Assembly (NCBI GenBank): GCA_905221615.1 | Contig: CAJNDT010000004.1 | Location: 244,597 to 308,596, forward strand | DNA from: Symbiodinium sp. CCMP2592 | Lineage: Eukaryota > Sar > Dinophyceae > Suessiales > Symbiodiniaceae | Length of the DNA: 64,000 nt | Reading direction: 5' to 3' | Part shown: one piece after another, positions 1 to 64,000 of the stretch | Layout: every line of letters starts with the position of its first letter | How positions within the stretch are numbered: position 1 is the stretch's first letter | Position numbers and translations under genes: made by a program | Notes under the pieces: generated by a model | Databases searched by the model: none | Seen by the model: the letters and a program-made list of their open reading frames with translations, nothing else | Told to the model about the DNA's origin: nothing

Positions 1-41
1 TCAGTCGTGAACTTCTTGGTGCAAGTCCTAAAAACCGAAAA

Positions 42-70
42 CCTCCTCCTCCTCCTCCTCCTCCTCCTCC
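42..70. repeat. (CCT)n trinucleotide microsatellite
   Basis: About nine to ten perfect CCT units. The frames open across it encode only leucine or glutamate runs, so they are not taken as genes. Confidence 0.95.
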
Positions 71-2002
71 GCACGCCGAGACCGTATCGAAGCCCCAAGC
101 CTCAGCCCTTGAGCTATGAACCTGAAACGTGGCTTGTCAAAGCCTCGAGTCCGGGAGCTGGCACAAGGCCTAAAACCCCCGAGCACTCTCAAACCCTTTC
201 GGGAAACCCTAACTGGCCCTAGCTGCGCCAAGCACTACAACAGAAGCCGATAAAAAGACTCCCCAGAGCCCTACTGCCGCGAAGCCCTCAACTCAAAATC
301 CAGAAAAAGGCCCCGAGCACCCCAACCCTCAACATCTCTGGGTCCCTACACCTTCAACAGAAGCCTGAAAGCTTAAGAAAATCTGGACCATAAACTCCTC
401 ATGCTTCATTCAGGCGCCTGTGTCGCCCAGGAAGCAGAGTGGCATGGCCGGCTTCTCCTGCTGGTACCAAAGCAATTACTCACAGCCACTTCAAATTTCC
501 TTGATCGGTTTGAAGTTAACAGGGTCGTTCCAAATGATGCGTGTTTCACCACCCGTTTGCTACACGCCCACTGCTCACGATCGAAACACCAAGACATGAA
601 TTCAATTGCTGAGCGCCTTCGCTTGGGATTCTTCGACAGAGTGCTGCACCTTAAAGTCACAACATTGGTTGCAAAAACCCGAGCAGTATTAGGACCCTAA
701 AACTCTAGGGCCCTGGGGCTCATACGATGCTCCGAGCAAAAGAACCGTGGGCTGAGGTGTAGGGTCGAGGGCTCAGGGTTTTGGTCTGGATTTAGGAGTC
801 AATTTGGAATCATGTCGGGTGGTTTGGTTCAGGCTTTAGAGTTCATGAGCTGACGGCTCTGGACCGCTTTCTTCCGTCCTTGGCGCCGGCCGGCGCTTTG
901 CGTACGACACCATAGCCACACCACAAGGTCGTGTTCCTGTTCAGGGTTCTAGATTCTAGATGTGCAGTTGAGGTGCGCTAAGTTTCAAGCTCTGGTTTTC
1001 AACTATTTCTGAGACCCGGACCCACAAGCAAACCGTCGACACACAAAACCAAGGGGTTCTGACTGTTGGGCAGCCAGTTGCATCCAAGGTCTCAAGGATT
1101 GGCGTCGAAGGCTTTTTGCTAATTCCAGTGGCATCGCATCGCTAACCTCACTACATTCCTACTGGTCTGAGTTCATGTGCCGTGGCTTCCAATAGAATGC
1201 CCTTCATGCGGGCCGATGTGGCTACATGATAAGTTTATCTTCCGGGATGCCAGAAACCTTTTCTAAACCACGAAGCTTGGCATTTAGGCTTAGGGTTTTG
1301 GAGCTTTCCCGGTATCCCGGTATCCCCAACCATTAAATATCAAACACCAAAAAACTCTGGAACCTCAAAGGAGCCTGTCCCAAGGAAAGCGGTTCGCCCA
1401 ATGTTGGACCGGCAGAGCCTGTGGCTTCGTGGTGTGTTTTTAATGTGAAGGGCCGCCGGGATTGCTTGATCTCAACGGCTTTGGGATTGTTGCGAGAAAC
1501 TTGCACACCCATCGGCTCGATTTCAACCTAAACTCGAACACCATTATTCATTGTGTGTGAAGGATTTTTCTGAAAGAGAAGAACGGAATGGGGAAGCGGA
1601 CGGCATGACAGGCTGGCACAGCTGCAATCAAATCTCCTGTGCTTCACGTGCTTCTTTGCTTCCAAGATGTTAGGCTCAGGCCTCAGTCATGGCAAATTAC
1701 TCAGAACACTGCGAACCTTAGGTCTGAATACTGTCACATACGCAGAGCTGTGAACAAGTGTCATCGTAACTCCCCAAACCCTGAACCCTACCTCTACAAT
1801 CAGCACTTTTTCCTGAACCCTCTGCGAACGAAACCCTGATCTCCGAGCACCGCAAAAGCCGTGAGGCCAAGCCGAACCCAAACAGCAAACGGGGAACCCT
1901 GTGTCTGCACCCTGGCCCTCCCGCTCCTTCACCTTGAGTTTCCCCCCCCCCCCCGAGTCTTTTTCGGAATGTTTGTGTCCACGGGTCGCGTATGCTACCA
2001 TT
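71..2002. other. No gene seen; degenerate CCTAAACCC-type sequence
   Basis: I find no convincing coding segment here. Positions 240-380 are C/A-rich with words such as CCCTAAA and AACCCT, while 690-850 are G/T-rich with GGGTTT and AGGGTC words, so the same word class appears on opposite strands. A run of 13 C lies at 1942-1954. An open frame at 401-700 has a mixed composition but no recognisable domain or splice border. Confidence 0.6.
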
Positions 2003-2073
2003 GGCGCTATGGCACGTCGGCAGTGTGCCTGACTCCAGATCAGAAGGTTGCGAGATCGAACGTCTCCGGCATC
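2003..2073 (+). pseudogene. tRNA-Trp(CCA)-like relic, possibly SINE head
   Basis: A cloverleaf can be laid out. The D-arm is GCAC (2012-2015) with GTGT (2023-2026). The anticodon arm is CCTGA (2028-2032), loop CTCCAGA (2033-2039) with CCA at the anticodon, and TCAGA (2040-2044), followed by AGGTTGCG. This is the wording of eukaryotic tRNA-Trp in the anticodon and variable regions. The T arm is damaged: GCGAG (2050-2054) against GTCTC (2062-2066) has two mismatches, and the loop reads ATCGAAC instead of TTCGANT. The acceptor GGCGCTA against CGGCATC pairs at about five of seven positions counting wobbles. A working gene is therefore unlikely. A decayed tRNA or a tRNA-derived SINE promoter fits better; A- and B-box remnants are inferred. 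Confidence 0.55.
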
Positions 2074-2222
2074 CTATTGTCCTGCAATTCCTGCTTCTGC
2101 CTACCTTCCTTTCCCTTTTGGCACCTTGCTTCTGTTGCTTCTGGCGCTGTTGTTTCTTCTTCACACGTTTAATCCAGTCGCGGTCCTCACAGCATCGTGG
2201 GTCGATTCTCATCTCGGATAGG

Positions 2223-2545
2223 TTGTCGTCCAGCCTGCGACACGCTGACCTGCAGTAGACTGCCCGAGCTTCCGCACCTTCTCCTTGCTCGAAGGATCTT
2301 GATCCTGGATGGTGCGACCCCGCCTTCAGTTGCAAGCAGGCTTCTTCGCGCGTGGATCCGCGATGTCTTGCACAGAACGGGCACTACCTTCATGTCCTCG
2401 CCTATGGGATCCCGCTTGGCCCCCTGGCCTTACGGGTCGTAGCCGCTTCTACTGCCTTCGAGTCTGACGTGCTCATTTTGGGATGTACAGGCTCCTTTGG
2501 TGGATTTCCCTCGGGATGACCGGCTGCGAAAGTACGTATTCGTAC
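2223..2545 (+). pseudogene. Decayed ABC-transporter nucleotide-binding domain fragment
   Basis: Three reading frames in the right order resemble the second half of an ABC ATPase domain. At 2223 one frame reads LSSSLRH, where the LSGGQRQ signature would be, then an in-frame TAG, then TARA where LARA is usual. A second frame (2293-2310 onward) reads RILILDGAT, matching the Walker B and D-loop form ILILDEAT, then a helix ending in IRDVL and RTGTTF. A third frame around 2451-2500 reads STAFESDVLIL, resembling the stretch after the H-loop histidine, S-T-x-x-x-S-D-x-x-L-V-L. The Walker B catalytic Glu is Gly and the H-loop His is not seen. Two frame changes and one stop imply a pseudogene. The family call rests on short motifs; subfamily is not resolved and no Walker A was found upstream. 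Confidence 0.42.
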
Positions 2546-4263
2546 TGCATCAAAACGCACCAGTCTCTTGTGCCACATTGCCGCTTCTTTCTGGCACAGT
2601 ACGTTGTCCTGGTGTCAATCAGCAATCGTGAGCTGCCATGCAAAAAAATCCGACCCCTTGTCTCACTCTACTCTTCCCTAGCATCCGGCTGAAACACCAA
2701 GCCCTCACACTCGAAGTCTTCCACAGAAGTAGCATGCTGCAGAGGACCCCAACGCCCCTTTACACCCGAATGCCCGACTCCGAAAGCGCCCGACTTCTCC
2801 CAAGGAGCAACGAGGGCCAGATCTTGAGCTGCAAGTGGCATCTCCTGCCACCAGTCCTCCGATTCGCAAGAAAGGCGCATAAGTTGCTTGCATCTGAGAG
2901 TGGTGGGCCAGCGCGGGTTTGTTTAGGGTTTCGGTTTGAGATGTTTTCGACGTCGCGGGGGCTAAGGATTTAGAGATTCGAGCGGAGGGCTCAGGGCTTG
3001 AGGCTCGGAGTTCGGACTTCGGTTTGGAGATGTTGCATAAGGTTGGCGCAGAGGGCCGAAAGCAACCGACATGCAAGAGTTGATGTCTGTTGGGCGTACA
3101 GCAGCAGACGGTCGGCAAAGTCTCGTCGCGCGAACCCTTGAACATCGACTAAAGCCGAAAGCCAGAAGGTAGTAGAAGGGCTTCGCGCCGTGAATGGATT
3201 GAATTTCCCACGCCCACTTCAGGACAGTCCATCTCCGTCGCTTCGATGCCACGCTTCCGCAGCCAGCTGCCCAAGCCCAGGGGAACGCACCAGCGTATGT
3301 CTGGAAACCTGCGGCTGGGGGGGATGCAGGTCGCTGTGAATCGGGGCACGTAACGAGAAGAACTCATAACATCTAGCAAGGATGAGAGTCAAAGCCACCC
3401 TCCCTGCCAGCTGGCCTCGGGATGATTGGGTCCGGGTGGCATCCTTTTCTTGTCTATATATCGGGGCGATTCCTATTATGCCGTCTACCATGGAGGCCGG
3501 GGAAGGGAACAGCAGTCACCCAATGGACACACCTCAACCGGACCACACTGCGACGCTACGCAATGTCGACTAAAGCGTTTCTCAAGGCTTTCAGAAGGAA
3601 CGTAGAAACCGTCTGTAAAGCAATTTATCTTGAGCATCAGGCAAGTTTCGTGGAGCCATTTGCTGTCCTTTGGCCTAAAGTTTGCAACAAGGACCTTTAT
3701 GTCAATGCTACTTTGCATGTCCATGCGTGCTGTGGTCGAAGTGCCTCCGTCGTCCTTCTCATGCCACCCGACGCCGCCACCGTCAACCACCACCACCAAG
3801 AAGCATGACAAGTACTCGTACTCTTCGATGATCTATCACAGCACTGATTCAATACTGACTCGTTGTGCTAAGGACCGTCCGTGACGGTTCGATATTGATT
3901 TCACGATCAAGCCCTGCACCCTCCCCCAACTACCGGAAGCTGACCCCAGGTCAGTTTGGTTACAACATCTGCAATGGACGCGTATCTGAAGACGGGACGG
4001 ACCTCTTGTGGAGGCTCAGCACCGTGGCTTCATCCAGGTGGTCCTCGGTCACCCGAAGACGGGGTCTCGAAGTCGTCAACTCGTTCCGAGCTGGACTAAA
4101 GTATGCAGGTCGATGTGCAGAAACACATCCACATATCATCTCCATATCAAGACTGCTTACATGTTGCACACACCGTATACCAAGGATTGCACATGAATGG
4201 GTTAAAAGCTAGCCCTCTCCGAACGCGCATGCAGCATGCATAGGTGACTCGAAGGAGAGGGTG
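2546..4263. other. No gene seen
   Basis: No recognisable coding segment. G/T-rich words lie at 2915-3060. Open frames on both strands between 3149 and 4212 overlap each other and show no third-position bias or motif. Confidence 0.55.
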
Positions 4264-4356
4264 AAAAAGAGAGAGAGAGAGAGAGCGAGAGAGACACAGA
4301 GAGACAGAGAGACAGAGAGACAGACAAACAGACAGCGCGAGAGCGAGAGCGAGAGA
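4264..4356. repeat. (GA)n / GACA-rich purine tract
   Basis: An AGAGAG run passes into AGACAGAG and GCGAGA variants, nearly all purine on the plus strand. The minus-strand open frame across it encodes only Ser/Leu repeats and is not a gene. Confidence 0.92.
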
Positions 4357-7300
4357 GGATGAGATCCTCCCGGCCCCAGAGCAAAAGAGAAAGGAAGACA
4401 GAGAGACGGTGGAGCGACTGATTGCAGTTAGTTGAGCGGAGCCGAGCGCGAGTCCGTGAGTGTCTGAGCGCAGAAGCGCGTATGCGTGTGAGTGGGTGCG
4501 TGCGTGCCAAGTTCGAGGCAGTGAGGTGAGGGAGGTGAGGTGAGAGGGAGAGCAAGAGACACAGAAACTGAAGCAGAAGAGCTCCTCCCGAACCGATACC
4601 CTATCCTTTCCACCCAGCAGCGTAGTGAGCGTGAGAGATGGCGACGATATCAGGCCTCAGTGTGGAGTTTCAGAAAAGAAGGTAGCCTAGCACAGAAAAC
4701 ATAAGCGTTAATCATATTGACGATACGAGTAATAGGAAGTAATGCGGGTTGTAATCATGATACTGGTACTGATATGGTAATACCAACACGAATAGGCACT
4801 TTCAGGTGTGGTGCATCGATGTCTCATGAGCTCCAGACAGATCCGAATGCGGGGCTGTTCTAAAGGAGCGTCCCATTTAACTTGAAGCACCTACTGTACT
4901 TGACATTAGCAGGGACACCTAAACTTCGAGAAGGGCCCCCTGGTTTGTGACAAGCCCCAAATAGGCTCACGGCCGCACTCCTTGGGGGGGGAAGTGGCGC
5001 ATGGAGTCGCAAGAGAGATCGGCAAGAGACGACGAGCCCTAAACCCAAACCTCAACAGAAGCCCAGCAGGTGCGGTTCATAAACCTGTGAAGACCACATT
5101 TTCAGCCGAAGCTTCGCCATCTCGGCTGGCCAGTCACTGAAGTCAGGACTTACCTGGCTCAGAGCCATTTTTGCATTGCCGAACAAGGTGGCTAGGCAGG
5201 GCCCATACAAGACAATCCGGTAAATGTGAAGATGCATCCTGTGGGTTTTAGGGATAAGGGTCAGAGTCGATTAGAGTTAAGAGCTTTTTGGAATCTCTGA
5301 GTCCTTAACCCCTTACACTCAAAATCCGCACAGAAAAGTCTCGGCTTGCAGACGAGATGGAGCGTTGTCCTTCAAGTTATACTAAAGGTCGAAACACCTA
5401 CCCATTGAAATAAACCGCATGTTCGGGTTTAGCACCTTTCATGTTGAAACCGCGCGTTCCCACAATTCCAAACCAAGAATTCCTAACCGAACCTGAATCC
5501 AAAACCCTGTCACTGTGACATCGAGACATGCCCCAAGCACCGGAGGTGGCTTGAAGCGATGAGGTCCGACGAAAGAAACGGGCGAAACGCGCGAAGAGAA
5601 GACCTTACAGTCTCAATCTGGGAGCTTAGAGTCTACGGGTTCAGAAAATCCTCAGCTCTCGAGCTCAAAAAGGGATCTCAGGTGTAGCAGGGAATCCAAG
5701 GCTCCAGGGTCTGGGTCACTGCTTGAAGCCTGGAGGGTCTGCACTGCGACCCGAGCCAAGCTTGTAGGCGTTGTAAGCTTTTGGGTTCAGGGTTCGGGGC
5801 CAGTGAACCTACGCCCCAAATGCCATCAACCCCCCCAAAGCAGCGATTGCATTCTGCACCTGAACATAGCTTAACACAAAACATCTAGCCCCTCCGGACC
5901 TAAACTCTGACCAGAAACACCAAGAATAACAACCCAAGGCCCTTCAACGTAGAAATATTCCAAAGCCCGAACTCCGAGGACGTTAAGGCCCCATACTCGC
6001 CAAAGCACTTGACCCCAAAACTCCGAAACCGCCAAGCCCTAACCTCTACGACCCTCGCAACCAAAAAAAACACAAAATCCTAAAATCCCAAGCTCCCCAC
6101 AACCCAAAAAAGAACTCTCCAGATCGCAAAAACAAAAACCTCACTCCGAGCAGCCGGATCGAAGAGGATCCGCTGGCCCTGGCACAAGCAAAACCTCGGC
6201 TTGGCTAGGGTTTGGGAGTTGGGATTAAGGTTCAAGAGTTTGGGTCGCCTTAGGAACGCTTAGGTTGGGGGTTTCCAGCTCTGGCTTTGGGGTTGGGAGT
6301 GGCTTTGACGACACACCTTCTGGTTTTTGAAGGTTTTGTCCCCCAATCGCATTTGATGGGTTTGGTTTGAAGCTTCCGAGCCTTGTCGCGCTTGAGTGCT
6401 TGGAGGGTTTAGCCGAGAACAGGGTTCGGAAGGGTTTTGGAGTCTGGAACTTGTGGTTTGCAGTGTACAAGGAAGGGTTGCGTTAGGTTTCGGAGCCCGG
6501 TTGAGCGGATTTGAAGCCCGACATGAGTGTTTTGCCTTGAGCGTTGTCTGCCTTGCTGGTGCGGCCTGTTCGGAGCTTAGGATAGGGCAGCTCGTGTCAC
6601 CCTAAATGCACCGCAATAGATGCACCTAAACCGCATCTTGTCAGGCAGCAGAGTGGTCAAGAGAGGACCAGCAGGACTGCTGAACGATGACCATTGCATG
6701 GTATTGCGATGAGGAAAACGTACAATCAAAACCATACCCGCGATGATGCCTCAAGCGGCAGGCCAAAGTCCAAATACCGCTCCTTGACATGCCTCTGTCC
6801 TAGGTCCTAAGCGCCCGAATGGTTCCAGGCAGCACAGACGCATGGCCCAGCCACAGTGCTGCCGGCTCCCCAGCGGCATGGAGTGCCCGGAGCTCCTCGT
6901 GTGCAACGACCGGCTTTTGGGACCGGCTTCGCCAACTCAGCAGAGGCCCGTCGTCATAAACTGGTCTCAGTGTTCTCCGGCCCCATGTCTTGAAAGGAGT
7001 CCCAACTTAATTGAGGATTGTGTGTTTTGTGCTTTTTTGGCGTTTGGCTGCTTCCACTATTCAAAAATTCAAGTGGCGATTGTCCTCATCTGACTAAATG
7101 GAAACTCCCTATTTTCTATTTGTCTGAGTGAGTGAGTGAGTGAGTGAGTCGATGGCCTGGGGTGCACTCCGGCCGAACGGAAACGTTCCCTCCCGCTATC
7201 TCTTCCCCCTCCGTTTTCGTCATCGGGGAGATCCGGCAAGAGTTCGACGCTCCATGAAGCACAGACGGCGTAAGGCGCAAAGTGCAATGCAGAATCAACG

Positions 7301-7739
7301 AGGAAGGAAACCAGTATCAAAAAAAAGCACATGAGCTGGAATTCCGTGTTGAAGTCTTGCGAAACCCTACACCGTAAAACCTGAGCGAAGACCCTGAACA
7401 CCTACACCCTAAGTCCTGAGCGAAGATCGGAAACACCAAACACCAAAACCCGCATCACCCTAATCGCTGCACACCGACTAAAATCCCCTTCCCCCCAACC
7501 TAGCCGCCGAGCGAATTCAGCACCAACGGAGGGGGGAGGGTGGCCTTGGGGTTCACGAGTTCTCTGCGCCCTCCCGAATGCTCGAATGGCTTCCCGGACA
7601 ACTCTAAGTTAGAAATCTTATGCGAAGCAATCTATTACGGTATCAGAAAAAGGTTCAGGGTTTCGGGTTCAAGGCGTTGGGATTACAGCACATAGGCTTT
7701 AGGGTAGAAATCTGAGGTCAAGTTGGGATTGGACTTCCA
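4357..7739. other. No gene seen; paired C/A-rich and G/T-rich blocks
   Basis: About 5930-6130 is C/A-rich on the plus strand, with many CCCTAA, AACCC and AAAACC words. Directly after it, 6190-6540 is G/T-rich with GGGTTTGG, TTAGG and GGGTT words, making a composition palindrome centred near 6160. A short GTGA array lies at 7125-7147. No open frame here looks coding. Confidence 0.55.
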
Positions 7740-7835
7740 AAGTCGAATCACGGACAGCTCGGACACTTGCTGAGCAAATGCCGATACGGAAGATGCTTCA
7801 GCTGTGGAACTCCAACACACAAAGCATCTAGACAT
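7740..7835 (+). pseudogene. Tandem zinc-knuckle (Gag-like) fragment
   Basis: One frame reads NHGQLGHLLSKC (7746-7781) followed after four residues by CFSCGTPTHKASRH (7794-7835). These fit the CCHC knuckle pattern C-x2-C-x4-H-x4-C twice. In the first copy the first Cys is Lys and the second is His; in the second copy the last Cys is His. Two knuckles about four residues apart are typical of retroelement Gag nucleocapsid domains, though some cellular RNA-binding proteins have them too. Missing ligands and no pol-like sequence nearby suggest a dead fragment. Confidence 0.4.
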
Positions 7836-8090
7836 GTCCAGGCTGTCGCTCTTTGCTGCGAAACCTTCAGCCTAAAGCCTAAACCGGTCCTCCCAGGCCA
7901 CCGGCACTGGGGAAATGCAGGAGCCATCCGTTTTGCTCACCTCGACCTCGAAAACATGGCTTTGGTGAGGATTCTGGGGCCCGGCAAGTCTTCCTGTTTT
8001 GCTGAAGCCGCCCGCCAGGGTTTGTTTTTGACGCTTACATTCGGCAATACCAGACGAGGTCTGTAGACTAGAGCATGGGGTTTAAAAATT
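7836..8090. other. Open tail of the zinc-knuckle frame, no domain
   Basis: The frame carrying the second zinc knuckle stays open to about 8066 but has no recognisable motif after it. Confidence 0.4.
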
Positions 8091-8321
8091 TTAGGGCTTC
8101 AGATAAACGTCCACGGGCTGAGGGTGCTGGGGCGCTTCAGGCTTTAAGCTTGCGTGTTGCTGACGGTGGACTTTCTGAATGAGGAGCCCGCGTTCTCTGA
8201 CCAGGCTACGTTGCTCAGACTTCCTTGGCCAAGCCCCTGAAACTTTTGTTTTGCGCTTCAGGTCAGGTTCGACTTCGGCCCTCATGTCATTGCGCTCCTC
8301 ATACAGGCTAATTATTCCCAC
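8091..8321 (-). CDS. Candidate exon, charged hypothetical protein
   Basis: This minus-strand frame is rich in charged residues, including SLYEERNDMRAEVEPDLKRK near its start and LVRERGLLIQKVHRQQ later, and ends at TAA. The composition is coding-like and partly helical. No domain is recognised and no strong acceptor was located, so the 5' edge is only where the frame opens. It may be a decayed terminal exon. Confidence 0.25.
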   Translation of the reverse strand: MGIISLYEERNDMRAEVEPDLKRKTKVSGAWPRKSEQRSLVRERGLLIQKVHRQQHASLKPEAPQHPQPVDVYLKP

Positions 8322-11300
8322 CTACACAACCCGGCCTAGACCATCGGCTCGAATCCACTAAGTCCATGGCAGTTGAGGAAGATACACTTTAGTGGTGGGC
8401 CGAGTTTTTTGTAGGACATTTCAGCTTTCATCGGAGAAGAAAACTAACAACCAACGGTGTTTTCGGTTTTGCAGTTCGGGCTTTGGGGATGGGGGCCGAT
8501 CGCAGGACACACACGAGTTTTCGGATTCTGAGTCGTACAGGGTGCTACAAGTAGAGGCCCACAGGACGAACTCTGGCTACACTAATTACGCGTCAATACG
8601 GGAACATGGGACCGATACGAGAAATGGAACGAGACCCTGACCCACCAAACTTTCACAGGAAACATAAACCCCGACACGCTAGGCCGTAGATCTGAACACG
8701 CAGCAATACATCCACGAACACAATCGCTTCACTCTCAACAGCAGAAGCCCTACACGCCAAGACCAGAAACCCTGAACCCCACACCTACACTCCAAGCCCC
8801 CAATCCCTGACACCTGTGATCGCCAGACACGGGTCCCTAAGGTTCGACCCCAAACTCGAGATATTCAAGGGCTCTACGTCCTAAACCCGAAAACAAAAGA
8901 GTCCTGAACCCAAAACCGCAAGACCGCGACTCCTGAATCGGCCCAGACATGAAGCCCATGCTGCCTCTTGGTCAAATCGAAGCCAGTCGCGGAAAAAAGC
9001 CGCCATGTCCTGACAACTGAGTGGTTTCCTGGGGTTTTGGGCTGTTGCGTGCTTCGGTCCCTGGGCCGTCATCGAACTTCCGCCTTCTTGAGTTTTAAAG
9101 GACTATAGCACTTTGTGCCCCCAACTCTGAACCCTCAAACACTCCCCCCCCCTCACCCGGCCTCGGCACCCGTAAGGAAAAAGTGTTAACGGTTGCGAAG
9201 CTGAAGAACGCAACCCTGAAGGAAGAGAAAGCAACTCTTAGCTCTTCCATTCCCATTCGCATCTCAAATCCCGACACCCAGAGAGTCGGCCAAAAAGCCC
9301 AAAGCCACATCAAGAATCTTCGACCTCCCTCGGCGGACACTGCCTTCCTTACCCCGGACCTTTGACAGCACTTGTGCATGACTTCCCTTGTCCTTCGGCG
9401 TCTTTTCGCAGGGATCCTGGCCGTCCCTGAGCCTCGCTGGGGCGACTTGGAAAGCTTCTTCAACAACTGTTCGCTTAAACCCACACGGACCCCTTCGGCC
9501 CTTGGGACTGGGTGAAAACGCGAGGATCGGGCGGCTTCCACCTCCTGCGGAATTCACTGCTGTCAGGTCTCCACACGTTCTGAAAAAATCTTCAGAATGC
9601 TAGTTGGGCCAGAAACCCTCAATTCCTGAGGACATCCATTCCGGCCTAAAAGTGCTTATGGTGCTTCCGAAGTTTCAAGAAATCGCGCATCTAGCATCCT
9701 AGACGACCCTCTGCTCCCGCAACAGCAGTACCTAAATGGGCTCACCATGGTACTAAGATACACGCACATGGTTACGTAGTGTCGGGCTGTGTGCTCCGAC
9801 TGATTGCTCACGTTACCGCCATCGCATGATTAAACTGAGCCTGGAAACCATGGGTTCATGAAACGTCCCGTAGAGGGATGTCGCAACGGTCGCGGCAAGC
9901 TGTCGTCATTCCTGGGATTCCGACAAAGGAGAATAGCATAGACTGACACTCACTGGTGTACTACGATCAACTATGACGCAAAGATCTCCCGTAAAGGATT
10001 ACGGCTTTCCGTTGATGTGTGCTAATTGTCGCATTGGAACCTGCGCGGCTCTGCTGCCAGAACATAGATTGCTGAGGTTTTCGGCTTGCGGTTGTGGGAT
10101 GTGGGAATTGAGACTGCTGTGCTGGGTGCTTCGTTTTGGAGGTTCAGGCTGCAGGAGATTCGCAAATGTTGGGACAGGCGATGTGCGACTGGGCAGAGGT
10201 TAGCAATCAAGCATCCATTCCGGCATGGCTGCGACCCACAGCAACAGTAACAGCAAAGCGCTTTACGAAAGTTCGGCCGCTGTTACTAACTATCATTCTT
10301 GCTGCTGCCTTTATAGCTCTCACCTTGTTGACATGTCCGCATTAATATTTTGACGGACCAACACTGCTCATGTGGATCCTCTAGCGAGAACTACGTCTCG
10401 TCAGCGATCTCTCTAAAGAGGATGTCCTCGTCATCTGTGGCCCGGTTGGCTTATGGCGCTTAGGGTCACAACACCGACCAACACAGCTTCGGCACTGCCC
10501 GGTTTCGGCGGAAGACTGGCAGCGGCGACAGATGCGCAAGGCCAGGCCTTCCGTGGCGGTGGGGGTCGTAGTTTTCGGATCTTTGCACCGTCGTTCTGAG
10601 TTGTTCTGAGTTTCTCGAGACCGAAATCCCAGGCTTGAGGGCTAAAAAGCTTTGCAGCTGGGCTCTTCGTGTCAGCCAGATAAAAGGCGGGTCTGAAGTG
10701 GGGCATGTCAGGGAGTGTCACAGAGGGAGGCTTCAAGGCGACCAACGCGTGCCAAAAACCTGAAGCACGCAGCCCGAAACCTCTGGCTTTCCACCTCCCC
10801 CGTCTGGCCATGACCCAGAAGCAGAGCCTCCACATCCGAAACGTCTCGAACCCCCATTGCCAGAACCAGAGCAGAAAGCCCTCGGGGCCTCCGGTTGCTA
10901 GCACGCCACTTTGCCGGGTCAGCAGCCGTGACGCCATTGAGGAGAGTTTGTGATGGAAGTCTTTCAGGCTTGGGGTTCCGGCCTGTCTATGTCATGCTTG
11001 TGCTCTGTTCGAGTCTTTTGCGGTGTTGCCTTTTGTGCTTGGGGTGCTGATGCTTCGCAAAGCTGCTCTGGGTTCCCGTCGTTGAGGCTTAGTCCCACTT
11101 CTCCAACTTGGGTTTGAGGGCTTGGAAGTACTACAGGGTTCAGGGCTCAGGGGTCCAGAGTTTAAGGTTCACTTTGGAGCCGAGCGCTGAAGTTTTCGGA
11201 ATCTGATATTCCGGGAATCTACGGTCCAGGCCAGGGTTTCGGAAGTGAGGGTGTCGTCTGGTGCGCAGGAGCCGGGGATGCAACCTTTCGGAGCGTGGGG

Positions 11301-12390
11301 GGGTCAAGTAGGGCCTTAGGCTTCGGGATCGCTCCATTCCAACCTTATGCAGTCCTTCACGTGTGCTTCGATCGTCTCATCACAAACTACACGCTCCGGC
11401 ACTGACACTCCTAAGCATGCCGTCCAAAACCATGAACTGCAATCCCGAGCCATAACACATTCAGCGTTAAACCCAAACCGACCCACTCTCCTAAAACGAG
11501 CCTCCGTCATCCATTGATCGCCTGGCCATCTCCCCCCCCCGACACAGAAACGACTCCGCGACAAAGCACGAGGGCATTGGATGGTTACCCAAAGCTTAAC
11601 CCAAAGCCGTAAACCCTTACGTAAGCAGCCTAAGACACTAGCCCTAGCCCTAGCCGCCCTAGCCCCTCCTAAAGCCTTAGCCGTGACCCACTTTGTTGGC
11701 TGCCAGACCCCAAGTCTGGAAAACGCCTTCAAGCCCTGATGCTGGGCACCAGGTTGATTTCAGCGGGGTTGTGCGGCTGCAGGGGTAAGGCTTCAAAAAG
11801 GAATGTGTTTGCTTGATTTGGGTGTTCCTGCTTGGTTGCTTTTGGTGTTTCGTGTTTAAGGCCCCCCACCTCAAGATGCACGCCTCAAGCCGTCTACAAC
11901 TGAGAGCGATCTGACCATCGAGCCATCATCCCCAAAAGCACACGTTCTAATTTTTCCCATCAGTGGGACCCCTTGACTTTAAACCCAACCAACAGCCCTA
12001 AAATACCACATCCGAAGCCCTCAAGCCTAAAACCCCAAGCCCTTGAATTGCCTAAAGCTTCTTCTCTAAACTCGAAATGCCGGTACTCCAAAACCTTGCC
12101 CACCTTCTCCCAGACTTCATCGACGGTCCTCAGAGCTTCGAGAGTTGAAGGCTTCGGGATTTACGATTCGGAGCTGCAAGCAGTCCAGCGACATCCTACA
12201 CAAGCAAAGGAACCCGAACCGCCGCCAAGGCCTCATAATATCTGAATCTTTCGGGTGCTGGGATTTTCAAAGATCGATGTTCAGCATAAGCGTTGGGATT
12301 TTCATGAAGATGCAGAAGTAAAGTCGGGAAAAGAGACACATTTTTTCAGACAAGTCCGAGAACATCGGGCATAGACGAAGGCACATTCAC
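8322..12390. other. Mostly non-coding; a few weak exon-like frames
   Basis: Degenerate telomere-like words dominate: C/A-rich at 8640-8930, G/T-rich at 11000-11330, C/A-rich at 11440-11680, including a short CTAGCC repeat near 11637. A minus-strand frame at about 9353-9484 (VVEEAFQVAPARLRDGQD and onward) ends at a GTAAGG donor-like site. A minus-to-plus ambiguous G/C-rich frame lies near 10463-10590. Neither is strong enough for a separate call. Confidence 0.5.
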
Positions 12391-12440
12391 AAACCCTAAA
12401 CCCTAAAACCCTAATCCCCAAACCCTAAACCCTAAACCCT
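12391..12440. repeat. Interstitial telomere-like CCCTAAA repeats
   Basis: Several CCCTAAA units, some exact and some with one extra or changed base. A second short block lies at 12565-12588. This is the plant/dinoflagellate telomere unit type (TTTAGGG). The block lies inside the window, so it is interstitial or marks an old telomere-addition or insertion site. Confidence 0.9.
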
Positions 12441-12567
12441 CTCCTTTGCCCTCTGCAAAGGTAAGAATCGTCCAGTGACACAGGAACGAAGAGAGATATC
12501 GCTATGCATTTTAACACGCCATGTAAATGCACATACGTTCGTAGTCTCCTCCCCCCTATCGTTCCCA
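12434..12567 (+). repeat. Copy 1 of a ~134 bp duplicated unit
   Basis: It aligns with 13187-13320 over its whole length with only scattered substitutions and a one-base indel. Shared blocks include TCCAGTGACACAGGAACGAA, TAACACGCCATG and the C-rich end before CGTTCCC. It is flanked on both sides by CCCTAAA units. The frame of the second copy is broken here by one extra T, so it is probably not a coding exon in both copies. Confidence 0.85.
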
Positions 12568-13140
12568 AACCCTAAACCCTAAACCCTTTCCTGTGAGTTT
12601 ACTGCACGGAGCCCGAACACCTTCGCAAGTGAGTAACACAGTGCATGTTGTGAAACATTAATTCGGTGCAAAGCTTGCAGCTCGAATCACTGCATGCGCA
12701 TAGAGGTATTTGACGAAGCTTGCATGTTTCACACTGTCCCAGGGTAGTCCACACTGTTTCACGGGTCAAGGGTAGTCTCTTGAATATACTGCGGCAATGC
12801 AATGTAATTAGGCAAAGCTAATTGGCTATGCCTGATGTCGGTAAGCAGTTGACTTCAGTGCTCCTCCTAGAGACGAGCCCAGAGTGTTGTGATCTTGTGT
12901 TTCTACTGCAGTGATACACCCTATACCCTATATCCTTCTCTGACTGTACTTAGTTGGCTCGTCGAGGCGAGTGATCTACAGTTGTGTGCTTGGGGTCCTG
13001 TTTCTACATGTTGTGCTTTTATGTTCGCAGGACCCTGAGTAGAGGATGAGGCCTGACGAGGTAAAGTTATTTCAGCTGGTGTTTAGCATTGTTGGTGAGA
13101 GCCTTGGCATCTCCTCTTAGTGAAGTTTCACTTGGTATGA
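12568..13140. other. Spacer between duplicated units
   Basis: It holds a short CCCTAAA block at its left end and A/T-richer unique sequence. No gene seen. Confidence 0.6.
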
Positions 13141-13190
13141 CTCCGAACCTATATGCCTCGCCTGGTTTGTCCGAGTGTGAGCGCCGAAAC
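13141..13190 (-). repeat. Dispersed motif, copy 1 (sense plus strand)
   Basis: On the plus strand this contains CCTATATGCCTCGCCTGG, TT, then TGTCCGAGTGTGAGCGC. Its reverse complement nearly matches the 21374-21421 copy across about 45 bases. A pyrimidine-rich acceptor-like stretch ending in CCTTCAG follows at 13191-13208, about 25 bases downstream on the plus strand. Confidence 0.85.
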
Positions 13191-13320
13191 CCTTTCCTGT
13201 GCCTTCAGACAAAGTAAAGTCATCCAGTGACACAGGAACGAAGACAGGCATCGCTATGCATTTAACACGCCATGAAAATGCACATAAGTTCGCAGTCCCC
13301 TCCCCCCCCCACCGTTCCCG
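13187..13320 (+). repeat. Copy 2 of the ~134 bp duplicated unit
   Basis: This is the second copy of the 12434-12567 unit. It begins with a polypyrimidine stretch and CAG at 13206-13208, so the unit could act as an exon border. Its frame from 13209 is open through the (TA)n tract but encodes nothing recognisable. Confidence 0.85.
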
Positions 13321-13352
13321 ACCTTTTGCCGTAGTTGTTCCTGAAAATTGCG

Positions 13353-13354
<2 letters not shown>

Positions 13355-13396
<42 letters not shown>
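13355..13396. repeat. (TA)n microsatellite
   Basis: About 21 TA units in an A/T-rich patch that continues to about 13480. Confidence 0.97.
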
Positions 13397-13397
<1 letters not shown>

Positions 13398-13725
13398 TTA
13401 TTCATCTATTTATATATACATAAAGTAGTTATAGTTATATAAGCTTAATTATTTCTGTATTTATTTTATTTCCTAATCCGACACACGCTGTTTCACCCTC
13501 GAAGTTAATGCCAAAGGCACGTCGTTCAGACTTTTCGCCCGCCCGAGCGAAAAGTTCCAATGTCCATGATTATTTCTACATACAGTTTCCAGCCCTTTAC
13601 ATACTTACGCTTACATGCACTTCTTGCATGTCGGAATAAAGAGCAGTATGGCTATTCACAACATCTAGCAGTACGAGCTTGACAGTAAAACACAACCCAC
13701 AAACCCACGTACTCAGGAGACCCCA

Positions 13726-13858
13726 ATCAAAGGGCATAAAGAGGGACCTTAATAACGACCCCTAGGGATAGAACCTTAATATAGCTATTATATACCCATG
13801 ATATAGCCCATTATAAGGTAGGGGTCCCCATTCAGGGTCCCTCCTTTTGCCCTTTGAT
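13726..13858. mobile_element. Foldback (MITE-like) element 1
   Basis: The two ends are inverted copies: ATCAAAGGGCATAAAGAGGG at 13726 and, reverse complemented from 13858, ATCAAAGGGCAAAAGGAGGG. The inverted match continues inward through GACCTT and ACCCCT and then through the A/T-rich middle, so the whole 133 bp can fold on itself. No protein is encoded and no clear target-site duplication is visible. It shares AGGGACC/GGTCCC words with the elements at 18747 and 25507. Confidence 0.75.
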
Positions 13859-16390
13859 AGAAGCCTCGATGAACCCCGAAAGAACTAGCTGAGCTCCGTG
13901 CGGGGCGCCTCCGCAACTGGGGTCTGGCCGTCGGGGCGAATGCCTGGCTTTGGGGGGAAGCTTTGAAGGCTGCAGATTTAAGGTGTGAAGGGTTTGGAAT
14001 TTGGGGTTGCGCTTTGGGGTTTGGGGTTTTGGAGCTTTTCTCGATTCGAGGCGGCTTTGGGGAAATGTGTTGGGCCATAAACCCACAATCCTGAACCCAC
14101 TAAAATACCAAAGCACGCAGGAGGTGGGAAGCTTGGCTCGCCTGTTCTCTCCGCTTTCCCGATCGTGGCTTTGGGGCTCGGACTTTACGGATTTGGGTTC
14201 AGGAATTTTTAGACAACTTCCCGCGGGAAGCAATTTCTCAGCTCTCATCAAGGCTGAGGTTCCTATGGTTCGAAGGTCGCGACTCTCACGACACCTGCCA
14301 TCCTTCTCATAGCCCAGATCATGCTCATCAACAGTCTCAGTTACTCAAAGCTTCGACCAGTGCAGGTGGGGTCTTGCCACCCGGACCTAGCGGGCCCGCA
14401 ACCGTGCAATCCCAAACCGCCGCTGTTGCCTGGCCTCCAGCATATTCCCCGCAGAGTCGCTTGAAAAGGCCTCGGAACTGTGCGACCTGCCAATTAGGCG
14501 GGGGGCTTTCGAGAACCGTGCTTCGGTGCTTCCGAACAGTTCCCCCCCCGCCCCCCGAAGCTCTACTTTCGGGCTGCCTTAAACTGTACTCGCCCTTTGC
14601 CCGCATGCAAACAATTGAAACAACATTCAAGCTGTGAGCCCGGGCCATGCGAGCAGAATCCCGGACAACCTCTGAAGATCTGGCAATGTGTGCTGCTCTC
14701 TTGTGCTGGCGGATTCCGGGCTGCCGGGATGTGATGGTTCTTGTTGCTAGAATACTCTTGGTCTGGGTATCTCGGATTAAGCGGTCTGGCCCCTTCGTGC
14801 GACTATGATTCCAAAATGACCAAGTCAAAGTCCCGAAAGTCCCGTCGTAGCCGAACCCCGCAAGCACAAATCCTCAAACTGCTAGGCTTGTACGCAAGAA
14901 CGGTTGGTACTTAGGACTGTGCTCGCGACAGCGCCCCCAGCTTCTGAGCCCTCAGACCCTGAATCCTTATCGTTAAATCCTAAAGCCGTTAAAACCCTTC
15001 TAAACTCTAGTCTAAACCCTCCAAGCCCGAGAAGCCCTAAAACCGAGGCATAAATTCAGCGCCCGCGGAAGCCTCACCCTTGTTGAACTTGAGCTGATTT
15101 AGCACGTTGTTCTCCTGGCGCAGTGCAAGGCCCTAAACCGTAGGCGGATCTCAGAATGCCTGGCGAAAGCCCGTACGGAAGGTCGGATGGGACTTGAGGG
15201 GCTTCGAGCTTGAGCACTGAATCCCAAAGCGTAGTTCAGCTTCATCCAACTTCGAGTTCGATTGATTCAAGCATCTCGGAGGTTTTGGTCAAGCTCTCCG
15301 GCCGGGATTGGAAGTCTGTGTTTCGGGCGGGAGCAGTGAGGCAGAATGGCACGGTGAGCAGGATTGTGATAGTTGCACGGAACAGTTTGGCAGAAGCTTA
15401 ACTCGTGCTCATGCCGTGAGTACCCGAAGCGTCGTTTTGCAGCCCACATTGCGACGATTGATGACGAATGCCCGCACCACCGAATCCCGGCCTGCAAATC
15501 CTGCAGCATACTGCTCTACACGTCCCTTTCCGTTTCCAGCCTTGATGGTGACCTCACGCAGATGCCTCGACACCAAGCAATGCAGATCATCTAAGCGTCG
15601 CCCTATAGTCTGACGACGGGATATCGGCGGGTCCTATGCTTCCAGGAAGGCATAATTGCTGTCCTATGTTTCTTGCCGCTCTCTTTCTGCGCAAAATTAT
15701 TCGTCTACATATTCGCTGCAGTTTTGTTGGCGAGGCCGAACGCCGATGAGACTGATGATCAGTTAACCAGCCACAGATCTTGCTATTCTTCTCGGGTCCA
15801 CTTCTTCTACTTCTCCTATTGCTGCTCCCGGCTACCTAGACAAAGATCGGGAAAGCTTCCATATCACCAAACCTGGGGCTGAGGAGTGGGTCTCCCCAGC
15901 CTTGCGACCAGCTGTCGCGTGAAGTGAAGCACCGGCATGAAACGAATACCTGGACGGCAACTTACCCATCATGTTTGAGTTTACGGCGGCTCGAGGAGAC
16001 AGAAAAATCGAAGTATGTTAAACTGAATTTTGTAGCTCTGGATTGACTGCAAGGCCTCATAATTCCCATCTCCTGATGATGGCGGAGAGGCACTTCTTAA
16101 AACTCAAGATTTCGCGCTTGGGTTGTTTAAGGCTTGGCAGGAGGGCGACAAAGGACAATCGCAGGGCCGGAACCATCTCTCGTATCCGTGTCACACCTCC
16201 ATACCCGTCGAAACAAGTTTGAGGGCTGAGGCCCGCCATTCATCGGATGTGAAACGAGAACTCGACCGCCGCGTTTGTGGCCAAGCTGCGTGGGCTGTTG
16301 TCGTGACCAGCCTCCTCAGCTGCCAGGAAACTGGATTGGGAGCTTTCTTTCTCCTTCTGAAACAGACGAAGAAGCAGCAACTGCATCAGA
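13859..16390. other. No gene seen
   Basis: G/T-rich at 13980-14050 and C/A-rich at 14930-15060. Open frames at 14337-14867 (minus) and 15210-15613 (plus) are long but lack motifs, splice borders or third-position bias, and other frames are open across them. Confidence 0.5.
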
Positions 16391-16596
16391 AGTAGTGGTA
16401 GCAGTAGTAGCGGTAGAGTAGTGGTAGTAGTGGTAGTAGTGGTAGTAGTGGTAGTAGTGGTAGTAGTGGTAGTAGTGGTAGTAGTGGTAGTAGTGGTAGT
16501 AGTGGTAGTAGTGGTAGTAGTGGTAGTAGTGGTAGTAGTGGTAGTAGTGGTAGTAGTGGCAGTAGTGGCAGGAGTGGGAGTAGTGGCAGTAAGGTA
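16391..16596. repeat. (GTAGTAGTG)n array, about 200 bp
   Basis: A nine-base unit GTAGTAGTG is repeated almost perfectly, degrading at both ends to GCAGTAGTG variants. Frames across it encode only Thr, Tyr-His or Leu-Pro repeats. Confidence 0.95.
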
Positions 16597-16767
16597 GTGG
16601 TGGCTTTTCGACAAGTAGCCATGGAGTTTGGAATGCCGGTTCATTGGAGCGCAACTGAGGCAGACCACGGGTCGAGACAGCTGCCGTCTTTCACCTGAAA
16701 CTAAATCCTGAACTCAAGCCTAACAAGGGACAAGGTCTTAGTATTCTTGAAGCTTGCTTTCGCCGCC

Positions 16768-17190
16768 CGCTACTACGACGACGACTGCTACTGCTACTGC
16801 TCCTGCTTCTGCTCCTGCTCCTGCTCTGCTCCTGCTGCTGCCGCTGCCGCGCCTGCTGCTACTGCTGCTACTGCTGCTGCTACCCCTACCCCTACCCCGA
16901 TCCCACCACTGCCACTGCCACTGCCACTACCACTACCACTACCACTACCTGACTATCACTACCACTACCAGTATCACCGCCAAAGGCACTGCCACTACCG
17001 TTTCCACTGCCACTGCCGCCACTACCACTACCACTACCACTACCACCACTACTACCACTACCACTACGACTACGACGACGACTACTACTACCAATACTGA
17101 GCTACTGCTACTATCGCCACGGCACCACGTAGCGTCTCTGTTATAGTATTGCACTACTGGACTGCTACACTACTACACCACTACTCCTAC
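16768..17190. repeat. CTG/CTA/CAC triplet cluster, opposite strand sense to 16391
   Basis: Imperfect CTGCTA, CTGCTC, CCACTA and CACTAC units run for about 420 bp. The CACTAC part (about 16916-17090) is complementary in type to the GTAGTG units of the upstream array, so the two could pair. Confidence 0.9.
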
Positions 17191-17257
17191 TACTAAAAAC
17201 CCTGGTCGTCATTGCTCCGGCCACGCTCTGATCGCCCCTCCTTGCCACGAGCTGCAC

Positions 17258-17359
17258 CTATATCTAGACTTGCAAGGCCAGCGGCAGCTTCGCTGACACC
17301 AGCCTCTCTGGCAGCTTGACGGGCATTGTTGAGAGACTCGAGAAGCCACATACGCCCGC
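17258..17359 (-). CDS. Candidate exon, alanine-rich hypothetical protein
   Basis: The minus-strand frame reads LESLNNARQAAREAGVSEAA, then AGLASLDI, and the DNA passes to a GTGCAG donor-like site at 17257. Upstream is CTCCCCTGAAG before the first base. Ala and charged residues alternate as in a helix. If no donor is used, the frame runs on to a stop at 17193. No domain is recognised. Composition and both borders make this one of the better candidates, but no transcript evidence exists. Confidence 0.45.
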
Positions 17360-18746
17360 CTTCAGGGGAGCGCAAAATGCGTTCTCAAGCCTTGAGTGAC
17401 CGAGTTGACCTGCAACCACCTACTCCGCATCTTAAGCTCTTCGGCCAACTGACAACGGGCTGCCAAGTCTCTTCTCTATGTCGGTTCCAGGGTAAAAGCT
17501 CTTCGTGAGTTGGGACATGGGTGCTGTCCTTTCTTAAAAGGAGTTGTCACTGGCAGGAAGCTTCAGGCTCGTGAACCGTGACATGAGTGAAAGAGGTAAG
17601 GCGATGTGAAGGTGCCCCCGAAACAACTCGAAGGGAAACTCGTGAGCCTGCTATATTGATCTGAGGCGCGATGATATTTCCCCCGAGGTGCGGCATTGGT
17701 CTTCGCACCGCATTGAAGAGGTTTGCCAAAAAAACGGAGGATTGAACTGTCTTCACTGTAAACCAACCCCTAAACGTCGGGCAGGAGTAATTCAGAAGAT
17801 GTCCTTTTGCCTCCAAACGGTGTGTTAACGAATGCCGCCCCGCCGGTACATGAGGAAGTAGCGCCCGAGGCATACACGGAAGGCTCCGCTGACGTGTCTC
17901 TAGATCGCGCCGTGCGTGGTGGGAAGCATTGTGGCAGTGGCAGTACAAAGGAAGGAAGTAATTTTGCGTGGTGTTCTGCTGATCTCTGGGTGGCCTCTTG
18001 GCGTCTCCTGCTTATCACTGGTCTCGGGGTCGTGGTCTCCTTTCGGTCTCTTGGTCGTCGTGGTCGCGTGGGGGATCTACGCTGGCAGAACCCACGCTTC
18101 GGCGTCCGTGGAGTTTTCGCATGCTCTATATCTGTAAGGGACGGGTCGCACACATGTGGAACTTGAGAGGGTGTGGGGATGCTTGTCAAAAGCAGAACCC
18201 CGAAATCCTAAAGAAGAACCCTTGCACCAGAAAGCCTTTGGTGTGAACGTCCTGCACGTCCTCCATCATGTACCTTGCTGCATTGCTTGCTCACCATAAG
18301 ACATGGATCTGCAGGCTAAGATGGACTACCGCAGGGCTGGCACCTTCGATGAGGCTTCAGGGGTTTATGGCTGAGGGACAACCAACCTCTCCCTGAAATC
18401 CGTACAAGACCGCCTGTGGAAACACAACCCCAAAGCCTTGATCCTGCCGTTGTAGACAGAGGATGACCGTGTAATCCACATCTTGGGAGTCTTCAAACAA
18501 TGTGGGACATAGCTACAATACCCCTAAGAAATCAAAATCACTTACAACGGTTTGCGCAAGAATCCTAGTGCTACTCGCACATTCTGTGGGAATTGAAGGC
18601 TGCCCTGCATTGCAAAGGAAACTTCCTGAGCTTCACCTTCTGCGAGCCACAAGAACTCACGGAGGATGATGGATCCGTCCTCCCAAGTCTATCTCTTTCA
18701 GGATACGCTTGGCGACTGGGCTTACGGGATCTCTCGGAACAAAATT
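17360..18746. other. No confident gene
   Basis: Overlapping open frames lie on both strands at 17547-18189. None shows a motif or clear borders. Confidence 0.5.
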
Positions 18747-18819
18747 TGAGAGTTTCCGAACATAGGGGACCCTGATGTAGTACCCTAAATAAGGTACCCC
18801 TAATTTTCACAAACTCCCA
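18747..18819. mobile_element. Foldback (MITE-like) element 2
   Basis: The left arm TGAGAGTTTCCGAACATAGG (18747) and the reverse complement of the right arm, TGGGAGTTTGTGAAAATTAG, match imperfectly. The centre contains GTACCCTAAATAAGGTACC, itself a palindrome. The right end AATTTTCACAAACTCCCATG resembles the right end of element 3. Confidence 0.6.
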
Positions 18820-19734
18820 TGTGGGAACTCGGCTCGACGCTAGTAGGTACGGGTGAATGCCGTCAAGAGCCCAAGCAGCTGCTGCCTTTGTATGGGAGGA
18901 TGTTGCAAATGAGAACTACCACACCAAGCATGCAGCGAATGGAAACCATTCTGACCTTGTTCCCGAGCCCCTGCCTGGTAAGCGAGTCCTGCTTTGTTGC
19001 AATCTCCTCGTAGCATCTGAGCCCGAGTTCAGAAGAAACCCCCCTCCATCCTGACTTGGGGCCCGAGGCGAGCCGCACCGGAAGGCTCTGTTTTGTTGCA
19101 CACGTAAAAAGCAAAAACGGGAGGCCAGGGTCACACGCCGCGGTCCTGTAGATCGCTTTGCCTTTCGAAGATCTTCTTCAGCATCAAGTACTCTACTTCC
19201 TGATCTGAACGGGCCGTAGGGAGGCTGCCAAGCATTTAAGTCCGAATTTGGTCGATACTTGAGGGTTTGAAAGTTCAAAACTTTCACCCCCTACTATCCC
19301 AATAAACTTAAAAACTAAACCACGCTGAACCCTCACGCCCTGAACCCTGAAATTAAGGAGCGAACTCTAAAAACAGAGAAGAAGTCCGCCGCAGGGTTTG
19401 GGCCATGGAGTTCAGAACCGAATCTTAGAGTCCTACGTGAGACCCACACACCAGGCCTTGAAGCTTGCATACTTCCGGCTCTCGAGTGGGATCTGCTTAC
19501 GCAGGTTCTCCTCACAACAACGGCGATATGATGTTAGGGTTGAAGGGCTCTTTTAAAAGCCGAGTGGTTGGGGTTGAACATGGTTGAACTAGGGTTTGAG
19601 GAACCAGCCACAGACCCAATCGGGGGTGAGATATCCAGCTGGCCTGTAGCATAAGACTAAGAACAAGCCAGAGAACCACTAAGGTTGATCCCAAAGCCCT
19701 TCGTTTCAGATGAAGACATCGCAGCGCCAGAACC
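18820..19734. other. Weak exon-like frame, otherwise empty
   Basis: A plus-strand frame from about 18857 reads RAQAAAAFVWEDVANENYHT and reaches a GTAAGC donor-like site at 18978. It is short and lacks a convincing acceptor. Positions 19290-19380 are C/A-rich. Confidence 0.35.
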
Positions 19735-19815
19735 AAATCCCCGTCCGCCAGTGTCGCGAAGGCGTCGAAGTCGCCTGCAGCGGCGTTGATCTCCTCCGCT
19801 TGTGCTTCTGCCTCG
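19735..19815 (-). CDS. Candidate exon fragment, acidic/alanine-rich
   Basis: The minus-strand frame reads EAEAQAEEINAAAGDF then DAFATLADGDL, with most third codon positions G or C. The upstream TGA at 19818-19820 means translation must enter by splicing, perhaps at CGAG|GCAG. A GTTCTG follows the end. The frame stays open to 19512 but composition changes to a hydrophobic, repeat-like type. No family is recognised. Confidence 0.35.
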
Positions 19816-20078
19816 GTTCAGGGCTGAGGTGCAAAGCGGTTAAGGTTCATGCTTGCGTCCGTGGCTGGGGCGTTCCCTAGTTTCGGGACATTTGGCGCTC
19901 GCCGTGACAATGGGGCTTCAGGGCCAGGGCGTACCTCGCGCTTGCCCGGCTAAGTCAGCTTAGAGAATTCTTCAATGCCCTCTCTGACTGGTTCTCCCTG
20001 AGGTCAGCCAGAGTCTCTCTCTTTGTCTCTTTTCGCCCACACAGGCAAGAGGAGCAGCCGGATTACCCCTCCGCACGC
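19816..20078. other. No gene seen
   Basis: Unique sequence without coding signal. Confidence 0.5.
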
Positions 20079-20274
20079 TCTCTCTCTCTCTCTCTTTTTT
20101 TTTTTTCGCCAGGGTTGTGGTGTAGGGGCTTTACCCCCTACACCGCGCGCGTTCGCGCCCCCGACTGTTGCGGGACGCCTGTGTTGCAAAAGGTGATATC
20201 GGCACGAAAGGTGGAAGTTGCACAGCTTCCCTCGGCAACTGGATTCCTCTCTCTCTCTCTCTCTCGCTCTCTCT
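20079..20274. repeat. Twin (CT)n tracts flanking two hairpins
   Basis: (CT)n at 20079-20095 and 20249-20274 bracket an unusual stretch. GGTGTAGGGG (20119-20128) and CCCCTACACC (20135-20144) form a perfect 10 bp stem with a six-base loop. Next to it GCGCG (20145-20149) and CGCGC (20154-20158) can form a second small stem. Confidence 0.8.
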
Positions 20275-21286
20275 CGCCATTCTGCGGTTTGCCAGACTAC
20301 ACCCACCTGCCCCGCGCCGCTTCAGAAGTTGTCCATGTTGAATATGACATTCGATGACACGTGACGTTCTTCAGGGTGGGGTGCTATCCTGTTCAGCAGT
20401 GCCGAAACTTTCGCGATTCCGCAGCAAACGTGAAAGCCCCACACTCGAAGCTCAAACCTTCCGTCAATCTCGGATCCCTGTAAGGAAGAACACTTGGCCA
20501 CCGGACGAGCAATCTGCCTAGGATCTCGGGGTGCTTGTTCAGACCTTGAACTGAAGCAAGGGCTAAAGTTGAAGGTTTCGGGAATCTTTCAGATCCTCCG
20601 ATGTTGGGCTTGCGCCTGCAAGCAGTCGAGCTCGGGTCCCATGACGTGGCAATCAGACTTGGGGGGGTGCAAACAATCTGGTAAATATCCCCGAGGGATG
20701 ATCCAGTGCATGCTGGAGTTTAGTCTAACCAACAATGCCACAAGCATGCGAGCGCCGTCTCTGCTGCTTCACTACCATTCCCGACGAATGATCAAATCGA
20801 TCCAATGGTTATCCATAGCTACTCACATGTGCAAGTCAGTCCCATCATCTTTTCGTGTTGGCTTGTGCTCGTTGTTCAAATTACAAACACGGGAATCATC
20901 TCTGTTCTTGGTATTTCTGAGCAGCATAAGGAACAGTAGTTTGAATCTTGGGATCCCGTTTTGGGGGCCACCGTAGACACTAAAGCTTGCACCCTAAAGC
21001 GAAGGGTGGGCCGTATCTGCCGTTCCTGTCCCTGTTTTGCTCCTGTGCATCCCTAGGGTGAAGCCTAAACACCCGAGCCGCAGGCCCCAAGTCACCAAAC
21101 AAAGCCTTCTGAGGTGCCCGCAAGAAACAAAAAAGAGACCGTTCGGAAACTTTCTCCGTAATTCCTTCTTGCTACTGGTACTAGTCAGGCCTCCAAGCTC
21201 AAGACACTAAAAACGTGAATTCCCGAACTCAAACAGACAGCATAACTCGCAGGTATCCTCGGCTCCACAGAATCCCCCAAAGCAAC
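20275..21286. other. No confident gene
   Basis: A 160-codon plus-strand open frame (20494-20976) has no motif and no third-position bias. Confidence 0.45.
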
Positions 21287-21328
21287 CTAGGAGCGAGAGT
21301 GGAGAGCCTTCTCCACCACCTGAAAGGC
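21287..21328 (-). CDS. Candidate short exon downstream of dispersed motif
   Basis: On the minus strand CTTCGCAG precedes the first base and the segment encodes AFQVVEKALHSRS in one phase before GTTGC at its 3' end. It begins 52 bases downstream of the motif copy at 21374-21421. At 42 bases it is far too short to be sure. Confidence 0.25.
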   Translation of the reverse strand, partial: AFQVVEKALHSRS

Positions 21329-21373
21329 CTGCGAAGTTGTGTCTACTGGTTTGGGTTTAGGCAGGGTTTCAGG

Positions 21374-21421
21374 TTTCGGCGTTCACACTCGGACAATCCA
21401 AGCGAGGCATGTAGTTCGAGG
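21374..21421 (+). repeat. Dispersed motif, copy 2 (sense minus strand)
   Basis: Reads TTTCGGCGTTCACACTCGG, ACAATCCAAGCGAGG, CATGTAG, TTCGAGG on the plus strand. It is near-identical to the reverse complement of 13141-13190. Confidence 0.85.
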
Positions 21422-21790
21422 TCTGTTGAGTGAGACGGATCTAGTGGGAATGGCTTGAAATCATTCAGTTTACGGTTTCGGCGCTTCAGGTTTTACGTCC
21501 CTTTTCTGTCCCGCAAGATCCGGGAAGCGGTTATTGCGCTGGACGTAGACCAGAGCCTTTGCAGCATTCAATTGGCTCGAGAGGTCTGTACCACCCTGAC
21601 CCCGACACATGGAAAGCTTGGGTGGCAAACATGACGCGACCAAAAGACAAATCGACAAAGCAAACTCCATAGTAGCCGAAGCTTCACAGGGACCTCTTCT
21701 CGCACTGTGGGTCGTTCCTGCTCTCTAGCACATTGCGTAGCGGGGAAGAAAAGCCCCGACCTCAACCTGAAGTGTAGGATGACAAGACTG
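21422..21790. other. Region downstream of the spliced-leader relic
   Basis: On the minus strand, downstream of the leader relic, the first sizeable ATG frame starts at 21670 with MEFALSICLLVASCL, resembling a signal peptide, and stops at 21470 after 66 codons. If the leader relic marks a retroposed mRNA, this may be part of the copied message. No family is recognised. Confidence 0.35.
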
Positions 21791-21810
21791 CTGGAGTCAA
21801 AATGGCTACG
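21791..21810 (-). other. Relic dinoflagellate spliced leader
   Basis: The minus strand reads CGTAGCCATTTTGACTCCAG. The known dinoflagellate spliced leader core is CGTAGCCATTTTGGCTCAAG. The first 13 bases are identical and 18 of 20 match. The leader is added to mRNA by trans-splicing, so a genomic copy away from leader-RNA genes is the known signature of an mRNA that was reverse transcribed and reinserted. A GT donor and leader-RNA body are not seen after it, so it is not an SL RNA gene. Confidence 0.75.
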
Positions 21811-24214
21811 CGCTTAAGCGCATGGTTTGCTCTACATCCTGAGCGTGTTTCGGCTCGCGGCTTTGGGCTTGCAGCCCTCCCAAGTGCCTTTCGTCCACAG
21901 CGCATTTTGCCTGGCCATTCCCGTGGACCGATGTTCAAGGGTTTAGGGTCTGCGAAAACTCTAAGCCCTGTCGAGGGCTAATCTCGAAGAGCATTCCAGG
22001 CCATTCCTGCAACTTCGGGCAAAACCCGAGCTTCGCAAAGCACGCTGGGGCGACTAGAGCACCAGGCGTTTCGGTAGCCGGCCAAGTTCTGCTCCTGTCA
22101 CAGGATTAAGAGTCATCAAATTTCGGAAAAATGCCGAGAGCATACTGGCGCACACAAGGCCCCAGCTGCTTCAGGGCTTCGGAAGCATGTCGTCACCGTG
22201 ACGGCATTCAGGGCACGAGGGCTTCAGGTACGATGTGGTGGTTTCCAGCTGTGTTCCAGGTGAAGCATGCTCGAAGGCTTTTTGGCCTTAGGAGCTGTAG
22301 ATCTTGTGCGTTGCAACTGGAAGCTTCCTGAGCTTTAACCTGGCAGGCTTGGGGCCCATCATCAGATTGTTGTGCCGCATGCCCGACATGAGATGTCACA
22401 CAATTCTACCCGACCCGGCTCCTTTTGGAGGCGCATCAGCCGGAAGTACTCTCGACCTCAGCTCGTAGCGGGACTCGGGGTTTCAAATTGCCCTCCTGAT
22501 ATGCTACGCGGTTTGGCGACATTGGACTGTGGTCTTCGTAGTCAGGATGCGCCGCAGGTTGTGCATGCGTGCTTGCTCCACGCAGTGCATCGCAATCTGG
22601 AGACGGTACGACCTCGTCGTTTGTCTTTGGGTCTCGGCGTCTAAGCTTCCTGAGACGGGCTGGCTTCACAATTGCAGTGCAATTCGCACAGCCTGTTGAT
22701 GGAATTCCACCAGGCCAAAGTAGCCGTTGTTGAAGCTTCGAACGCTTTAAGCTTGTGCTCGCTGGATTCTGAAACCCGTTTCTAGACACAGGTTTAATGA
22801 TGATGCTGAAGTTGCTACCATTTCGGCTTTCCTTGCTACCAAATGCTGGCATGATAATTCTGAGTGGGTGCGCTTAGTTGGAAGCAATCATCAGTGTTTT
22901 AAGCTTTTGGCAGACAAAATGCATTGCTTGGGCTGGCGGCCAAGGTCCAAAAGCTGCGATGATCCGACTGAGACGTGAATTGCGCACATGGACGAAATTG
23001 AAAAGCGGCCCACTGCAAGAGCCTGAAGGGAAGCCTACACCCTGAAGCGAGAGCTTCGCTCTCCAGCTCGTCAGTTCAATACAACGACACGCCAGGAGTA
23101 AATTGGTATGTAGGCTTTCAAGCTAGGCTTTGCTTGTTGGCTTCGGGTGAGGGGCTACCACTGGTGGCTCTTGGGGGACACGATATGCTGCGCTCTCCAA
23201 GCCCCACCAGAAACTGCAACGCCCTCGTGCTGTTGCAAAAGCAGTATTGAGATGCTGCAAAACTGCGTGGGCGAACTTGCAGGAACAAAGGGGGTCGACT
23301 GCAGTTCAAAAGACAGCAGTCGCGAGAAGGCCCCTGGGAAAATGCTTCCCCTGTTCTGCTAACCATTCTGCTCAGTGCTCGGAGGTTTTGAGCTATACAC
23401 AACATTTGAATCACAGCCCCTGCGAGCTGGAAGTTTCAGAAAGGGGACGACCGCTAACCTGACTAAGCCCTCCCCCTCCCACGAGTTTCGGACGATCCAT
23501 GGTGCCGTTGTGGTTGTAGTCGACTTGGTCAAGCAGATCTTTGACCTCCCGGCCCGGCTCTTCAATCTCTAACTACATATGCCCTGTAAATGACGGCTGC
23601 AACACTGGAACAGGAAAGTTCACATTCACGACACCACACGCCTGAATCAACCAAGGACACCGCGCCAACCCCGAAGGCTGATCGGTACGTCTGCGTTCTG
23701 TTCCCTGTGCCTCCTGGCTGCTCTCACCTGAAAGCTCACAGCACTGAGGCCTCATCGAGGCTGTTTTCATGGCCGATGTAGCGCAGAAGCTCGTACCTGG
23801 TCGTATAAGCAGGCTTGGGTCGAGAATTCTAAGCCATGGATGGCATCATTCTCTCAGCCTGGTGACACAAGCAGGCACAGTATGTTTCTGTAAAACTGCC
23901 AGATGGTAGTATCGATTTGCTGCTGCTGTTTGCCGTTAAGGGGGGGCCGGGATCCAGCTCCCTGTAGCAGTTTCGCCATCACGGTCGCAGACAGCAAGAA
24001 CCCCTTACGCTGAACAGAAAAGTGAAAGCGGCAAGATGAGCCTGACAACAATTACCTTCTTTGGCGCGTCGCAGCTTCAAGGGCTTGCGGTGGTAAACGC
24101 ATGTTGCTTGGGAAATGCTGACGGTCTTGGCTTGGGGTTACAGTAGGACCGACGGTCTGGGGTTACGGAAAGGAGCCCTTTCCCAAGGGCACATTTGCAG
24201 GTTCGGCATCTCAC
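21811..24214. other. No confident gene
   Basis: Open frames at 22372-22852 and 23118-23572 overlap on both strands without motifs. 22820-22835 has CCATTTCGGCT, a weak leader-like word that I do not call. Confidence 0.45.
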
Positions 24215-24254
24215 CGTCTGCATCGCAGTATGCGTCGAAGTGCGCGGCCAGCTC
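24215..24254 (-). CDS. Candidate exon, weakly EF-hand-like
   Basis: The minus strand has CATGCAG, then ELAAHFDAYCDAD(G), then a strong GTGAGA donor. FDAYCDADGEM resembles an EF-hand loop (D-x-D-x-D-G) with the first acidic position replaced by Tyr. Third positions are mostly G or C. If the gene reads through instead, the frame ends about 30 codons later. It may belong with the minus-strand pieces at 24558-24613, 24892-24973 and 25381-25428. Confidence 0.4.
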
Positions 24255-24557
24255 CTGCATGACACAAGCCGAAGCCACCCCGAGAAACCCGAAAGCCCCG
24301 AGATCCTAGGTCCAACCCCTGACAAAATTGAAAGGCATCGTCGACATAAAAAGCTTCAATCTGCTTGGGAAGTTACAGGTTGCTCGATTGATGAATAGGG
24401 TCTTGCCCGGCAGGGTTTCTGCATTCCGCTGAAACCCGGCGTTTAGGACTGCACCCACTCACGAGTCACTGAGCTCATCTTCGACACCGCTCAAAATCAT
24501 CTACCCTCTCGCCCAGGCCGCGAACTTTGAACCCCTATCCCCGAGATACCCAACGAA

Positions 24558-24613
24558 AAATCCACGGGCTGATCGGCCAGCTGGCGTCGTACTCCTCCTT
24601 TGTAAAGCCGTGC
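24558..24613 (-). CDS. Candidate exon, weakly EF-hand-like
   Basis: After CGGCCTAG the minus strand encodes HGFTKEEYDASWPISP. The G-F-x-T-K-E-E pattern recalls the second half of an EF-hand loop, minus one residue and without the acidic first half. No clear donor was found. Very short. Confidence 0.28.
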
Positions 24614-24891
24614 CTAGGCCGAGGTTTGAATGCTTCATAATGCTTCAAAAGGGGCCAGAGAGCTCCAGAACCAGGGTGGCAAGTTCCCGGTTCACGTTTT
24701 TACAGTTTCGATTCGCACACTCGCTCGACGCACGTGACTGAAAGCCTCGGGAGGAAGGTACAAGAAAGTGTGCCGGAACAATCAGCGTTCAACCCCAAGG
24801 CCTGAGGCTTATTCCCCTGAAAACGCCTCAACAACGCCCTCAGCCGTTTTGTCGATCCCTATAGCAGACCTTGTTTACTTTTCCAGGCCGG

Positions 24892-24973
24892 GGCGCTGCG
24901 CACGTGCTTCCATGACCAGGGAGTGGACGAGGTCGAAGTGGAGCCGCTCCTTTGCGAGGTCTTTACGTCGGGT
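24892..24973 (-). CDS. Candidate exon, strand uncertain
   Basis: Both strands look coding. On the minus strand the frame reads KDLAKERLHFDLVHSLVMEA then RAQRPGLEK, and passes a GTAAAC site. On the plus strand an excellent acceptor TTGTTTACTTTTCCAG is followed by AGALRTCFHDQGVDEVEVEP. Minus is preferred only because the neighbouring pieces are on that strand. Confidence 0.38.
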
Positions 24974-25380
24974 GTCATTTTTTGTTTTAGGCAAGGTGTA
25001 CGGCTTAGGGCTGTTGGGGGTTGGGTAGGGCTTAGGGCTGAGATTCCGGCTTCTTACATACAGCTTCGTTGACAGGCGCTAGGGCTTCGGTGTCTGATTT
25101 GAGGTTAAGGGAAGCGCCTGCCGCGCAGGTTTGAGTGCTCTAGAGTGTTCTCAGCAAACACACCTGCCCCCTAAGCCAGAATTTAGCGGCTAGGTAGTTA
25201 AGCCCGAATCTTCGCCTCAATAGCGTATGAAGCCGCAAACCCTACGTTGTAATTCCTCAACCGCAAACCCTAAATCCCACACGCGAAGCTCAAGGCCCTG
25301 TTTAAAATCTGAACCACAAACCGTAGAGGAACCCGTCCCTAGATTTTCAGATCCCTACAACTGTAGCGTTTCAACCCTAC
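24974..25380. other. Intron-like or intergenic spacer
   Basis: Degenerate GGGTT words to about 25120, then C/A-rich AACCCTA words at 25240-25330. No gene seen. Confidence 0.5.
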
Positions 25381-25428
25381 TCCATCCTCGTTCTCGGCAC
25401 CGATGAGCTCCAGGAGCTCATTCTGCTC
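25381..25428 (-). CDS. Candidate 16-codon exon, acidic
   Basis: The minus strand has CCCGAAG, then EQNELLELIGAENEDG, then a GTAGGG donor-like site. The sequence is helical and acidic, in the style of an EF-hand neighbour. It starts 45 bases downstream of the dispersed motif at 25471-25514. It is a phase-0 exon of 48 bases if both borders are right. Confidence 0.4.
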
Positions 25429-25470
25429 CTTCGGGTTGCATGATGGTTGCTTCGCACGCTGGTTTGGGTT

Positions 25471-25514
25471 TACGCTCTCACAACTCGGACAAGCCAGGCG
25501 AGGTTCCATATAGG
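25471..25514 (+). repeat. Dispersed motif, copy 3 (sense minus strand)
   Basis: Reads TACGCTCTCACAACTCGGAC, AAGCCAGGCGAGG, TTCCATATAGG on the plus strand. The last bases overlap the left arm of foldback element 3. It shares CTGGTTTGGGTTTA upstream with copy 2. Confidence 0.8.
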
Positions 25515-25617
25515 TGGTTGTCAAAATTAGGGTCCCTTTTGGGGTACCTTAATTAATAGGTGCCGTATTATGATCGGGACCCAAAAAGGGACCCTAATTT
25601 TGACAACCACCCACATG
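25507..25617. mobile_element. Foldback (MITE-like) element 3
   Basis: Left arm GGTGGTTGTCAAAATTAGGG then TCCCTTTT (from 25513). The right arm, reverse complemented from 25612, reads GGTGGTTGTCAAAATTAGGG then TCCCTTTT, a perfect match of about 28 bases. Outer bases CATATA and CATGTG also pair partly. The loop is about 40 bp. The near-perfect arms suggest a younger insertion than elements 1 and 2. Confidence 0.85.
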
Positions 25618-28573
25618 CTCGTTGGGTTTACGGTTGAAGGTGTACGACTTGCTGGCTTTAGGCAGCTTAGGCGCCGGTTTAAAATGTTTCGTGTTCTGGG
25701 CATGACGGCTTGTTGGGTAATCCTCGGGCTATATGGCGAGGTGCAACATCGTGAAGCAAAGCATGCCAGAATCACTGACTACACATCAGCCCGAGCTCGA
25801 CCCCCAACATCATCAAAAATAGAATCATGAAAGTCATCCCCACGGTCATCATGGTCATTCACAACATCACCACTAAAATCTGCTCAAGTCTGAAACGCAA
25901 ACCGCCGGAGTGCTAAGGCCAGCGAGCATCCGATTTGAGCAGGGTGAAACCCACGTGCCGCAACACCTCCGTTGCCTGACAACCAGTCCAGAAATCCCTT
26001 AAGAGTAACATGTAGGCTTCGGAGTGGGACGCTGGGAGAGAACCTCAGGAAAGCACAGGGGAGAAAGTGTTTGAAGGACTTTTGAAGAATCCTAGGCAAA
26101 GCGCAAATTACCGGATCCTTGCTACAAGGTGCGAGCGGCTCTCTCAGCGACTCGGAAGGTTTCCGTTTGCAATCTGGAAGATTTAGGGCCCGGAGGTCCT
26201 TTGCATCGAGGATACATATGAGGGGTTCCGTATTTCTGAAACTCTCTTTTGGGCTTCGGGCTTCGGGCTTCCGAACTTTCGGTGAGGTCGGCTTGAGGGG
26301 CTTACGGTAGGGCATCGGTTCTTGCGGCAGTCGGGTGGTGCACACTGCGGTACCCAAAGGCCCCGAGGCCTGACAGCTGGGAACCTGTGCTTTAACGGAC
26401 ACAAATGGCTGAACCTAAGGGTCTGAAAGCCAGCAAGGGGTGACAGGCTTCTGGAGGCCTAAGCCCTCTGAAAATAGACTTGATTGAGGACTTGGAGCTT
26501 CGTCGCTAGGGCCTCCTACTCATCACTGAAGCTCCCATTAGTGCAATGAATCTGCCGAAGCGGCTGTCCAGCCCTTCCGATCTAATCCGAGGTAAGCGCG
26601 GCGAGCATGTGATTTTCGCAATCTTTCGGATTTGAAAGTTCGGGTTTCGGTGTGTATCATGCAGGCCCCTGAAGCGGGTGCGGGTGGGTGCTACCAACGT
26701 TTGCAGAATGTGTAAAAGTTCCGGGTCCCTTCATCTGGAACGGAGTGTTTCCGGAAGGGTGAGAGGGCGAAGGGGGTTGAGGACTTCAAGTAGGATGCGT
26801 CGAAAGATTGCTATAAGAGTTGCGTAAATGCCGGCATGCCTGAACGCCACAGCAGCTTCAACCCGACGTCCCAGGACACACCTGTGACCCTCCTGAGATT
26901 CAAGACCATAGAACCAGACCTTGAACCCCGAAGCCCTGCACGTGCAGCTTCAAGCAATGCTGGTTCGGCCAGGCTCGCTGTCGCCTCGCCTCCACCACAG
27001 TGATTTCGCTATCCTGGTTCGCATCAACCTGATACATGCTTGGGCAGGTTCCAGGAAAGTCGTTCGGCAATCCAAGCTTTGTTTTTCTTCCCATGTTGGG
27101 CACCTTGGCTTTGGTGCTGGTTCAGGAGTCACGGGTCAAAGATTCTAAGTAATCACACCGCTATGGCTGCAGGCTGAGCTTTCAATTGAAGGTCTGTTCG
27201 GGAGTGAACCTTTCCGGATTAAGATTAGGGTGGGCTTTTGCGGGCTGAGGGTTTACGTGACGCTTTGGGTTCTGAAGTTGGATATACACTTTGGCTCCGG
27301 GCAGAGTTGACTCCTGAAGTGCAAGCCTATCCCAGTTTCTCAGCCCGATGTCAGTGTCTAACCTCCCGATCTCCCCCGCTCCCCTACAAACCACGCTTGG
27401 AAACTGGACCCCTGCCTTGTCGAAGCTGTCTGCGAGGAGCCGCATCCTGGGAAGCCGCAAGACGTCTTGGAACAGTGCACAAACTCGGAGCTTGCTCCAA
27501 AAGTGGCCGGGAATAAATGCGGGCTTAGGTGCGGTAGCCAAGCGGTCTCGGAAATTGATTGAGATACTGCAAATCCTCAACCCAAGACCCACATCCTCAA
27601 ATCCCAAGGCCTGTGTAAGCAACACCGGAACAGGCACAGTTCATCCTTATGGGCTTCTGGAACTTCTTGGGGTATCCGGTATCCTTGAGCCGTAGGCTTG
27701 GCCTTTGCCAAAGCCTTGCGAGCCTTGCAGCTCAGTCCCAGACAATTCCGCCGACTTTTCTCCAACTTCAAAAGGGAACCGCAACATTTCACATTTCCAT
27801 GCACAACATGAGAATTCGCTTCGCACGTTTGTAGGCGCGAATATTTCTGCGTGCCGAAACCAGGAAACCCTAGTGCGGTCAACTAGCCAAACAAACCTGA
27901 AGCAGCAAAGCTCGAGACTAGGATGGAGCTCTAGCAGGTGTGGTGACATACAACATTTCAGCGCGCACACCAGGATGCTTTCACTATCGCGGGCCCCTTC
28001 ATAACACAAGCCCTGAACTCCTAAACCCTAAAGCCCGGAACCCCTCTTTGCCAAATACTTCAGCCCTGGTAAAACCGTAAGCCCCAAGGCCCTTCGGACG
28101 GGCAGCACGATCCGACGAAGTCGCCGCGTTATAACCTGTGTAGGATGCAGGACGAAACGGGGTCGCGGGCTCAGGGATAAGCCAAAAACAGTGCTGAAGC
28201 CGAAAACCACTCAAGCGGCAGTGTAATAGCGGCAGTGGTTGTAGTGGTAGCAGTGATAGCAATGGCAGCAGCAGGGGTATAGTGGTGGTTGTTGTTCCAG
28301 TGGCCGTAGGAAGAGGAGGCGGAGGAGAAGCAGAGGCTACAAACATCAAGAAGGAGCGCGCCTGATGTTGTTTAAGCATTTTCCTGACGTGAGGCGTTCT
28401 GGGCAACAGTGCAGTTTTGTCACGGCAACTACTATGGTGGAAATTGGATGCACACGGGTTCGAGCATTCAACATGTCAGACTGTTGTGATCAAGGGGCTC
28501 AGGATTCACAATAAAAGCGACAGGTCTAGTGTACTGGCTGAAGGTTTGCATTTACTGTACCGGCGTGAGCGGT
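25618..28573. other. No confident gene
   Basis: Frames on the minus strand at 25884-26402 and 27182-27637 and on the plus strand at 27238-27695 overlap others and show no motif. A degraded GTAGTGGCAG triplet patch lies at 28217-28300. Confidence 0.45.
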
Positions 28574-28790
28574 CTACGACGCAAGGCCCAATCCCACCGC
28601 CATCACCAGGAAGTCGCACAAAAACTGAGATACAACAGCGAAGCACGCATCCACCTGCCTGCACACAGAGGCCATCTTCTCATCAGACAGCCGCTGTTTG
28701 AAATGTGTTGCATGGGAGTGCAAACAGGTTGCGTAGGGCGTAGGCTCATCTGCCAACTGTTTGCAGCGGTCTTGCAAGAGCCATAGACCA
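28574..28790 (-). CDS. Candidate C-terminal exon, hypothetical
   Basis: The minus strand reads LQDRCKQLADEPTPYATCLH, SHATHFKQRLSDEKMASVCR, then a hydrophobic tail and a TAG stop. Composition is balanced and protein-like. The upstream TATGGCTCTTGCAAG could be an acceptor. A possible internal donor CAG|GTGGAT would end it earlier. No family recognised. A plus-strand frame over the same bases also exists. Confidence 0.38.
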
Positions 28791-31005
28791 AAACGGAACC
28801 TGAAACCCTGCAAACCTGGAACACTGTCCATCTGATCGGCAAGCGGCCAAACCAAGGAACGAGCAAGGCCTCAGGCCCTGAATGAACCAGTCTTGGGTTT
28901 TTACCGTTCCAACTGAGGGTCCTCGGGTCCTGAAGCTCTGAAAGAATGGCTCAGGCGGTTTTGGGGGCTTTTCGCCCGGTGGCCAGGAACTCAAAGAAAT
29001 GGAGAGGCCCCTTCTGGTCCAGAGCGAACTCCTAGGCGTCAGAGGCTGCAGTTCCGGCTTCCGGGCTTCGACTGAGGCGCTGACGGGTTGGAACGGGAAA
29101 GCTTGCAGGATGTCATGGCATCCAGAAATCTAGCATTTACGGTTTCTTTGGGCTTCCAGGCTGCGTGGATTCTTCAAAGGCTACCATTTTGGAGTGTGGC
29201 TGCAAGCTTTGGGCCTTGGAGGGGCGGTATGAAGATAACAAAGCTGGGAAAGGGTTTTCACAGTTTTCTCCGGCTTTGCCAGACGACAGCGCCTCAGCTG
29301 CAGGGTTTAGTGGTCTTAGGGCTGAAAATGCTAGATTTTGAGTTTCTGCTGGTTTTGGGGCTTTGACTAGACACGGGTGTAGTCGAAGCGGTTGCTTCTC
29401 AGTGGTGGAAACTGGCAACCCTCAAACACGACACCTTACAGCCTCTCACTCTAAGCTGAAACCTGTCATCTACACCGGCATCGCAAGCACCAAGACGCCG
29501 TGATCTCGCCGATGATCGTACCCAGGTGGTCTGCACCTTCCACACGCATCAACAAAATGTACACACCCCGGCCCGCCTCACAACCCATCAACCACCCCGA
29601 TCCCTGGACTCGCCACGGCGACGTTGGCCTGTCCTAAGTCGTCCTGGAAAAGCCAAAAGCCAACATGAGCTGCGATCGAAATTCCTCTTGACACCGCTCA
29701 GATGCCCATTGCTTCGTTAGCACTGGGAATCGGAACGGGAACCTTGGGGCCTTGGGGTCTAGGAAGATGCCGGCTCTGAGGCTCTTGAGCCTCACCCTTA
29801 CTTCGAATACTGAACCCAGGAGCCGCACATCTCAAGCCCTGTTTTGGCATCAAGGCTTCAAACCCTGAACTCTTCCACCCGAAGCCCCCATTTCCCTGGA
29901 CCCAGGCACTTCAAGCTTCAACCTCACACGCCGAAGTTTTGCACCCTGAAGGCCTTAAGCATTCAGCCGTTCACCTGAAAACCTAATTAGCCCTCCTGCC
30001 CTGAATTCTTACCTATACGTGCCAATAACGGAACAACACGTGATGAGCAAATGCATTACGCACTACAAGATAGGACAATAACGACAAATCACAACGCGAC
30101 GGAGGCTGGAAAACTGCGTCAAATTTCGTTACCCTTCTCGCTTTGTGCTGTCAATGTTAAACCCTAAAATCTGAAGACCCTAAGACCCGCAACACTAAAG
30201 CCGTCAGACCCCTCGAAGACCCCATCATCGCGCAGCGCACCCTAGATCTCTCTCTCCCTCTCTCCCCTTCCTTTTTAGCCAGAGGGCAGTAGACCGTCTC
30301 CAGGGCAAGAAGCGCCTCGGAGAGATGCTGGCCAGGCAGAAACCTGCCAGTTTCGGGCCCTCAGGATTCAAATTCGCTTAAGCTTGGGATGTTAAAGACA
30401 GGAAGCGCTTTTTTGGGATTTCTGCAAGTTTCCGGTACTTTGGGGTTGAAGTTCTGTGGTGACGTTTCGGGTTCCAAGGTTTATGGGGTCTAAGGCAATT
30501 CAGGGTTCTCAGGTGTTGGGCTTTAAGTCTTCGGTCAACCAGGTTCTTGACGGCTATAGGCTCTGTGTTTTCAGGGTCTAAAGTCCACGGCGGAAGGGCT
30601 CCAAGGCTTTGTCTCGCTTGCTTTGGGGTGGTTCAGGCCGCAGGAAGGTTTAGAGAGGGACGTTGGGTGTTTCTGTGTCGGTGGTTCGAGGGTTCGCGGG
30701 TTTTGGGTCCAAGGCTTGAGAGGATCCAGTGAGGCTCTAGGAAGAGTGTTGTCAGCTCTTTTTCCGTCTGCCCGAAACACAAAAACCAGAAATCTGTGGA
30801 GCGTTCATGGAATTCAGCGCTTCTTGTTTAGGCTTTTGGATGCCGCATCGACAGTCCAGCAAGCGAGGGGGCGAAAATGCTTCCGAAGCTCCAGATAAGC
30901 CTTGAGCCCCAAACCGAAACTGACAAAACCCAACACTATGCATCGAATCCTACAGTTTTGGAGGCTCTGGCCGCTCCGGCTGCGCGGCTTTCTTAAGGCC
31001 GGGCT
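28791..31005. other. No gene seen; composition switch near 30.3 kb
   Basis: C/A-rich words at 29840-30000 and 30155-30200, then G/T-rich at 30360-30760. A short TC tract lies at 30248-30270. Confidence 0.5.
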
Positions 31006-31188
31006 TTAAGGCTTCAGGGTTGTGCGCTGCGCCCGCCTGCCCTCTCGCATCCGGGCTGTAGGCGTTGAGGCGCCGCCGACCAAAGCCAGGCGGTCGAATT
31101 CCTCGTTCGCTTTCTCAATCTCCTGCGACATGCCAGCCAGATGGCAAAGCAAGTCAAAAGTTTGGGCGCTTTTGTCCGAAATCCTCGA
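31006..31188 (-). CDS. Candidate C-terminal exon, coiled-coil-like
   Basis: The minus strand reads SAQTFDLLCHLAGMSQEIEK, ANEEFDRLALVGGASTPTAR, MREGRRAQ and stops at 31006. Heptad-like spacing of hydrophobics and many Glu, Lys and Arg residues suggest a short coiled coil. Third positions are mostly G or C in the first two thirds. The acceptor is not certain. No family recognised. Confidence 0.42.
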   Translation of the reverse strand, partial: SRISDKSAQTFDLLCHLAGMSQEIEKANEEFDRLALVGGASTPTARMREGRRAQRTTLKP

Positions 31189-33288
31189 CCCTCGGCAGTT
31201 GGATTCTTCCATCCTGAGACATCAACACCCCACACCCAAACTTCACGCCACATAGTTCCGAAACCATGGATTTGGGACCTCGAGGAGCCCAAGCCCCAAC
31301 ATGCCCCAACCCAACCGCTGCTCTGACAGCTGCGCTATGCCGTGCTGTTTGCAGCTATCGTCCTCCCGAGCCCGGCGATGTTTACAAGGCACATAGTTCG
31401 GCAAACAAAGGTTTAGAGTGTTGAGCCGTAAAAATTAGACGGGATAGGATCATTGTCACATCTTCTCAAGAAAGGCATCGAAGGCAAAAGCCCTTGAACC
31501 TCCTCGAAGCTTGAAACCCTGAATGCCGACACCTCGAACCCTAAAGCCGTTCCGAGGAAGCAAGCCTCCTGGGTGAAGCCCTCGCAGGCGCGATAGGCGG
31601 CAAGAAGCCGCCAAAGCTCCTGATTTCGATCGAAGGGCATTCTTTGTTTAGGGGTTTGCCAAACAAATAAACCGGGGCTCACGAAGGAGGGCGTTAAGGG
31701 CGAAGCCCATAAAGGAACATGTGACAGAAGCAATGCGAATCGGCTCACTTGTTTTCAAAGGTCGGGGCATGCATCGGTCTCGAGTTTGAGTGAATAGCGG
31801 AACACGTGTGCACGTGTGCAGCCCAAAAGGGCACGAATGCACACGACGAAGTGTTCCACCGAATATCCCCCCAGTGCCAAAGTAGGGCGTGGAGGGTGGG
31901 AAAGAAGAAATTTGCGAAGGCCCGCAAGCTTGAGAAGCATGCTGCAGGCGGGCCACGTATGTTCTCATGCAGACCGAATCACTGAGAACAGTCGCAACTA
32001 CGGAAAAAGGCACATGCAAAATCAATGCGGAAAGTCGTGATTCATATACCAAAAGATCGTTTCACGAGCAAAAGAAAACAAGTTGTTGCACGATTTTGGA
32101 AAGATACCAAAACAACAAACGGTACTTGGAAAACCGCTCGCGATACGCAAAGAAAGGTATATCAACTTCGTTGACGCTGACCTTCTTGTTGGTGGTCTTG
32201 GTGCGGGGGCCCTCGGTTTCCTGCCTGCGACTGTGACAAAGCCCCGCCCAGCACCCTAGCACCCACCGAGGGCACTGACGCCTCTGGAGCTTGTGCCCGC
32301 AGCTTCAATGCTTCCCGTGTTCAAACTGGGTCTTTGGTGATGTAGGCCGTGCAAGGGAACCTCCTGTGTGTCGCAGCGGCGGTTGGCGAGGCCGCCCAGG
32401 CTCATCATCTCCACTACCAGCTCCTGCGGAAACCCAAACTTGAAACCCCGCCCTGTAGCCCAGACCCAATGGCTTTTCGGAGCTCTGGGGCTCAGAATGA
32501 TGGGTACACGGTAGGACACTTCTCCGAAAGGGTCAGAGTTGAGGGTTCCCATAGTACCATGCAGGGCTCAGGTCTTGAGGGTTTCCGGGTTTGTGTTCGC
32601 CCACATGACTAGGACGAGACTTCCTACTGGCGCTTGGGGTGCGCAGCTGTCGCACTGTCTCCTTCGTGCAGATCACGCCGAGGGACTTCAAGAAGAGTCT
32701 CATCCTCAGGTGAAATCGGGGGAGTGGTACTGTCAACTACGAATTGCTCAAACCCGGAGTCCCGATCCGAAACTCCGGGATTGAGGCCTTGAGGCATGGC
32801 GCCTGAGGTTCTCAGCTTCGGGGCTTCAATGAATGAAGGACAGTCCCAACTTCTTGCTGTTTCTCCGTCGTCCTCATAGACTACAAATCCATCTGTCGTT
32901 GAATACGGAAGGTCTAGCAGAGTCTAGCAGCTACTGCCTCCGTATCGCACAAATGCAGAGCTCCTTGAACCTTCGATCGCCTTCTGCGGGCTCTTGTGGG
33001 AACCGACGCCAGCAGGACAAACTAGAACTCACCGTCTCTCTGAGAGTCTTCTCTGCCACATCGTCCGTGCGCAACGCAGTGCTTCTGATGAGCCAGACCT
33101 TCAGGGCGCATGGTGAGTTCAGAGACCCAACAAATACGAAAAAGCCGCGATGCGTGATCCCGCTGGTACGAGGAGATACCTTAACTCTAAGATTAACAAC
33201 GTTGAAGCCCGAGAACAGCGTACAGTGGTATTCAGCGTCCAGGGGTCTCTTGAAGGTGCATCCTATTAATTAGCTGGATTTGACGTAC
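31189..33288. other. No confident gene
   Basis: Open frames at 31648-32052 (minus) and 32833-33273 (plus, 146 codons) have unremarkable composition and no motifs. Confidence 0.45.
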
Positions 33289-33382
33289 TCCCACGACACC
33301 ACGGCAAGGTGTCGACCTCGATCTTTCGCTGCAGCGCTTCTCGCTCGACGGTGACTACGTGATCGACGACGGAGCAGAAATC
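33289..33382 (-). CDS. Candidate exon with strong splice borders
   Basis: The minus strand has GCATCTCAG, then DFCSVVDHVVTVEREALQRK and IEVDTLPWCRG, then GTACGT. Acceptor and donor both match eukaryotic consensus, and third positions are about three quarters G or C by my count. It starts about 55 bases downstream of the dispersed motif at 33433-33460. A plus-strand frame over the same bases (FSLDGDYVIDDGAEILRC) also looks coding, so strand is not settled. Confidence 0.45.
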
Positions 33383-33432
33383 CTGAGATGCGATCCGGCG
33401 GCCTTAAGGCTTGAGGAGTTTAGCTTTCAGGG

Positions 33433-33460
33433 GTTTCGTCGCTCACACTCGGACAAGTCA
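33433..33460 (+). repeat. Dispersed motif, copy 4 (sense minus strand)
   Basis: Reads GTTTCGTCGCTCACACTCGG, ACAAGTCA on the plus strand. The GCGAGG half is lost after this point. Confidence 0.75.
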
Positions 33461-35883
33461 TGTTTTTGGAGTTTCGGGTTGAGAACTGAAGGTTGTTTTG
33501 GACATCTTTGGATTTTGGCGCTCACGCTGCCTCCGGGCCGCTCGAGGTTGTGGGCTTAGTATGGGGGCCCAAACTTGCGACTGTGGCGCACCTGTACATT
33601 TGGGCCGGATCGGATTCAGAACGGAAGAGAAATCACACGCAGCGGCAGTTCTCAACTATTCTCGGGCACGTTCAGGGCTTCGGGGTGCAAGACTTCTGAG
33701 CGTGTCTCTGATCTTACGGTTTTTACTGCTCGAATGTCTCAACAAAGTTGACGGGTCCAAGCTTCAGTCTGGGGCTTATGATGTGGAGCTTCAGGCCTGC
33801 GGGGTGGTGAAGTCGGCGCTTTGCGACTTGAAACATCACGGTTTCTGAAACCAAACTGCCATCGGCCATCACTTCACGCTCGAGACATAAGAACATCAAA
33901 GTTTCAAGGAATGAGACGGACCGGCACAACTCGGGCGCATGCTGGACGACAGTTCGGTGTGCTTCCCAGCTTTGAAGCATTTTTCGCTTCACAAGCCTAG
34001 CACGGGAGAATACAAAGCGCAAGCGAGCGAACACGAATGTCTGCAAAGCGCGATTCTTGTTACGAAGGAACTCTCGAATGACTACAGCATCGATGAAGCA
34101 GGTTAGGGGCCCGAGGTGGCAAAGAGCCCGAACGGCAAACGAGAACATGAACAGCAAGAAAGCTCGGCCAATGAAAAGGGAGGCCAATGGCAAAAACAAC
34201 GTCCCTTCCGACAACGGTGAAAAATTCGAGGAGCCTCACACAACGCCATTCCTAAGCCGTAAAGCTCAAGGCACGTGGAAGTCCAGCGACGGGTAGCCAC
34301 TGACATCGTCGGCCGCTTCTCTGACCTGACGGTAAAGTAAGGAGCTCAAAGTGTTTAGGACTTTACCTTTCTCTTGCTACTGGACTCAAGACTCAAGTCT
34401 AGCCAGTCTACGGACTTTACCTTGAAACTCAAACCCAAAATCATACCCGATCTGGGATCCTTAAGGGGCCCCTTGCATGAGCGACCCTTCCCCATCTTCT
34501 ATACATTAAGGCTGAACCGTAGAGGACCAGGCACGCCTGTTGAGGCTTCTGCTCAAGCCTGCCTCTTTTCGGACCCCAACTATGCCTGTGGCAAAACCCA
34601 AGGCTCTGTTGAAGGATGTGCCGGACTCAGTACTTGGTTCAAGCTTCAGGATTTTGTGCTCTCGGCTGCTTCATGGATTTAAGAAGCAAAGGGCTGGGTG
34701 CAGTGGCCGTAAGACACTTCGGAACGACACTTCGGGCGAAGCGCCTGGCTGCTAATCCTCCTGGTGACTTTGGTACAAGACAAGGAGAGTCTGAAGGACT
34801 CATGTGGGCTTTGAGCCTTCAAGATGTACTCCTGCACCTTAAACCCTCAACGTTAAGCCTCGCGCCCACAACCCCAGTAGGACTGAAGCGCCGCTGAGTT
34901 TGCCCGCCGGGAATCCTCAACCCTTGGATAGGGACCTCCCAACCCTTCCTTCTTCCGCGGCCTGATGCGACACCCGCAGCCCTACGTGAACCCTATTCTG
35001 AAACACGTGCTGGCACAGAGTTGGTGCTTTGTGCTTCGGTCTGAACTGACGGAAGGCGGAGGGATTTTGGCATAGGGTGCAACTGAATTTTGGAGCTTGC
35101 CTGAAGTCTACTGATCGCAACAGAATTGCGGGTTGCAGCGGCGACAATTGTCAAAGCACGAAGAGCAAGAGCACCATCAAACATCAATGGGGACCCTCTG
35201 CATTTGAGCAGAGCTTCTCTGCCACTGCTGCCGCTCTTACTTCGTAAATAAGGCTTCAAGGCCAACAACCCCTACATCGCACCCTCAACGCCAACAACCC
35301 TGACTCTGAACCCCATCTTCAACCCAAACCGCCAACAGCAAAACACAAAGCTTAAACCCTCAACCCTCAATCGTGCAATCCCGTTACCTGAACTAAAGTT
35401 TACTTACATCGTAATGGAAATATCCTGACCTCAAAACACTACTTCTTAAACCACAATCCGTAAACATAAACCCTGAATTTGCAACCCTCAAGCGCGAACC
35501 CCAAATGTTAAAAAGCCTTTAACCTAAATCTTCCCCTCCTGCCCTTTTTTGCAGCAGGCCTTGCCCTAAAACCGAGGCCGTAAAACCCCCCATGTTCGAC
35601 GAGCGAGCACCTTGGATTCATCCACAGTGAGGAAGCCCAGATAAAGGAAGATCATCAGCAGGCTATCCTGGCAGGAAGGTCAACGCCATTTCGGTGGTGT
35701 TGGGTTTGCGATTCGTTTGCATTTTCTCCGCCATGCTGTACGAGGTGCCAGGAAGGGTTACATTTTTTCCACTGCATTGGGAATGACTTGCTCCAAAAGG
35801 AGCCTTGATAGGCACACAAACTGTCATTTTGGTTCTGGTTTTCGGGGATGTGGGTCTGGGGTGCAGGATTAGCGTTGTGTGTT
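33461..35883. other. No confident gene
   Basis: A 163-codon minus frame (33723-34214) is hydrophobic and motif-free. 35240-35560 is C/A-rich with AACCCTCAAC words. Confidence 0.45.
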
Positions 35884-35936
35884 GCTTACTTGCTTGCTTG
35901 TTTGTTTGTTTACTTGTTTGCTTCTTTGCTTGCTTA
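35884..35936. repeat. (CTTG/TTTG)n tetranucleotide tract
   Basis: About 13 imperfect four-base units of the GCTT/GTTT type. Confidence 0.9.
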
Positions 35937-37065
35937 GTATGGCAGGGACCCGGGTAACGGGAAGTGCTGCAGCAGTTGGCATATCACCGGAGACCACCAC
36001 GTGGAAACGAGTACTTTGGCCTTGCCCTCGGGTCTAGACCTTACGTAGTCCCTCCGCTTTTGCATGCCCCCGTTCGATGTCACATGGCAAGTCGTGACAG
36101 CATCGCAAGGGTTAAGTTTTGAGGGTGCAATCCGAGTCACAGCTAGGTAGGCTTTTGAGTCCTCCGCTTGGCGTGCACCGTCTCTCTCTGTCTCTCTTTT
36201 CTTTGGGCTCGCGCAATTGTGCGCCTTCTGCCCTCAGCCATCTATATACCTTTATCATCCTTTATCTCTCCTGTGTTTCTCAATCTCTCTCGCTCTGCAG
36301 AGAATATTCCCGAGTGGAGGATTGAAGGCCCTTGAAGGACGGGTTTCACCCAAACTCGAGGCCTGCACTTGAAGCCAAGAACTCTCAAACCAAGGCTCCC
36401 AAAATCACCCCAAAAAACACACCGGTGCCCTCCTTTCCGACTTCGCCATCGAGGGCAAATCGATTGAAGAACACCTTCACACACTCAAAGCCCTAAACCG
36501 CCTAGCTCGGGGCTTTCAGGTGAACTTGGAATGTGAGGATGTGCGAGCTTCCACATGGGTGCAGAATGGGGTCTTGGGTCTCTAGGTTTGGCTGAGGATG
36601 GCCGCGTGAAGTTACCACATCAAATACGAACAAGCCCTTCCAGCAATTCGCTTTGACCAGTTTGTCCTACTTTCTGCAGCAGCAGCAGCAGCATCAGAGC
36701 TCCTGGAAGCCCTGTGGCTGCGGGGAAGTTACTGCAAACTATCAGCTGTTGCTCCTGAACTAGAGGTAATCCGAAAGCACCAGTTTACCGAACAACAGCA
36801 CTGGGGGTTTGAAGCTTAACGGAGACATGAGAACCTGCGTAGAATCTCAGGACCTCATCGGCTCAGCCTCAAAACCGTCACCTACGCACCCTAAACTTCG
36901 TCTTCGCAGCGCGGGCGACCTTCATTCGGGGAAGGTCCATGTCCGTGCTGCTCTTGCCTGCAGATGGGTGCCAATCTTAGTTTCGGTAGTCGCACACGAT
37001 GAACAGACTTGGTTTTGTGATGAGCATCTGGTCATCATCACTGTTGCCTTCACCACCCAAACGAC
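35937..37065. other. No gene seen
   Basis: Short TC tract (36180-36200), C/A-rich stretch 36320-36500 and a short GCA run at 36677-36691. Confidence 0.5.
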
Positions 37066-37116
37066 CTGAGAAAGTGTCGCTGGAAAGCGCTCTCTCGCCG
37101 CCTGTGGGAACTCGCC
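37066..37116 (-). CDS. Candidate exon, likely same gene as 37745-37876
   Basis: The minus strand has GCTTTTTTTTCCGAAG, then 17 codons GEFPQAARERFPATLSQ, then GTCGTT. The acceptor is a good polypyrimidine tract. The exon is phase 0 at both ends, the same as the candidate upstream at 37745-37876, so the two would join in frame. No family recognised. Confidence 0.38.
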
Positions 37117-37744
37117 CTTCGGAAAAAAAAGCCCGCAGCCTCCCATCGAACCCCTGCTTGTGCCCTACCGTGTGAAGCTCAGCCTTTTGAACCCCAACTC
37201 CTACTATCAGCTAGCTTAGCCCAATCACGCTCGGAAGCACATCTTTTTGCATTTTCGCTGGTTGAAGAACTCCCAAGACTTGCATCCAAATTCGAACCTG
37301 ACCCTAGAACCACTGAAGCCCCAAACCCTCAAATTGCCTTTAACGGCTAAGCCGTTCTTGCACCTAAGAAAAGTCTGCAGACTCGTTGCCCATGTAGCGT
37401 CCCTCTGCCTAGCGCAGACGAGCTCCAAGTTGGGTGTGGTTTCGGGTGAACTTTAGGGGCGTCGGGTGGGGGTAGGTCTGGTGCGTTTTGGGGGGGGCTT
37501 TGAAGCTTTTGTGGTTCGGACCGCGCGCTCCTGCCACTTGGGCCGGAGCCTTTGCAGGACATGACATCATACGTGGGATGACAAATGGGGCGATGCTCCG
37601 ACGATTCTTAACTTCCTGTGAGGAGGAAAGCAATGCCAAATTCCAAGGCAGGTTTTGGAAGCCTCAACCGTCCCAAACCTCAGAGTCCGAAACCTGAATA
37701 CCCTGCAAACGAGAATAATTCAATACCACACCAAACCCAGGCAC
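37117..37744. other. Putative intron between two minus-strand exons
   Basis: C/A-rich and G/T-rich patches and overlapping short frames. It holds no call of its own. It would be a 628-base intron if the two exons belong together. Confidence 0.35.
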
Positions 37745-37876
37745 CCAAGATCCCGTCATCTTTGCCTTCAGCCTGTTGGCCAAAGAGGGTTCCGGGTTGG
37801 CCCTCGGACTTCTCGCCTCTGAGATGGACGCCAGCAGCTCGCCGTGGGGCTGCTCCAGCGGGGGCCCTAATGGCTC
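37745..37876 (-). CDS. Candidate 44-codon exon with strong acceptor
   Basis: The minus strand has GAATTTTCTCCAG, then EPLGPPLEQPHGELLASISE, ARSPRANPEPSLANRLKAKM, TGSW, then GTGCCT. By my count 34 of 44 third positions are G or C. Length is exactly 132 bases, phase 0. The composition is Pro/Glu/Ser-rich, perhaps a disordered linker. This is the most convincing exon outside the insertase gene. No family recognised. Confidence 0.52.
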
Positions 37877-38977
37877 CTGGAGAAAATTCAAAGCATTCCG
37901 GACTGCAAGCGTGAGTCTTCCAATTTCCCTATGGGCTGCAAACTCTGGGACGACGCATTGAACGCATTCAACAAACAGCTACACGAACGTGGGTTCGCTT
38001 CCTTGTCACAGAGTTGACTATGGAAACAGCCTATTTGTTTCGCTACCGGGCCAGCTTTGTCCCCAGTAAGCGATCAAGCGAGCTTGGCCAGTAAGCGAGT
38101 TTGTGAGTAAGACAAACGAGCAGGAGGACAAAAAATCAGGATTATAAAGGTAGGTAGAGAGTTTACAGTTGCATCTCGCGGTCCAGAACTTTCCCGATGC
38201 GAGGCAGCGCGAATGTCGGGCACATGATTCTGTTTATCGTAAACTCCAGTCGCCCGACACGGACGGGAACCCGATGTTCCCTTAAAACACACCAGGAAGC
38301 CAGCGTAACGGCTCAGTATCCTGAATGGCCTGAGTCCGAATCCATGAGCCTGAGATGGCCAAAAGGAATTACGAGGTTGGGGCAGGGCGATCAAGGTTAG
38401 AGGCAAGAGGAGAGACCACCACATGCACCATGTTGCTACTGCAACAGTTGTATGAAAACTCCATCCTTTGGACTTTGGGCATGTTTGCAGCGTTCACCTC
38501 GACCCTCAACACCATTGAACACACGGCTAACGCCTTTATCATGTCTCTGTTCTCCGACACTTTCTACAAGGTTTGATGGTTGCTAAATTCCCTGGTTCTC
38601 CCTCCACTCTTGCCGTGCCAGGAGACCCCTTCGCTTTTAGGGTTCTCGGCAGGGTTGTCATGGACAGGCCGGCCAATCTAACCCCCTCTCAGGCACCTCT
38701 TGCGGGACGACCGCAGTTTCTGATCGGCTCCGGAGCACATGAAGCTTCAAGCGCCGAAGCTCTCCAGCTCACAGCCGTACATGTTCACTGTCACCAGTAA
38801 ACACCACAAACACCCCCGCAGCTGAAGGCAAAGCCTGCGTCTAGCTATAAAGTACAATGCCCCAGCCCGACACACGCCACCCTATGCCCAAACCTCGCAC
38901 CCGAAGCCCTGAAAACTCTCGGACCCGGCAACTTGCAGCACTGGCCGTGGGCGTGGAGCCCATGGTGGCCTTGGGGG
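37877..38977. other. No gene seen
   Basis: Frames on both strands overlap (38074-38424, 38355-38576) with no motif. Confidence 0.5.
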
Positions 38978-38999
38978 TTTCAGCACACTCGGACTTGCT
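38978..38999 (+). repeat. Dispersed motif, copy 5 (short form)
   Basis: Reads TTTCAGCACACTCGGACTTG. TTCAGCACACTCGGACT is shared with the copy at 58881-58902 on the other strand. Confidence 0.65.
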
Positions 39000-39045
39000 T
39001 TGGGGGTTGTACTTCCTTGCACCGACACCGCCTGCAACCCCGAAG

Positions 39046-39159
39046 AAATCGCTGCCCAGGTTGCCGAGTTGGCGCCCCATGCACCCGTGCGCCCCTTGTG
39101 CGAGATGCTAAGCCGGAGCCTGCAGCACGAGGAGCAAAAGCGGGGCAGAATCCAATTTT
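39046..39159 (+). CDS. Candidate exon, hypothetical protein
   Basis: After GCAACCCCGAAG the plus strand reads EIAAQVAELAPHAPVRPLCE, MLSRSLQHEEQKRGRIQF, then GTAGTC. The frame is also open upstream (TDTACNPEE). Third positions are mostly G or C. The helix-like, charged composition is protein-like. No family recognised. The opposite strand is open too. Confidence 0.42.
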
Positions 39160-42100
39160 GTAGTCCAAGGCTCAGGACTCGGGGTGTCTTGACCCCCACA
39201 ACCCGACAACGAACGGGGGCCGAAGCCACTGAACCCAAAACTCGGCAACAGCCTCACAGCAACCGGCAACATTGCGTGCCCGAAGCCCGAAGAAGGTCAA
39301 GGCCCAAGTCAGAAAATCTGCTCGGGCGAATGGCCATGAGGGCATCATGAAGGCCATCTCAAGCTCAAGTGCAACCTCGGATCCTAAAAGTTCGTGACAT
39401 CAGCCAAAGGCCCTGGCCAACAACAAGTACCGCGGGTTTAAAACACCTGCCTCCAAAGTTTCAACACGAAAAGTTTCGAAGTACCAGCGTCATCCGCAAG
39501 TGCCGCTACAAGGGACTGCATGCTAGATCGTGCGACCCTCCACCGTCTTCTCACAAAGTGCACAGTCTCAGGCCCCAAAGATTGAATCCGCCACACAATG
39601 CCGAGATCCCAAACTTAAACTCTTCCTGAAGCTAGCCGCTTATCGAACCGGAGATTCCTCGCGCATGAAACAGACATCCACAATCCCACCTGTTCTTCCT
39701 CCGTGACGCTGCATCGTCAGTGCCCTGTTTCCGGGCTGTAGACTCCTTCATGCTTCAGGGTGTGGGGAGTTCGGGACGTTGGGATCTAGAGATACGCGGC
39801 CGTATGGCTTCTCGCTTTTTGTTGTCGGCGACAGGATCGCACATGGGACGTGGTTCAACTGTTTTCTGAGACATGCTGCTGGGCCTGTCATCTTTGTCTC
39901 GTCAGGTCTCGGATGTCGAAGATAAGGAGGAATGAACGGCTTCCCTTGTTTTGAAGTTGAGCGATGTTTTGACATACTAGGTTCCAGACGTCTGCTACAA
40001 GGATGCACTGAAATCACCGATCCTCACAAGTATGAGCAGGGGAAGTGGATAAAGTGTTACCTATTGGGTTGCTAGCAGCTTCGGTGAATGCTGAACGAAG
40101 CCCTCGGGTCGAGTATCTCCTGATGTGGGTTTAAACCGCAACCTTAGCATCGGAGCTTCCGCAGAGGATTTCGGCCTGACAGTAAAGTGCAAGTGCTTGG
40201 CATCAGCACTGAAACCCTAAAATCCAGAAGAAAAATGATCAAGCAAACAAGCTCATCGATTCGTCGGATCAGGCAAGGGGCAGTGCCTTTCCCACCAGGA
40301 ACGGAAGAAACACCCTAAACCTCTGAGCCCAAGAACTCCCGGAACTTCAAAACCTCGGCCCCAAAAACTCTGAAGCCCAAACCCCACAGCCTGGAACTTA
40401 ACGTGCAGGGGCCCACAGCTCCAGATCCGTTTCTTGTCCTGACCCCAAACCTTTTCGAATGCCCGAGCTTTCCTGCGAGGCCTCGCTCCCCAAGTGGTTC
40501 ATGGCAGGGGTCTCATCCTCACCGTCCTTGCTTTCTGCAACCCTCACCGCCGCACCGCTTTTCCGAAGAAGTTGCCGACACAGAAGGTGCCGTAAGCTAG
40601 GCTTCCCTGTAGAGCTAGCTCCTATCAGGCTCATCGTACGTGCCGCGAACTGGCCCGAAAATAGAACAGCTCCCATGCGAGCTCAAGGCGTTCCCCAAAA
40701 GGTGTGTAAACAGTAGTTCCGTTCAGAAGCTGCACAATCTATCCCAGTAATCATGCTTCGTGCCGTCGGAGCTAGTGGCGATGGAACTAAGATCATGGTA
40801 GTAGTTACCGGGGGTACCATCTGTATCATGGTCTCATTCATGTCATCGAGCTGACTGCCAGCCTGGCCCCTCGGAATACTATCTCCTGTGCGCTGCCTGT
40901 GCCGGAGCAAAAGTCCCAGCTCCTTGAACCAAATCCCGAAAACCTTAAACCTCTAGGGACCAGGTTCCTCACACATACACACGCACGCCCAAAAACAAGA
41001 GTGTGGCTTGCATTTATGGAAGAAGAAATTGCTGCAGATCTACCTTCTTTGCCCTGCATGCTGGACAGCATGAAAACTCTCTAGGTCATGAATGACAATT
41101 TGCATCAAATACAAGAACAGAAACCAATAACAAGAACTAAAGACGTGACTGCTGGTATGGGGATGATGCAGCCTTCTAAGCGAAACGAGAGGCTTGCGAA
41201 CTCCGGAGAGTCAGCGAAGGGGAGCCAAGCCCTGACAAGGCTCCGAGGCTGGAGGGCGGGGGGCCGCGCGTCGCGGACATGCACACTGAGACTTCGAGGA
41301 TCAGGGATGCGCTTTGGGCCCTCGGGGTTGAGACATTGGATTTTTTTTTGAACCCAGACTCTGCCTGAGACATTGGATTAAAGCGCCTACAGTAGGGCTC
41401 AGGGCCTAGGCTAGGTTGAGCCCATTTCAAGCCATAGCTGCGAGCGGTCTTGGCACGGCCGAAACAATTTAAAAGTGCGATAACCGACCACTGGCACTTC
41501 ATTTCAGCATCTGCGGCACCACCGACAATATCATCACCACAAAGAGGCCGAAGGAGGAGCACGAGCAAACGCGGTGCAGGAGGTACTTCTTGTAAATGCG
41601 TCAGTAAACTGAGATTAACTTGGGTCACCCACTGCGACCAGCTGGCAGGGCGTCAACAGCAACCCAAAAGAAACGATCACTCGAGTCAATGCCAGCACCC
41701 GCCAAGCACGAAAACTTTGAATCCGCCGCCAAGAAAGCCTCAGCATCTTGACCCTGAAACGCGCGCACGTTTCGCCAAAACAATTGCCCTGACCCTTCCC
41801 TGCACATCCGGCCCCGCAGAAATCCAAGGCCTACAAGAGACTAGAAGGCGCCTCCAAGCCACTTGGATCTGCTGAGAGTCTGCTCGCCTTTGCTCAGTGT
41901 GTCCTCGGCTTTGAAAGATTCTTTCTTGAGCACGACTCTCCTCAGCAGCTTTCAACCTTTCCAGTTTGGATGCTTGCACCTTTAGAGCCGTAGCCCCGAA
42001 ACCTGGACATGAAAACCCTTTTGAACCCAAGCTTGGCAAGTCTCTCAGGCATCCCATCATGAGCCGCTCAAAGTCAAAACCTTGAAACCCTCAAAACCCC

Positions 42101-42241
42101 GACAAAGCCCTTGAAAACCTTCCTTGATACGTCAAAACACCGCAAAAACGTGATTCAAAAACCAAAACGACTTCGGGAGCCAAAGCCAAGGACTCAGGCA
42201 AAGCCTCGAAGGAGGTTTTTCATGACAGGATTTGAAGTTTC
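39160..42241. other. No confident gene
   Basis: Near 40398-40716 three frames all look moderately coding, so none is called. 41176-41875 has long frames on both strands without motifs. Confidence 0.4.
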
Positions 42242-42272
42242 GACTCTCACGACTTGGAAAACCCAAGCGAGC
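42242..42272 (+). repeat. Dispersed motif, diverged copy
   Basis: Reads GACTCTCACGACTTGG, AAAACCCAAGCGAGC. It keeps spacing with the core but has several changes. Confidence 0.5.
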
Positions 42273-43385
42273 CGTCGCCAGAGCGATGATCGAGGTGTTA
42301 TGCACACGTCGGCAACTCGTGCTAACTCGTGCTGAGCAACCTTTCATACTGAATTCGATAATGACGTCACTCAATATCACCGAAGCTTTCTGGGCGTGGG
42401 TTTGGGGTTTGTTTTTCATTATTTGTTTTCAGGGTTTGGGGTTGGGGTTTACTTCTCGCTAAGACTTCCATGCTTCAAGGTTTTACGGCTTGTGTTTGGA
42501 TGTTGTTTCTTGCGCCCCCAGGGTTCGGATTTAGTGCTGAGGATTTCGTTTTTTGCATACGATGGTTCAAGCTTTGGGCCAGGCCGGCAGCGATGAAGTC
42601 CAAGCTCGGAAACTGCGCAGCCCCGACAAGCAACGACCGTGTTATCAAAGGCTTCGGGCTGGGGGTTCCAGGCCTGGGCTTGCCGTGATCAGGCATGATG
42701 TGCTATGCGGGGTGCAGCAAGTGCCCAGCACAAGGTGTGATAGTTACGCATTCTGAAAGACACAGTATTCCGGTGCCGTAGTTGTAAGTAGCCTAACACC
42801 AGTTCCATCAATCCCAACAAAACAACAAAACTCCAATCGTGCTGCTCTTCAAACCCTCCGAAAACTTTCAGGCTAGCGCCAAGTTGATTACTCTCACACC
42901 TGGTGAGGGCCACCCAGCTTGCAATCAACTCCCAAGTTCCCAAGCCCCCCGAGTAGCAACTGCTCTTGGCCGGATTTCCAAGGGAAAGTCACCGCCCCGG
43001 AGGTCGGCGAGGAAGAGAGCGGCGTAGGGCAGGGAGGCTTTCTTGTGAAAGCTCCGCCTTCGGTCTCATCGGGCTTCCGAGTTTGCTTGAAGCGTCCTAC
43101 AAGTCCTACGATAAAGGGTGCATGAGCATTATGAAAGGCTTCGCGCTCATGGAGCTTTCAAGGCTTCAGGGCTTGTGGTTTTGCGACAAAGGTCAGAGTT
43201 GTATTTGTGTCCTACTTCGCAAGGATGAGCGAGTTTAGGATTGGAGGTTTCGGATGTTGGGGAGAAGCGATTTCATAAACTTCCTCCGATGGCTGACAGG
43301 GTCATAGGGCTTGCGGAGTGTCAATGGGCCCTTTAACGGTTTGGCGGGCTCATGAGAAAGAGTCTAAAAGGCTGCGAGGTAATCT
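42273..43385. other. No gene seen
   Basis: G/T-rich near 42390-42540. Overlapping short frames only. A weak minus-strand exon-like bit, PSEEVYEIASP, follows CCCTGTCAG near 43275-43290, about 105 bases from the motif at 43386. Confidence 0.4.
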
Positions 43386-43432
43386 TACGCTCTCACACTC
43401 GGACTCCGCCAGGCGAGGTTCGCAGGTCGGCT
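43386..43432 (+). repeat. Dispersed motif, copy 6 (sense minus strand)
   Basis: Reads TACGCTCTCACACTCGGAC, TCCGCCAGGCGAGG, TTCGCAGG on the plus strand. Confidence 0.8.
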
Positions 43433-43496
43433 TGGTGAAACAAAAGAGTGCATACAACTGTTAAGACTGTTAGGATTACAAGGCTCCCAAGCTTGG

Positions 43497-43528
43497 ACTC
43501 TCGCCACTTGGACTGCGCAGGCAAGGCT
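43497..43528 (+). repeat. Dispersed motif, diverged copy with paired changes
   Basis: Reads ACTCTCGCCACTTGGACTGC, GCAGGCAAGGCT. CTCG...CGAG of the consensus is here CTTG...CAAG, so both sides of a possible four-base stem changed together. It lies about 110 bp from the copy at 43386. Confidence 0.5.
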
Positions 43529-44311
43529 GGTTTGGGTCTCGAATGTTTTGGATGCATCAGACCGATGGTGCAAGCGTTTGGGGAATCTTTGGACGTTGAA
43601 ACTCTCACTGAGCTGTGGGGCTTCACCCTGGGCTTGAATCCATCGGTTCAGAGGCCATGCCATCTTGAGCTGGATGAACACTGTCGTCCCCGTGCTACGG
43701 TGTGTGATGCGGAGTTCCAAAGACTTGAGGGGCAAGCGTGGGGCTGGCCGGGACCTTTCGCGCTGCGTTTTTTACCGCAGGTGTCGGGTCTACTTGCGGC
43801 TGGAGATCAGCACAGGAGGTAGGGCTGTCAATTTAGTCTCAGCTTTGGGCTGTTTCGGCTTTGCCTGAGCCCCCAAGCTACCACGTGGCAGTGCCCCATT
43901 GCTCTGCTGCCAGAGTCGCTTAAGGTCCTTGGCCACGCACAAAGCCGCCTCCGCTCGCTCTGAACGAGTTCAACCGAACCCCGGAAACCTAGGCGTCCCG
44001 AACGATCCCAAGAAGAGCACAGCAATGCAGGGAGATCCTGGAGTCCTGGAGGCTTCAAACACCCGCAAGCGCCCCTGAGACTTGCGGAAGGTGACTTCAG
44101 CCGAGCCGAAAACCGACCCTGAGCACCTGTGAGCCAAGCGAGCCCTGGCGCCGGGGCGACAGAGGCCAGCATTTGGGCGGCCTGGGCTGGATGCTCCCTT
44201 CACGGCTTCGGCTGATGTTGCAAAGTGCGTGTCGCGAGAGCGGTGCTACTGTTGCTTTGCCACAGCTACCACAAGTATCGCCACGAAGACGCAATTCTTG
44301 ACTTCCCTGAC
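43529..44311. other. No gene seen
   Basis: Frames on both strands (43448-43822, 43828-44339) without motifs. Confidence 0.45.
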
Positions 44312-44574
44312 CTTGCAACACAGCAAACCCGACCAACAATCTGCGCCTGCCCTCTTCTGAAGGCCTCGAAAACGCCGACCCCGTGAACTGTCGGGCGGCC
44401 TATGCAGCTGCGACAGCTCCTTCAGCGCCGACCGAGCCTTCGGCGACGGCGGGCCGGCGAGAAGAACTGGCCTGGAGAGGCGAAGGTCGAGAAAGCAGGC
44501 ACAGTTTATATCGATTCAGGCCAGGAGTCAGGCCTGGCGAGGACAATCAAACTACTGTGATCAAACTACTGTAG
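44312..44574 (+). CDS. Candidate C-terminal exon, Ala/Pro/Thr-rich
   Basis: The plus frame reads LPSSEGLENADPVNCRAAYA, AATAPSAPTEPSATAG, then a charged stretch RREELAWRGEGRE, and ends at TAG. Codon third positions are mostly G or C in the middle. A direct duplication of ATCAAACTACTGT (44546-44573) creates the end of the frame. No family recognised; the 5' border is uncertain. Confidence 0.36.
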
Positions 44575-46300
44575 AAGGAGCTACGCCTTCGGAAGGACCA
44601 TAAGCTTGCATAGCAGGAAAAGCTGTCTTCCGCTTGGCCCCGCAGGGACGTTCGCTCGCTCGCAAGTTAAACATCTTGGCACCTGCTTCGATTTCAAGCT
44701 TCCCCGCACCGCTCAATGCCTATTCTTGCTAGGGGTTTCAGTGCTCATACCTTCTGCCCCGGAGCCCAGTCCGCCCGGGGCGCCCAATCTGCCCGCATGT
44801 GAACTGCACATCTTCTGGCGAGCATTGCTTCGTCATGAATGCACCCTAAACCTCACCACCCGAAGCCGTCAAGCCCTGCAGAACAGGATCCCTCAACCCC
44901 TAACCTGGAACCTGCACACGTGAACCCTGAAGAGCAACAGTCTCAAGCCTTAAGGCGCTGAGATCTCTCAAAGCCCCTAAAACCTCAGCAGCCCAAAGGC
45001 CCAGCAGCACCCCCAGAAGCCCCACGCCGGGTTTCGCCACCCAACTTCACGCACGAAGCCCGAAAACTCCAACACCCCACTATCTCTTCAAATGGCCCTC
45101 TTAACCACAAAACCTAAACCCTTGAACCAAACCACTCAACTCAGTCTTAAACGGGTGAAACCCAAACTCCAAAATCTGGGCTTTGGAAGCTGGAGCTCGT
45201 TCATGCGCCAGGAACTGGCACACAGGAAAAGACAACTCCTCCAAACCCGACACCCCAAATTCCAAACCCTGCGCCCTAAACCCGTCACGACAAATCCAAC
45301 ACCCCCAAACCCTAAAACCCCTAACTCCAAATCCTAGTTAAGCCTCAACCTCAACACCCTAAACCCTAAAAGCCTGAGAACCCTCAAACCCAAGCAACCT
45401 GCTCGCGTCAGAGGTGGGGCTTTCGTCGGGCCAAGCCTATCCAGGTCCGAAGCTTTCCAGCTCGAGGGGATTATTAAAGATTAGTTCGTTGTAGGGCTTC
45501 TTCAGGCTCTAGTGCTTTCAGGTTTAGGGCTTTTGGGTGTTTCGCTCTTGACGGATGTGGATTATGGGAAAGTCGGCACGCTGGTTTTGGACGACTTCAA
45601 GATGCATTGTCTCTGAAACTAAGGTTTTGTGGTTGGGGGTTTGGGTTTCCATGTCAGCTCTGAGGTTCAGGTCTACAGTGTGGGCTGCATAGATTTGGAA
45701 GGGTGACGTTCGATTGAGTCTTTCGGTCTGGAGCACTTCAGCTTGCGGGGTTAAACGGTCGAAAAGCTCGCTTAGTCGTGCTGGCTCCGGGGTGAGGTTT
45801 CCCCCGCGGAGGTTTGTCTGCGACGTTTTAGGCCCCAAGAAGTCGGTGAGGACTACCGACCGGTCTGCACATATCTGCCCCGATTTCCTGGCTGATTCAG
45901 TTTGATTCATCTTGAAGCCTTAACCTCGAACCCCATAGCCAAGAATAAAGTCCAAACCTCAAGCCCAAAAGTCCAAAACACTGCCTGTCAAGCCCCTAGC
46001 CGGAGTGCTTTTGACTTTGGAATTCATGTTCACATCATGGACCGACATCTTCTTCTGACAGCTGGGGTCCCGAAGTTGAGCTGAAAGGCTTTGGGATCTG
46101 GCCGTGGCAGCTTGCGAAAGCCTTTACGTGCGGTTTGCAACCCCGTTACGTCTATCGCTGACGAAGCCCTCTAAGATGCAGAACCGGCCTGTGGTTGGCT
46201 GCCTTTGCTCCGGGACCGGGAGTCGCAGCTTTTGAGCTTCACCTCCCAGGCTTGATGACTTGATAGATGCTCCTAGGATTACCATGAATGTTGCTCTGGC
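44575..46300. other. No gene seen; strong composition switch
   Basis: 44820-45400 is C/A-rich with CCCTAAA words, including ACCCTAAACCCTAAA at about 45356. From 45480 to 45850 it is G/T-rich with GGTTTAGGG words. The switch is centred near 45440. Confidence 0.55.
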
Positions 46301-46530
46301 TGCTGCGAGTAGAACAAGCACCAGTACTCGCACGAGTCTCTGGTAACTAGTACTACCACTGGACCAGTGCTAGCCCTGGCACTAGCACTGGTGGTAGTAG
46401 TAGAAGAAGTAGTAGTAGTAGTAGTAGTAGTGCTACCACTACTACCATCACTACTACCACTACTACCACTACTACTGCTGCTGCTGCTGCTGCTACTACT
46501 ACTACTACTACTACTACTACGAGGAGGCCG
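46301..46530. repeat. Inverted GTA/CTA triplet repeats, hairpin-forming
   Basis: ACTACCACTGGACCAGTGCTAG near 46350 pairs with CTAGCACTGGTGGTAGT near 46382. Directly after, (GTA)n at about 46391-46430 is followed by (CTA)n-type units at 46435-46519. The arms are complementary in type, so one or two long stems are possible. Confidence 0.82.
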
Positions 46531-47434
46531 AGATTTGACCAAGTTTGTGTGGCAAACTTGTCCATCTTGGCATGTTTTGAAAGAGGGGGAAAGATGGGTG
46601 CGCAAGCTTGCCTAAAACCACTTGCACCACTTAGAAGCTTCGGAGCGGGGGGCAATCTTGGTCATCTTGCCCATCTTGCCTTGCACCACTTGGCCACTTG
46701 CACCACTGCTTCTGCTACTCCTACTGCTACCGACGCTACGGCTACAGCTACAGCTAGTGTTACTGCAAATGCTACTGCTAATGGCAGTGCCACTGCCAGC
46801 ACAGTACGTTACGACTGCGATGGCGACGACTAGTACTACTACTACACATTTCAGAACTCTTCGTACCATTGCCACAAAGCCAACACTACCAGTAGATGCT
46901 CAATGGCTTAAGTCTAGAACCATAACGACAAGGAAGGCTGACCATGGACAAAACTCCGAATCCCACACGACCACCAAATCTTAAACTCCTCAGGCCTGTC
47001 GAAGACCTTCCTCTTTGCTCTTGGTCCGACGGGGGTGTCGCGCCTGGAATTGGATGAACTTAGCGAGGAGGACTTGCGCTGAACAAAATAGTTCAAACAA
47101 TGCTATGCTCGTATTGAGCAACCCCCCGCCACTTTACAGGCCAAGACGCAAGGGCCTGAAGTTTTAACGAGTCACTCTCACGTGGGCGCGGCTCAGGCGT
47201 AGAGTTTTCACATGTGGTTGCAACACGTCGGCTGGCAAGGTTCGTCCGGTTGCCTGAAGGGTTCTAGGGGCTTCTTAGCTCCTACGCAGATATGCCTTGA
47301 CAAACTTACATGTTGATCGTCATGTTGTCCTCCTGTATCAGTCAGCCAGAAGAGTCAGGCGGTCTTTATTGGCCAGCTGCCAAACTGGCCGTGAACGGCT
47401 CCCGGAGCAAAAGCGAAACAACCACGACAATTCT
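46531..47434. other. Decaying CTA/CTG repeats, then empty
   Basis: CTTGCACCACTT recurs at about 46620, 46682 and 46697. Degraded CTACTG units run to about 46850. No gene seen to 47434. Confidence 0.5.
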
Positions 47435-47517
47435 GTTTCCTCCCAACCCCCCAAAGGAGTTCCTCGCCTTGGCCGCATAGGGAGAGTGTAGGTCGCTGAG
47501 CTGCCTCTTGATGGTAC
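47435..47517 (-). CDS. Candidate exon, hypothetical
   Basis: The minus strand has CGGAATTCCAG, then TIKRQLSDLHSPYAAKARNS after two bases, then FGGLGGN. The acceptor is reasonable and residues are protein-like. The donor is unclear. A partial motif remnant (CCAGGCGAGG) lies at 47688-47697, about 170 bases upstream on this strand. Confidence 0.33.
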
Positions 47518-50145
47518 CTGGAATTCCGATCGGCAGGGGCTTTTCTTTTTCGGGTGTCGGGTTGGTCTTGGAATTGAGGGCAGATGTAAGCTTTAGGACA
47601 ACCACACGCCGCATCCCTGCTCAGAATGAAGCAAGTCGGAAGTAGCCGCAGCAATGTTGGATTGCATGCTCGTCCTTGTGTGGTCCAGGCGAGGAACTTC
47701 ATAAACACGGAAACCATAAGTCGAGAAAGTCTTGAACCGCCTTAGACCTTGAGCTCGCTCCTTTTGGTGCCAGCCGCGGCACCATGAAGCTTTGACCGCA
47801 GCCTGTGGGGATCGCAAAATCTGGTCAGGGTACCTAGAAAGACTTCTTGACAGCCAATGCACAAGCATACTTGAGGCAGGAGCCCATTTCCCGGAAAGCC
47901 GCACCAAAAGACGAAACTTCAATCCCGACACCGCAAGGCCCCACATGCTGCTACTCGGGGGCGTGAGGTCGGAGTGGAGTCTTTGAGGCCATGCTCTCGG
48001 GCTTGGACGGCTCGGAGCTTTTTGTTGGTCTTTGCCATTGCCATAACCTTGGAGATTCTTCCGGGCTCCCTCGTTTGACCTCAAGGTATCTGCAAACTTC
48101 CCCTCCAAACAACATAGTCGAAGCCTGCCAGCAGAATTGCTCCGTGTCGGCGCACGCGATGCCTGCATGGACTCCCTGCAGAGCCGAGCGAGGCTTCTCA
48201 GGCTGAGGGTTCACAACTTGAGACCCCTTCAGACCCCAAGCACCAAACGCTAAGCGACCCTAAAACCATGCGTTGATTGCGTTCTTGGTGGTGCCAGCTC
48301 TGACTTCATATGGGAGTAGTGCATGCTCGATCCCTTGCGCATGTCACCTCGAGAGTACAAAGGAACCAATATCTTTCTATGCAGCAGCACATCGGACGTG
48401 AAGCTTCTTCTCACCTGAGCCACCAGACTCCCCAAATGCCAGGTAACCCAAAGCCCCAAGAAACCTTCACACAACTACCTTCTTAGACCCTCCCCACTGC
48501 CCAGGATCCAACAAGTTCCGTCTGGACTTGCCTCGCCGACACTTGTTTCTCCGCGTGTATAGGGGTTTCAATGTCATGTTGAAGCCCGGACATGGATCCG
48601 TGACACCCGAAATCTTTCCCTTACGGGAAGCGCCACACCCCGGAATCCGAAGCCCTCAGAGCCGAAGCCTTTTAAGAGCCGCAACGACCCTAGACCCGAA
48701 ATCCCTTCCCCGGCCATTAACGCCGCATCGCCGGTCGCCGGCGCGTGGCCGCCAATGGCCGCTTTCTGGAGCCAAAAGAGCCGCCGGAAGCAAACTGGCT
48801 GCAAGATTTGCAAAGTTTGGAGGGCTTTGGTCTTTTGAGGGTCAGTGCTAGAGGCACTGCAAAGCTTGGAGCCTTGAGCTTCCATTTAGGGCTCCCTGTC
48901 AAGGTGTCGGGCTCGGTCAACTAGTTAGCCGGGTCGGCTGTGACATGGCGTGAGGAGGTCGTGGAATTCATGTCTTGTGGCTTTGGTTCCAAGGTCTTTT
49001 CGGGATTGAGGTTTCGTCAATGACGCTTCCCCAAGCCCATTCGCACGTATTGTTTAAGGTCGGTAAGGCATGCTTGGGATTCCTCAATCCGTCCTTGCAT
49101 GCGAGGCCCTCTGCAACGTTGGCTTTGCAATGCTAACAGTGTCGTAGATGCAAGTGCTGCGCGGGCTGCATGGATAGCAGTGGCTTGAGAATCGGCTGCG
49201 CTGCCTTGCTTTGCCCATAGTAAAATTCGACATCCTTCCGGCACTGTCTTTGTCATGTGCTTCGCTATGCTTCGCTGCGCCATTAGAAACTCGAAATTCA
49301 AGACAGCCCCTGACTGCCAGATTGCAAGCCCGCCTTTATGTTTGCTTCGTCCACGAGTCGCCAATACTGCCAAACCCATGAAAGATGCCATAAGATCCCG
49401 CCAAACCAGCTCAATCCCCTGGAAGCTCGGAATCAAGATGTTGCGCGACTTTGAGCCAAGGACGCGATCCCCAGGACCTCGCACCAGGATGGATCCAGAC
49501 CGTAACGTCTACTCAAGATCCGAGCTCTGGGGCCTTTGACATGCGAGGATCCAGTGAGACATTGCAACGGAAAAATGAAAGATGCTTTCTTGGCAATGGC
49601 ATAGTTTTAATTTCTCTTCTCGGACGCACGCTCGTCTAGCTTGGAAGCTAAGAAAGATGACAAGTCTGAGCGGCATCCACTTCACTGGTGCCATACTGCT
49701 CGGTATTCATATCTACACTGCCATAACACGGCCATCACCACCTTTGCAAGTACCAGCACCACCATCGACGACAACACTCCTTTGATTCTGGAGATCCCGC
49801 CGCAAGATACAGCCGGGGCGACTGGACAGAGATGTCTCCCACGATCTCAGCTTGGAGTTCACACACGAAACCCAATAGCAGGACAGATTGCATGGATCTC
49901 GTCATGACAACATGACTGTAAAAAGATCACCCGCTTTGCCTCAAGCAAAGGCATTTGCTACTGCTGTTGTTGGGCATGCTCTCGTTGTGCTAAGGGTTCT
50001 TGATAGAGGTTGCAAGTCTCCACCCTGGTGAATCTGCACACAACAATGGCTCGTCGCTGGGGTCTTCTCATCATAAACAACGGCGCATGGTCGCCTTCTA
50101 AACGCGCGCGCGATGCAGGGTGAGTGCAACGTTCGTTTTACTCAC
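47518..50145. other. No confident gene
   Basis: A minus frame at 49017-49484 (155 codons, MTKTVPEGCRILLWAKQG and onward) has balanced composition but no motif. A plus frame near 48714-48800 (AINAASPVAGAWPPMAAFWS) is G/C-rich at third positions without clear borders. Confidence 0.4.
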
Positions 50146-50241
50146 GAGAAAGGGACCAACGAAAGCCGGTCGCAAGTTCTTCGGGCCTGCTTTGATGGGG
50201 AGGGCCCTTTCCAGCACGTCCTGGCAATGGAGCGATCCGAG
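50146..50241 (-). CDS. Candidate 32-codon exon with consensus splice sites
   Basis: The minus strand has AGTTCCTGCAG, then LGSLHCQDVLERALPIKA, GPKNLRPAFVGPFL, then GTGAGT. It is exactly 96 bases, phase 0, with the best donor in the window. KNLRPAFVGPFLV resembles the GPY/F motif near the C terminus of some retrotransposon integrases (K-L-x-P-x-F-x-G-P-F), so an LTR-element relic is the alternative. It starts 23 bases after the dispersed motif at 50261-50294. Confidence 0.48.
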
Positions 50242-50260
50242 CTGCAGGAACTTGGGGCTG

Positions 50261-50294
50261 TTACGCTCACAACTCTGACAAACCAGATGAAGTC
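50261..50294 (+). repeat. Dispersed motif, copy 7 (sense minus strand)
   Basis: Reads TTACGCTCACAACTCTGACA, AACCAGATGAAGTC. It is diverged in the second half. Confidence 0.6.
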
Positions 50295-50576
50295 TTGGAG
50301 CCTTTAGGCTTCCGAGCTTTGAGGTGAGGAGTTTGGGCGTATGGAAGAGGCGAGGCATATGGTTCGTGGCCTGATGAGATAGTGAAACATTCTACTAAGA
50401 GCCTCACAGACAAAAGCAAAGAGGGACCCTACAAGACTAGTGACTAGAACCTGCCTATAGAATGCAAGGCCATGCTCTGACTGAGATCGTATGTCGAACA
50501 TGATGTGCCAGTTAAAGATCTGAGCCGCTACAGACAAGGCAAAGGGTTGAAGCTAAATCAGACGGAGAGGCCAATA
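50295..50576. other. No gene seen
   Basis: Short overlapping frames only. Confidence 0.5.
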
Positions 50577-51013
50577 TCATGGGTTATGACAGCCGGGAAC
50601 GGTTGAGGGTATATGAGTGACTTGAAGAGTCGTCGCGGTTCCACTGGAGTTCAAGACATTGCTGGGAGCTGTCGGCCGCAATGATTTCGGAGGCCACTTG
50701 ACCGAGCCTGGGAAGACTCCAGCACCAGGTTGAGTCATTTGCCCCAGCTGGGGTAGCAGAAAGCTGACTTGAGCCCTGCCATTAGAAGCAAGTGGCACGG
50801 GGTGCATGCACGGCGAACCCTCCACCCCCTCAGCCGCAGCCGGAATGGTCAGCCCGTGCCTTTTCGGCTCCTGTGGCCTTGCCATCTCCGCGAAAGTTGC
50901 CCAGTCATCCCACGACCGAGCCGCAGCAGCCACCCGGCATGATCCTCGTTGGCATTGAGTTCTTCTCTTTCCAACTAGGCTTCGTGCACCGCAGTCGTTC
51001 CCTCACTCTCTGA
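50577..51013 (-). CDS. Coding-like segment, strand ambiguous
   Basis: The minus strand is open for about 144 codons and contains SWDDWATFAEMARPQEPKRH and PLASNGRAQVSFLLPQLGQM before TGA. Over 50792-50946 the plus strand is also coding-like and proline-rich (ANPPPPQPQPEWSARAFSAP). My third-position counts are close (about 70% and 65% G or C), so the strand cannot be decided. The plus version would fit upstream of the plus-strand exons at 51075-51647. Confidence 0.36.
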
Positions 51014-51074
51014 CAGCAACTGTTGAGACAACGACGAGTCGACCTGTGTCACACCGGCCCCCACCGCCATGTGA

Positions 51075-51130
51075 GGCTGTGGCAGGAGAGCCTTGATCTG
51101 TCACCCCCACCAGATCTGTATGAATTGCAG
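51075..51130 (+). CDS. Candidate exon 1 of a plus-strand gene
   Basis: After CCATGTGAG the frame reads LWQESLDLSPPPDLYELQ, then GTCCGA. A minus-strand frame (51101-51260, ADGEGDAVTELDNSDLQF) is a rival. Confidence 0.32.
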
Positions 51131-51300
51131 GTCCGAGTTGTCAAGCTCCGTCACAGCGTCACCTTCACCATCCGCACAAGCATGAGAGCCTCGAAGCCGG
51201 TGAATCAGGGATAAGGCCCGTCTCACAGGTGCCACCGTCTCTGTCTGTGACAGGCGATGGTCTGCGAGAGGGGCCCCCATCCCCATGGCCATCCCACCAG

Positions 51301-51373
51301 CTGTGCTCGTCGACAAGCTGCCTTCGTGCCCTCCCCCTTTGCCATGCCCACCATGGTGTACTTCACGAGCTCG
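51301..51373 (+). CDS. Candidate exon 2 of a plus-strand gene
   Basis: CCATCCCACCAG precedes it and a consensus GTAAGA donor follows. In the frame continuous with the next exon it reads QAAFVPSPFAMPTMVYFTSS. No family recognised. Confidence 0.42.
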
Positions 51374-51418
51374 GTAAGAAGGCGGGGCTTGTGCACCAGC
51401 TCGTTCTCGATCCCTCAG

Positions 51419-51647
51419 GGCCCCGTACCCGAGGAAGTTGCGCATTCTGGCAGTCGCAGCATTGGAGATACCCAGTTCCAGCTGGCGGAGCGCTTCCTTC
51501 CGGCCTTCTGCATTGCAGTGATCAAAGGCTTGGATGAGGACTCTGACTCATTGTGTCCCAAGATTCATCCGAGCAGTGCTGGTGCTGCTGTTGGTGCTGC
51601 AGCAAACGTATGCCTAGCTGAAACCTTCTACTTGCAGCTCGAACTGG
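51419..51647 (+). CDS. Candidate exon 3 of a plus-strand gene
   Basis: The acceptor is TTCTCGATCCCTCAG. The frame reads GPVPEEVAHSGSRSIGDTQF, QLAERFLPAFCIAVIKGLDE, DSDSLCPK, then an Ala-rich stretch and LAETFYLQLELG before GTCAGT. Composition is strongly protein-like. The 45-base gap from 51374 to 51418 is a multiple of three and open, so it could be a very short intron or coding sequence. If unspliced, the frame runs to 51892. No family recognised. Confidence 0.45.
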
Positions 51648-52289
51648 GTCAGTCCAAGGAGTTCTCCCCTCTCGGACACAGGCTTACAGGATTGCGGATC
51701 CTTCAAAGGATGATGCGACTGAAGGCGGCAGCTGCTTTCGGGGCGTTAAGATCGGAAAGCACGGCTTCAACACACTTTTCTGTACGGTCCCTGGGGCCCA
51801 CAAGTACTAAGTTACTAAGGGACGCACGTTCAGGAGCCCCAAAACCGCCAACCTCACAACGACCCTTGCACTGCCAGTCCTGGAAGACGTAAACGGAAGA
51901 CCCGTATTGCTGCCTCGCAGTGTAAGGATTTGGGTGTTAAGGTGAACCTCACCATACCATCAACCCTCTCAGCGTGAAATGCAGAACTTTCAACCCGATA
52001 ACCTTTTTCAGTCCCCATGTCCTGAACCCTGAACACCTTGAGGCCCTTTCTCCTCGACCCGTATTATGGCCCCAAACCTCCCGAAAACCACCTCTCCGAA
52101 AAATACCTGGTTGAGGGCCTCTTTCTTAGTCGGCCTCTGAGCTTCGTGAAGCTGAGAGCCTTGACGACTCTACGTTCATGTGCCCAGGTGTGGATTACAT
52201 AAACAACAGTAACCCCGCCACCCACCACGCTCCGCTCGCGTTAAGAAACCTGGCGGTGAAAATGAGCAAAACAGACATATACAGTCGTA
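51648..52289. other. No gene seen beyond the open tail
   Basis: The plus frame of the preceding exon stays open to 51892 with lower coding character. C/A-rich words at 51900-52100. Confidence 0.45.
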
Positions 52290-52860
52290 TGGCAAAGTTT
52301 TTTGCTGTTGTTGCCCCCGGTGCTTGTTTTTGTTGCTGTCGTTGCGGGGAACAGGTTTTTGCTTGTTGCATGTTTCCCCTCCTACTTAGCAAGGACCGCA
52401 TTGCAGGATACTTCAGAGACCTGTTGACTACAGCCTCAGGTTTCGAAGCTTTGTTGCTCGTTGCGGGGTGTGCTTTGTTTTGTTGCTGTCGTTGCGGGGA
52501 AGGGGGGAGCGTTTTTTTGCTGTCGCTGCGCGTCCCTGATTCTGAGCGGCAACAACACCGAAAACACGCTCGCCCCTTCCCGGGTGCCCCTCCCCCCTCC
52601 CCCCGCTGGGCAACGACAGCAAAAGAAAACGAGCTCCCCGCAACGACAGCAAAAAAGTTAACCCCTCCCCCCCTCGACGACAGCAAAAAACAACTCTTAC
52701 CGTCCCCGGAGCACTTTTTTTTCTGTCGTTGTGGGGATCCGTCATGTTTGTTGCTGACACTGCGGGGGCGTGATGTTTTTTCTGTTGTGACGGGGATGGG
52801 TTCACTCCTTCACTGGCTTCCAGGGTCCGCGCAAAAACAGCAAAAAGCGACTACAACAAA
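52290..52860. repeat. Two-orientation cluster of TTGCTGTCGTTGCGGGG units
   Basis: The word TTGCTGTCGTTGCGGGGA or close variants occurs in forward sense at about 52334, 52484, 52516, 52718 and 52748. It occurs in reverse sense (CCCCGCAACGACAGCAA) at about 52605, 52637 and 52675, with diverged forms to 52855. Units are joined by poly-T or poly-A and short C/G-rich spacers. The facing groups can fold into long hairpins. Two frames, one per strand, are open through most of the cluster but encode only Cys/Phe-rich or Gly/Arg-rich repeats. Confidence 0.85.
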
Positions 52861-53328
52861 AAACACACGATCCCATGTTGCAACGCACATACGCGCATGA
52901 ACAAGAGTTGGCATGAGTCCGACTTGTCCTTCTCAGGTGAACACCAGGCCAGTGTTTGAGTCTATTGCTCATGAAAAGGGACCTTGTGCGTCGCCCGACC
53001 CTGAACTGACCAATGCAGTGCTGGTTGTGGCGGCTTTCACCGTGGAAGGCAAGGTTCACAAAAACGTCACGACCTTGCCCCTACATACCTAGTCAAATGA
53101 AATCAACAGGGGCAAGACCGGGGTCCCGGCATTGACTGGCAGTCGATGAAACCATTTTTCTTGTCCTTCGGCTGCAGCCAAGACCACATATCTTGTGGCA
53201 GGTGTGCAAGGCTTCAAGATGTTCAGGCTTTGCCACTAGCGCCTCCTTGGCCTTCCATGCATTGGGGCTTGCAGCAGTCAGCGAAGTGAACATTTAGGAA
53301 GCCAGCTTGGGCGATCGGCTGAAGGGAC
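52861..53328. other. No gene seen
   Basis: Unique sequence between two repeat clusters. Confidence 0.5.
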
Positions 53329-53481
53329 GAGGAAGGAGCACGAGGAGGAGGAGGAGGAAGGAGAGGGAGGAGGAGCGAGGAGGAGGGAGGAGGGAGGAGG
53401 GACGAGAAGGGGAGGGACCGGAGGGAGGAGGAGGGGGAGGGACCGAAGGGATGAGGAGCTTTCCGGAGGAGGAAGGAGGAG
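53329..53481. repeat. Polypurine GGA/GAGG tract
   Basis: About 150 bases almost wholly purine on the plus strand, with GAGGAGG and GGGAGG units, partly mirror-symmetric. Confidence 0.95.
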
Positions 53482-53739
53482 GTTAGAAATGCTCCTTCAC
53501 TCTCTTTCAGTCTGTCTGTGTGTGTTTGTGTGACCACTCGTTTCCGTGTGTTTGCACGCACATACTAAACACACACATTGCTACTTCCCAGGCGCCGGGC
53601 CGGATTGAAACTCCGAACGACGCCGGTGTGGACCCTGGGTGCACGAAAGAGTTCGGTTTTGCGAACAGACACAGAACGGTGAGTTTCCAAGCTGGCAAAA
53701 GCCCAAAAGTGCTGACTCCGCCATCACCTTCTGGTTGTA
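53482..53739. other. Spacer
   Basis: Short stretch between the polypurine tract and the triplet array. No gene. Confidence 0.5.
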
Positions 53740-53976
53740 ATGGTAGTGGTGGTGGTAATGGTGGTGGTAGTGGTACTCCTCGTTGCAGCAATCGGAGGCG
53801 TAGTCGCAGCTTTAGTCCCAGCCGTGATCGTCGTCGTCGTCGTAGCAGCAGTCGCAGTAGCAGTAGCAGTAGCAGTCGCAGTCGCAGTGGCAGTGGCAGT
53901 GGTAGTGGTAGTGGTAGTGGAAGTGGTAGTCGTAGTAGTAGTCGTAGTAGTAGTCGTAGTAGTAGTCGTAGTAGTG

Positions 53977-54011
<35 letters not shown>

Positions 54012-54117
54012 ATTTGTAGTAGTAGTAGTAGTAGTAGTAGTAGCAGTAAAACAATGTCGTAGTAGTAGCAGTAGTAGTAGTAGTAGTAGTAAAACAATAA
54101 GAATTAGAGTAGTAGTC

Positions 54118-54157
<40 letters not shown>

Positions 54158-54270
54158 TAGTGGTAGGAGTAGGAGTAACATAGCCGTAGCCGTGGCCGTA
54201 GCCGTAGCAGCAGCAGCAATGGCAGTAGCAGTCGTCGTAGTAGTCCTCGTCGCGGCATCGGCAGGGGCAG
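53740..54270. repeat. GTA/GTC/GTG imperfect triplet array, ~530 bp
   Basis: GTAGTC, GTAGTG and GCAGTA units in runs. All frames stay open but encode low-complexity Val, Ser-Arg, Thr or Tyr runs, so none is called as a gene. Confidence 0.95.
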
Positions 54271-54283
54271 TGGCGGTGGCAAT

Positions 54284-54299
54284 TGCACACACGCACACA

Positions 54300-54355
<56 letters not shown>

Positions 54356-54426
54356 CGAAGCACACACGCACGCACGCAAGCACGCACGCACGGACGCACG
54401 GACGCACGCACGCACGCACACGCACC

Positions 54427-54481
<55 letters not shown>
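54284..54481. repeat. (GCAC)n followed by (CA)n
   Basis: GCAC units fill about 54290-54424 with a break near 54357, then (CA)n runs from about 54429 to 54480. Confidence 0.97.
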
Positions 54482-54484
<3 letters not shown>

Positions 54485-55461
54485 AACAAACAAATCCGCT
54501 CTTCGGTCGCTTCGGGGCCACAAAGCCGAACTCTCACAACAGCGATAGCGAGGAGCAAGAAGAAGTACAAATCAAGGACTCACAGACAACAACACTGAGG
54601 CAGTCTAGCGAAGTCTTCACCTCTGGACCTCTGCACAAACCCTCGAAGTTCAGGGCTCCCGTGCGGCTCCCCGGACTGTATCCTGTCTGCCGGAGATAAC
54701 CTTGGGCCTGGGCACGCTTCCTGTCTCTACTTGTATATGCATGCACGTGTATATATATATATATATGGAGGTATAGATGTAGATACATAGATCTAAATGC
54801 AGATATAGATATAGATTTAGGGGTTTGTATGTATAAACGTTTGATTGAAAAGCATACTTACTATTTGCACGTATTTGTTTTTGAAATCAGGAATATGGAT
54901 ATGTACGTTTTCCTATTCATGGTTGTTTCGATTTCTAATTTTGGTCATATCACTACCTATTCATCTGCCAAAAAAGGTATCTGGACAGACAGGCATATGC
55001 TTCAAAAGGATTCTTTCTTGTTCAGGAATGGCCATTTCATCTTGTGCGGACGACTGCACGAATGTCATCTATTCAGACGGCCGGTGTCTCATTCGGGTGG
55101 TCTTTGGGTGTCTCCAAGTACTGAATGGGCGGTTTGAACAGAACCTCACCATTCAGCGTATTCTAAAGGTGGCCGTGTTGCACTGTCAAGCACTCTTCCC
55201 TCTGCACTGCCATTGCCATCCGATGGATCATGCCCAATCGTTCCCCCACCGCAAAACTTAGTGATTCGCGAAAACATACCATCGTGCCCAACTTTTTCCA
55301 AGCTCAGCACCTCAGCTGGCCTTTTTCAGCCATTTTGCAGCAGGCAAGATGACGCGGCTGCGGCCAGTCTCTGGTACAAAGGGTGGGTCAAGCAAGCCCT
55401 ACATGCCCGCCACTCCGTCTGCCGCGAAACTGCCGTCGTGCAGTTGTCGCTGGCATCAGTT
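54482..55461. other. Downstream flank of the insertase gene
   Basis: (TA)n at 54749-54766 and GATA-like units at 54770-54825. The rest is unique and A/T-richer. It contains the 3' side of the minus-strand insertase gene. No AATAAA-type signal stands out. Confidence 0.5.
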
Positions 55462-56430
55462 TCAGTGTCCACATGCTGCACGTTTCCAGTTTTGGCGCTT
55501 CTTCCAGCTCATGCTAGGCTTTGGTGGCACCCAACAGTATTTGCGGTAGTACCATGTAATCCCTGCCGTGTAAAAGCCGTTGGTTGCGATGAACAGGAAA
55601 GTAGCCGCAGGCAAGCTGCTTGCGGTCCACGGCACCCAGGTGAGCAGTGCTCCCCTCATGACCATCCTAAAATACTCCGCAGTATCCTCCTGACCCGGCT
55701 GGGGCGGGTTGGCATTGAGCTCAGCGTTCGCCAGCAGTGCCAATGCAGAGAGACACGGCAGTACCCCATAGGGGTCTGGAAGCACCAAAGAATCCAGCCA
55801 CAGGCTAGGTGATGTCACAAAGCTTCGGAAGGAGTCAGGGTGGTTCATGATACCATAAAGGGCCCCGAAATATGTCAGACCAATGGGAAGTACGACACCG
55901 ACTTGGTAACCTAGGCCTTGCACTGGGTGGAAGCCCGTCTCTTGTGTGAATGCCTGAAAGCGTTCCGTGGCTTTCTGCAAGTCGGCTTCAGCTTTCTCAG
56001 CCTTCGCCGCGCCTGCCGCCCCGCCGAGTGTGCTTTCGCCGCCGAGGCCACCCCTCCGTGCCTGTGCCTCGCTGTAAGACTTCGCGAGCTCCATGTACAC
56101 AGGCATTAACACCAAGGCATCACAGCGGCGCCTGAGTGATGTAAGGTTCCAGGGTGCAGTAACCAGGCGCGTGAGCAGCGCTGCAGCCACCACGGCAGCA
56201 CCAGCATCGCCGGTGGCTGAATGCAGAAGCAGAAGGCTTTGCTGTAGCACATCCATCAGCAGCCATGGCTGGTAGAGGTCAAGCGGGTTCGCACCTGCAT
56301 CCGCTGCTGCCGCACGCAAAGCACGGAGGACCTCTTCCTCTGCTCCCGTGCGAGGTGCAGCTGCGAAACCACGCTGGAAGCCCCACAGCCGTAGAGCCCT
56401 GCTCAGAGGCCGACTCCGACTTAGTGACAT
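55462..56430 (-). CDS. Mitochondrial Oxa1/YidC/Cox18-type membrane insertase
   Basis: A 322-residue protein of the YidC/Oxa1 family, which inserts membrane proteins, here probably into the mitochondrial inner membrane. Residues 1-26 (MSLSRSRPLSRALRLWGFQR, then GFAAAP) are Arg-rich without acids and end in an RGF-A type cleavage site, a good presequence. Membrane segments are seen at about 74-95, 172-194, 212-237 and 258-294. The family's conserved block is WLDSLVLPDPYGVLP (211-225), and NLTSLRRRC (95-103) follows the first segment. An Ala/Lys/Glu helix (140-165) replaces the usual loop. The frame opens at 56526, but that codon is GTG; the first ATG is at 56430. Length fits Cox18/Oxa1 proteins. 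No intron breaks the frame. Whether it is Cox18 or Oxa1 is not resolved. Confidence 0.88.
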   Translation of the reverse strand: MSLSRSRPLSRALRLWGFQRGFAAAPRTGAEEEVLRALRAAAADAGANPLDLYQPWLLMDVLQQSLLLLHSATGDAGAAVVAAALLTRLVTAPWNLTSLRRRCDALVLMPVYMELAKSYSEAQARRGGLGGESTLGGAAGAAKAEKAEADLQKATERFQAFTQETGFHPVQGLGYQVGVVLPIGLTYFGALYGIMNHPDSFRSFVTSPSLWLDSLVLPDPYGVLPCLSALALLANAELNANPPQPGQEDTAEYFRMVMRGALLTWVPWTASSLPAATFLFIATNGFYTAGITWYYRKYCWVPPKPSMSWKKRQNWKRAACGH

Positions 56431-56471
56431 AGAAATGGGCGGCAGGGGTGCAGCGACTTCAAGTGTCTGCC

Positions 56472-56480
56472 AGCCAAAAT
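56472..56480 (-). other. Possible spliced-leader remnant upstream of the insertase
   Basis: The minus strand reads ATTTTGGCT, nine bases identical to the middle of the dinoflagellate leader, about 42 bases upstream of the ATG. Flanking bases do not match, so this is suggestive only. Confidence 0.25.
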
Positions 56481-56526
56481 TTGCAGTTGAATCCAAGGAT
56501 TGGAGGACAAAAGAATCGTCAGACAC

Positions 56527-58880
56527 GAGCTCAACTTCGCTCTATTATGGCCCTTTTTGACACTGCCCTAATACCATAACACCTTTCCCAATCCAGCCCA
56601 TGCAGATTACCTCTGGCGTCCCGGCGCTTGCCCTTCTCGCCGCCTTTGTTCACGGGCGGAGGTGGCTGCTGGATGCCTCCAGGTTTTGCGCTCTAGCCCA
56701 GAGATGGCTCCGTGCTAGGCAGATCAGGATTTTGACGGGACCCCTTCCGGGGTCCAGGATCAGAACATCCTCCTGGAGTTTGAGGCCGGTCATACAAAAA
56801 AGAACAGACCAAACAAACTCCATGCAAAACCCATGGAAACAGCATGCTCTCTCAAACAGCCCACCGTATACACTAAACAACCCGAAACTACTCCCAGGAC
56901 CCCTCCTAACAATTGAATTCTACCAGCTACACCCCTTGAACGATGAAAGCCTAAAACCCCAAGACCACCCGGTGCAGGACTTCTGGAGTCTGGGCTTGAT
57001 GCAGGGTGCTGGGCTTAGAAAGTCAGACCTGGGGTTTGGGGCCAGGTTTGCGGTTCGGTATCTGGAGATTTTGGTGGGAAGGTTGCGGATCTAAGGTGTA
57101 GGGCTCCGGACCCAAGATCAAAGCAACAAATGTCGACTCAGAGAGACCGGAGCTGCTTCACGATGGGCCTTCCAAGCCTCATTCTACCCTTTCCTAAACG
57201 AATCAAGCCGTGGAGGAGTTAACGAGACCGTCCACGGCTTGCAACCCTAAACCCAGAGCCCAGAGCAACAGACACCAAGCTCCGATTCTGTAGATTCTGT
57301 ACATCCATGAAGGGAGTTACCAACCCCCACAACCCAACATCCCCAAACAAAAAATGCCTGAGCCGGAGGCAGCCATCAAACCTTCAATCCTCGAAACACT
57401 GAGCCTCGAGAACCTAAACCCATCTAAACCCTGAATGGCAAACAACGGACACTTTTCTATTCTAATTTCTCTTCTAAACCGACACCCATACACTAAACCA
57501 TAACTTTGAAGAACGGACCCTGCGAAACCCCAAAGTCTAAACCGAGCCTGCTGGCGGGGCTCCCTTGAAGCCGGAGCTAGGGGGGCCCTTCTTGCCGCCG
57601 AATCCTCCCGTACATATCAAAAGATCGAAGGCCTCTAGGGTTCGAGTTTTAGACTTGGGGGGCGGCGGGTGCACAACACGATACTTCTTGACATGAAGGG
57701 TCTCCTCACAGCAGCCCATTTGCTGAGACGTTGGGGTACACCCACGACTCACGACTGCAACAAGTTTTTGGCTCCGTCCTCCTGTAGTACTGACACAAAA
57801 GGCCATAACAACGCCTGCCAATCGCATCCGAAACACGAAACAGCCCGACCGTCTATGCTAGGACTGTTCTGTTCTTACTAACCGTAAATTGATGACGACT
57901 GCTCTTGAGGGGCGAAATGTCCACGAACACACGCTGGGTCCGGTGGGGGTGGGGTCCATGTCTTGTTTCTTGTATCCCTAGCTCAGGCCCGAGGGGCAGG
58001 AAGAACTGCAGCTTCCAAGGTAGAACTTAGAGAATTTCGGCTCGGGGCGCATGGACCTAAAGCGGATAAAGACTTCAAGAAGAAACTCCAAAGCCTGGAC
58101 CCCGGGTGCGCTACGCAGCCCTGAAGCTCGTGCCACATTTCGCGCCTTTCGCGTCGAATCTGTCGGCTATTTGGCCTTGGCCCTTGAAGCCCACGGGTTG
58201 CCTGACAAGCTTCGGGCTAGGCATAGGTGGGCTTACCGGTTTGGGGCTGAAGTGTCTTAGCACAACGATACGGCGGACGCACTCGTCTTGCAATCTCAAT
58301 GCTATTAACAATCTCACTCCTGCTGCGACTCTAACAACTGGGACAAGTTGAGGGAGGCGTCTGAGCAACCATGGTCGAACGGTAGTGGCTGGCCTCTGGG
58401 TAGCGCCAAATGCGGCGCTGTGCCTCGTGGATATCGGCAGGGATATCGATACCGGGGCTTTATTAATCCTTCTAGTTATGGTAGCACGCAACAGAAAGTC
58501 CGCTCATCTGGAACAAGACTGCCTCGGAAACGCTACTCGCGAAGCGTTTGCTTACAAACTGTACGCCAGGACGAATTCAAGCAACGCGAATACAAGTTTG
58601 GGAAAACACTGGAAAGAGTGTCGAGCATTGCCGTGACCGTACCTTTGACAATGGTGTTGTCACCGCGATCGTTGGCCCACTCGCGAATGACCGCCGCACT
58701 CCCACCCCTACCGCAGCGGATTCCGCAGGCTTCCAGTCTGCAGGGGCTCCGCGGGTGTCCCGTGCGCCCCCCGCCCCCGGCAGTGTTGGGAACTCTTCAT
58801 CCGCCCTCCCAAGGATCAAAGACCTTTGCCCCACAGCATCACCAATCGGCATGCTGCTGTTCAACTGATGTGGTAGATTG
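56527..58880. other. Upstream flank of the insertase; no confident gene
   Basis: 57000-57095 is G/T-rich and 57240-57540 C/A-rich. Frames at 58348-58917 (plus) and 58577-59191 (minus) are long but overlap and lack motifs. Confidence 0.45.
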
Positions 58881-58902
58881 TCAGTCCGAGTGTGCTGAAT
58901 TG
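58881..58902 (-). repeat. Dispersed motif, short form (sense plus strand)
   Basis: The plus strand reads GTCAGTCCGAGTGTGCTGAA. It matches the reverse complement of the 38978-38999 copy over 17 bases. Confidence 0.65.
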
Positions 58903-58911
58903 AATCGCAGT

Positions 58912-59043
58912 CAGTGATTTCCGTGATGAGGGTTGGGACACAAGCATCGACTCCCTGGCATTGGGTGAAACCAGAAGGCCTCCGGTATGCCGCCGCAGTC
59001 TGTGCACCACGCGAGGAGGAGCTAGGAAGGAAAATCAGCATGA
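58912..59043 (+). CDS. Candidate exon downstream of dispersed motif
   Basis: After GAATTGAATCGCAG the frame reads SVISVMRVGTQASTPWHWVK, PEGLRYAAAVCAPREEELGR, KISM. It starts 14 bases after the motif. The second half is coding-like. No donor is clear. A long minus-strand frame overlaps. Confidence 0.33.
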
Positions 59044-60472
59044 GATTCAGACGGGTCGGAATCCTGAAAATTTGCGCATACGAATATTCCAATGTATATC
59101 TTCTTGATATCCCAAACTGCCAAAACTGGCCGTAGCGATCGCTGCCGCAATGGAAGCTGGCAGCCAGAATCACAGAATCACATCCCGGCAACCATTACCA
59201 CCGCGCTCAAGAGGGTGCTGTCGAGCACAACTTGCATAACCGTGAAGTTCAAGGAATGCTTAAGCTCCTGAAGTTGGCTTTTTCAGGGCCCGGGCCCGCC
59301 GGGTGCTTCCCGCAAGGAGGGCTCTTGCCGTTGGAACCCGTCGCGGAGAAGAGGGCCTCTGACACCATGGCTTGCTCACGGTGACGGGGATTCAGAGTTG
59401 AGGATGATGGGGTATGGCGCCAGTTCGGGACGTAGGGGGTGGGATGCAGGCCTCAGGGGCGAAGCCAGTTCTCTTGTGACAACTCTCCCTTCCAATCCTG
59501 GCATCCTCCTCGCAGCTAAATCCGGCTGCTTTGAACCAAAACCAAAAACCTCCTACTGCCTTAATAAGGTGCCCAAAATGTAACCCATCTCACACCCTCA
59601 ACACCTCTTGATGTGGAGCGCGACCTTTGGCTTCGGCATGCGCCATATTCCACTACTCCACTACGGTCGACCTCGTGCGAACCTTCATACAGGCCGCTCT
59701 TCCGGCAAGGCTGTTGTCCGCACATCTCTTTTCTGAGCTTGCAATGCTTTGTTTGCAATTTGCATTCTACAGAATCTGCCAGTGCGGTATGGTCTGGTGC
59801 CACACAACTCACGGCGCTCTCGCTTCTTTCGATTCTCTGACTCCTACAGGATCCCCTCAGCAATCCTACATCCTGTCCGCAGTTTAAAAACCACTCTTCA
59901 CGCGAAAACCATGGAGCAAGACTACAAGCACCTGCTGAACTGACCGAGCATTTAGATAGTTATATATATATATATATATATATCTTCATATTCTTAGATA
60001 GCGGGTCGCATGAGGCACCCCCCAGTCCAAGCCCTTTGTCGCGGCACCTGCAAGCCGGTCCTGATAAATGAAATCACAAAAGCCACATCCCCAAACAGTC
60101 ACTGCTGCCCCTATCCCCGCCCGGATCCCTCTTCCCTCGAGCTACTGCCGCTCTGGCTCTGCTTCCCTTTCCCACTCCCGCACACCCTGGACCTTTCGAA
60201 GGAACGAAGTCTCCGCCCTTCTTGCCACCTGCACAAAACTGACCGTTCTAATGCTACATGGAAACTGGCAAGTTTCAAGAACTTGCGAATCAACGAGCTC
60301 AATGTGCGACTTGCAGCGGCCAGTATGCACAATCCCATGCAATGTCCACAGCAATAGATGTGAAAGTCAGCGGCTGTGAAAACTTACAGGTGCTACTGCG
60401 AAGTGTCCTGGGATGATGCGGCACATGTCCTAACAGCACTCACTACAACAGCAAGCGCTTTGGCGCATCACC
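59044..60472. other. No gene seen; (TA)n tract
   Basis: (TA)n at 59960-59983. Frames at 59561-59943 and 60010-60379 overlap on both strands without motifs. Confidence 0.5.
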
Positions 60473-60721
60473 ATGGAGAAAAAAGCTAAACACTTGACAA
60501 CGACAAAATCACTGCAGGAGCAGCAACAGCTTGAAAACGTCGACCCTCACAAGCAGAGAGAAAGAGATAAGAGAGAAGAAGCTTCAGGAAAGAAGGCAAT
60601 CACAACTCCCACAACCCCCATCGAGGCCTGCTCGGATGGTGCCTCCTGGCCCAGCTGCCGGCCCCCCGCAGCCTTGCAACCGACCGTCGGGCCGCGTGAA
60701 GACGCTGCCCTTGCTACCTAA
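60473..60721 (+). CDS. Small hypothetical ORF with good start context
   Basis: The start sits in ACCATGG, a good eukaryotic context. The protein of 82 residues is first charged and Gln-rich (SLQEQQQLENVDPHKQRERD, KREEASGKK), then Pro/Ala-rich, and ends at TAA. It could be a coiled coil plus disordered tail. A second frame from 60531 (TSREKEIREKKLQERRQ) is also open, so the true frame is uncertain. No family recognised. Confidence 0.33.
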   Translation: MEKKAKHLTTTKSLQEQQQLENVDPHKQRERDKREEASGKKAITTPTTPIEACSDGASWPSCRPPAALQPTVGPREDAALAT

Positions 60722-63049
60722 AAGCCTGGGCGGCTGGGCAGCTGGGCAGCTCTGGGCGAGGCTGAGGTCGAGGTTCAGAGAGCTTCAGTTCGCTTGGTTT
60801 TGAGAATTGGAGGATAAGGGTTCTTGCAAGTTACGGTCGTTGCCAGCTGGGCGTGATTTCAAGGGGCACGCTCACCGGATGAATAGCGTTGGAACTGGAG
60901 GGGCTTCAAAGTGCGAGGCTGGATCGGGAAACTAGTTTATCAGTGAAGATGCTTCTGCGCTTCTGCTCTGGTTGAAACGAGCACATGCGGAGCCCTCCTG
61001 GACAGGGTCCGGACCCCTTGGGCGCAGGAGACGAAGGCGCCCTGGAGAGGCTGCAGAAGTTGAGGGTCTCTCAAACAGGGCAGTTTGAATGGAAGGCAGG
61101 ACGACCTGTTCGTGCCGGACGCAACGATCCTGACTTTCTACCTACCAAACCGAATGCCACATTAAAACAGGGTTGTGTCAGAAAACCATGTCTCCGACTG
61201 GAGGTGTCGGTTCTGGGGGCCCTAAGTCGTTTGCTCGTTTTGGCCGGTGGTCCGTGGCGCAAACACGCAGGAAAGCCGAGCCGAAAAGTGCTTCCTCTTC
61301 TCGACATTTGTTTTTGACCTGAGCCTTGCAATGAAAAGGGGACAGGGCTCGGGCGACTGGGGCAAGGCAACTAGAGCAGGTGAGCGGATTTGGAGGATCC
61401 TTCCGGTACTCTTGTTTCTGGGAACCAAAAGCCACAACGATTCCACTCGAGAGATGCTGTTCAAATGGGACCTGAATCGTGACCAGTAAAAGTAAGTAAG
61501 ACCCCAAAGTAAGTAAGGCCCCTGCTCTCTGCGGAAGCCTCGGCTCGAGCGTCCGAAAAGCCGTGCGTCCGAACAAGCAAAGCCTAAAACCGCTTATTAT
61601 TGCAACTTTCCAAGCTCCTGCAACCACCCCTGTCCGAGCACGCCACCCCCTTTGGCATCTCCTCCGCCTGCACCCTGCACTCACTTCCATAATGCACGTT
61701 GCCGCTACCTTCCTGTCCGAATCTAACGCACCCGGCCTTGAAGGAGCTGCGGAAGAGACCACCGTCCTTGCCTCCAGAAATCGAAACATGGCCGCCAAAT
61801 AAGAACATGAGGACGGCAACGTCACAAGTCCCCGACCCGCGCTTTCCGAAGCACGAAAGGTTGCTGGCCTCAGAATCTGTGGTGCTAGTGAAGCCCCCGG
61901 CATCGGATTCAACGATGGTTAGTTTTGTAAATCCATGGCTCACGACGAACCTCATAACCTACACCAGTCTCTCGAATAATTCCTGCAACATTCCAGAACT
62001 GCAACCCCGGAATTCTAAGCAAACAGTTCCGTACGAGGCTGGTGCCCTTTGCCATTGGTGGTCGCGCCTGGCTCAGCAACGGCAATCTTCTGATTCAGGA
62101 TTCGGCTCTGAGGCTTCGGGTTAAGGCCGCAAAGCTTGAAGACCAGGCCTTTGAAAGGACCTGCTCCTTTCTTCCCGGCGAACCTGCTTGAACATGATGC
62201 GAATAGCGGATGCAAACACTGAATTTGCCACATTTGCTCTTTCTCTGTTTTCGTTGGGCTTGGAAAGCCGCCCTTTCGCGAAAAAGAAAAAGTGCACACC
62301 CGCTTCTGCTTGGGAAGGGCTTCCGTCTCTTTCTTGAGCAGACAAAAACCTCTCTACGAGTGTCGAAACAAGCACCAAGCCCACTGCGCAGCAGGTGCCG
62401 ACGATTTGCCACCTTTGGCCTGGCCATACCAAACAAAAGCAAGCAGCAAATGCCTGATCAAACTCATTACACGAAGGACTAAATTCAGGCCCGAACTGGC
62501 CATGCCATTCTGCGCCTTTGCAGAGCATCCAGCCCATGAACAAAGCGGCACTTGAGCCCCGACATATGCAAAGCGCACCGGGTCTGGAACCTGATCGGTT
62601 GTTGTAGAACAAATGAATTGATCGTGTCGATAACTTTCCAACTTTCGGGACTGATTCAAGGAACTCTGTCTCCAACCCCATTCCCCCCGGGCGTTGGTGT
62701 CCGTCTTCATTCTGCGCCGACCACGTGCATGTTCCGCTGAGTGATGTCATGATTCGATTAGGGCATTCTCTTACACTTCGACCTCGACCTCTGCCTTTTC
62801 CATCTAAAGTTACCGCTTCTGTTTTTTTTTTCACGGACCTTTTTGCAAGCCTCCGGGCGCGGTCCCAGTGCAACCAACCATAAGTCCAGAACCAACCAAA
62901 CCCCTAACCTCCTAAGAACGAAGCGAAGCTCACCCCATGCGGGAGGTGAGAGGAGGCGCTTCGAACGAGTCGGACAGGACATCACTCAAGAGAGGAGCCT
63001 CGCCATCGAGATTGGCTGTGTTGGAAATCGGAAGGGACAGCAGGCTGGC
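60722..63049. other. No confident gene
   Basis: A plus frame ending at 61802 contains MHVAATFLSESNAPGLEGAA and may be a small terminal exon. Minus frames at 61178-61912 and 62121-62873 are each about 245 codons but other frames on the same strand are open over them, and no motif is seen. Confidence 0.4.
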
Positions 63050-63259
63050 AGCAAAGGAGCGTGCAGCAGCGATGGAGAGAAGCCCAGACCATCGTGCGAC
63101 AAAGGCGGCGACACACGCTGCGCGCTAGGACACGGCGGCACTGCGTGCTCGCGCCCGCGCAAGCAACCGAAGGAAGTCGGCAGCTTCGGCACTCCAGCGA
63201 CCACCAACTTCAAGACCGAGGACAACCAGGCGACACCGAGGGGCGTCGGCGAACTCAGG
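63050..63259 (+). CDS. Candidate exon near the right edge
   Basis: The frame reads SSDGEKPRPSCDKGGDTRCA, LGHGGTACSRPRKQPKEVGS, FGTPATTNFKTEDNQATPRG, VGELR, then GTAGGT. Third positions are strongly G or C over the second half. The donor is phase 0. The 5' border is uncertain; an alternative frame starts at ATG 62937 (LAVLEIGRDSRLAAKERA). Low-complexity Pro/Thr/Gly composition suggests a disordered region. No family recognised. Confidence 0.42.
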
Positions 63260-63808
63260 GTAGGTACGTTCTTTGGCCCTGCGCGCCTCGGCCAAGGCCG
63301 CCCCGGCAGTGCTGCCGCGCCGGCGCCGGGGCGCACCAGCAATTAAGGAACATTACTTGCATGCGCATCATCCTCTATTTGTCACATTTGCCTGCATCTG
63401 GTCCGGCAAGATTTGTTTCTTTTTCGCACCTCTTTCCGTCTGCGAAGAAGTGGTCAGGTCAGTCGGCTACTGTCGCTACGAACGGCGCCAACTGTGCATT
63501 TACCTCACACATTCTTATGCAGTGCACGAAGTGGCTGTCTCCCCTTCTTCATTGGTCGGACATGCCTGCAAGTGGCTGAACATTCCACTGCTGGTCTTGG
63601 GCAGCAGCAGAAACTCTTCCCGGGCGGGCAGGTGGGAAAATTAAGAACACTACGGCACAGCAATTGTGCCACCGGAGCTGTGTACTCAACACCGATACAC
63701 AACATTCAAGCACTGCTGGCATCAACACACTGTACGGCACTGCATGTAGATGTGAGAGACGGGTGCATTGCCAAACCCAGCCGAACCGCTACACCCGACA
63801 CCGCTGAG
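63260..63808. other. Putative intron between two right-edge exons
   Basis: Starts with GTAGGTACG and ends with CCGCTGAG. It contains frames without coding character. Confidence 0.35.
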
Positions 63809-63948
63809 TGTCGGCTGCCCATCGCTACCCGGCTGCGCCGGTGCTCGCCAAGTGCCACCTCCCAGTGTGGATGCCAGGGCACTGCGGCGCACAGATCAAG
63901 AAGCGCCACCACCTGCGTCGCCAGCCCGCTGTGGCTGCAACGCGCAAG
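63809..63948 (+). CDS. Candidate exon, basic hypothetical protein
   Basis: After CACCGCTGAG the frame reads SAAHRYPAAPVLAKCHLPVW, MPGHCGAQIKKRHHLRRQPA, VAATRK, then GTGGGT. Nearly all third positions are G or C. A TGA just upstream in this frame requires entry by splicing. The gene may continue past the window. No family recognised. Confidence 0.42.
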
Positions 63949-64000
63949 GTGGGTGGAGCTGGTACAGACCGCGCTCGCACGCGGCGGAGGAGGTCGTAGG

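Follow-up and report, generated by a model that had tools for sequence, protein, structure and literature searches.

A dispersed motif of Symbiodinium, very probably the 3′ end of a LINE-type retrotransposon, lies mostly on the strand of nearby genes

Features of the window

The window, a 64,000-nt stretch of contig CAJNDT010000004.1 of Symbiodinium sp. CCMP2592, contained six exact 11-mers of the core CACACTCGGAC against 0.04 expected by chance (Table 1), in line with the about six exact copies noted in a first-pass annotation. The strands given for these sites are those of CACACTCGGAC, and the element sense strand is opposite. The annotation had correctly described a motif of about 45 bp and had added about ten changed copies. 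Seven window copies were supported by a whole-element profile, in which they scored above the best of 20 shuffled windows (6.8 bits). Altered copies recognised by the core alone were mostly chance, since 29 sites with at most two mismatches were present against 16.9 ± 4.3 expected, and 29 was reached in 2 of 100 shuffles. The core-only sites 38984 and 58884 gave 5.7 and 4.9 bits, indistinguishable from chance, and the earlier site 58881 was therefore unsupported as a copy.

The similarity of the 13133-13186(+) copy (locus L031) to the 3′ end of the long copies spanned 82 nt (13105-13186), and its 44/44 identities hold by definition, as it was the query of that comparison. The insertase frame marks the minus strand of that block as coding. 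Two DnaJ matches on the minus strand (C4:226966, 8.5e-4; C4:227178, 6.6e-8) lay 17 kb to the left of the window. The copy at 13133-13186(+) was the sole supported window copy opposing the local gene strand.

Table 1. Features of the window; the attribution of the fragments to a LINE is very probable
Feature	Position	Strand	Evidence
Exact CACACTCGGAC sites	13169(-), 21384(+), 33444(+), 38984(+), 43394(+), 58884(-)		
Probable degenerate LINE 3′-end fragment (8067)	8030..8086	-	31/44 identities vs 23, the best of one shuffle; 6.5 bits, under the 6.8 shuffle maximum
LINE 3′-end fragment, best copy; then AAACCC	13133..13186	+	profile 51.9 bits
LINE 3′-end fragment	21377..21430	-	profile 48.3 bits; identities 39/44
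LINE 3′-end fragment, variant with end GAGAGCGTAAAC	25473..25529	-	profile 27.4 bits
Short LINE 3′-end fragment, upstream half unrecognisable	33437..33477	-	profile 18.3 bits; identities 28/44
Variant LINE 3′-end fragment	43388..43439	-	profile 17.6 bits; exact core at 43394
Degenerate terminus fragment	50263..50300	-	profile 8.5 bits vs shuffle maximum 6.8
Degenerate fragment, upstream half of the element end	50348..50378	-	profile 14.5 bits
Open frame, Oxa1/YidC-like membrane insertase	55462..56541	-	PF02096, E 2e-6, 28.4 bits, below the Pfam cut-off of 35

Identity of the element

The searched genome was the 1.1-Gb genome of a peridinin dinoflagellate, in which a 26-mer of the motif occurred 870 times and its reversed control not at all. 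The genome counts below rest on at most about 100-150 listed places of larger totals, for families mostly the best-scoring, and these places are non-random samples of the genome. A 1.4-kb query from the 3′ region gave 21 matches in all, and nine copies among the matches listed matched over its full length at 86-100%. At each of ten loci cut out around longer copies (nine full and one partial), the sequence ended in ...TGTCCGAGTGTGAGCGCCG/AAA (GCGCCG/AAA) and diverged after it. Two loci had 1.53 kb in common at 94%, with similarity stopping at the motif end, and fetched genomic stretches shared 8.07 kb at 95.8%.

One long copy encoded a reverse transcriptase (RVT_1, PF00078, E 7.4e-23, 81.8 bits). 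An Exo_endo_phos match upstream of it, in a partial frame, had E 2.2e-4 and 21.5 bits, below the cut-off of 24.5. The only Pfam match of an upstream 573-aa frame was PF25764 at E 0.1, and no methyltransferase, the ORF1 trait of SymbioLINE-Dnmt, was matched in this frame in Pfam. About 5 kb with extra open frames after the reverse transcriptase gave no Pfam match above cut-off, and a 388-aa frame in the 3′ region gave none in Pfam (E 0.5) or among PDB sequences (E 10). For the long copy on C2, no target-site duplication was found and the 5′ end was not located. A modest hairpin signal at the 3′ end (z -1.8 over the final 39 nt) was not reproduced by three longer pieces (z -0.3 to -0.5). Taken together, the motif very probably represents the terminal ~45 nt at the 3′ end of a non-LTR retrotransposon of LINE type in this peridinin dinoflagellate.

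Short copies and target-site duplications

In 33 of 35 sampled copies, the likeness to the LINE end spanned 20-82 nt only; these extents are lower bounds of insert length because likeness was measured to one subfamily. Some copies were alike further upstream, such as L004 and L008 (268 nt at 75%, with a second core in each). A flank repeated at at least 13 of 14 bases was present in 10 of the 35 copies, compared with 47 of 1188 mispaired controls, the AAACCC-repeat background yielding 4% false matches. The other 25 copies had no duplication at this level, and four of the ten positives were in an AAACCC-repeat context. The readable edges were target-site duplications of 12-15 nt, and a conserved 5′ end was not seen. 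The 3′ flank began with AAACC in 23/35 copies; these targets were single sites as well as repeats, inside gene arrays. Six copies with clear duplications had 5′ ends at roughly 25, 34, 39, 70, 79, and 87 nt and did not share a start. The sampled copies thus combined a constant 3′ end with variable 5′ truncation and duplications of variable length, as in LINEs, and the repeated flanks are the trace expected from target-primed reverse transcription.

Position relative to splice acceptors

The AG-bordered open segments noted earlier downstream of the motif were present, at chance level. Depending on the open length required, 71-96% of positions drawn at random from the window had such a segment within 55 nt, and its presence is therefore uninformative. 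Downstream of 35 genome copies, the first pyrimidine-rich AG/G lay at distances equal to those from positions drawn at random within the same loci, with 9/35 in the lowest quartile, 21/35 below the median and 4/35 within 50 nt (vs 15.5%); a distance shorter or more constant than chance was not found in this comparison. Four of the six sites named in the annotation were at or under the lower quartile of this distance (36, 37, 43, and 90 nt), one of them being the unsupported 58881. In one homology-verified intron of 1973 nt, the copy was on the gene strand, 581 nt upstream of the AG/G acceptor. The copy in L057, a candidate for a second verified intron, lay ~950 nt past the by-eye C-terminus of a kinase, so that intron and 3′ flank were indistinguishable there. 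A spliced-leader relic was rejected, as the DinoSL string was absent from the window.

Orientation relative to neighbouring genes

A strand and distance bias to acceptors had been proposed as a check; a very strong strand bias, to genes, was found, and no distance bias to candidate acceptors. Among the matches listed, 36 of 37 copies were on the same strand as the nearest marker gene within 100 kb, the exception being the plus-strand copy of the window, and 24/24 gene clusters were on the strand of the nearest copy. Gene orientation was counted over 63 of 100 rows of the 26-mer listing; the first 37 rows, mostly repeats of the other copy listing, were omitted, together with three new copies among them (C4:201017, C7:313508, and C20:46193). 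Two further genome listings contributed 75 of 87 and 91 of 98 rows after removal of repeats, and 15 of 143 PCP marker rows were used because PCP rows form tandem arrays. Of 114 pairs of neighbouring listed copies within 1 Mb, 111 had both members on the same strand; this comparison covered 100 rows of one genome listing and 58 of 100 rows (C47 onward) of the 26-mer listing.

For the 1.4-kb query, 19 of the 21 matches were used, two second pieces being dropped, and 12/12 copies with a gene or another copy within 300 kb were co-oriented with it. Eight of the nine long copies (86-100% over 1.4 kb) had a reference point within 300 kb, and all eight were on the common strand; the reference points were mostly other copies of the family rather than genes. 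RVT_1 reverse transcriptases within 100 kb of a gene were on the gene strand in 12/12 cases among the matches listed, and in 14/18 at 300 kb; these are domain matches only and may include non-LINE elements. Integrase-type elements within 100 kb were on the gene strand in 6/12 cases among the matches listed, in a small control of 12 or 16 placed elements, two of them one duplicated segment. AAACCC away from copies was nearly symmetric between strands (230 vs 207); target supply therefore does not explain the orientation, and a strand-biased supply was rejected as its cause. Nearly all testable copies thus paralleled the genes around them, and this pattern suggests a coupling between jumping and the direction of genes.

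Alternative explanations

A splicing-related signal near 3′ acceptors would agree with the one intronic copy on the gene strand and with the pyrimidine-rich AG/G at or under the random lower quartile at four of the six named sites. However, open AG-bordered segments are equally near at most random positions, the 35 genome copies lie at random distances, the near site 58881 is unsupported, and the acceptor of the verified intron is 581 nt away. What stands of that earlier proposal is that a copy can be intronic (one homology-verified case), and a signal is very improbable. Just as improbable is an introner, a mobile element whose insertion into an exon creates a new intron with splice sites that the element supplies. 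Introners are known from dinoflagellates (accessible text of PMC9860276 and PMC11453091), and the copies are sense-oriented. Introner-type edges, marked by duplications of 3-9 bp, terminal inverted repeats or both, were not found: clear duplications were 12-15 nt, the inserts bearing them were roughly 25-87 nt, and the variable 5′ end offers no fixed place for an inverted repeat. Introners of Symbiodinium microadriaticum have, in the accessible text of PMC9860276, 4-bp duplications and terminal inverted repeats. Furthermore, the verified copy lies deep within its intron with its edges away from the splice sites (one case), and the copy flanks are AAACCC-rich and by eye non-coding. Both splicing readings were rejected by the chance-level acceptor distances and the intron position of the copy. 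The earlier "introner-like element" was right in describing a dispersed, mobile-element-like eukaryotic repeat with a sense strand, which is very probably a LINE 3′ end and not an introner. The finding is a LINE tail able to mimic an intron signal, and a gene-strand bias can occur for a LINE without any splicing role.

The short copies might also be SINEs, made from a separate short RNA that carries the 3′ tail of the LINE and is mobilised by it, instead of from truncated LINE RNA. This would fit the 33/35 sampled copies that match the LINE end over less than 83 nt, the only nine long subfamily copies among the matches listed, and the several upstream variants. Against it stand the six copies with clear duplications and no common 5′ start, and the 26-mer pattern, the finder of most copies, which imposes a floor of 31 nt and no ceiling on length. 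A SINE would have a common 5′ end with an RNA polymerase III promoter, and the six copies did not show the former. A known RNA family was rejected, the window having no Rfam match at gathering score. An origin from SINEs is quite unlikely. Insertion on random strands with later selective removal of antisense copies from transcribed regions bears on the orientation instead. The reverse complement holds AG/G strings, candidate cryptic acceptors, and both selection and repair are discussed for human L1 (accessible text of PMC5717806). Nevertheless, the long copies with a reference point (8/9) are also on the common strand, antisense integrase-type elements are present in such arrays, and most sampled copies are mere tens of nucleotides, so that selective removal appears somewhat unlikely. 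The reading that fits best is a retroposition locked to the direction of genes. The chances are about even that transcription or a co-directional replication fork fixes the orientation when a copy inserts, as opposed to selection afterwards.

Proposed mechanism

The analysis established the LINE identity, the exact common 3′ end, duplications above control, the short extent of most sampled copies, and the sense orientation, and the following steps are proposed. The element RNA would end in ...CCTCGCCTGGATTGTCCGAGTGTGAGCGCCG. Its endonuclease may nick sites, mostly AAACC, on the strand destined to carry the copy, and the GG(G)TTT 3′ end at the nick would prime reverse transcription, presumably with recognition of the RNA. 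Reverse transcription would mostly halt after a few tens to ~100 nt, leaving micro-copies flanked by a 12-15-nt duplication that begins with AAACC. Such copies would nearly always read the same way as the unidirectional gene array around them, and sense-strand placement in introns would therefore be possible without a part in splicing. A tentative reading, at slightly less than an even chance, is that a mechanical link through transcription or a co-directional fork makes target-primed retrotransposition follow gene-array direction in this dinoflagellate, so that LINE insertions of any length are almost only gene-sense and integrase-type elements are not.

Transcription and replication of the unidirectional gene arrays of dinoflagellate chromosomes are poorly known. 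With a gene-direction-locked retroposon, the strand of arrays and the points where it switches could be read from the copies, and the strand lock allows a test of whether transcription or replication is what nicking and priming follow. If the coupling holds, the micro-fossils record, by their strand and throughout the genome, which way gene arrays ran in the past.

Relation to known elements

Human L1 inserts by target-primed reverse transcription, with 5′ truncation and duplications starting at the endonuclease site, and the motif LINE appears to share these traits. TRAS and SART are LINEs that target telomere repeats. The AAACC(C) target is reminiscent of them through its likeness to the telomere repeat of dinoflagellates, which on the other strand reads TTTAGGG (accessible text of PMC11453091), whereas the motif copies are located within gene arrays, both in repeats and at single AAACC sites. 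According to the available part of PMC5717806, human L1 in genes is biased against the sense orientation, partly via transcription-coupled repair; the bias of the motif LINE is reversed and nearly complete.

The Symbiodinium LINEs described in the available part of PMC5890265 (SymbioLINE and relatives) likewise have a reverse-transcriptase ORF and an upstream ORF in a LINE-rich dinoflagellate genome. Here, the 573-aa frame was without a methyltransferase match, and ~5 kb with extra frames followed the reverse transcriptase. That part of the paper does not describe a strand lock to genes. Dinoflagellate introners are also mobile repeats in dinoflagellate introns, although in the accessible text of PMC9860276 and PMC7789003 they make up complete introns, bounded by splice sites and often with inverted repeats, whereas the one copy placed in this analysis is a fragment within an intron already present. 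Closer in form are the Leishmania SIDER retroposons, which are short degenerate LINE-related fragments in unidirectional gene clusters with a sense excess. In the available part of PMC2689281, this excess is ~4-fold, with sense copies in 3′UTRs and an antisense excess in spacers. In contrast, 36/37 copies near marker genes were sense here, in a genome with introns and with fragments down to ~25 nt.

Identity of the motif

The exact 11-mer core occurred 6 times in the 64-kb window against 0.04 expected, which bore out the repeated motif noticed in the first-pass annotation. Copies with changes, scored on the core alone, were only in modest excess (29 against 16.9 expected). A profile built from genome copies placed seven window copies, six of them on the minus strand, above all of 20 shuffled windows; 38984 and 58884, where the core alone is present, were not distinguished from background in that search. 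Genome-wide, CACACTCGGACAA and CCTCGCCTGGNNTGTCCGAGTGTGAG gave 2061 and 870 matches, with 25 and 0 for the reversed-pattern controls, respectively.

Copies on contigs C2 and C4 were 94% alike over 1.53 kb upstream of the motif, and the likeness ended at the motif's end; longer stretches had 8.07 kb in common at 95.8%. The longer of the two leading frames of the C2 copy matched reverse transcriptase (7.4e-23) and contained an endonuclease-like part at 2.2e-4, below the cut-off. Five extra frames occupied ~5 kb after the reverse transcriptase, and a 3′ region of ~1.1 kb followed the last of them. None of the five had a Pfam match above the cut-off; the 388-aa frame, the one searched in PDB, had no sequence match there and may resemble a 2-oxoglutarate oxygenase. 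A 1.4-kb query from the LINE 3′ end gave 21 matches, nine of them full-length at 86–100%, and all ten excised loci (nine full-length and one partial) ended in ...TGTCCGAGTGTGAGCGCCG, then AAA, and then diverged. The common end of the long copies, beyond which they diverge, and the reverse transcriptase in the C2 copy identify the motif as a LINE 3′ terminus, which mostly replaces its earlier interpretation as an introner-like element or splicing signal. The LINE belongs to an ordinary element class; its orientation pattern is extraordinary.

Coordinates of features in the window and in the long LINE copy
Feature	Location	Strand	Description
Direct repeats	window 12468-12556 and 13220-13307		~752 nt apart, 91% alike
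Telomere-like CCCTAAA runs	window 12377-12597, 45250-45370		also in sampled loci, within gene arrays
Oxa1/YidC-like gene	window 55462-56541	minus	one open frame over matched part
Long trinucleotide (GTA/CTA-like) arrays, opposite orientation, and CACG/CA microsatellite	window 16403-17112, 46381-46520, 53721-54047, 54285-54490		
Locus of the long C2 copy (L043)	C2:1401300-1411299		573-aa open frame, then 1175-aa frame
Frames 3′ of reverse transcriptase	L043 (C2:1401300-1411299) 3445-7307		five open frames: 338, 224, 174, 198, 388 aa

Small copies and target-site duplications

Thirty-three of the 35 distinct sampled copies were like the LINE end over 20–82 nt only, the remaining two being long copies. 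This extent was measured against one subfamily and gives only a minimum for the length of the inserts: further upstream, certain copies resembled one another, in part through second tails. The 26-mer used to find most copies imposed a floor of 31 nt, so that shorter copies are under-counted.

The sequence 3′ of the element end began with AAACC in 23/35 copies. In 10/35, the first 14 bases of the 3′ flank recurred, with no more than one mismatch, within 140 nt upstream, against 47/1188 (4%) for mispaired flanks; four of the ten (L006, L016, L017, and L039) were weak and lay in AAACCC-repeat context. Duplications were clear in L002, L008, L021, L027, and L035, in L019 at 12 of 14 bases, and in the tandem copy L007; apart from L007, the inserted pieces measured roughly 25, 70, 34, 79, 39, and 87 nt. 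The lack of such a repeated flank (at least 13 of 14 bases, 140 nt upstream) in the other 25 copies would be expected if they are old. No duplication was found around the long C2 copy, whose 5′ end was not located. Target-primed reverse transcription leaves a constant 3′ end, a variable 5′ end, and a duplication starting with the endonuclease site, and the constant 3′ ends, variable 5′ ends, and AAACC-starting duplications of the small copies are what it leaves. At C1:191593-191665 (L012/L013), two tails lay 47 nt apart, one apparently nested in the AAACC junction of the other.

Relation to splice acceptors

The AG-bordered open segments reported beside six motif sites carried no signal, because 71–96% of random window positions also had an AG and open stretch within 55 nt. 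With a stricter acceptor based on the splice consensus (AG|G preceded by at least 7 pyrimidines of 10), random window positions gave quartiles of 90, 214, and 427 nt, and four of the six sites lay at or below the lower quartile (36, 37, 43, and 90 nt). This speaks for the proposed proximity to acceptors, but one of the four was the unsupported site 58881, and the 35 genome copies matched random positions in the same loci (lowest quartile, 9/35; below median, 21/35).

In one case (L056, C4224:634501-643500), a 1973-nt GC-AG intron whose acceptor reads AG|G was defined by aligning the proteins of tandem ion-channel genes; by this protein homology, the intron contained a LINE fragment in sense orientation, 581 nt 5′ of the acceptor. 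The neighbouring gene had one uninterrupted frame across the fetched sequence, which would fit a retrocopy. GC/GA-AG introns are described as common in Symbiodiniaceae (PMC11453091).

Orientation of copies relative to genes

The copies showed a strand bias relative to genes. Among 329 places, copies within 100 kb of a marker gene (ion channel, kinase, DnaJ, PCP; 426 rows) lay on the gene's strand in 36/37 cases, the sole exception being the window's plus-strand copy. Within 300 kb, 62/66 copies were concordant. Counted per gene cluster, since several copies share a gene, concordance was 24/24 within 100 kb and 33/36 within 300 kb. Discordance at longer range is expected at array ends, because genes themselves agreed in 62/67 cases at 100 kb. 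Adjacent listed copies at most 1 Mb apart were on the same strand in 111/114 pairs, and two of the three discordant pairs involved the window's plus-strand copy. Among the 19 places from the 1.4-kb query, 12/12 with a gene or another copy within 300 kb were concordant, as were, among the nine long copies, the 8/8 with a reference point, mostly another family copy.

RVT_1 reverse transcriptases, by inference mostly LINE-type, were on the gene strand in 12/12 cases within 100 kb (16/17 with copies added as reference) and in 14/18 at 300 kb. Copia reverse transcriptases and integrases (300 places) were concordant in 6/12 at 100 kb with genes only and in 6/16 with copies added. Fisher comparisons with these integrase-type elements gave p 0.0004 for the copies (genes only, 100 kb) and p 0.014 for RVT_1 (genes only, 100 kb; 0.06 at 300 kb), values that are descriptive, as the rows are partly dependent.

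Possible causes of the orientation

Target supply was ruled out as the cause, because AAACCC away from copies was nearly symmetric (230 vs 207 in 35 partly overlapping loci). In the best reading, either transcription or a co-moving fork would favour one strand for the LINE nick or for the completed insertion; under the target-primed model, a sense copy would begin with a nick on the template strand. Loss of antisense copies to selection is a serious rival; the evidence against it, from the long copies and from integrase-type elements in antisense orientation, is weak. The bias is the reverse of the human L1 case, because transcription-coupled repair in human cells is reported to act against sense insertions (PMC5717806). 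The Leishmania SIDERs, whose sense copies outnumber antisense ones ~4-fold within gene clusters (PMC2689281), are the nearest precedent for sense-biased retroposon copies. LINEs are given as 13.36% of S. microadriaticum in PMC8110479, in the accessible part of which no statement on LINE strand relative to genes was found. None of the listed titles in a literature search, with most subscription papers outside it, concerned gene-strand-locked dinoflagellate LINEs; further related literature includes PMC9860276, PMC5890265, PMC7789003, and PMC10030826.

Genomic surroundings

AAACCC occurred 88 times on the plus and 58 times on the minus strand of the window, and the CCCTAAA runs may serve as LINE targets that grow with each duplication. 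The direct repeats adjoin the only supported plus-strand LINE fragment and may mark a local duplication. Peridinin-chlorophyll protein had 143 matches in the 1.098-Gb genome and none in 14 control genomes (those named being prokaryotes); together with the extended runs of genes on one strand, these matches identify a peridinin dinoflagellate, and its genome size makes Symbiodiniaceae the likely family. Contigs C1035 and C722 held many such matches in one-strand arrays; the rows listed for C1035 were exclusively minus-strand and covered almost 1 Mb.
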